Shown here one piece after another: positions 1 through 25,574 of a stretch of DNA of 25,574 nucleotides. The notes beneath the pieces are model-generated. The model was given only the letters and a program-made list of their open reading frames with translations, made no database searches and had not been told where the DNA came from. How positions within the stretch are numbered: the stretch's first letter is position 1; every line of letters starts with the position of its first letter. The stretch spans positions 1 to 25,574 of the IMG/VR virus record IMGVR_UViG_3300032163_001985, one strand, 5' to 3'. Source of the stretch: a virus. Position numbers and translations under genes: made by a program.

Positions 1-22
1 CAATATTCCTTATATTATAACA

Positions 23-382
23 CTACCTCGTCTTCCCACACCCATTTCTCTCCCATTTATCCTTAGCCTTACCCGAAGCTATAGTTTGCCACTGCATGTT
101 TGACGGCCTATCTGCCCCGCCGCAGGCAAGCGGGATCACATGGTCTACGACATAGCCTTTACGCCCATGCGGATAACCAGAGAGTTTCCAAAATTCATGC
201 TTTGCCTCTAAGCTCCGCTTGATACTACCTCTATTCTCTTGTTTATGCTTGAGAGATTTTTGGGCATAACTGCGCTTAACGTGGATATATTTATATCTGG
301 CAGTTTTAGCGAAGCAGATTGACGGTGTGATTATAATGAGAATGATTAATAATGATATTATAGTTTTCAACCTTAATCTCAT
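23..382 (-). CDS. Secreted HNH endonuclease-like protein
   Basis: A 119-residue protein predicted to be a small exported nuclease. Residues 1-25 form a signal peptide (basic MRLRLK, a long Ile/Leu core, then ICFA before K26). The C-terminal half carries an HNH-type motif: D80-H81 in YVVDHVIPLACGG, N95 in the PSNMQWQ segment, and a lysine-rich end (KAKDKWE). The family is known for metal-dependent DNA cleavage; export to the periplasm is inferred from the signal peptide. A good Shine-Dalgarno sequence (GGAAGGAA) precedes the ATG on the minus strand. It is divergent from the phage late operon and may be a phage accessory gene or a neighbouring host gene. HNH genes often flank phage packaging genes, but those partners act in the cytoplasm, so the signal peptide argues against a packaging role. 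Confidence 0.8.
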   Translation of the reverse strand: MRLRLKTIISLLIILIIITPSICFAKTARYKYIHVKRSYAQKSLKHKQENRGSIKRSLEAKHEFWKLSGYPHGRKGYVVDHVIPLACGGADRPSNMQWQTIASGKAKDKWERNGCGKTR

Positions 383-527
383 AGTTCCTTCCGTGCTTAT
401 TGTATCATCTTTTGTTCAATGTTTTTGGTGGGTTGGACATATCTCCATCGTTATATAAGTATACTAATATATTTTTAATTAATGCAAGATATTATCAATA
501 TCCTATAAATTCCCAATCCGTTACCGT

Positions 528-557
528 TTGACAACCCGCTTAGCAGTAAACTAACAA
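528..557 (+). promoter_or_regulatory. Possible promoter for the late operon
   Basis: TTGACA at 528-533 is a perfect -35 hexamer. A weak -10 (TAACAA, 552-557) follows after 18 bases. It lies in the 203-base divergent gap between the HNH gene and the portal gene, which is otherwise AT-rich with no gene that I can see. The call rests on sequence match only. Confidence 0.35.
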
Positions 558-585
558 TATAAATTGATTATCATTATTCTTAGTT

Positions 586-3345
586 ATGGAGACAATATTG
601 TTAGACAAATATTTTCCGACATTTTCAAAAATTCTACCAAAGTTCCCCAAGAAATCTCTCCCAGCCCTTGCCGACGACGCATCATTTTTTAGAACCTCGC
701 GTATGCTGAATCTTGAGGCAGGCGCAGATTTGGCACATCCTTATCTAAGTTCTACTTCGGTTTATGCTGCGGCTCATAAGATTTCACAAAATATCTCTCA
801 AGTGCCTCTCAAGATTTATACCCAGCAATCAAAAGATAAAACAATCGAAATAACAGATGGCGCAATCTTTGATTTACTCCAATCCCCAAATATTTACATG
901 TCAAGGGAACAATTAATTGAATCCACGATTTTATACCTGCTCCTCAATGGTGAGGCTTTCTGGATATTAGACGGCAGGGATAACGTAACGAAGCTGCCTC
1001 AAGAGATTTGGTGTTTAGACCCAGCAAGATTTAATCCAATACAGAACAATCAAGGAATTTTGACAGGCTGGGCATATCGTAATGCAAATAAAACAATTCA
1101 GCTGAATACATGGGAAGTTATTCAATTTAAATTTCTAAATCCTTATTCTGAGCTAAGAGGTCTAAGCCCTCTGACATCCGCAGGATATTTTATCCAACTG
1201 GAAGTCTTCGCCTCTCAATTCAACGCCTCATTCTTTAAAAACGGCGCTAACTTCGGCGGGTCTCTGCAAACAGACAAACGCCTGACAGACGACCAGTTTA
1301 AACGTTTGATTGCTCAATTTGAAAACCGACACTCTGGAGTATCAAGGGCGCATAAGATAGCAATCCTTGAAGACGGCATTAAATTCATTGAAAATCGTTT
1401 ATCTCAAAAAGACATGGATTTCAATAATCTTTACAAGATAGCGCGTCAAAACATATTCGCTGCCCTGAATGTAAACTCTGTAGTGCTTGGAATGTATGAG
1501 GATGTCAAGAGTTACGAAGGCATCAAGACAGCGCATAAAACCTATTGGCAGGAATGTCTGATTCCTAAGATGAACATGATAACCAATAAACTTGATCACG
1601 GTCTATTCAAAGATATTGAAGGTGGTAAGTTCTGGCTTAGTTTTGATTTGTCGCAGGTATCTGCCCTTCATGAAGACTTTGACGAGAAGGTCGCTCAAGC
1701 GAAAACGCTTGTTGAGGCAGGTTTTGACGGTAATCAGATTAATGAACTGCTTGGTCTTGGTTTTGGTGAGGGGGCTTGGAGTCCGAAGTTTCCTAAAATC
1801 CAAGAGCTGCAATCTGCTGATATGTCCAAGACGATAGAGCCAGAATTTATAAAAAACAAGATACCCCGTCAGGCAGAGCCTGCCACCCCTTTTAAAAAAG
1901 GGGAATTAGAAGCAAAGGCAGCTAATGTTGACGATAAAAAGCATATCCTTGACGCTTATCTTGAGAGAATGCGCAGTGAATTTAACTCAGACTGGCTGTT
2001 TAATCCTGTTTTGGAATTATTGAATAAATGTACGGATTTAAAAGAGTTTGGAGATAAAGTAATAGATTGTTTTGGTTATTTTGATAATAAACTATCAGAT
2101 TTGTTAAGTTTAGCCAATGCAGCTTCTTTCATGGCTGGCAGGTATCAAGTACATTTACATAATCAACAGCAGTTAAATCAAACCAAGATGATAACTAAAG
2201 GCGCAGAGGTTAATTATTTTGATTTGCCGTTTGAAGAGGCTATTAAATTTTTTCAAGACAAAATTGAAATGACATCAAGTGATTATCACTCAATGATGGC
2301 TGAGGAACATCTAAAGGGCTTTACAATAGCAGGGATGATGAATTCAGATATGTTAGCAGACACAAAAAAAGCAGTCGAAAAAGGGCTTGTTGATGGAACA
2401 ACGCTTCATGAGTTCCGCAAAGATTTTAGCAATATAATAGACAAATACGGCTGGGAATATAAAGGTAATTCAATATGGCGGGCTGATACAATTTTTAGGA
2501 CTAATATGAATACATCATTTGCAGTTGGCAGGTATAAGCAGCAGAAAGAAGTTTCATATATATTGAATATTAAGAAATATATCACAGCAGGTGATGATAG
2601 AGTCAGGGATGAACATGCAAGATGGGATGGTGTAACTCTGCCCTTCGATGATCCATGGTGGGATAACCACGAACCGCCTGTTGACCCGCCCTATAATTGC
2701 AGGTGCAGCACTTTAACGTATATGGAGGGTACTGTACCAATTAAAGAAGCCCCGGAAGATGATATTCCTCAAACCAGCCACATAAAAGACGCATGGTGGG
2801 AGCAGCCATCAGAACAGGCAATGGCGGATTGGGAAAAGCAAGGCACTGGAGCATGGGAATATTTAACGCCTACAGATACTGTTGATAAGGATATTAATCT
2901 AAACGCTAATGATTTAAATACTATAGACAAAATAGATGACAGGGATGATTTGAGAGATTATATTGCAGCTCAGATTGGCGGAGACAAAAAGATATATTCT
3001 TTTATCAAGGATGAGTTCAAGTCTTCTTTGCTTGTTAATGCAAAGGTATTAAGCGAACATTTGGATTTAGATAGAACGCCTTACCTTCCATATTTTTTTG
3101 ATTCAGTTAATGATCCCGATGAGATATGGAGTTCAGTAGAAAGGAACAAGTTATCAGGGGCGATTGAATTAAGGCAAAGGACGATCAAAGGTTATGAGAT
3201 TGGTGATGAAAAAGATAAATACCTTATAAGTGTCTTTCAGTCAAGGGACGGAAAACTGGAATCTTGGACGATGATTCCTACATCAAATAAAAAATATATG
3301 CAGAAACAACGCATAGGCAGGCTGATATGGTCAAAAGAGGATTAA
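586..3345 (+). CDS. Portal-MuF-PBECR2 fusion protein
   Basis: A 919-residue fusion of three phage parts. Residues about 30-400 match the HK97-type portal family (the dodecameric DNA gate of the head). Residues about 590-715 match the Mu gpF/MuF head morphogenesis domain, with the typical ITAGDDRVRDEHA segment and PPYNCRC near residue 704. Residues about 810-919 resemble PBECR2, a barnase/EndoU/colicin E5-D/RelE-like nuclease family found at the end of MuF proteins, with conserved-looking ERNKLSG and RQRIGRLIW. Portal and MuF are usually separate genes; here a linker encoded by two palindromes (1872-1903) joins them. MuF proteins are thought to enter the cell with the DNA, so a nuclease tail could act as an injected effector; that is inference. 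The start is uncertain: the ATG at 586 has no Shine-Dalgarno, whereas TTG at 598 follows GGAG at 588-591 with 6 bases between. Confidence 0.9.
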   Translation: METILLDKYFPTFSKILPKFPKKSLPALADDASFFRTSRMLNLEAGADLAHPYLSSTSVYAAAHKISQNISQVPLKIYTQQSKDKTIEITDGAIFDLLQSPNIYMSREQLIESTILYLLLNGEAFWILDGRDNVTKLPQEIWCLDPARFNPIQNNQGILTGWAYRNANKTIQLNTWEVIQFKFLNPYSELRGLSPLTSAGYFIQLEVFASQFNASFFKNGANFGGSLQTDKRLTDDQFKRLIAQFENRHSGVSRAHKIAILEDGIKFIENRLSQKDMDFNNLYKIARQNIFAALNVNSVVLGMYEDVKSYEGIKTAHKTYWQECLIPKMNMITNKLDHGLFKDIEGGKFWLSFDLSQVSALHEDFDEKVAQAKTLVEAGFDGNQINELLGLGFGEGAWSPKFPKIQELQSADMSKTIEPEFIKNKIPRQAEPATPFKKGELEAKAANVDDKKHILDAYLERMRSEFNSDWLFNPVLELLNKCTDLKEFGDKVIDCFGYFDNKLSDLLSLANAASFMAGRYQVHLHNQQQLNQTKMITKGAEVNYFDLPFEEAIKFFQDKIEMTSSDYHSMMAEEHLKGFTIAGMMNSDMLADTKKAVEKGLVDGTTLHEFRKDFSNIIDKYGWEYKGNSIWRADTIFRTNMNTSFAVGRYKQQKEVSYILNIKKYITAGDDRVRDEHARWDGVTLPFDDPWWDNHEPPVDPPYNCRCSTLTYMEGTVPIKEAPEDDIPQTSHIKDAWWEQPSEQAMADWEKQGTGAWEYLTPTDTVDKDINLNANDLNTIDKIDDRDDLRDYIAAQIGGDKKIYSFIKDEFKSSLLVNAKVLSEHLDLDRTPYLPYFFDSVNDPDEIWSSVERNKLSGAIELRQRTIKGYEIGDEKDKYLISVFQSRDGKLESWTMIPTSNKKYMQKQRIGRLIWSKED
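1872..1903. repeat. Two adjacent palindromes inside the portal-MuF gene
   Basis: GGCAG-AGC-CTGCC (1872-1884) is followed at once by CCCCTTTT-AA-AAAAGGGG (1886-1903). They encode about residues 430-440, the flexible link between the portal and MuF domains, without breaking the frame. Short hairpins of this kind are usually intergenic in bacterial chromosomes, so this looks like a repeat that landed in, or helped create, the fusion joint. Confidence 0.75.
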
Positions 3346-3380
3346 TTGACCCTCACTCCCTCCTCAGCAGGGCGGGTGTC

Positions 3381-3441
3381 ACATATCGTATAACGAAGCT
3401 GGGTTCTAACGATATGTTAGTTACTAATCAATACTAACATA
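3381..3441. repeat. Two overlapping, mutually exclusive hairpins
   Basis: ACATATCGT (3381-3389) pairs with ACGATATGT (3409-3417), and TATGTTAGT (3413-3421) pairs with ACTAACATA (3433-3441). The arms share 3413-3417, so only one hairpin can form at a time. They occupy the 119-base gap before the gpG-like gene, whose Shine-Dalgarno (AAGGAG) follows. No T-run marks a terminator. Confidence 0.5.
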
Positions 3442-3464
3442 ATCATAAGGAGAAGTAAAGAAAA

Positions 3465-3956
3465 ATGGGCGGAGTAACAATAAATGTTGAGATAAAAGAT
3501 GAAGCAGTAAGGCAATTATTTGCAGATATTCAAGGAAGATTGAGGGATTTATCTCCTGCATTAAAGATTATTGGTGAGATTGTGAGGACGTCTATAGCTG
3601 AAAACTTTCTTGCAGGCGGAAGACCTACAGCATGGAAACCGTCAATCCGTTCATCAATGTCAGGTGGTAATACATTGATTGATACAAAGATATTGATGAA
3701 CTCATTGACAGTTAAGCCAATTGATAATGATACAGTTGCAGTTGGCACAACTGTAGATTACGCCGCAATCCATCAGTTTGGAGGCACAATAAGCGCAATA
3801 AATGCAAAATATCTTAAATTTATGAGAGGCGGAAAAGGAACGCCTTGGGCAAGCAAGCAGTCAGTAACTATCCCAGCACGCCCTTTTATGATGATACAGG
3901 ACAGAGATTGGCAGACGATGGCAGCCGCTATTCGCAAGTATATATTAACGTCTTGA
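3465..3956 (+). CDS. Phage virion morphogenesis protein (Mu gpG / P2 gpS family)
   Basis: A 163-residue protein matching the phage virion morphogenesis/tail completion family. The centre has the family's DTKILMNSL stretch (usually DTG.L..S) and the TTVDYAAIHQFGGTI segment (YA..HQFGG is the best signature), followed by an IPARPFMMI tail. Members act in head completion or head-tail joining. In Mu-like phages this gene follows the MuF gene, as it does here after the fused portal-MuF. An AAGGAG ribosome site precedes the ATG. The stop codon (3954-3956) lies inside the left terminus of the first intergenic inverted-repeat element, so the last codons may come from the element. Confidence 0.85.
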   Translation: MGGVTINVEIKDEAVRQLFADIQGRLRDLSPALKIIGEIVRTSIAENFLAGGRPTAWKPSIRSSMSGGNTLIDTKILMNSLTVKPIDNDTVAVGTTVDYAAIHQFGGTISAINAKYLKFMRGGKGTPWASKQSVTIPARPFMMIQDRDWQTMAAAIRKYILTS

Positions 3957-4163
3957 ACCAAGATTAATGAAAGAAATTTAAGATTTAAGATTAAATGAAG
4001 AAATTTAAGATTTATGATTTAAGATTTATGATTTAACAGCATTCAAAAAAACTGATAATCTTTTAAATCTTTTTTTAAGTCTTTTTTTAAATCATAAATC
4101 TTAAATCATAAATCATAAATTTCTTCATTAAATCTTGGTTCAGATAATAACTTAACGGAGGTA
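3946..4163. repeat. Heptad inverted-repeat element, copy 1 (core orientation A)
   Basis: One of the two longest-ended copies. It begins TAACGTCTTGAACCA (3946-3960), continues with heptad units AAGATTT/ATGATTT, has the core AGCATTCAAAAAAACTGA... at 4038-4069, then the complementary arm (AAATCAT/AAATCTT units), and ends AATCTTGGTTCAGA just before GGAGGTA, the Shine-Dalgarno of the capsid gene. The ends are inverted repeats of each other (GAACCAAGATT / AATCTTGGTTC). It overlaps the stop codon of the gpG-like gene. Confidence 0.9.
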
Positions 4164-4169
4164 ACACAA

Positions 4170-5330
4170 ATGGAAGTTTTAGACGCATTGAAAGAAACAA
4201 ACGACCTTGTCAATAAAAGATTTGACAGAATCGAACAAGAACACGACGCAAGACTCAAGGCATTAGAGATGGGAAGCAAGGAAAGAAGGGTATCCGTATC
4301 AGGGCTTGAAGATGAAAAAGAAAGGTTTTCTATGTCAAAAGCCGTCATCGCAATCACGACAGGCGATTGGACAAACGCAGGATTTGAAAAGTCAGTATTT
4401 GAGGAAACCCGCAAAAAGGCAGCATCAGTCGGCAGCGACAGCGCAGGCGGCTTTATTGTGCCTATTCAGTATCTTGGCGATAATTTCATTGAACTATTAA
4501 GACCAAACAGCACAGTTATCCAGATGGGCGCAACCGTGCTTAACGGCTTAGTAGGGTCACCTGTTGAGATTCCAAAGCAGTTAAGCGGAGCTACAGCTTA
4601 CTGGATTGACGAGAATGCAAGCATTACAGACAGCCAGCAGAGTTATGGACAGTTAAACCTTAGACCACACTCTTTAGGCGCAGTCGTGATACTGTCTAAC
4701 AGATTTTTAAGAATGGCAAATCCATCTGCTGATAAGATGATCACACAAGACATAACTAAGGTTATGGCATTGGCAGTAGACCTTGCAGCATTAGCAGGAA
4801 CTGGAATAGGCGCTCAGCCTGTAGGGATAAAAAATACTGTTGGCGTTGGTTCTCTTGCAATCGGAGTTAATGGCGGCACGTTTGATTATGTTCAGGCGCA
4901 GAACATGGAAGGGCTCTTAGAAGACGCAAACGCTCTAAGAGGCAAATTAGGTTATATCATGTCTCCTGCGGTTAAAAGAGTATTAAAGAAGCAGAAAGTA
5001 CACTTCTTTAGCGGAGATACCAAAGGCTATCCATTAGGCGTTGTATCTGATGAGCAGTTGAAGTCATATCTTGGTTATGATTTTATGACCACAACACAAC
5101 TGCCTAACACAGCAACCAAAGGCGCTGGCACAGGCTTATCCACTGTCATCTTTGGTAATTTTGAAGAGCTCATCCTTGCTAACTGGGGAGATATAGAGAT
5201 TCTGGCAAGCAAAGAAACTTCTAACGCCTTTACTACTAACCAGACTTACATAAGGATTATACAAGAGACCGATATTGGCATTAGACATGCTGAGAGCTTT
5301 GCAGTATGTAACGACGCAGTATCTGCATAA
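4170..5330 (+). CDS. HK97-fold major capsid protein
   Basis: A 386-residue protein of the HK97-type major capsid family, the shell subunit of the phage head. Residues 1 to about 80 are charged and helical, as in the delta/scaffold region removed by the prohead protease. From about residue 90 the family pattern appears: SAGGFIVPIQYLGDNFIELL, then the ATAYWIDENASITDSQ segment and the LRPHSLGAVVILSNRFL strand, the helical DITKVMALAVDLAALAGTG region, and late strands around DIEILASKET. The matching protease is encoded two genes downstream. A strong GGAGG site (4157-4161) supplied at the right edge of repeat copy 1 sets the start. The gene is intact and of usual length. No cleavage site can be placed from sequence alone. 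Confidence 0.93.
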   Translation: MEVLDALKETNDLVNKRFDRIEQEHDARLKALEMGSKERRVSVSGLEDEKERFSMSKAVIAITTGDWTNAGFEKSVFEETRKKAASVGSDSAGGFIVPIQYLGDNFIELLRPNSTVIQMGATVLNGLVGSPVEIPKQLSGATAYWIDENASITDSQQSYGQLNLRPHSLGAVVILSNRFLRMANPSADKMITQDITKVMALAVDLAALAGTGIGAQPVGIKNTVGVGSLAIGVNGGTFDYVQAQNMEGLLEDANALRGKLGYIMSPAVKRVLKKQKVHFFSGDTKGYPLGVVSDEQLKSYLGYDFMTTTQLPNTATKGAGTGLSTVIFGNFEELILANWGDIEILASKETSNAFTTNQTYIRIIQETDIGIRHAESFAVCNDAVSA

Positions 5331-5335
5331 TTGAC

Positions 5336-5474
5336 TAATGAAAGAAATTTAAGATTTATGATTTAAGATTTATGATTTAAAAGCATTCAAAAAAACTGAT
5401 AATCTTTTAAATCTTTTCTTAAATCTTTTTTTAAATCTTAAATCATAAATCATAAATCATAAATTTTAAATTAA
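5336..5474. repeat. Heptad inverted-repeat element, copy 2 (orientation A)
   Basis: The left end TAATGAAAGAAATTTAAG starts six bases after the capsid stop codon. The core is at 5382-5413. The right arm of AAATCTT/AAATCAT units runs to about 5474, where a separate small hairpin begins. Confidence 0.88.
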
Positions 5475-5475
5475 C

Positions 5476-5498
5476 AGGGCAGCGTTTGAACCTGCCCT
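5476..5498 (+). promoter_or_regulatory. Hairpin in the leader of the decoration-like gene
   Basis: AGGGCAG (5476-5482), a 9-base loop, then CTGCCCT (5492-5498) form a 7-bp GC-rich hairpin. The Shine-Dalgarno AAGGAG follows before the ATG at 5518. It may be part of a chromosomal repeat or a weak attenuator; a run of A rather than T follows, so it is not a standard terminator. Confidence 0.5.
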
Positions 5499-5517
5499 TA
5501 TAAAAAAGGAGAAAAAC

Positions 5518-6249
5518 ATGCGCGATATTTCACAGAACATAGCAGTCAAAAACGCAATGTCTGGTCAGACAATCAATACCGGAAGTTTAACCAGCGGAAA
5601 CGGTCATGATATTGGTGACTTTAGCTCAATATGCGCAGCTCTTATGCTTGGAGGCTTCACGCCTTCAGCAACTACAGCAATATCATCCCTTGTACAGCTG
5701 CAGTCTTCCGCAGACGGAATAACCTTTGCAGACGTATCTGGAGTTAATCAGACCAATGTCATCAGCAACAAAAGACAGACGATTACCTTATCAACCGACT
5801 TGATAACAGGCAATGTTGTAGATATGAATATCACCCTCTACAATAACAAGCCTTGGGCATATGCCTTAGCAATGCCGCCTATAACATTCGGCACAGACCA
5901 TGCAACCACAAGGGCAGCTATTGTTTCTCAGTTGAATACTACCTTTGGCTCTATATTGACAGCTACAGCATCAGGCGACGTTATAACTCTGACTGCAAAT
6001 CAGGCAGGCGTTGACTTCAATGTTAATTCATGCGCAGTAACCCTTGGAGCGACTCAGCCAACAGTAGTAATTGCAACCAGCAACGCATTTTCAGGCTCTG
6101 GAGTTATGAAGTTTGATATTAACGCTAATTCAATAGCTAACCGTTATATCAGATTTAATGTTACCCACACCATAACAGGCGGTGGCTCTGCTCTTCAGAC
6201 CAGTATGGCAGTTATATGTTATGGAGCGCATAATTTACCAGTTGCATAG
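5518..6249 (+). CDS. Putative capsid decoration / structural protein
   Basis: A 243-residue beta-rich protein directly after the capsid gene. The first part (MSGQTINTGSLTSGNGHDIG, then SLVQLQSSADGITFADVSG) and the last part (RYIRFNVTHTITGGGSALQ, ICYGAHNLPVA) resemble small phage structural proteins that often follow the capsid gene, in which a measured-value-like beta domain ends in a YIR..VT..G strand. Residues about 105-195 look like an inserted domain, with TTRAAIVSQLNTTFGS and the DVITLTANQAGVDFNVN stretch, a pattern seen in other phage surface proteins. Position and composition suggest a head decoration protein, but this is inference. An AAAAAGGAG site sets the start. Confidence 0.55.
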   Translation: MRDISQNIAVKNAMSGQTINTGSLTSGNGHDIGDFSSICAALMLGGFTPSATTAISSLVQLQSSADGITFADVSGVNQTNVISNKRQTITLSTDLITGNVVDMNITLYNNKPWAYALAMPPITFGTDHATTRAAIVSQLNTTFGSILTATASGDVITLTANQAGVDFNVNSCAVTLGATQPTVVIATSNAFSGSGVMKFDINANSIANRYIRFNVTHTITGGGSALQTSMAVICYGAHNLPVA

Positions 6250-6258
6250 TACATAAAT

Positions 6259-6313
6259 ATTGGTCTTAGACCAATTGAGCGGGGGGCAAAAAGTCCTCCT
6301 TGAGCCTCCCGCT
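6259..6313 (+). terminator. Tandem hairpins after the decoration-like gene
   Basis: ATTGGTC-TTA-GACCAAT (6259-6275) is followed by AGCGGG (6278-6283) pairing with CCCGCT (6308-6313) around a loop of about 24 bases. The positions just downstream of a stop codon fit a terminator or an RNA-stabilising structure, but only a short mixed A/T stretch follows and no clear U-tract is present. Confidence 0.4.
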
Positions 6314-6493
6314 TGAATTAATTTAAGATTCAATGAAGAAATTTATGATTTATGATTTATGATTTATGATTTAAAAAAAGATTAAAGAAAAAGATTTAAA
6401 AGATTATCAGTTTTTTTGAATGCTGTTAAATCATAAATCTTAAATCTTAAATTTCTTCATTAAATCATAAATCATAAATCTTAAATTAATTCA
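6314..6493. repeat. Heptad inverted-repeat element, copy 3 (orientation B)
   Basis: It has a clean 17-base terminal inverted repeat: TGAATTAATTTAAGATT at the left end and AATCTTAAATTAATTCA at the right. The left arm has four ATGATTT units, the core is at 6393-6424 in the opposite orientation to copy 1, and the right arm holds AAATCAT/AAATCTT units with an internal TTTCTTCATT. The Shine-Dalgarno CGGAG of the protease gene lies immediately beyond the right end. Confidence 0.9.
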
Positions 6494-6507
6494 CACGGAG
6501 ATAGACA

Positions 6508-7506
6508 ATGAATAAAACGTATAAACGTTTAAAAGGTGTCATCAAATCAGTAGACACAACCAACTACACAGTTGACGCCGTTATATCGTCATCCGCAGTT
6601 GACAGATATAACGAGGTAATAGCCATAGACGCATGGAAAGATGGGCTTGTTGAGTATATGAAGCACCCTGTGCTTCTAACATCTCATGATTACTCAGAGC
6701 TTACCAGCCAGATAGGCATAGCCCTTTCAATCGGCATTGTAGGGAATGAACTAATCGCAAAGTTTAAATATTTTGTAGGCGAAGGCAACCCAGAGGCAGA
6801 TTGGGCGTTTAACCTTGCAAGTAAAGGACAGGCAGCTTATTCAGTAGGCTTTGAATCCCTTGCCTCAGAGACTCCAAGCGAGGATATTAATGGAGTTGAC
6901 GTAGAAAGGATTTATACAAAGGTAAATCTGCTTGAGGTATCACAGGTGTTGATTCCTGCAAATCCAGAGGCCCTGCAAAAGGTAAAACAGTTGATTGCAG
7001 ATTTTGAAGACGCAAAGGATGAGATTGTTCCAGCCCTGAAAACTGCAAGGCAAGTTATTGAAGAGTATGCAGATGTAATGGGCTGGCACCACTCTATCAG
7101 AGAAAGTCTTTTTCCAGGCGGACAGAAAGAAAAAACAGCGGATGTAGAGAAGAAATCACGACATCAATTAAGCGCTGGAATAGATATAGCAATTGATAAA
7201 TTGATAGAAATTCAAGACGGTATAAATAATTTGGAAGCGGAGGCTAAAATGGAAGAGAAAAAGAAGACAGATACAACCCTTGAAGATAGGATAAAAGAGC
7301 TGGAAGTCTGCATTAAGGATTTGGATAAAAGGATTATGGAATTAGAGTCTCAAAATGCAAAACTTGAGAAGTCATTATCTGCGCATTTTATATTTACATG
7401 CAGTCATCTTGATAGTCTTGACTCAAGGCTTAAAAATGCTGATCATGATTTTGATAAACAATTCATCGATGACTTAAAAACCCTTAATTTGAGGTTAAAA
7501 CTCTAA
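6508..7506 (+). CDS. HK97-type prohead protease (U35) with C-terminal coiled coil
   Basis: A 332-residue protein. Residues 1 to about 165 match the caudovirus prohead protease family, which trims the capsid protein during head maturation. Visible catalytic candidates are H60 in LLTSHDYSE and S112 in QAAYSVGFES. The family-typical LLEVSQVLIPANPEA follows at 141-155. Residues about 170-247 are helical, and 248-332 form a strongly charged coiled coil (DRIKELEVCIKDLDKRIMEL) that could serve as a scaffold. The gene is downstream of the capsid gene, whereas portal-protease-capsid is the commoner order. The ATG follows CGGAG at the edge of repeat copy 3. An internal start may give a separate scaffold product (7249-7506). 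Confidence 0.88.
   Translation: MNKTYKRLKGVIKSVDTTNYTVDAVISSSAVDRYNEVIAIDAWKDGLVEYMKHPVLLTSHDYSELTSQIGIALSIGIVGNELIAKFKYFVGEGNPEADWAFNLASKGQAAYSVGFESLASETPSEDINGVDVERIYTKVNLLEVSQVLIPANPEALQKVKQLIADFEDAKDEIVPALKTARQVIEEYADVMGWHHSIRESLFPGGQKEKTADVEKKSRHQLSAGIDIAIDKLIEIQDGINNLEAEAKMEEKKKTDTTLEDRIKELEVCIKDLDKRIMELESQNAKLEKSLSAHFIFTCSHLDSLDSRLKNADHDFDKQFIDDLKTLNLRLKL
7249..7506 (+). CDS. Possible nested scaffold protein from an internal start
   Basis: Within the protease gene, ATG at 7249 (residue 248, in frame) follows GGAGG at 7239-7243 with a 5-base spacer, a stronger ribosome site than many in this window. It would yield an 85-residue, highly charged coiled-coil protein ending at the same stop. 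Lambda C/Nu3 is the known precedent: a protease whose C-terminal part is also made alone as scaffold. Here the match to Shine-Dalgarno could also be chance from Glu-Ala-Glu codons. The product is predicted, not shown. Confidence 0.4.
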   Translation: MEEKKKTDTTLEDRIKELEVCIKDLDKRIMELESQNAKLEKSLSAHFIFTCSHLDSLDSRLKNADHDFDKQFIDDLKTLNLRLKL

Positions 7507-7507
7507 G

Positions 7508-8110
7508 ATGAAACTTGCCTCATTGGACCAGCTCAAACTGATGTTGTCTATCACTGATACATCTCAGGACGCTTTGTTAAACCTGTTTTTAGAGATGGTG
7601 TCTGGTGAAATAGAGACATATCTTAATCGTTTCTTAAAATCGGAGCAGAGAACGGAAAAGTTTGATTTCCATACCAATATCAATCAGATGGGAACGGATA
7701 CGGTTCTTCTGAAGGCATATCCCGTAGATTTGGCAAAGCCTTTGACTGTTCAGTTCAGACAGAGCAGCTCTGATATTATTTATTATGATTATAAGATAAA
7801 TACAGATTTCTTTATCTTAGAAGATGATGGGATTATCAAGTTTATTTATCACCTGCCTTCATATCCGCCATTATCAATATACGTTAATTACACAGGCGGT
7901 TATGCTGCAGATATTAATGGTGTGTTGGCATGTCCAGATGACTTGACATCAGCTTGTTTAATGCAATGCAGATATGATTATATGCAGCGCAATAACATTG
8001 GTGTCACAGAGATTTCATTCCAAAGAGAATTGAGGCAGATGACGCCTGTTTATGATTTATTGCAAAGAGTTAAAAATATGTTGGATAGACATAGGAGTTA
8101 TGCGAAATGA
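7508..8110 (+). CDS. Head-tail connector protein, gp6-like
   Basis: A 200-residue protein resembling the gp6-like head-tail connector (adaptor) family, which forms a ring beneath the portal. The N-terminal helices (LDQLKLMLSITDTSQDALL, then a segment like VSGEIETYLNR) fit the family start, in which a short helical hairpin is followed by an arginine-rich turn. The middle is beta-rich and contains a LSIYVNYTGGY strand, and a C-terminal helical part (CPDDLTSACLMQCRYDYMQ) follows, as in connectors with an inserted beta domain. It begins one base after the protease stop and overlaps the next gene by ATGA, so translation is probably coupled. It is placed as expected, at the end of the head genes. 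Confidence 0.75.
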   Translation: MKLASLDQLKLMLSITDTSQDALLNLFLEMVSGEIETYLNRFLKSEQRTEKFDFHTNINQMGTDTVLLKAYPVDLAKPLTVQFRQSSSDIIYYDYKINTDFFILEDDGIIKFIYHLPSYPPLSIYVNYTGGYAADINGVLACPDDLTSACLMQCRYDYMQRNNIGVTEISFQRELRQMTPVYDLLQRVKNMLDRHRSYAK

Positions 8111-8349
8111 ACGAACTTATCAACAACCCGATTTATCAGGTCATAGTTGGCGGTCTTGCCTCTGGATATTGGTTTATAAAGTGGATAAGCACAAAATTTG
8201 ACGATATAAAACTCAAGTTTGACAGCATGGATAAAAAGATTGATAAATTGATGAATAGCGATACTTGCAAGATAGCGCGGGCTGCCTGTAATAACAGGTT
8301 CGGACAAATAGAAAAAAGATTACTAAAGGATGACGCAGATGAGAATTAA
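8107..8349 (+). CDS. Small membrane-anchored coiled-coil protein
   Basis: An 80-residue protein of unknown function. Residues about 9-27 (IYQVIVGGLASGYWFIKWI) form one likely membrane segment. The rest is a charged helix (KFDDIKLKFDSMDKKIDKL) with two cysteines (C54, C60 region). The ATG overlaps the connector stop (ATGA), and the 3' end overlaps the next gene by 11 bases. It stands at the head of the lysis genes and has the size and layout of an accessory holin or an inner-membrane spanin-like protein, but no family is recognisable. Calling it a lysis protein is based on context only. Confidence 0.7.
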   Translation: MNELINNPIYQVIVGGLASGYWFIKWISTKFDDIKLKFDSMDKKIDKLMNSDTCKIARAACNNRFGQIEKRLLKDDADEN

Positions 8350-8749
8350 CCTTAACCGCATAGCAACAAGCATGGAGCAGAACGCATGTTTTGGGCATTT
8401 AAATCTAGGCGAGGTAACTATAGCCGAGACACTAGAGCTGCCTTACAAACTCAATGAACATGGTATATCAAGTATCCCAGTAGGTATCTATACCTGCAAA
8501 CGTACCAACTCCCCTAAGTTTGGCGATGTCTTTGAGGTAATGGGTGTGCCAAACAGAACAGATATATTAATCCATAAAGGCAATATTCCATCTGATACAC
8601 ACGGTTGTATCTTGATTGGTGGGCGTTTTGGAATAATTGAGGGCAAACACGGGATTTGTGACAGCAGTCTGGCATTCAATAAATTCATGGATATGTTAGA
8701 AGGAGTCAATGAGTTTGAACTAGAGATTACATACACGGAGGCAGTATAA
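8339..8749 (+). CDS. DUF5675-like protein, candidate lysis hydrolase
   Basis: A 136-residue protein from the ATG at 8339, chosen because AAAGGA (8325-8330) is 8 bases upstream; an ATG at 8330 would abut that site. It resembles the DUF5675 family: an N-terminal GEVTIAETLELP strand, SIPVGIYTCKR, and the conserved ILIHKGNIPSDTHGCILIG block with H79 and C90. That His...Gly-Cys arrangement recalls L,D-transpeptidase-type sites, and DUF5675 genes are common in phage and integrative elements, often near holins. An LLH-type holin gene follows here, so a cell-wall role is plausible. No activity is established for the family that I can cite. The stop codon (8747-8749) lies in the left end of repeat copy 4. 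Confidence 0.75.
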   Translation: MRINLNRIATSMEQNACFGHLNLGEVTIAETLELPYKLNEHGISSIPVGIYTCKRTNSPKFGDVFEVMGVPNRTDILIHKGNIPSDTHGCILIGGRFGIIEGKHGICDSSLAFNKFMDMLEGVNEFELEITYTEAV

Positions 8750-8925
8750 CGTCTTGAACCATGATTTATGAAGAAATTTAAGATTTATGATTTAAGATTT
8801 ATGATTTAAAAAAAGATTTAAAAGATTATCAGTTTTTTTGAATGCTGTTAAATCATAAATCATAAATCATAAATCATAAATTTCTTCATTGAATCTTGGT
8901 TCAGACAATAACTTTATGGAGGTAG
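8747..8925. repeat. Heptad inverted-repeat element, copy 4 (orientation B)
   Basis: It shares the 15-base left end TAACGTCTTGAACCA with copy 1, although the core (8815-8846) is in the opposite orientation. The right end, AATCTTGGTTCAGA followed by an ...AATAACTT...GGAGGTA region, also matches copy 1 through the Shine-Dalgarno. The upstream stop codon TAA is the first three bases of the element. Confidence 0.9.
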
Positions 8926-8929
8926 TATA

Positions 8930-9313
8930 ATGAAAGAAATAATCTTCAATTGGGCAAGCGGAGTAATGATACAGATTGGTTTCCCAATCTTAATAGGGAT
9001 TTTCTCAATCTTGATACTAAAGGGATTAAATAAGTTAAATCAAATCTTCAAATTATCCATCGATGAGGCTACATTGAAAGGCTGGTCAGATACTATCGCA
9101 AGGCACGTATTTGCAGTTGAGGAGATGAACGCAAAATATATCAAAGATGATCCGCAGAAGACTAAGCAGTTGATAATGTCTTCAGAAGAGAAGATGGATT
9201 ATGTAGTTAATGAGACATTGAGAACGATTGGCGATGTAATGTCCAGACATCAGATAACGCAGATGGCAAATTCAATAATCGCAAAGACGCAAGGTATAGG
9301 GGCGACTAAATGA
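8930..9313 (+). CDS. Phage holin, LLH-type
   Basis: A 127-residue protein resembling the LLH (superfamily 6) holins: one N-terminal membrane segment (about residues 12-32, rich in Ile/Leu with a GFPILIGIFSILIL core) followed by a cytoplasmic helical domain with the family-like VFAVEEMN and EEKMDYVVNETL stretches. Holins control the timing of lysis by permeabilising the inner membrane. GGAGG at 8918-8922, at the right edge of repeat copy 4, sets the start. The stop overlaps the next ATG (ATGA at 9310-9313). With the DUF5675-like gene upstream and the overlapping lipoprotein gene downstream, it defines a lysis cassette placed between head and fibre genes. Confidence 0.75.
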   Translation: MKEIIFNWASGVMIQIGFPILIGIFSILILKGLNKLNQIFKLSIDEATLKGWSDTIARHVFAVEEMNAKYIKDDPQKTKQLIMSSEEKMDYVVNETLRTIGDVMSRHQITQMANSIIAKTQGIGATK

Positions 9314-9585
9314 CACCTATTTTAATCGACATGAAATTATATCTTGAAATAGGAGGCGCAATAAGCATATTAGTTTGGTTATATATCGTTTATTGTAAAC
9401 TCTCAAGATATTTTTTTAAAAAAGGAGCTATAAATGAAGTTGTTAAAATGGATATCCAAACAACTAAAGAAGTCAACAACCTTGCTAACAATCTATTTAG
9501 CGATGACCTTAATCATAGTCTTAGCGTGCAGCGCCCAATCAATTGTTCCTGTGGCAAAAACGCTGCCAACAAAGCCAAGTCTTGA
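9310..9585 (+). CDS. Small membrane protein overlapping the lipoprotein gene, possible inner spanin
   Basis: A 91-residue protein with one N-terminal membrane segment (about residues 11-29, LEIGGAISILVWLYIVYC), a basic turn, a short polar region and a Cys-containing end (CSCGKN). It starts by ATGA overlap with the holin stop. Its last 152 bases overlap, in another frame, a gene for a lipobox protein. The layout matches Rz/Rz1-type spanin pairs, in which the outer-membrane lipoprotein gene starts inside the inner spanin gene. The periplasmic part is short and not an evident coiled coil, so the assignment is tentative. The reading frame may matter only at its N-terminal end. Confidence 0.55.
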   Translation: MTPILIDMKLYLEIGGAISILVWLYIVYCKLSRYFFKKGAINEVVKMDIQTTKEVNNLANNLFSDDLNHSLSVQRPINCSCGKNAANKAKS

Positions 9586-9718
9586 ATACGGCTGGCTGCC
9601 AGAGCAAGGATTAACAGTTGAGGGCAAGGACATCAAAGGTCATTGCATGATCGATGATGATGCTAAAAAATTGATGATGTATATTGATTTGATTGAGTTT
9701 AGGGCGAAGATGAATTAA
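9434..9718 (+). CDS. Lipoprotein, possible Rz1-like outer spanin
   Basis: A 94-residue protein with a lipoprotein signal: basic start (KLLKWISKQLKK), hydrophobic core and the lipobox VLAC with C32 as the predicted lipid-modified residue. The mature part is short, has a Pro-containing stretch (PVAKTLPTKPSLEYGWLPE) and ends in a helix (GHCMIDDDAKKLMMYIDL). Short Pro-containing lipoproteins beside holin genes are typical outer spanins, which fuse the membranes in the last step of Gram-negative lysis. AAAGGAG (9420-9426) is a strong ribosome site, so this is the better supported of the two overlapping frames. The last codons (AAT TAA) lie in the TGAATTAA terminus of repeat copy 5. Confidence 0.72.
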   Translation: MKLLKWISKQLKKSTTLLTIYLAMTLIIVLACSAQSIVPVAKTLPTKPSLEYGWLPEQGLTVEGKDIKGHCMIDDDAKKLMMYIDLIEFRAKMN

Positions 9719-10004
9719 AGAAATTTAAGATTTATGATTTATGATTTAAGAAGAAATTTATGATTTATGATTTAAGATTTAAGATTTAAGAAAAGATTAA
9801 AGAAGAAATTTATGATTTAAGATTTATGATTTATGATTTAAAAAAAGATTAAAGAAGAAATTTAAGATTTATGATTTAAGATTTATGATTTAAAAAAAGA
9901 CTTAAGAAAAGATTAAAAGATTATCAGTTTTTTTGAATGCTGTTAAATCATAAATCTTAAATCATAAATCATAAATTTCTTTCATTGAATCTTAAATTAA
10001 TTCA
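9711..10004. repeat. Heptad inverted-repeat element, copy 5, expanded (orientation B)
   Basis: The largest copy, and the whole content of the 302-base gap before the next gene. The left arm is expanded: three successive blocks, each GAAGAAATTTA followed by AAGATTT/ATGATTT units and an A-rich AAAGATTAAA stretch. The core is at 9911-9941 and the right arm ends TTAAATTAATTCA at 10004, just before GGGAG. The left end TGAATTAA contains the lipoprotein stop codon. No gene is seen here. Confidence 0.9.
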
Positions 10005-10020
10005 CGGGAGATAAAACGAC

Positions 10021-10386
10021 ATGATAATACTACCAGTAAACCAGACAGCGGTAGGTCAGGGCAACACTATATTAACCAGAGAGCAGGTCATCGATGTAGA
10101 GACCAGATATGCGCAGATTTGTTTTTTAAATGCTAATGGCTTTGCATATTCAGGAAACAACTCACTAACTGTAACAATCTCCGCCTCATTAGAACCAGCG
10201 TTGAGTCCAGGCGATATAAAATTTCCTGTTCTTTTAGCAACTATTGTGTTAAATAAAACCACGCCATCGTCTATATACGATATATCAAGTTACCGCAATC
10301 TGATATTCAATGTAACGTCAATAACAGATGGAATGGCTGCAGTCTTTGTCTACCCGCAACAGGCAGATTACTCAAAGGCGGTGTAA
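10021..10386 (+). CDS. Hypothetical phage structural protein
   Basis: A 121-residue beta-rich protein that I do not recognise. It has no signal peptide or membrane segment. Alternating hydrophobic strands (SLTVTISASLEPALSPGDI, NLIFNVTSITDGMAAVFVY) suggest a small beta-sandwich. It is followed one base later by a short fibre-like gene and then by the large repeat-containing fibre gene, so a tail-fibre or decoration role is likely from context. CGGGAG precedes the ATG at the edge of repeat copy 5. The pair 10021/10388 sits between two repeat elements as one two-gene cassette. Confidence 0.6.
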   Translation: MIILPVNQTAVGQGNTILTREQVIDVETRYAQICFLNANGFAYSGNNSLTVTISASLEPALSPGDIKFPVLLATIVLNKTTPSSIYDISSYRNLIFNVTSITDGMAAVFVYPQQADYSKAV

Positions 10387-10387
10387 T

Positions 10388-10657
10388 ATGATAACACAGG
10401 CGAATGCAAGCGTTAGCAATCAAATTGACTATGACAAAAACATCTTTGAAGAGTCACCGACTGGTTCAGTCAATGGAGCAAATAAAGTATTTACATTGGC
10501 AAACACGCCTTATAATTCAAGGACTGTAAGGGTATATGTTAATAGTCTAAGACTGATGCAAGGCGCAGGCAAAGATTATACAATCTCAGGTGCAGTCATA
10601 ACTCTGGCTGCAGCTCCCTCAAGCGGACAGAATATATTAGTTGATTATATGATTTAA
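10388..10657 (+). CDS. Short tail-fibre-like protein
   Basis: An 89-residue protein starting at the ATG one base after the upstream stop (10384-10386). From about residue 25 it shows the widespread phage fibre/neck pattern: VFTLANTPYNSRTVRVYVN, then a LMQGAGKDYTISGAVITL strand and an SGQNILVDY end. That is, F.L...P...V.VY.N....G.DYT.SG..I.L..AP. It is a single small beta domain, probably part of a fibre or adaptor. The first residues (MITQANA) nearly repeat the start of the large fibre gene at 10799 (MITHANA), also at DNA level. The stop codon and the preceding ATGATT lie in the left edge of repeat copy 6. Confidence 0.72.
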   Translation: MITQANASVSNQIDYDKNIFEESPTGSVNGANKVFTLANTPYNSRTVRVYVNSLRLMQGAGKDYTISGAVITLAAAPSSGQNILVDYMI

Positions 10658-10788
10658 TAGAAGAAATTTATGATTTAAGATTTAAGATTTATGATTTAAC
10701 AAAAGATTAAAGAAGAGATTAAAAGATTATCAGTTTTTTTGAATGCTTTTAAATCATAAATCATAAATCTTAAATCTTAAATTAATTA
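10649..10788. repeat. Heptad inverted-repeat element, copy 6 (orientation B)
   Basis: It begins with ATGATTTAA, which includes the upstream stop codon. The core is at 10717-10747, in the variant that lacks one T of the GATTTAAAAG start. The right arm ends CTTAAATTAATTAA, directly followed by AGGATATCTATG, a translation start region nearly identical to that of the gene at 20687. Confidence 0.88.
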
Positions 10789-10798
10789 AAGGATATCT

Positions 10799-13759
10799 AT
10801 GATAACACATGCTAATGCAAATTCAGGGAGCAGCAATCAAGCGGTAGCTCTTGACGCTTGCAGGCTGGCAACTACAGGGGCTAACCTATCCGTTACTGCG
10901 GCAGGTTCAAGAGATACAAAAATCTTGGTTGCAAATGCAAATGGCGCATTCTCTCTTGACAGCATTTCTGGGAATTTACTTGACAGGGTGTTAGTCAAAG
11001 ACCAGACAAACGGAGTTGATAACGGTATTTATTTTATATCAATACTTGGAGACGCATCTCATCCATATGTTTTGATGAGAACTCCAGACTCAAATACCAG
11101 TTTATTGAGCGGCACTACTGTTTATATCTCAGGCGGGGCGTTAAATATAGGAAATGTCTATACCCTAAGCACTCCAGATATAATAACGCTGGACACAACA
11201 GCATTAACCTTTATATTAACAAACGGGGTTGGCGGAACTTCTCCAAATTCGCCAATAAAGGTTAATCCATCCGTAATAAATAACTTTGTGTCTTTTAGTG
11301 ATACGGTTGGAAATCAAAAAGATAGCGGCAATAATATCTCATCCTTTGACGCAGCAGGTACAGCAGCAACTGTAATCAATGCGCACAAGGATTTAACGAC
11401 AGGGGTTCACGGAGTCGGGGCAGGCACGATTGCTAAGGTATCGGATATAACCGCAACTCAAGCAGGCGCAGAACCATCAGGCGCAGTCAATACACATAAT
11501 GCCTTAACAACAGGGGTTCACGGTGTCGGGGCAGGCACAGTTGCCAAGATATCAGATATAACCGCAGCTCAAGCTGGGGCAGACGTTGCAGGTACAGCTG
11601 CTGCAGCAGTCAATGCGCACAAGGATTTAACAACAGGAGTTCACGGAGTCGGGGCTGGCACAGTTGCTAAGGTATCGGATATTACCGCAACTCAAGCAGG
11701 CGCAGAACCATCAGGCGCAGTCAATACACATAATGCCTTAACAACAGGGGTTCACGGAGTAGGCGCAGGCACAGTTGCCAAGATATCAGATATAACCGCA
11801 GCTCAGGCTGGGGCAGACGCAACAGGTACAGCTGCTGCAGCAGTCAATGGACACAAGGATTTGACAACAGGGGTTCACGGTGTAGGCGCAGGTACAATTG
11901 CTAAGATATCGGATATAACCGCAACTCAAGCAGGCGCAGAACCATCAGGCGCAGTAAATACTCATAATGCCTTGACAACAGGGGTTCACGGAGTAGGCGC
12001 AGGCACAGTTGCCAAGATATCAGATATAACCGCAGCTCAGGCTGGGGCAGAACCATCTGGCGCAGTAAATACTCATAATGCCTTGACAACAGGGGTTCAC
12101 GGTGTCGGGGCTGGCACAGTTGCCAAACTAACGGATATAACATATGCAAACGCAGGGGCACCAGCAATCGTGAATCCATCAGTAACAGATAATTTTGTTG
12201 GTTTTTCAAATACAACAGGCAGTCAAAAGGACAGCGGTAAAAATGCTGCATCCTTTGAACCATCTGGTAACGTTGCAACGCATGCAGCCTTAACAACAGG
12301 AGTTCATGGTGTCGGGGCAGGCACGATTGCTAAGGTATCGGATATAACCGCAACTCAAGCAGGCGCAGAACCATCTGGCGCAGTCAATACACATAATGCC
12401 TTAACAACAGGCGTTCACGGCGTAGGCGCAGGAAGTGTGGCAGGAACCACATTAACGCAAACATTAACTAACAAGACATTAACTGCTCCAACCATTTCAG
12501 ATTTTACAAATGCAAACCATACTCATACCGGGGCTTCAAGTGGAGGCAGCATCAGCGGTACAGGAGGACTTCCACAATCAAGTTTAGATATATCTAACGA
12601 TAACATTAATCTTGCTATGCTTTTACGTTTGCAAGCAGGTTCGCTACCGTTTCAACGTATGGTTAATTGCATGGCTGATGGGTTTGCTGACCAAACTGGG
12701 ATTGATACTACCAACAGCATTAATCAAGTATATGGGACTCAATTATATACACCAGTTGGGCTTGCTTATACTACAGCGTTACTTCGTTTCAATGGCGCAA
12801 ACAATGGGACTGTATTTACTGATACCACAGGTTTGAATACATGGACAGCCGCTAGTGGCGCGGTTACTACAACGGATCAGCATAAATTTGGCACGGCTTC
12901 TGGACAATTTAATGGATCATCATCATTAATTTCAGCTCCTGCAGGTGCTAATTTTAATGTTGGAACTAATGATTTTACTATAGATTTTTGGGTGAAAAGG
13001 GCTTCTACGTCAAGTTCGAGTTATATTTGTGGGCAATTTGACGGAACGAATCTCTCAACAATGCAGCATGTTATAGGCATTAATTCTAACAATACAATAA
13101 CATGGGAAGGCTATTTAATATCAGACAGTTCACTCGCCTCAACGGCTACTATTACAGATACAACAACGTGGCATCACATTGCGCTTGTCAGATATGGCGC
13201 AAACTTAACCATATATCTGGATGGAACATCTATAGCAACAAGGGCAGACTTAAGCGGAATTAACTTTGCTTCAAGTTCATACAATTTTACTATTGGACGT
13301 GCTGGAAACCTTGCTCAGCAATATTTCAATGGATATATTGATGAGTTCAGATTTAGCAAAGGTATAGCAAGATGGACAGCAAATTTTACTCCTCCGACAA
13401 CGGAATATCAGTCAGTCGATATGATGACATTGCTTACAAATGCTTATACGGCATTATCTGCTCCATCATCATATATTAGAGTATTGCTATTACAAGAAGA
13501 CCCTGACGTTTCAAATGTTAATGCCGTAAATACTGATTTTAAAGTATATGCCAGTATGGATAACGGCACAAATTATTATGAAGTCACAGGGTTAGCTAAG
13601 GCGGCAATATATGCTGCAGGGGCAACAGCCGCAGGAAAATGTGTATATACAGGCAGTTTATCAACATCTGGCATGGTATCAGGCACATCTATCAAGGCTA
13701 AGATAGTCACATTAGGCAAAAATATAAATATAAGAGGAATAGCGTTAAATTGGATTTAA
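10799..13759 (+). CDS. Large tail fibre with tandem repeats and LamG domain
   Basis: A 986-residue fibre-like protein. Residues about 192-548 hold nine copies of a segment with TTGVHGVGAG, most in a 33-36 residue unit that also carries AKISDITAAQAGA and AVNTHNAL; variants alternate, so the higher-order period is two units. A longer module beginning VNPSV occurs before and inside the array. Next comes the fibre motif TLTNKTLTAPTISDFTNANH. Residues about 660-872 are a LamG/concanavalin-like domain (DFTIDFWVKRA, WHHIALVRYGANLTIYLDG, then GYIDEFRFSKG), expected to bind surface sugars or proteins. The C-terminal 110 residues are unrecognised. The protein probably makes a trimeric or elongated host-recognition fibre. 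No chaperone gene is seen. Confidence 0.82.
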   Translation: MITHANANSGSSNQAVALDACRLATTGANLSVTAAGSRDTKILVANANGAFSLDSISGNLLDRVLVKDQTNGVDNGIYFISILGDASHPYVLMRTPDSNTSLLSGTTVYISGGALNIGNVYTLSTPDIITLDTTALTFILTNGVGGTSPNSPIKVNPSVINNFVSFSDTVGNQKDSGNNISSFDAAGTAATVINAHKDLTTGVHGVGAGTIAKVSDITATQAGAEPSGAVNTHNALTTGVHGVGAGTVAKISDITAAQAGADVAGTAAAAVNAHKDLTTGVHGVGAGTVAKVSDITATQAGAEPSGAVNTHNALTTGVHGVGAGTVAKISDITAAQAGADATGTAAAAVNGHKDLTTGVHGVGAGTIAKISDITATQAGAEPSGAVNTHNALTTGVHGVGAGTVAKISDITAAQAGAEPSGAVNTHNALTTGVHGVGAGTVAKLTDITYANAGAPAIVNPSVTDNFVGFSNTTGSQKDSGKNAASFEPSGNVATHAALTTGVHGVGAGTIAKVSDITATQAGAEPSGAVNTHNALTTGVHGVGAGSVAGTTLTQTLTNKTLTAPTISDFTNANHTHTGASSGGSISGTGGLPQSSLDISNDNINLAMLLRLQAGSLPFQRMVNCMADGFADQTGIDTTNSINQVYGTQLYTPVGLAYTTALLRFNGANNGTVFTDTTGLNTWTAASGAVTTTDQHKFGTASGQFNGSSSLISAPAGANFNVGTNDFTIDFWVKRASTSSSSYICGQFDGTNLSTMQHVIGINSNNTITWEGYLISDSSLASTATITDTTTWHHIALVRYGANLTIYLDGTSIATRADLSGINFASSSYNFTIGRAGNLAQQYFNGYIDEFRFSKGIARWTANFTPPTTEYQSVDMMTLLTNAYTALSAPSSYIRVLLLQEDPDVSNVNAVNTDFKVYASMDNGTNYYEVTGLAKAAIYAAGATAAGKCVYTGSLSTSGMVSGTSIKAKIVTLGKNINIRGIALNWI
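11374..12440 (+). repeat. Tandem DNA repeats inside the fibre gene
   Basis: Roughly 100-108 base units repeat across this stretch with high identity (ACAGGGGTTCACGG is present in most), giving nine TTGVHGVGAG copies in the protein. Differences between copies are mostly silent or Thr/Ala and Val/Ile swaps, so copies seem to be homogenised. Slippage or recombination could change fibre length. Confidence 0.85.
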
Positions 13760-13899
13760 TGAAGAGATTTATGATTTATGATTTAAGATTTAAGATTTAT
13801 GATTTAAAAAAAGATTAAAGAAAAGATTTAAAAGATTATCAGTTTTTTTGAATGCTTTTAAATCATAAATCATAAATCATAAATCTTAAATTTCTTCAC
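13754..13899. repeat. Heptad inverted-repeat element, copy 7 (orientation B)
   Basis: The left end GATTTAATGAAGAG includes the fibre stop codon (TAA 13757-13759). The core is at 13825-13856. The right arm ends TTTCTTCACA, followed by the Shine-Dalgarno GGAGGTAA of the next gene. Confidence 0.88.
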
Positions 13900-13916
13900 A
13901 TCGGAGGTAACATAAA

Positions 13917-15323
13917 ATGGCAGTGACAAAAAGCGATATAGTATTGGCAAAAAGTCTGTCAGTGATTGACGTCTCAGCAAACGGCGGCAGAAAGTCTTAT
14001 AATCTTATATCTAACTGGACGATGTACAATGAATTCCCTAGGGTCTCACGACCAGAGCGTTTAAACGGAGCAACACGTTACAGAAAGGCTTTCCTATGGA
14101 ATCAAAACGCATCTGGTTATACCGCAAATTCAGTATATGCCTATAACCTATTCCCAACTCCTGCAGCAGACAGGGTATATATAGCATTAGGCACGGCTAT
14201 TGATATACAAAGCGCAGCGGCAGCCTATACACAATGGATGGGAGGCGGTCAGTTAAACGCAAATATCACGGCAGGGGCGCAAGCATTAGCAATTATATTT
14301 GATAATAATGATTATTATATAGGCAATGGCTCTAAGATTGCCTTGAATTCGAATTTCATGATTTCTCAGACAATGGATGCAAGCGCAGTAGCCTTTCAAG
14401 GCGTGATGTATTCAGGCTCTTCATGGATAGCGCAATCAGCGCCGACTGCGGATGCGCAAGATATCTATCCATACGGGACTTATTTAGGCGGTGGAATTGT
14501 ATTTAGTTATAACTCAAACGGTAAACTTGAATATCTAACCACTCAAAATAATGCTTATACCGCAGAGGTTGTTGGCGCAGGAAATGGAAGCGCTGTGACA
14601 TTCAACGCCCATACAGCAGCGCATCCTCCTGTTCTACCAGGGTCTGTAGTGATTAGTTATAATATTGGAGGCACTGTCTATACTGCCGTTGATGACGGCG
14701 CTACAGGAGCGCTAACAGGAACGTATTTAACGACTGGCTCTATAGTATATTCAACTGGTGTAATTAATTTAACTTTTTCAACTGCTCCTACGAATGCAAC
14801 AAATATCACTGCTGCCTATACGACTCAATCATGGTCATGGTCTGGGAATATATGCGCTATCAACACAGTTGAGCAGATTGCTAATAATTATACAGCAGCT
14901 AATTCTTTCGCTGGATTATGTCTGCAGCTTGGAAATATTGTTGCCTCATACGATACATACTCAAAGACATCAGCAGCAGGCGCATTTGACCCGACAAAGA
15001 TAGTTTTGAACAATATGGGAAGCGTAGAAGACGCCTTTACCTTAACCTTTACATCTGCGACTGCCTTCACATGCTCAGGGGCATTAGAAGGGGCATTGTC
15101 ATCAGGGGCAATAGGCACGCAATATTCACCAAATAACGCAAATATCTCAAACCCATATTTTGTAATACCGACAGCTGCATGGGGAGGCGCATGGGCAGCA
15201 GGAGATAAGGTATATTTCAGCACACATGCTTCAGCTGCGGCAATATGGACAAAGGAAGTAGTGCCAGCAAATACCGCAGCATACAGTCCTAATGGCTGGA
15301 TGTTGGAATATTATGTTGAATAA
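13917..15323 (+). CDS. Phage structural protein with inserted Ig-like domain
   Basis: A 468-residue protein. The N-terminus (MAVTKSDIVLAKS, then GGRKSYNLISNWTMYNEFP and RVSRPERLNGATRYRKAF) resembles structural proteins of Mu-like and related prophages of environmental bacteria, in which a G-G-R start is followed by N.LFP.ISR.DR..G....RKAF; their exact role in the particle is not known to me. Residues about 216-305 form an inserted beta domain (EVVGAGNGSAVTF, PPVLPGSVVI, ATGALTGTYLTTGSI, STGVINLTFS), a pattern widespread in phage surface proteins. The C-terminal part returns to the parent domain and ends WMLEYYVE. It lies between repeat copies 7 and 8, with GGAGG upstream. It is probably an abundant virion protein by position. 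Confidence 0.6.
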   Translation: MAVTKSDIVLAKSLSVIDVSANGGRKSYNLISNWTMYNEFPRVSRPERLNGATRYRKAFLWNQNASGYTANSVYAYNLFPTPAADRVYIALGTAIDIQSAAAAYTQWMGGGQLNANITAGAQALAIIFDNNDYYIGNGSKIALNSNFMISQTMDASAVAFQGVMYSGSSWIAQSAPTADAQDIYPYGTYLGGGIVFSYNSNGKLEYLTTQNNAYTAEVVGAGNGSAVTFNAHTAAHPPVLPGSVVISYNIGGTVYTAVDDGATGALTGTYLTTGSIVYSTGVINLTFSTAPTNATNITAAYTTQSWSWSGNICAINTVEQIANNYTAANSFAGLCLQLGNIVASYDTYSKTSAAGAFDPTKIVLNNMGSVEDAFTLTFTSATAFTCSGALEGALSSGAIGTQYSPNNANISNPYFVIPTAAWGGAWAAGDKVYFSTHASAAAIWTKEVVPANTAAYSPNGWMLEYYVE

Positions 15324-15330
15324 TGGACAA

Positions 15331-15376
15331 TGAATTAATTTAAGATTTATGATTTATGATTTAAAAAAAGATTAAA
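15331..15376. repeat. Heptad element, copy 8, truncated left half without core
   Basis: It begins with the full terminal sequence TGAATTAATTTAAGATT (identical to copy 3), has ATGATTT units and an AAAAAAAGATTAAA stretch, then stops abruptly. Core and right arm are missing, and a terminator hairpin and the antisense gene follow. The break suggests that the antisense cassette replaced the right half. Confidence 0.85.
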
Positions 15377-15379
15377 TTC

Positions 15380-15403
15380 AACAGTGGGCTTAAGCCCGCT
15401 GTT
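15380..15403 (-). terminator. Terminator of the antisense gene
   Basis: AACAGTGGGC-TTAA-GCCCGCTGTT is a 10-bp stem (one mismatch) that touches the stop codon of the minus-strand gene. On the minus strand it is followed by a T-rich stretch (TGAATTTAATCTTTTTTT), as expected of an intrinsic terminator. It could also act on + strand transcripts. Confidence 0.65.
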
Positions 15404-15677
15404 AAGGAGCGAAGAAGAGCTTGAATACAATGGAAACAACGCCAGCAAGCACAACGCCAAGCATCCAGCGAATGAGTTTCATTTCGCCTTCTATGCGTGT
15501 CATGCGGTCACTCAATCTGCTTTCAAGGCTGATTAAATCAGCCTTAGTAGCCAAAACATCAGACCTTGACGCCTCAACTTGTTTTACAACGTCAGACATA
15601 ACTACCGCTTGCGGTTCAGGCATACCAGCCTCTTTCAGCTTTTTTATTAATACGTATGTGTCAATTGTTGTATCCAT
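15402..15677 (-). CDS. DUF1640-like coiled-coil membrane protein (antisense gene)
   Basis: A 91-residue protein, the only minus-strand gene within the late operon. The start at 15677 is chosen because family similarity begins there (MDTTIDTYVLIKKLKEAGMP, EPQAVVMSD); an upstream in-frame ATG at 15767 would add 30 unrelated residues and overlap the + strand gene. DUF1640-type proteins have this layout: a short N-terminal helix with an AG.PE.QA turn, a coiled coil (TKADLISLESRLSDRMTRIE), and one C-terminal membrane segment (about residues 69-89, WMLGVVLAGVVSIVFKLFF). Their function is not known. It has its own terminator and a possible promoter, and it follows a truncated repeat. That is the pattern of a moron, an independently expressed gene inserted into a phage operon. 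Confidence 0.75.
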   Translation of the reverse strand: MDTTIDTYVLIKKLKEAGMPEPQAVVMSDVVKQVEASRSDVLATKADLISLESRLSDRMTRIEGEMKLIRWMLGVVLAGVVSIVFKLFFAP

Positions 15678-15683
15678 GATTTT

Positions 15684-15713
15684 ATTATATATTATAGAAA
15701 TTAGAAAACGCAA
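15684..15713 (-). promoter_or_regulatory. Possible promoter of the antisense gene
   Basis: On the minus strand, TTGCGT (15708-15713) and TATAAT (15684-15689) are 18 bases apart. The -10 ends only 6 bases before the ATG at 15677, so the mRNA would be nearly leaderless; no Shine-Dalgarno is visible, which agrees. The -35 overlaps the Shine-Dalgarno of the + strand gene at 15728. Confidence 0.4.
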
Positions 15714-15727
15714 GGAGTGTCTATAAA

Positions 15728-16069
15728 ATGCAAGCCTTAAAGGATTATAATCAGACATTTCCTGCAATGAGATATTTCGTTGAAATGTTCAAGGAACTTG
15801 AAATATTAAAGGAACTTGAAATAAAAATAGAAAATAGATTAATGACAAGGGTTGATAAAAGAATTATAGAACAAAAGGCTTGCAAAGCCAGGCATAAAGA
15901 TAAAATAAAACAATACCAAAGAATTTATTATAAAGCATATAGGGCAAGTAACAAAGAAAAAGTAACAGAATACCAAAAAAATTACCGAGAAAATCATAAA
16001 GAAAAAATAGCAGCATGTAAAAAAGAATGGCGTATGAGAAAAGAGGTTATTGAATGTCAACTTGGTTAA
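15728..16069 (+). CDS. Small basic coiled-coil protein
   Basis: A 113-residue protein that I cannot assign to a function. Residues about 15-45 form a helix (MFKELEILKELEIKIENRL). Residues about 55-105 are very basic and semi-repetitive: KDKIKQYQRIYYKAYRASN, KEKVTEYQKNYRENH, then KEKIAACKKEW. This Y..N.EK....K.W pattern is common in phage HNH/GIY-type DNA-binding proteins, but no nuclease core is present, so it may be the remaining DNA-binding part or an independent nucleic-acid-binding protein. AAGGAG (15712-15717) precedes the ATG by 10 bases, and the 3' end overlaps the next gene by 16 bases, suggesting coupled translation. Confidence 0.65.
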   Translation: MQALKDYNQTFPAMRYFVEMFKELEILKELEIKIENRLMTRVDKRIIEQKACKARHKDKIKQYQRIYYKAYRASNKEKVTEYQKNYRENHKEKIAACKKEWRMRKEVIECQLG

Positions 16070-18948
16070 GCGGATATAAAAACAGGCTTCAATTAACGAT
16101 AGACCACACAAAGATAACCAGCGCCTTGACTAATTTTCCTATAATGGTCAAGTTGTCTGCCTCTTGCGGGATAACGGCAAAAGATATGTCTAATATCTTT
16201 GACTCTATCCCATCGTCAACTGGTTATCAGAATATAATTATCATGGGTTCTGATAATGTAACCCAAATATACGCAGAGGTACAGTCATGGAATCCTACAA
16301 CTAAGATAGCCGTTTTATGGGTAACTATCCCTTCAATAAGCTCAACGGTTGACACAGTATTTTACATCTATTATAATAATAGTATTAGTAATACAGCCTA
16401 TATTGGACTTACGGGGGCAAGCGCAACTATTGCAGCTCAAGTTTGGGATACCAACTATCAGGCAGTCCATCATCTTGAACAAGACCCATCAGGAACTGCT
16501 CCGCAGATTATAGACAGCTCTACCAATGCTTGGAATGGCGCAACATACGGCTCAATGACCAGCGGGCAGCTTGTCTCTGCTATAATCGGCAATGGATTGA
16601 GTCTTGACGGCAGCAATGATTATATTGATATCGGCAATGTTGCGCATAGCTCTGCAATATCCTTAGAATGTATTATTAAACCAACGTCATCAGGACTATG
16701 GCAATATATTATTAGTAGATCAAATACAGCCCATCAGTTTTTTTTAGCGTTGCAGTCAGATAATACTCTGAAATTGTATTGTAACGATGGTACAAACGCC
16801 TTCACATTATCAAGCGCGTCAACATTCAATACAAATACTTGGTATCATATAGCCGCAATATTACCAGGAGCAGGATATTCTGCTTATATCTATATAAATG
16901 GAGTTCAAGACGCCACCGCCAATCAATCATATTCTATTCAAAGTATAAATAACCATATCACTTATGGATGGAATCAGGCACTTACTGCGGGGAGACAATT
17001 TCATGGGATAATAGATGAATTTAGAATATCTAAGACATCCCGCAGCGCAAGCTATGTAAAGGCGTCTTATTACAGCTCTTCTGATAATCTGATAACCTAT
17101 TCCCTGCAATTTCAAGGTACACGCGCATTCTCTAATGATATATATGACTGCTGGGGAACAAGATATTTTAGTAATTTAATAGCGAATACCTTAGTGAACA
17201 GATGTTCTAAGAATATTATTACAGAAGGTTTTAACCGTTACTCAAAATGCGCAATGACAGAAGATTATACACAATATTTTATTAATGAAATCATAGATGG
17301 TAAAAAGATAAGAACAGTTTTTAGTAATGATATTTCTTTGGGATTTAATAAGACGCAATATTTTGGCAGTTCCCTTGACGCTTACTGTACTATAAGACAA
17401 TATTCTTTAAACCAGCTGGCAGAACCAGAGGCGATAATATTAACGCCTGCTGCCTCTCCATCTCCATCAAACCCTGCGCCATCAAACCCTGCGCCATCTA
17501 GTTTCTTTGATGTACGGATTGACGGCATATCCGTGACACATCTAATCAATAGCGTGAATATTCGCATTGCTGAAAGCAGTTTTACTAATCAAGTGACAAT
17601 CACATTTTTAAACCTTGATATGTACAATCAATGCGACCCTGCAATCAATTATGGAATGGAAAGAATAATAGTAACTATTTCGGGCAATGTCTATAAATTT
17701 GTAATTGAGAACCGAAACCGTTCAGAGCAATTTGGTTCATATCGTTTCACCCTTACAGGACGGCAGTTACCCATATTTTTAGGAGCGGGCTTTGCGCTGC
17801 CAGCAGATAATATTTTAGAGAACAAGATGGCGTCGTCAATTGCCGCAACGCTTGGGGGAAATCTTGTAAACATCACATGGAGCGCAATGGATTATTTTAT
17901 ACCTGATTTTACGTATATTGGATTCCCTATTGACGGCATCAAGATATTAGCAGACGGAGTTGGCGCAATAATGCGCGCAACCTCAGATGGTCAATTGATA
18001 ATAAGAAAGAAATTTGGAGTAAGACCAGAAAACCTTTCAAGTATAGTTCCGCCTTTTATATTCAGAGATTCACAGATATTAAAAAGAGAGATAGCGGAGC
18101 AAAAGGCGACATATAACGCAGTTGAGGTAATATCTACAGGTAATAGCGCAGATGCCCTTGAGTTAACGCCTATGGACACATGTATAACTATTGATGCCGT
18201 AAGCAAGGTAAAGGTATATACAGGACGAAATAAAGATTATAAGATAAATATCTCATCAGGTACCTTGACCAAGATGTCAACGGGCAGCCTTGAAACCTTG
18301 CAGGAGCAGATAATAATAACCGCAGGCAGGGGACTCACGTCAAAACGGATATTTGGCGTAAATAGTTATGAGTTTATACAATGCCCAAACGCAAACGCTC
18401 CGAAAGGCTCAACATTAGGTTTGTTGACAAACCCTTATGACGGATTAAAATATCCATTTAATTGGATAAAAGGCTCTAAAGACATACTATTAGCAGGGAC
18501 AGGAACGGAGCCTGAGCGATACACAGGACAGAATACTCCGATACAAGAAGGAATCCTAATCATAAATTATAACACAATTTATGACCTATGGACTGTAAGT
18601 AATAATGTTGCGGGGAGTATTATGATGGCTGCGGAGACGGCAAATCAAGGGATCAATATGATTGTTGTAACAGGTGATGGCGCGCGCATGGCAAGCCCAA
18701 TCCAACATCCATATATCAGCGCGCATGGACAGGCGGTAGAGATAGCTACCGCATCTTTGGATGAGACATCAACAAAGAAATATATATATAAGATAACAGT
18801 TCCTTATTGCAACGCCTATGATGGACAGCTGGCAATGGTAGATAATAAAAAAGGATATATAAGACAGGCGAATATTACGCTTGATGTAAAGGATAAGGCG
18901 GCGGTTATCATGCAGGAATTGATGATAGAAATTTATGAAGAAATTTAA
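16054..18948 (+). CDS. DUF2341-LamG protein fused to a tail hub-like domain
   Basis: A 964-residue mosaic protein. Residues 1-125 resemble DUF2341 (WLSGYKNRLQLTID, then FPIMVKLS and TVFYIYYNN). Residues about 136-349 are LamG/concanavalin-like (GLSLDGSNDYIDIG, NTWYHIAAIL, GIIDEFRISK). After an unrecognised segment and a Pro/Ser linker (about 466-484), residues about 485-964 look like a baseplate hub of the gpD/gp27/gpP type: FFDVRIDGISVTHLI, YGMERIIVTISGNVYKFVIE, and the phrase FTLTGRQLPIF, with late IYKITVPYCNAYDGQ. DUF2341-LamG pairs usually occur on bacterial surface proteins, so attachment to a tail hub suggests host adhesion; the hub call is inference. The final EIYEEI and stop are written in repeat-element sequence (18928-18948). 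Confidence 0.65.
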   Translation: MSTWLSGYKNRLQLTIDHTKITSALTNFPIMVKLSASCGITAKDMSNIFDSIPSSTGYQNIIIMGSDNVTQIYAEVQSWNPTTKIAVLWVTIPSISSTVDTVFYIYYNNSISNTAYIGLTGASATIAAQVWDTNYQAVHHLEQDPSGTAPQIIDSSTNAWNGATYGSMTSGQLVSAIIGNGLSLDGSNDYIDIGNVAHSSAISLECIIKPTSSGLWQYIISRSNTAHQFFLALQSDNTLKLYCNDGTNAFTLSSASTFNTNTWYHIAAILPGAGYSAYIYINGVQDATANQSYSIQSINNHITYGWNQALTAGRQFHGIIDEFRISKTSRSASYVKASYYSSSDNLITYSLQFQGTRAFSNDIYDCWGTRYFSNLIANTLVNRCSKNIITEGFNRYSKCAMTEDYTQYFINEIIDGKKIRTVFSNDISLGFNKTQYFGSSLDAYCTIRQYSLNQLAEPEAIILTPAASPSPSNPAPSNPAPSSFFDVRIDGISVTHLINSVNIRIAESSFTNQVTITFLNLDMYNQCDPAINYGMERIIVTISGNVYKFVIENRNRSEQFGSYRFTLTGRQLPIFLGAGFALPADNILENKMASSIAATLGGNLVNITWSAMDYFIPDFTYIGFPIDGIKILADGVGAIMRATSDGQLIIRKKFGVRPENLSSIVPPFIFRDSQILKREIAEQKATYNAVEVISTGNSADALELTPMDTCITIDAVSKVKVYTGRNKDYKINISSGTLTKMSTGSLETLQEQIIITAGRGLTSKRIFGVNSYEFIQCPNANAPKGSTLGLLTNPYDGLKYPFNWIKGSKDILLAGTGTEPERYTGQNTPIQEGILIINYNTIYDLWTVSNNVAGSIMMAAETANQGINMIVVTGDGARMASPIQHPYISAHGQAVEIATASLDETSTKKYIYKITVPYCNAYDGQLAMVDNKKGYIRQANITLDVKDKAAVIMQELMIEIYEEI

Positions 18949-18997
18949 GAAGAAATTTATGATTTATGATTTAAGATTTAAGATTTAAGATTTAAGG
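18928..18997. repeat. Heptad element, copy 9, arm only, no core
   Basis: GAAATTTATGAAGAAATTTAAG overlaps the last codons of the hub-like gene. ATGATTT/AAGATTT units continue to TTTAAGGAG, where the final AAGGAG serves as the Shine-Dalgarno of the 36-residue gene at 19005. Core and right arm are absent. Confidence 0.82.
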
Positions 18998-19004
18998 AGC
19001 AAGA

Positions 19005-19115
19005 ATGGAAAAACATAAGCTCAAGGAATGCGCATGCGAGATATTATCAGAAGGATTAGTGATATTGTTTTTTATTGGAGTATGGCTTTTGAAGATTTTC
19101 AAAAAACAAAAATAA
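19005..19115 (+). CDS. 36-residue single-span membrane peptide
   Basis: A short gene encoding MEKHKLKECACEILSEG, then a hydrophobic span (LVILFFIGVWLLKIF, about residues 18-32) and a KKQK tail. AAGGAG ends 5 bases before the ATG, one of the better ribosome sites here. It lies alone between an arm-only repeat and a GTAGGGGC hairpin. The size and topology (polar N-terminus with two Cys, one span, basic C-terminus) are those of small phage membrane peptides, but no family is recognised. The frame is short enough that chance cannot be excluded. Confidence 0.5.
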   Translation: MEKHKLKECACEILSEGLVILFFIGVWLLKIFKKQK

Positions 19116-19183
19116 CGTAGGGGCAGGTCTTGTGCCTGCCCTCTTGGGATACAGACAGGGTAACCACAAGGCTTACCACTACG
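19116..19183. repeat. GTAGGGGC-type palindromic repeat, copy 1
   Basis: CGTAGGGGCAGGTCTTGTGC... and ...CACAAGGCTTACCACTACG form an imperfect hairpin with a centre TTGGGATACAGACAGGG. The same family occurs at 24681-24749 with centre TTGATATACAGACAGGG. This is an intergenic hairpin repeat, unrelated to the heptad elements. Confidence 0.8.
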
Positions 19184-19211
19184 AAGATAAACAAAATAAG
19201 GGACAGAAATA

Positions 19212-19433
19212 ATGGATACTAACACGGGACAGACAATACAGACTGGCAGAGTAACAGGCTTATTAGGTTCAGGCAGGGCAAAGATAGTACTTGATCGTTT
19301 TGAAGTGGTGATCTTCCAAAATGGCAACATTGTAAACGTTGGAGACATAGTAATGGTAACATGCGCTAATAATAGATATGATTATCTAAGAACTATAAGC
19401 GCAGGAAACGCTCCAGTATCGGCGAGGGTTTAA
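19212..19433 (+). CDS. Small beta-barrel-like protein
   Basis: A 73-residue protein that I do not recognise with certainty. The pattern TGRVTGLLGSGRAKIVLD, FEVVIFQNGNIVNVGDIVMV, then RYDYLRTIS alternates strands and glycine turns and has a VGD.V.V turn, as in OB-fold or SH3-like domains used in phage baseplates and spikes. It follows the hub-like gene, where a small spike or hub-closing protein would fit. AGGGA is a modest ribosome site upstream. The stop codon TAA is the first bases of repeat copy 10. Confidence 0.6.
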   Translation: MDTNTGQTIQTGRVTGLLGSGRAKIVLDRFEVVIFQNGNIVNVGDIVMVTCANNRYDYLRTISAGNAPVSARV

Positions 19434-19574
19434 AGAAATTTAAGATTTATGATTTATGATTTATGATTTAAAAGCATTCAAAAAAACGGATAATCTTTTA
19501 AATCTTTTTTTAAGTCTTTTTTTAAGTCTTTTTTTAAATCATAAATCTTAAATCATAAATCTTAAATTAATTAA
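19431..19574. repeat. Heptad inverted-repeat element, copy 10 (orientation A)
   Basis: It starts with the upstream stop codon (TAAAGAAATTTAAG). The core, at 19473-19504, carries the variant ACGGATAATC in place of ACTGATAATC. The right side has tandem TTTTTTTAAGTC units before the AAATCAT/AAATCTT arm, and ends CTTAAATTAATTAA just before GGGAG. Confidence 0.88.
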
Positions 19575-19584
19575 GGGAGTTATA

Positions 19585-20520
19585 ATGCCATCAAACAGCG
19601 TAGTATTAAACGTTCAAGGCTCCTGTTCATCAGGCAGCAGCTCATCAGGCAGCAGCTCATCAGGCGGATTTTCTCTAATGCTTGACAGCATACTTAATAA
19701 TAATAAATCTATATTTGACGTTGGTCAAACTGCATACATGAAGTTATACAAAGGCGGATTAAACCCGACTCTGCGTGCTACGCTTGGGACGATAGCCCTT
19801 AAACGCCAGAATGTATATGAGATAATAACAGAACAGATAGTATTTATAAGGTCCAACACTGGAAGCCTTGCATATGAACCTGTAAATGCTGGGAGATTAG
19901 CTCCTCTTCCATCAGATATAAACGGAATTGAACATATCCCAATAGCGCCTGCGACAAGTCCTATTGATAATACATTATCAGAGATGGTTAATTGGCAGTG
20001 GCAGGGGAATGCCCCAAATGTAAATATCTTATTCGCAGATAAAACCATTACATTAAACCCGCGGGCAGCAAATGCAAACCCAATATTTACAGGCATATTG
20101 AATGTTGCATATTATACAACATATGATAGTATCGCCTTGCAGTCACAAATGAAGGGAGCTGCTATCTGTGAGGCATACGTAGAGACAATCACGCCAAATT
20201 TAACTCCATCAAAAAATAATCAAGCTGGAACTATTACCACTAATATATACGGCTCATTATTGGTAAAGTTTGGAGGCAATACATATAGCGCAAAACGCCC
20301 TGTGACAATCACGGTAAAAGACGCCTGCTCTCAAGCGTTAGTAGCTAGGGCAAGCGTAGAGGTAGATGGTTATTTAGTAGGAACAACCGCAGCAAACGGG
20401 ACTGTGGACTGCGGAAGTCTGGCAATAGGAGAGCATACGCTAAAAATAACGGCGCTTGGATATACGGATTCTGATAAAGATACTATCTTGAATGATTCGT
20501 TCACCGTGCCAGGAATGTAA
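19585..20520 (+). CDS. Structural protein with Ser/Gly linker and C-terminal Ig-like domain
   Basis: A 311-residue protein without a recognised main domain. Near the start is a Ser/Gly linker (SSGSSSSGSSSSGG, about residues 16-29). The central 200 residues are beta-rich (DVGQTAYMKLYKGG, VNWQWQGNAPNVNILFADK). Residues about 235-311 resemble a carboxypeptidase-regulatory/PEGA-type Ig-like domain: VTITVKDACSQALVARASV, VDGYLVGTTAANGTVDC and LAIGEHTLKITALGY. Such domains decorate phage fibres and bacterial surface proteins. GGGAG at the edge of repeat copy 10 sets the start. Position within the tail gene block suggests a virion surface protein. Confidence 0.6.
   Translation: MPSNSVVLNVQGSCSSGSSSSGSSSSGGFSLMLDSILNNNKSIFDVGQTAYMKLYKGGLNPTLRATLGTIALKRQNVYEIITEQIVFIRSNTGSLAYEPVNAGRLAPLPSDINGIEHIPIAPATSPIDNTLSEMVNWQWQGNAPNVNILFADKTITLNPRAANANPIFTGILNVAYYTTYDSIALQSQMKGAAICEAYVETITPNLTPSKNNQAGTITTNIYGSLLVKFGGNTYSAKRPVTITVKDACSQALVARASVEVDGYLVGTTAANGTVDCGSLAIGEHTLKITALGYTDSDKDTILNDSFTVPGM
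19627..19665 (+). repeat. 15-base microsatellite encoding the Ser/Gly linker
   Basis: TCATCAGGCAGCAGC occurs twice in full (19627-19641, 19642-19656) and then partly (TCATCAGGC). Each unit is five codons, so gain or loss keeps the frame and only changes linker length. Confidence 0.8.
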
Positions 20521-20677
20521 AAAGAAATTTATGATTTATGATTTATGATTTATGATTTAAAAAAAGATTTAAGAAAAGATTAAAAGATTATCAGTTTTTT
20601 TGAATGCTGTTAAATCATAAATCTTAAATCATAAATCTTAAATTTCTTCATTGAATCTTAAATCATAAATTAATTAA
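20518..20677. repeat. Heptad inverted-repeat element, copy 11 (orientation B)
   Basis: The left end abuts the upstream stop codon (TAAAAAGAAATTT) and has four consecutive ATGATTT units. The core is at 20578-20608. The right arm includes TTTCTTCATTGAATC and ends ATAAATTAATTAA, followed by GGGATATCTATG. Confidence 0.88.
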
Positions 20678-20686
20678 GGGATATCT

Positions 20687-21838
20687 ATGAATGAAATATT
20701 ACCAATAACCGCTTATATCGAAGGACAGGAGTTGAAGCCTAACGGTATCTGCTGCCCATCATTTTTGACAAAGATAGATGTCAAGACTGATAGTGGCAAA
20801 AACGTTATAATTTCGGTCCCGATAGTCAAGAGTGGCGTTGACATTAAAACATATCCAATAACGGCAGTATTAAAGAAGAAAAGCGCATCAGTTATGGACT
20901 GCCTATATTGTGTAGACGCATGCGAGGATTATACTATAACAACTATTGGTACCTCAATCAAGACAACAACATTACCGCCGCTTCAGCAAGGGGCATGCGG
21001 GTCATCGTGTATGAAGCAGCTGCATTGGTATCAAGCCTCGCATACAGCGATGGAAGGGATTAAGATTGTTACTCAGAACAATGTATTTTTTAAGGGAACG
21101 CCTCAAGAAAAAACTATAACAAATCAGGTGTCAGAACCAAACATGGTAACAAGAGCCTTGCCATCTTTAATCATTGAAGTGCCTATCCCTAAGATGTGCG
21201 GCTTAATCAGTTTAACAGTTGGCGCAGAGCTTTCAAATATCAGCGCAAGCATATCACTGAACGGTTCTGGGATGATTCCAGCAGATAATCATCTGGCGCA
21301 TACCTACGATGATTTAGGCGGAGTTTGGAAACCGCAATTTCAATTTGACATAACATCAAACTTCATACCTGGCGAGGCAATAACCGCCTATGGAATGTTT
21401 GAGGGTAAGAATCCATGTAATCCAGTGCCGATAGCTTATGGCTGGTTTGAGACTAAATGTTTCACATCAGGGATAATAGCAGGCTGCGGGCTTGTAGATT
21501 CATCTGGAGAGGTTAAATCAGGCGGTCCAAACTATGAATTAAATAACTCATGGCTTAATGACCAGCGTCTTCAATGGTTTGTCAACTTCAAGGGCGGGGG
21601 ATACTGGCTTAAATGTTCTGATTTCTCAAAATATCAACTTGGACAACGCTGCATGATTTATAAAAATGGAATAGGAATGCTTCAAAACGGCGGACTTGTA
21701 ACTGCCAATAAATGCAGAAACACAGATAAATTAAATCAACCGCCAGCAGCAGACAGTGAGATATTAACAGACAGCGCAGTATCATATACGCTGAATATCA
21801 ATAGCGATATTATTATGCCTCTGGGAGTTTATAATTGA
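20687..21838 (+). CDS. Cysteine-rich hypothetical phage protein
   Basis: A 383-residue protein that I do not recognise. It has no signal peptide or membrane span. Cysteines are unusually frequent (about 14) and partly clustered: GICCPS, DCLYCVDAC, GACGSSCM. The rest is beta-rich with many Gly/Asn turns; the C-terminal third has aromatic stretches (LQWFVNFKGGGYWLKCSDF). The clusters could bind metal or form disulphides in the finished particle; CXXC appears as C-L-Y-C. It lies between two repeat elements, downstream of the Ig-like protein and upstream of another unknown large protein, so it is probably a tail or fibre component. GGGATATCTATG is its start region. Confidence 0.55.
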   Translation: MNEILPITAYIEGQELKPNGICCPSFLTKIDVKTDSGKNVIISVPIVKSGVDIKTYPITAVLKKKSASVMDCLYCVDACEDYTITTIGTSIKTTTLPPLQQGACGSSCMKQLHWYQASHTAMEGIKIVTQNNVFFKGTPQEKTITNQVSEPNMVTRALPSLIIEVPIPKMCGLISLTVGAELSNISASISLNGSGMIPADNHLAHTYDDLGGVWKPQFQFDITSNFIPGEAITAYGMFEGKNPCNPVPIAYGWFETKCFTSGIIAGCGLVDSSGEVKSGGPNYELNNSWLNDQRLQWFVNFKGGGYWLKCSDFSKYQLGQRCMIYKNGIGMLQNGGLVTANKCRNTDKLNQPPAADSEILTDSAVSYTLNINSDIIMPLGVYN

Positions 21839-21991
21839 AATTTAAGATTTAAGATTCAATGAAGAAATTTATGATTTATGATTTAAGATTTAAGATTTAA
21901 AAGCATTCAAAAAAACTGATAATCTTTTAAATCTTTTCTTAAATCTTTTTTTAAATCATAAATCTTAAATCTTAAATCTTAAATTAATTAA
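21836..21991. repeat. Heptad inverted-repeat element, copy 12 (orientation A)
   Basis: The left end TGAAATTTAAG begins with the upstream TGA stop codon. The core is at 21902-21933. The right arm consists mostly of AAATCTT units and ends AAATTAATTA, just before AGGGATAACCATG. Confidence 0.88.
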
Positions 21992-22000
21992 GGGATAACC

Positions 22001-24013
22001 ATGATACAAAATATGCCTGACATATCAACAGTCTTAAAACAGCGTGTCGCATGGGCGGTCATTACCCAAGTCAATTACGCAGACGACACTGCCAATATCT
22101 CAATATTAGATAATAACTCTAACGCAACCACAGAAACATATACAAACGTGCCAATATTCTATAACTGCTCTCCAACTGCAAAAATACGGACTAATGGCGC
22201 GCTTACAAACGCTGCCTCTGCATTTGATATTAATGACAACGTTGCAGTCAAATTTATGCTTGAGTCTAAAGGTAATAAGACATCTCTATTCATCATCAGT
22301 CATCTTGATCATAAAAAAACCTGTCTTAAATCGCTATATCTATTGAATCTGAACGGCGCATATCTTATGTTTTCCATGAATATGGATTATACCTTGACGC
22401 AACTTACATCAGATCAAGCTAAGAATAAATTAAACCTAACCATAAATCCAGTTGAGGGGTTTTTATTGACCGCTCAAGGACATCCAACCTCAAATCTGGT
22501 TTACGCCTGCCTTCCACAGCATGGAGAGGGAAGGTCATCAATAGATAATTATAATATTAATTTTCTAACACATGTTTTAACAACAGGAATGTGGGGGGAT
22601 ACTAATAGTTACTCAATCGGACAGCTTCAATTTTCACCAATAATCGGCAGTGATCAGAATTATTCGCCAGCCCTTAATTCCTATGATTATGAATTATCAC
22701 CATGCAGTTCAGCGCGTCATAGTTATTCAATAGACAGCAATAATGATATGGTTGATTATGGATACACTATCCAAGCCGTCCAGGTCCAAGCAACTATTAG
22801 ATATAACATTGCGCAAGGGTTTGTTGTCAGGATACAATATAAATATAGGATAAATTATTACAATGCAGGGAGCAGCAATGCCATATCAACAGCTTATTTA
22901 TATACAGACTCAGGCGGTGGAATCTGCAATGGCGCAGGGCAAATAAGCAGCGGGGACCCTGATACATGGACTTTTTACGTACCAGTTATGGCTATGGCTT
23001 TTAATCAGATGATAATCAGGAAATTAAGCAGGACAATGAGCAATACGCAAGGCTATACGCCATTGTATGGCAGTGGGACAAACCATTTAGTCTGTGATAC
23101 AGGAGGATTAAATACTTCATTCAGTGTTACATCAGACCCTTTTAGTGTAACCGAAACGACATATACATATACCGAGAAATTAATCATTGGTATCAATACA
23201 ATCCTTGAATCGCTTATTTATGCTGAGAATACTATAAACTATGGCGCAGGAAGTTTTAGTACCGACAATGGCTCAGGTGTTCCTGTTGGATGCGCAGTAA
23301 CCGCAGTATCATCTGGATCATGCGGGGGCAATTGGCAAAGTGTTAATTGGACTCCGATGATGATAACAACGCCTCAGGGATTGAGCATAACAAGCCCTGG
23401 CAATTTTTATATTATGTGGAATCCTAACACTATTGAAGGGGCATGGGCATTTAGCACAAATGGACTTATCTCAGATACACGCATAGGGGATAAAGATTTA
23501 TTTGTAATGGCTGCGGATACATATAATGGTCAGGATAATTACATTATATTTTATGGCTATGGCACACGTAGTTATAACGGAAATTATAATGCTCAGGCTT
23601 ATGGATCTCCTGTGAATTCAATCCAGCTTGTCACTGATAACTATATCACAACATACAAAATGGCATGGCGTGTAAATGGCGGGAGCATAAATAAGAGTGT
23701 CTTGACATCATGGACAAACGCCCAAACATATAACTGCTTTGACTGCATGGACATCCCTTACAATATCATAGAGCAAAACAATACAACTATAGTGACAGGG
23801 CAAAAGATTGACAATGTATCGGTACAGATTAACGCAGGGTTTATATCATACACCTATTGTTTATACGATTATAAAGACGCAGTGCCGACATTTATACATA
23901 GAGTTGTAGGATTAATTAGTATCAGCGACAATAATTATCCAATCGGCACGGTCAAGGAATGGATATATACAAATAATGACGGAGGTTATGCCGTGGGGGT
24001 GACAAGGGCATGA
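22001..24013 (+). CDS. Large hypothetical tail protein, possible N-terminal OB-fold
   Basis: A 670-residue protein without a recognised family. Residues about 10-110 have the layout of a baseplate/spike OB-fold (AWAVITQVNYADDTANISIL, VPIFYN, FDINDNVAVKFML, SLFIISHLD). The remaining 560 residues are rich in Ser, Thr, Asn, Tyr and Gly (for example YNGNYNAQAYGSPVNSIQL), as in fibre or spike proteins. An N-terminal OB-domain followed by a long beta-rich part resembles gpV/gp45-like spike proteins, but it is much longer than these and no central triple-helix repeat is evident. The start is set by AGGGATAACC at the edge of repeat copy 12. The stop codon lies at the left edge of copy 13. Confidence 0.5.
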   Translation: MIQNMPDISTVLKQRVAWAVITQVNYADDTANISILDNNSNATTETYTNVPIFYNCSPTAKIRTNGALTNAASAFDINDNVAVKFMLESKGNKTSLFIISHLDHKKTCLKSLYLLNLNGAYLMFSMNMDYTLTQLTSDQAKNKLNLTINPVEGFLLTAQGHPTSNLVYACLPQHGEGRSSIDNYNINFLTHVLTTGMWGDTNSYSIGQLQFSPIIGSDQNYSPALNSYDYELSPCSSARHSYSIDSNNDMVDYGYTIQAVQVQATIRYNIAQGFVVRIQYKYRINYYNAGSSNAISTAYLYTDSGGGICNGAGQISSGDPDTWTFYVPVMAMAFNQMIIRKLSRTMSNTQGYTPLYGSGTNHLVCDTGGLNTSFSVTSDPFSVTETTYTYTEKLIIGINTILESLIYAENTINYGAGSFSTDNGSGVPVGCAVTAVSSGSCGGNWQSVNWTPMMITTPQGLSITSPGNFYIMWNPNTIEGAWAFSTNGLISDTRIGDKDLFVMAADTYNGQDNYIIFYGYGTRSYNGNYNAQAYGSPVNSIQLVTDNYITTYKMAWRVNGGSINKSVLTSWTNAQTYNCFDCMDIPYNIIEQNNTTIVTGQKIDNVSVQINAGFISYTYCLYDYKDAVPTFIHRVVGLISISDNNYPIGTVKEWIYTNNDGGYAVGVTRA

Positions 24014-24205
24014 AAGATAATTTAAGATTTAAGATATAAGAAGAAATTTATGATTTATGATTTAAGATTTATGATTTAAAAAAAGATTTCAAACAAAGAT
24101 TTTAAAAGATTATCAGTTTTTTTGAATGCTGTTAAATCTTAAATCTTAAATCATAAATCTTAAATTTCTTTCATTATCTTAAATCATAAATCTTAAATTA
24201 ATTCA
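24011..24205. repeat. Heptad inverted-repeat element, copy 13 (orientation B)
   Basis: The left end TGAAAGATAATTTAAG starts with the upstream stop codon. The core is at 24098-24130, with one extra T (GATTTTAAAAG). The right end ...TTAAATTAATTCA is the same terminus as in copies 3 and 5 and is followed by TACGGAG, the next Shine-Dalgarno. Confidence 0.88.
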
Positions 24206-24217
24206 TACGGAGAAAAT

Positions 24218-24676
24218 ATGAATATAACGAGAACATATTCAAACTTCATAGAAGGCACGCAAAGGCAGAAGATTATAGCTGAGTTGACACGAAGGTTCAA
24301 GCAAGGGCTTCCATCGATGCCGATACATTATGGATTTTGGCAGCCTCAACATCCTATCTATCCATCTCTATTTATTGTTCCAAGCATTGAGAAGTTTGTG
24401 ACAATCAGTGATGCGGCTTATCAGAGGGAGCTTATGATAAAAGTAACTTACTATTTATCTGCTCAAAATGCAAACGATATTTATAGGCTCTCAGAAGACG
24501 CCCTCATAGCAATACAGAGATCAGTTGACATTGATTTATACTTCAACAACGGTAGTGTGAATCTATGCGGGAAATATGGGTTAGTTCAAACAGAGATATT
24601 ACCAGAGGTCAATAATAAGGCTATTGTTTCAGCAGTCTATCATTTTAAATATTTAGAGACCAAATTTATTGGGTAA
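24218..24676 (+). CDS. Tail terminator-like protein
   Basis: A 152-residue alpha/beta protein with the layout of phage tail terminator/completion proteins, which cap the tail tube and join it to the head: an N-terminal helix (QRQKIIAELTRRFKQG), a strand pair with YPSLFIVP, a long strand (RELMIKVTYYLSAQN), a helix (ANDIYRLSEDALIAIQRSV) and final strands (AIVSAVYHFKYLE). No single residue motif defines the family, so the call depends on this pattern and on the next gene being the tail tube protein, which is the usual order. CGGAG at the edge of repeat copy 13 sets the start. Confidence 0.65.
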   Translation: MNITRTYSNFIEGTQRQKIIAELTRRFKQGLPSMPIHYGFWQPQHPIYPSLFIVPSIEKFVTISDAAYQRELMIKVTYYLSAQNANDIYRLSEDALIAIQRSVDIDLYFNNGSVNLCGKYGLVQTEILPEVNNKAIVSAVYHFKYLETKFIG

Positions 24677-24680
24677 AAAC

Positions 24681-24749
24681 CGTAGGGGCGAACCTATGTA
24701 TTTGCCCTTTTGATATACAGACAGGGCAGACACATAGGTAGCCCCTACG
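24681..24749. repeat. GTAGGGGC-type palindromic repeat, copy 2
   Basis: CGTAGGGGCGAACCTATGT... pairs with ...ACATAGGTAGCCCCTACG as a nearly perfect long hairpin with centre TTGATATACAGACAGGG. It shares the ends and centre with 19116-19183. It fills the gap before the tail tube gene, one of the few junctions without a heptad element. Confidence 0.85.
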
Positions 24750-24773
24750 TTTGGTCAACAAGGAGATTAAAAC

Positions 24774-25574
24774 ATGAATAACATTTCGCCATCAATCAAC
24801 ACAAACAACATCACCTTAGGAAAGGGTGAGTCATTTTTAGGTGTTAACCGTAATTCATACCTGCCTTTCGGATTGCTTAAAACTGGGCAGTTGAATATCA
24901 AGGCAGTCACACAGATACTCAAGGACAGCACATCTGGGATTAACGTCCCTGCCTTTATAGCGCCAATCGGTTCAGAGGCAACAGCAAAGATAACGGTTGC
25001 GGAGGTATCATTAGTCAATCTACAGAAATTTATGCTTGCATCTACTCCAGCGGCTGCAGCTCAGGCTGGCGGAGTAACGGCAGCACAATTAGTGACCGCT
25101 AAACTCGGGGCATTAATACAATTGCAGGCAGCAGGGGGGATTGCGCAATATAAAATATCAACTGCAACAAAACCAGTAATAGCATCAACTGGCGGATCAC
25201 CAATCACATACACAGAGGGGACTGACTATACTGTCAATTATGACAGAGGTCTGATAAAAATTCTACCAACTGGCACAATCACTGACGGAGAGGCTTTGAC
25301 AATTGGTTTTACATCTGTGGCTTATACTAACCAGACAATACTATCACATACGCAGGCAGTATTTCAAGGGCATTTCATGTTCATCGGAAATGTGCCGTAT
25401 GGTTCAATGCTGAATTTATATGGCTATTGTTTTATCACTCCAAACGGTTCGCTGAACTTTGCAGATACTGATTCAAACCCAATAGAAATGGCATTTGATT
25501 TAACCTTTATACCAAACACAGCATACCCGACAGGGTCATTAGTAATTGCGGATATGATTGCGGATGGAGTTTAA
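24774..25574 (+). CDS. Major tail tube protein
   Basis: A 266-residue protein resembling long-tail (siphovirus) tube proteins. It begins with the family-like LGKGESFLGVNRNSYLPFG and a first beta-barrel (TGQLNIKAVTQILKDS, then ATAKITVAEVSLVNLQKFML). A central loop or domain has the tube-protein pattern TYTEGTDYTVNYDRGLIKIL followed by ITDGEALTIGFTSVAY. The C-terminal part (LNLYGYCFITPNGSLNF, MAFDLTFIPNT) returns to the barrel. The tube subunit polymerises into the inner tail. AAGGAG precedes the ATG. The gene is complete; its stop is the last codon of the window, and the tape measure gene would be expected just beyond. Confidence 0.75.
   Translation: MNNISPSINTNNITLGKGESFLGVNRNSYLPFGLLKTGQLNIKAVTQILKDSTSGINVPAFIAPIGSEATAKITVAEVSLVNLQKFMLASTPAAAAQAGGVTAAQLVTAKLGALIQLQAAGGIAQYKISTATKPVIASTGGSPITYTEGTDYTVNYDRGLIKILPTGTITDGEALTIGFTSVAYTNQTILSHTQAVFQGHFMFIGNVPYGSMLNLYGYCFITPNGSLNFADTDSNPIEMAFDLTFIPNTAYPTGSLVIADMIADGV

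What the first reader, a model, noticed from the sequence alone, without database searches (positions are those of the whole stretch)
586..3345. Portal, MuF and PBECR2 nuclease-like domain in one protein
MuF proteins with C-terminal toxin-like domains are known from temperate phages, and HK97 portals fused to MuF are known, but a portal-MuF-PBECR2 chain puts a nuclease-like effector at the end of the portal subunit itself. Twelve portal copies would carry twelve effector domains at the DNA entry vertex. No obvious immunity gene follows; the next gene is the gpG-like protein.
Basis: partly seen in the sequence, partly recalled or inferred. Interest (0 to 1): 0.7.

Follow-up and report, generated by a model that had tools for sequence, protein, structure and literature searches.

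The report
Phage portal fused to Mu head protein
This virus carries a single long gene in which the ring protein that lets DNA into the phage head is joined to a second head protein ending in a predicted RNA-cutting domain; the joined part was borrowed from Mu-like phages, so it is an unusual mosaic of known pieces rather than a new kind of machine.

Summary
ORF 586-3345 (919 aa, no stop) holds a Phage_portal domain (E 6e-64), a Phage_Mu_F domain (7e-15) and PBECR2 (6.6e-17), all above Pfam cut-offs. A near-identical contig has the same ORF, so it is not an assembly slip.

PBECR2 was not added to a portal. It is the C-terminal domain of many Mu-type gpF proteins, and the whole C-terminal half is a captured Mu cassette: the tail of a Mu-type portal (residues 456-520), gpF (MuF-PBECR2), then gpG after a typical 119-nt gap. 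The portal core, capsid, S78 protease and connector belong to another lineage, in which portal-MuF fusions are common and PBECR2 was not seen. Portal-MuF-PBECR fusions as such were reported in 2017 (Iyer et al.).

Predicted active-site residues (His825, Thr895) are kept. The domain folds confidently (pLDDT 94.5), but structure searches gave no significant BECR match. No immunity gene follows.

Likely mechanism: the covalent link replaces the portal-MuF docking known from SPP1 and places up to 12 copies inside the capsid for delivery with the DNA. Delivery, release and RNase activity are inferred. Verdict: new variant of a known kind.

The parts
586..3345 (+). whole fused gene: HK97-type portal core, Mu-type portal tail, gpF (MuF-PBECR2), 919 aa
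757..1725 (+). HK97-type portal core (PF04860, residues 58-380)
   Evidence: nearest relatives are portal-MuF fusions, L092 46.6%; model matches GTA and HK97 portals, E 1e-16
1783..1950 (+). interval in which the two parents were joined (residues 400-455)
   Evidence: HK97-type similarity ends near residue 399; Mu-type tail begins at 456; pLDDT below 50 at 407-442
1951..2145 (+). C-terminal tail of a Mu-type portal (residues 456-520)
   Evidence: phmmer best E 4.7e-8 to Mu-type portals; iterated profile 169 hits in Mu-type portals, 0 of 69 HK97-type portal-MuF fusions at E below 1e-3
2188..2190 (+). ATG of Met535, about where free-standing gpF proteins begin; no Shine-Dalgarno match
2365..2712 (+). 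MuF domain (PF04233, residues 594-709)
   Evidence: groups with Mu gpF
2935..3342 (+). PBECR2 domain (residues 784-919; Pfam match 800-915)
3058..3060 (+). codon of His825, the predicted active-site His (end of a helix)
   Evidence: 58 of 74 distinct sequences have His, 9 a gap, 5 Arg; model
3268..3270 (+). codon of Thr895, the predicted active-site Thr (fourth strand after the helices)
   Evidence: 69 of 74; model
3465..3956 (+). gpG-like gene (PF05069), Mu-derived, 119 nt after the fused gene
4170..5330 (+). HK97-type major capsid protein (PF05065), of the portal-core lineage
6508..7506 (+). S78 prohead protease (PF04586), of the portal-core lineage; candidate for releasing the C-terminal part
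   Evidence: the role in release is inference
7508..8110 (+). gp6-like head-tail connector (PF05135), of the portal-core lineage

Best explanation
The gene is the phage's portal gene with a captured Mu-type head cassette. Recombination joined the core of an HK97-type portal gene to the end of a Mu-type portal gene, its neighbour gpF (MuF-PBECR2) and gpG, leaving portal and gpF in one frame (shown by sequence comparison). The chain forms the portal ring. The MuF-PBECR2 part, joined by linkers that look flexible, sits inside the capsid at the portal, so the covalent link does what portal-MuF binding does in phage SPP1, but fixes the number at up to one per subunit (inferred). PBECR2 keeps the predicted active site of a metal-independent RNase. 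It is most likely released, perhaps by the S78 protease, and enters the host with the DNA to act on RNA early in infection (inferred, not shown).
For: One ORF with three domains above cut-off. Two ancestries along one chain: portal core nearest to HK97-type portal-MuF fusions (L092, 46.6%), MuF nearest to Mu gpF (136 bits against 60.8 for the best HK97-type fusion), PBECR2 up to 45% identical to Mu gpF. The Mu portal tail is found in Mu-type chains and not in HK97-type fusions. In the quick MuF tree of 199 rows the window lies with Mu gpF (SH-aLRT 98, branch 1.99) and apart from all 57 HK97-type fusions. gpG hits 105 of 154 Mu-portal loci and 2 of 131 HK97-portal loci; capsid, protease and connector hit 39, 80 and 9 of 131 HK97-portal loci and none of 154 Mu-portal loci. 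gpF-gpG spacing is typical: 41 of 64 within 150 nt, window 119. His825 and Thr895 are kept and lie in a helix and in strand 4 of a pLDDT 94.5 model, as Iyer et al. describe. SPP1 gp7 is brought into the procapsid by portal binding (PMC6316719, passages).
Against: No structure search gave a significant match to a BECR RNase: 0 PDB hits at E 0.001 or better; the one BECR toxin seen, 6cp9, has Z 3.6 at rank 9, below the unrelated PARP2 WGR domain at Z 4.4. Nothing shows that the domain is delivered or active. His825 is not invariant (58 of 74). The fusion with an HK97-type portal was seen in one phage population only. The portal's own start lacks a Shine-Dalgarno match. The tree is a quick one; the careful search did not finish.
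Confidence: 0.55

Rival explanations
1. The PBECR2 domain is a structural or DNA-pilot part of gpF that does not cut RNA; the fusion only ties a DNA-ejection helper to the portal.
For: PHROG 220, which matches residues 530-918, is annotated as minor head protein and DNA pilot. No immunity gene next to the window gene or, in 46 of the 64 loci with a gpG-like gene, room for more than 400 nt before gpG. The invariant positions (P844, E846, W848, R909, G911: 74 of 74) are not the predicted catalytic pair, and His825 is His in 58 of 74. No significant match to a known RNase fold. SPP1 gp7, which has no toxin, helps infection start.
Against: Many gpF proteins lack the domain altogether, and PBECR2 presence needs at least 25 changes on the quick tree, which fits an exchangeable effector better than a needed structural part. 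His and Thr are kept in most members.
Confidence: 0.27
2. The gpF part is also, or only, made separately from an internal start (Met535), so that the portal ring carries few or no effector copies.
For: Met535 stands about where free gpF proteins begin. 41 of 125 free gpF genes also lack a recognisable Shine-Dalgarno sequence, so its absence here is weak evidence.
Against: No Shine-Dalgarno match at Met535; the one internal site (TTG at codon 547, GAGGT 13 nt before it) is badly spaced and inside the conserved N-terminal motif. The ORF runs through without a stop. HK97-type relatives are mostly fused.
Confidence: 0.1
3. A classical MuF polymorphic toxin with its own immunity gene, used by a lysogen against competitors.
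For: MuF toxins with antibacterial activity exist (Bxa, Apk2; PMC11699363, passages). ADP-ribosyltransferase domains on portal-MuF chains (L106, L243) show that effectors ride on such chains.
Against: No immunity gene: a 36-aa overlapping ORF, then gpG; [quoted passage not shown] The domain came with the gpF-gpG cassette, not as a toxin-immunity cassette.
Confidence: 0.06
4. Artefact: two genes merged by an assembly or sequencing error.
For: In free relatives the Mu portal stop lies beyond the first gpF start in 50 of 66 cases, so one indel could fuse such genes.
Against: A second contig has the same frame with 1 mismatch in 9,342 bases. The window's portal core is HK97-type, so a slip in a Mu operon cannot make it; the sister HK97-type portals are fused to MuF as well.
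Confidence: 0.02

Closest known systems
Portal-MuF-PBECR fusions of Iyer et al. 2017 (PMC5512222)
   Same: same classes of domain in one chain, predicted RNase, His plus Thr active site
   Different: reported as a class in a figure not held here, so the portal family of their examples could not be seen; an HK97-type core on a Mu-type portal tail is not mentioned in the passages read
Mu-type gpF (gp30) with C-terminal PBECR2, e.g. Rhizobium phage RR1-B, Thermus phage Riverbug, Meiothermus phage MMP7
   Same: MuF-PBECR2; in RR1-B a Neck1 (gpG-type) gene follows as here
   Different: free-standing after a separate portal gene; here fused to the portal
Fused portal-MuF genes (Microbacterium cluster EA and EB phages, PMC7302621; 88 distinct HK97-type chains here with the window counted)
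   Same: HK97-type portal and MuF in one chain (for the chains; the portal family of the Microbacterium phages was not checked)
   Different: 75 of the 88 end within 40 residues after MuF, and none but the window has PBECR2 or the Mu portal tail
Loktanella sp. 3ANDIMAR09 chain (L231)
   Same: portal-MuF-PBECR2 in one 977-aa ORF
   Different: portal is Mu-type (PF06074); its MuF lies elsewhere on the tree, so probably an independent fusion
MuF polymorphic toxins (Jamet et al. 2017; Bxa; Apk2)
   Same: MuF followed by a possible effector
   Different: no immunity gene here, different C-terminal family, fused to the portal

Membership tests
PBECR2 (PF18810) | profile match above the gathering score | tested here: met
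   62.3 bits in the whole chain, 66.2 alone, cut-off 27.1
PBECR2 (PF18810) | His in the helix and Thr/Ser in strand 4 (configuration from PMC5512222) | tested here: met
   His825 at the end of helix 36-42 and Thr895 in strand 107-116 of the model; their spatial closeness was not measured
PBECR2 (PF18810) | BECR fold by structure comparison | tested here: inconclusive
   no Foldseek hit at E 0.001; 6cp9_C (BECR tRNase toxin) Z 3.6, 82 aligned, rmsd 5.2, rank 9; top row Z 4.4 is a PARP2 WGR domain
PBECR2 (PF18810) | RNase activity | not testable with these tools
   needs a bench assay
HK97-type portal (PF04860) | profile match and portal fold | tested here: met
   216.6 bits; GTA portal 6toa E 1.3e-16 TMt 0.69, HK97 portal 8cez E 3.8e-16 TMt 0.65
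Mu-type gpF | MuF domain of the gpF clade | tested here: met
Mu-type gpF | own gene after a separate Mu-type portal gene | tested here: not met
   fused; only the tail of the Mu-type portal is present
Mu-type gpF | gpG gene follows | tested here: met
   119 nt gap
MuF polymorphic toxin | small immunity ORF directly downstream | tested here: not met
   36-aa overlapping ORF, then gpG of 163 aa
MuF polymorphic toxin | temperate phage | not tested
   the record is 25.6 kb and may be a fragment; no dedicated search for lysogeny genes was made

The most novel reading that the evidence does not exclude
The portal ring itself is an effector carrier: every subunit holds one active RNase inside the capsid, giving a fixed ring of up to twelve that is loaded without any docking step and freed at maturation or ejection. 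The same solution arose separately with at least two portal families and two effector classes (PBECR2 here and in L231; ADP-ribosyltransferase in L106 and L243).
Probability: 0.17. Interest if true: 0.65.

Novelty: new variant of a known kind. Interest (0 to 1): 0.42.

Why it matters
MuF proteins are thought to bring effectors into phage heads by binding the portal, in few copies. A covalent portal-effector chain would make that idea directly testable, because copy number and location are set by the portal. The case also shows a portal gene recombined inside its coding region between unrelated head lineages, with the joined part changing owner together with gpG.

Tried and rejected
Tried without result: phmmer of the C-terminus against PDB sequences gave only designed TIM barrels (best E 0.019), and a 71-sequence profile gave nothing up to E 10. 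PHROGs gave no hit for the isolated C-terminus; whole-chain hits such as PHROG 220 cover it. Foldseek against PDB and against BFVD gave no hit at E 0.001. In VIA-align no BECR family other than 6cp9 was noticed among the 50 rows shown; this excludes nothing. A tblastn with the C-terminus alone in the phage collection found 3 records, and a scan of viral contigs with the PBECR2 domain alone found only the near-identical contig.

Considered and rejected: assembly error (second contig); a new effector bolted onto a portal (gpF ancestry); a toxin-immunity pair. An internal start was not fully excluded. The lack of a Shine-Dalgarno match at Met535 is given little weight, because 41 of 125 free gpF genes lack one too.

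Architectures come from profiles that I built starting from the window. Pfam was run on 21 related proteins one by one (3, 9, 6 and 3) and on a set of 30 (4 of them also). The group called MuF without PBECR2 in the tree includes 5 rows that lie with the HK97-type fusions. The careful tree did not finish; a quick tree is quoted. The host was not determined.

Full report
WHAT WAS CHECKED. Pfam places Phage_portal (PF04860) at residues 58-380 with E 6.2e-64, Phage_Mu_F (PF04233) at 594-709 with 7.3e-15, and PBECR2 (PF18810) at 800-915 with 6.6e-17, each above its curated cut-off. Another contig, L002, has the same protein, with one base difference in 9,342 overlapping bases; L091 is the same contig fetched again. 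The next sizeable gene is the gpG-like gene at 3465-3956, and only a 36-aa + strand ORF overlaps the end of the fused gene.

WHERE THE PIECES COME FROM. In 80 viral loci found through MuF motifs (best 80 of 566) and 80 bacterial-genome loci (best 80 of 559), the MuF-PBECR2 protein is as a rule free-standing. Of 89 ORFs with both domains in the 249 loci then held (three of them copies of the window gene), 79 have a separate Mu-type portal ORF ending within 300 nt, and only the window gene and L231 are joined to a portal; Pfam confirmed the Mu-type portal (PF06074) in L011 and L231. In loci found through portal motifs, HK97-type portals are mostly fused to MuF: of 88 distinct fused chains, the window's included, 75 end within 40 residues after MuF, 9 have 150 residues or more after it, and only the window has PBECR2.

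The window chain combines both parents. Its portal core is nearest to the HK97-type fusions (L092, 46.6% identity). Its MuF domain scores 136 bits against a Mu gpF but at most 60.8 against an HK97-type fusion, and its PBECR2 is up to 45% identical to a Mu gpF. Residues 456-520 match the C-terminal tail of Mu-type portals (phmmer best E 4.7e-8); an iterated profile has 169 hits in Mu-type portals and none at E below 1e-3 in the 69 HK97-type fusions then held, the nearest being 0.0032. In a quick MuF tree of 199 rows, the window lies with 69 gpF, 63 MuF without PBECR2 and 4 Mu portal-MuF fusions, apart from all 57 HK97-type fusions (SH-aLRT 98, branch 1.99; the careful search did not finish). 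The gpG gene hits 105 of 154 Mu-portal loci against 2 of 131 HK97-portal loci (the 131 count the window's own copies, which were left out of the hits), whereas capsid, S78 protease and connector hit 39, 80 and 9 HK97-portal loci and no Mu-portal locus. A block from the Mu portal tail through gpF to gpG was thus spliced into an HK97-type head module, with the join between residues 400 and 455. The gap from fused gene to gpG is 119 nt; among 74 distinct MuF-PBECR2 ORFs, 64 have a gpG-like gene on the locus, 41 of these within 150 nt, 5 more within 400 and 18 beyond 1,000.

THE DOMAIN. An AlphaFold2 model of residues 784-919 from 71 sequences has mean pLDDT 94.5 and pTM 0.83. Iyer et al. [quoted passage not shown] Here His825 ends a helix and Thr895 lies in the fourth strand after the helices. 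Among 74 distinct sequences, His is found in 58 (9 gaps, 5 Arg) and Thr in 69, while P844, E846, W848, R909 and G911 are invariant. Iyer et al. note one PBECR family with Arg for His. Structure searches did not confirm the fold: no PDB hit at E 0.001, and in VIA-align the BECR tRNase toxin CdiA-CT Kp342 (6cp9; listed as BECR in PMC9086364, passages) has Z 3.6 over 82 residues at rank 9, behind PARP2 WGR domains at up to Z 4.4. This is inconclusive. The full-length model (pLDDT 76.3, pTM 0.46) shows a confident portal and PBECR2, with low confidence at 407-442, 518-581 and 728-739; it matches GTA and HK97 portals (E 1e-16).

HOW IT LIKELY WORKS. Shown by sequence: the chain, its two ancestries, the kept active-site residues. 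Known in other phages: the portal of the siphophage JBD30 has twelve copies (PMC11445458, passages), and SPP1 gp7, a MuF protein, is brought into the procapsid by the portal in a few copies and is dispensable for assembly but helps infection start (PMC6316719, passages). Inferred: the fusion makes this loading covalent; the MuF-PBECR2 part lies inside the capsid; it is released by the S78 protease or at ejection; it cuts host RNA early in infection. An internal start at Met535, about where free gpF begins, has no Shine-Dalgarno match, but neither do 41 of 125 free gpF genes, so this is weak evidence.

HOW COMMON, AND IN PRINT. In the phylum of a Desulfobulbaceae genome (handle of L171) it passed the cut-off in 23 of 395 genomes, with no open frame over 478 aa in any of the 33 places listed. 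In the order of the Loktanella genome it was found in 4 of 390 genomes, in 5 places, one frame of 1,023 aa lying in the Loktanella genome itself. So portal fusions are rare. They are not new as a class: Iyer et al. [quoted passage not shown] Fig. 5A itself not held), and fused portal-MuF genes are described in Microbacterium phages. 'PBECR2' is in one paper and 'PBECR' in two papers of the held library. Searches on MuF, portal and fusion showed, in the listings and the passages read, no HK97-type core on a Mu-type portal tail; this covers only open-access papers.

WIDER PATTERN. Single chains of portal, MuF and an enzyme domain occur with other effectors: L106 (HK97-type portal, MuF, intein-like HINT region, ADPrib_exo_Tox 1.3e-25) and L243 (Mu-type portal, MuF, ART 1.8e-8); L254 has a portal with a methyltransferase. 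PBECR2 presence on MuF needs at least 25 changes on the quick tree, of which well-supported branches force 5. This fits an exchangeable module.

VERDICT. The thing is a mosaic head gene with a predicted effector, a new variant of a known kind, of moderate interest.

Noticed in passing
window 23-382 (-) and L002 1-357 (-): Two small genes opposite to the portal with hydrophobic, signal-like N-termini (by eye): one with a weak HNH match (PF14279 E 0.01, below cut-off; PHROG 6050 2.7e-4), the other, just beyond the window's edge, PLD-like (PLDc_2 2.4e-8). Possibly exported nucleases.
   Followed up: partly
window 4170-7506: The S78 prohead protease gene lies after the capsid gene, whereas in the relatives L250/L251 the protease-like ORF directly follows the portal-MuF gene; the Mu block may have displaced it.
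   Followed up: partly
L093, L106, L145, L254: Intein or HINT-like regions lie inside portal or portal-MuF chains; in L106 one sits between MuF and an ADP-ribosyltransferase domain, so splicing or release of the effector are both possible.
   Followed up: partly
L243 4201-8061 and L231 4651-7584: Mu-type portal-MuF chains with ART (1286 aa) and with PBECR2 (977 aa), separate from the window's fusion.
   Followed up: partly
L254 2116-5799: HK97-type portal with an N-terminal intein-like region and a C-terminal methyltransferase domain.
   Followed up: no
L253 3701-8374; L259 4152-6980; L098; L103: Portal-MuF chains with long unassigned extensions (805 residues after MuF in L253, about 290 before the portal in L259, 260 after MuF in L098, 359 in L103).
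   Followed up: no
window 10799-13759 and 16054-18948: Two large tail-region proteins with Laminin_G_3 domains; the first has many near-identical repeats.
   Followed up: no
window 586: The portal gene's own start has no Shine-Dalgarno match while most other genes here do; a TTG four codons on has GGAG upstream.
   Followed up: no

Follow-up and report, generated by a model that had tools for sequence, protein, structure and literature searches.

In phage T7, hairpins carrying RNase III sites between a stop codon and the next start are where the polycistronic mRNA is cut. Dispersed hairpin repeats are already well known on bacterial chromosomes, where RNase III binds and cleaves the transcribed inverted repeats of Correia elements in Neisseria (CREE/NEMIS; PMC2649163, PMC10969869). 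Among phages, half of the SAS/ESAS repeats come with imperfect 17-bp inverted repeats (PMC3203893). In chloroplast DNA, small inversions associated with hairpins have been documented (PMC6444266). Here, the late operon of an uncultured phage is considered, in which 11 gaps each contain one hairpin element of 120-190 nt. The element is real, as first-pass annotation had observed from its inverted heptad repeats, and this observation is confirmed.

Architecture and placement of the element

The window, i.e., the whole stretch of DNA that was analyzed, is a 25,574-base IMG/VR virus record whose genes are almost all co-directional. Among their predicted products are an HK97-type capsid, a prohead protease, and a portal that carries Mu-F and PBECR2 domains as a fusion, along with a tail-completion protein, two LamG-domain proteins, a head-tail connector, and a major tail protein. 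The portal, Mu-F, and nuclease-like PBECR2 domains share one 919-aa reading frame (586-3345), inside which lies a GC-richer insert, CCCGTCAGGCAGAGCCTGCCACCCCTTTT...GGGGAATTA (1861-1910), that resembles another dispersed repeat read through in frame. Two neighboring genes have near-identical coding starts at 10388-10440 and 10799-10840 (ATGATAACACA.GC.AATGCAA), and the first LamG gene contains 111/234-nt tandem coding repeats (11348-12141). A minus-strand gene within the late operon (15402-15674), of weak CCDC90-like similarity, adjoins a half element and a 24-nt palindrome and appears to be an additional gene inserted there. Over 15,169 nt, seven element copies included, the window matches a second IMG/VR contig (L010) at 99.99% identity. 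The repeats are thus not a one-off assembly fault, with the reservation that both contigs may be from one sample.

The 27-base core AGCATTCAAAAAAACTGATAATCTTTT was matched 11 times, 10 times exactly and once with 1 mismatch, and no match was obtained in 100 shuffled sequences. Four cores lie on the plus strand and seven on the minus strand. Each copy follows the same plan, in which four 7-nt AWGATTT units stand on each side of an A-rich stretch and the core. Exactly four heptads are present in 20 of the 22 arms; the exceptions are E7, with five in its left arm, and E3, whose right arm is interrupted after three. When the copies are aligned in core orientation, the heptad columns vary at the second base only (A or T), and a 23-nt core, GATTATCAGTTTTTTTGAATGCT, is shared without change by 10 of the 11 copies, while the adjoining A-rich stretch differs in both length and sequence. 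The arms end in AAGAAATTT/AAATTTCTT, and every copy contains inverted repeats of 35-70 nt. Coordinates are collected in Table 1.

Table 1. Positions of the hairpin elements, half copies, and further hairpin repeats in the window
Feature	Position	Strand of core	Core	Leader family	Remarks
E1	3957..4143	+	4038-4064	A	between tail-completion gene and major capsid gene; outermost inverted repeat TGAACCAAGATT/AATCTTGGTTCA
E2	5331..5473	+	5382-5408		after major capsid gene
E3	6313..6490	-	6398-6424	C	before prohead protease gene
E4	8750..8905	-	8820-8846	A	outer flanks and leader as E1, core opposite
E5	9719..10002	-	9915-9941	C	
E5 left-arm unit	9743-9908				repeated about 3 times, 52-nt period
E6	10658..10789	-	10721-10747	B	before first LamG-domain gene
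E7	13757..13899	-	13830-13856		five heptads in left arm
Half copy	15338..15375				left arm and start of A-rich stretch, no core, no right arm; beside opposite-strand CCDC90-like gene
Half copy	18929..18997				left arm only; also encodes end of LamG2 reading frame; abuts AAGGAG of next gene
E8	19434..19573	+	19473-19499	B	core with one mismatch
E9	20518..20674	-	20582-20608	B	
E10	21836..21989	+	21902-21928	B	
E11	24020..24202	-	24104-24130	C	
Second hairpin repeat, unrelated to heptad element	19116..19183				CGTAGGGGCAGG...CTACG; fills another gap; z -5.3
Second copy of CGTAGGGGC hairpin repeat	24681..24749				z -9.6

The first-pass annotation had counted 11 copies with a core and two without, and this count is borne out, the two coreless copies being left arms in two further gaps. 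Its AAGATTT/ATGATTT heptads were likewise recovered. The conserved core is present, but its invariant part comprises 23 nt and not the 31-33 first proposed, the A-rich side being variable. The arms are indeed inverted, but the complementarity of left and right is not strict: within a copy, their A/T choices do not match. The limits of the unit had to be redrawn, since the shared sequence does not stop at the arms but includes the downstream leader.

All 11 copies occupy gaps of one co-directional operon and none lies wholly within a gene. A non-overlapping gap of at least 30 nt is present at 16 of the 23 gene junctions, and these gaps contain the 11 full elements, the two half elements, and, in two cases, a hairpin repeat of the CGTAGGGGC type. 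Beyond the element-bearing junctions, the genes mostly overlap or abut. The claim that the element joins nearly all late genes was therefore too strong (11 of 23 junctions), although it fills 11 of the 16 gaps of at least 30 nt. In 10 of the 11 elements the first heptad block begins 1-23 nt after the stop codon. A good Shine-Dalgarno site (SD) follows the elements, 9-45 nt beyond the last heptad.

Leader homology, probable core inversion, and predicted folding

The leaders (34 nt before the start codon) were compared by local alignment scores and fall into three families (Table 1). Scores within a family are mostly 21-29 (one pair 18), and those of the other gene leaders of the window are 11 or lower. 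The leaders of E1 and E4 match at 25 of 28 nt, and the left flank TAACGTCTTGAACC is also common to both; in family B, AATTAATTAAGGGA is shared by the leaders of E6, E8, E9, and E10, with one change in E6. Families A and B each contain both core orientations. Since one leader family accompanies opposite cores, the core was most likely flipped in place. Duplicated junctions could also have received independent insertions, in either orientation, at precisely one and the same position, but it is simpler to assume that what lies between the inverted arms was inverted where it stood. The G/T variant beside the core tracks the leader family (p 0.048) more closely than the orientation (p 0.24), a weak pattern among eleven copies that agrees with in-place inversion. 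In the small inversions of chloroplast DNA, too, a loop flanked by inverted repeats is reversed in situ, mostly in intergenic regions, but only a few bases are inverted there (in the example examined).

Folding of each copy, a check proposed with the first description, predicts one long stem for all 11 elements (dG -33 to -66 kcal/mol, z -6 to -14 vs shuffles). When whole gaps were folded, z was -5 or below in 13 of 16, including the two CGTAGGGGC gaps, compared with a mean z of -0.1 and a minimum of -3.2 in 58 coding windows. An unrelated hairpin family in two more gaps suggests that it is the hairpin, and not one sequence, that is tolerated or wanted there. Co-variation of the arms as a sign of RNA selection was negative, the A/T agreement within a copy being 0.485 vs 0.607 for shuffled pairs, and the arms thus give no sign of selection for perfect pairing. 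A switch sequestering the SD was rejected, as SD accessibility is not consistently changed by the element, and in Rfam no match above the gathering threshold was obtained for the window. The data are compatible with a role as mRNA hairpin, for which the folding model and the analogy with known systems speak; RNase III would by the same analogy be a candidate actor at the elements. That the core stays invariant next to a variable A-rich stretch goes beyond what an mRNA-hairpin role alone would explain and hints at homogenization or at some constraint on the core: either the copies are recent and were evened out by recombination, or the core serves as a site for a protein or for recombination.

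Occurrence elsewhere and competing explanations

The exact core is present in none of the 84,980 bacterial and archaeal genomes searched. With up to 3 mismatches it gave single, chance-like matches only in 296 genomes of one phylum, and a core profile search of all retrieved loci gave matches at chance level. In IMG/VR the core is restricted to L009 and L010, with one near-identical contig as the only carrier besides the window, a match in L212 being dismissed as chance in unrelated sequence, and a search of viral contigs yielded no others with paired heptad arms. The arms are widespread: arrays of four AWGATTT heptads occur at more than 117 places in many bacterial phyla, and in these loci (L095-L211) GATTT is constant and the first two bases vary, much as in the phage element. 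An inverted partner lies within 150 nt for 13 of 124 bacterial heptad arrays. In one Parabacteroides genome, inverted heptad pairs number about a dozen; they are apparently intergenic and have short loops, several of which contain a CGACGC-like core. A phage-specific layout is thus not supported. Repeats of the CGTAGGGGC type are also found on bacterial chromosomes, in some loci (L101, L130) beside heptad arrays, so that both hairpin families of the phage have chromosomal counterparts. For the element itself, a chromosomal origin may be proposed from the resemblance of the arms. A search for the host through capsid homology led to a genome of the phylum of a Nitrospirae MAG (41% capsid), which has no heptads and no excess of CGTAGGGGC, and no host is therefore named.

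The nearest capsids in the collections searched, L010 aside, are 47% identical or less. As to the presence of the element in related phages, the nearest of these, L011 among them, have short, compact gaps and no heptads, which fits only loosely the condition that relatives lack it, as relatives at this distance are too remote to show a loss or gain free of effect. Relatives of the gene at 20687, sought for empty sites, were not found.

The interpretation in the first-pass annotation, which offered an RNase III-type site, a recombination site, or a miniature inverted-repeat element (MITE), is partly supported. The reading that we favor, at a probability of about 0.5, is that of a Correia/NEMIS-like non-coding hairpin repeat that was multiplied together with its leader by recombination in one phage and that would serve as an mRNA processing or stability hairpin. 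Its spread within the phage is well supported, and we infer the RNA role from the orientation independence, the two unrelated hairpin families in the gaps, and the Correia precedent. A dispersed hairpin repeat of the bacterial-chromosome kind would have multiplied until most of the genuine gaps in the late operon were occupied. What was copied would be a unit running from the outer end through a heptad arm, the A-rich stretch with the core, and the second heptad arm to the ribosome-binding leader, and the leader homology suggests that copying proceeded by recombination between copies and not by bare insertion. Judged by identical leaders with opposite cores, the inner segment between the inverted arms would have flipped in place at least twice. 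Upon transcription, each copy is predicted by folding to form a long A-U-rich stem-loop between the stop codon and the next SD. As the stem would work in either orientation, its effect, if any, may be to segment or protect the mRNA between cistrons, through RNase III-type cleavage or a block of 3'-5' decay, as for transcribed Correia/NEMIS elements and the T7 intercistronic sites.

In a different explanation, which we consider unlikely, if marginally the likeliest of the alternatives, the elements are common sequence at module edges, where virion gene cassettes are exchanged or reshuffled by phage or host recombinases. The homology extends over the entire junction, SD leader included, which is what genes moving together with their leaders would produce, and one half copy adjoins the inserted-looking opposite-strand gene. 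The gene order is also unusual: the protease gene precedes the capsid gene in three relatives (L011, L012, L020) and follows it in the window (4170-7506), and E1, E2, and E3 flank the displaced blocks. This order is suggestive of a rearrangement at elements, but it is a single case among many element-bearing junctions. Against such linkers, the nearest relative has only four recognizable genes in common with the phage, breakpoints at elements are often expected by chance when about half of the junctions carry one, and recombination between copies of opposite orientation would invert essential genes. A recombination role has some support.

Alternatively, a neutral MITE could have been moved by a host transposase, its intergenic position reflecting survival only. 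Loosely defined, a MITE would describe the element well apart from its flanks: it is non-coding and multi-copy, with terminal inverted repeats, a conserved core, both orientations, and an intergenic-only distribution; distant relatives are without it, and heptad repeats are common on bacterial chromosomes. Bare insertion, however, predicts unrelated flanks and a target-site duplication. The flanks are instead homologous among copies, on both sides for E1 and E4 and on the right for most others, and no target-site duplication was seen by eye. Moreover, no gap contains two full copies (P 0.01 for 11 elements placed at random in 16 gaps; 0.06 if 23 junctions were available) and no transposase was recognized in the window. 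As to a full-length transposon relative, the core was found in none of the genomes and in one viral contig besides the window. We regard a neutral MITE as unlikely, to about the same degree as recombination linkers.

Returning to the hairpin repeat multiplied within the phage, a more far-reaching version would see the late operon as composed of cassettes of gene, leader, and invertible hairpin, in which a self-multiplying linker insulates the mRNAs of the cistrons and at the same time provides homology for the reordering of virion genes, the latter being suggested by the displaced protease gene. This is improbable as it stands. It is very improbable that the core is a site in a binding array, read as DNA by a nucleoid-associated, packaging, or recombinase protein in the manner of stoperators or the cluster O dyad repeats: it is invariant in nearly all copies beside a variable A-rich stretch and its orientation is without importance, but it is not symmetric, and a DNA site has no need of 28-nt arms or of a position between stop codon and SD. 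We rejected an integron-like attC role, as the cores point both ways and no integrase was recognized in the window.

Comparison with known repeat systems

No earlier description was found of a phage operon whose gaps are mostly filled by one hairpin repeat, with the leader co-copied and the core in both orientations. The eleven near-identical intercistronic hairpins constitute a natural series for the study of mRNA segmentation, minute inversion, and module exchange. The element also draws attention to the NNGATTT heptad arrays, which are present in many bacterial phyla and for which no accepted function was found.

The cyanobacterial STRR and the TAACTGA repeats of Beggiatoaceae are alike in having 7-nt units, few per array, in intergenic positions and often near start codons. 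The phage element has such tandem intergenic heptads. STRR and TAACTGA, however, are mostly simple direct arrays of another unit, without inverted partner and core, whereas the phage arrays stand head to head around a core. What sets the phage element apart from the T7 hairpins is that its hairpins are long copies of a single heptad-armed dispersed repeat.

Among phage repeats, SAS/ESAS and the cluster O repeats are nearest, and they differ from the element in length, symmetry, and orientation. The SAS repeats of cluster K mycobacteriophages similarly lie just upstream of many phage genes, but they are 13 bp long and of unrelated sequence, nearly always point the same way, and are conserved among related phages (PMC3203893). 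The 13-bp SAS sequence GGGATAGGAGCCC, which immediately precedes starts, is absent from the leaders of the window, and the core of the element points both ways. The 17-bp dyad repeats of cluster O mycobacteriophages also occur in many copies per phage, often intergenic and without consistent orientation, but they are short symmetric sites of which about one third lie inside genes (PMC4351075).

The closest architecture is that of CREE/NEMIS, in which inverted repeats surround a directional conserved core in intergenic positions and an mRNA hairpin is possible, at a length of about 100-160 nt that is similar to that of the phage element (PMC2649163). The phage element shows the same inverted repeats around a directional conserved core. 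Its layout had at first been considered one that could not be named, but an intergenic, transcribed inverted repeat around a directional core is the Correia architecture. The two differ in sequence, CREE/NEMIS having been described only from Neisseria, and in the heptad arms and SD-leader homology of the phage element. As the defining 26-bp Correia terminal repeat and the TA target duplication are absent from it, the element would work like CREE/NEMIS without being one. It is real and unusual in its density, but of a known general kind.
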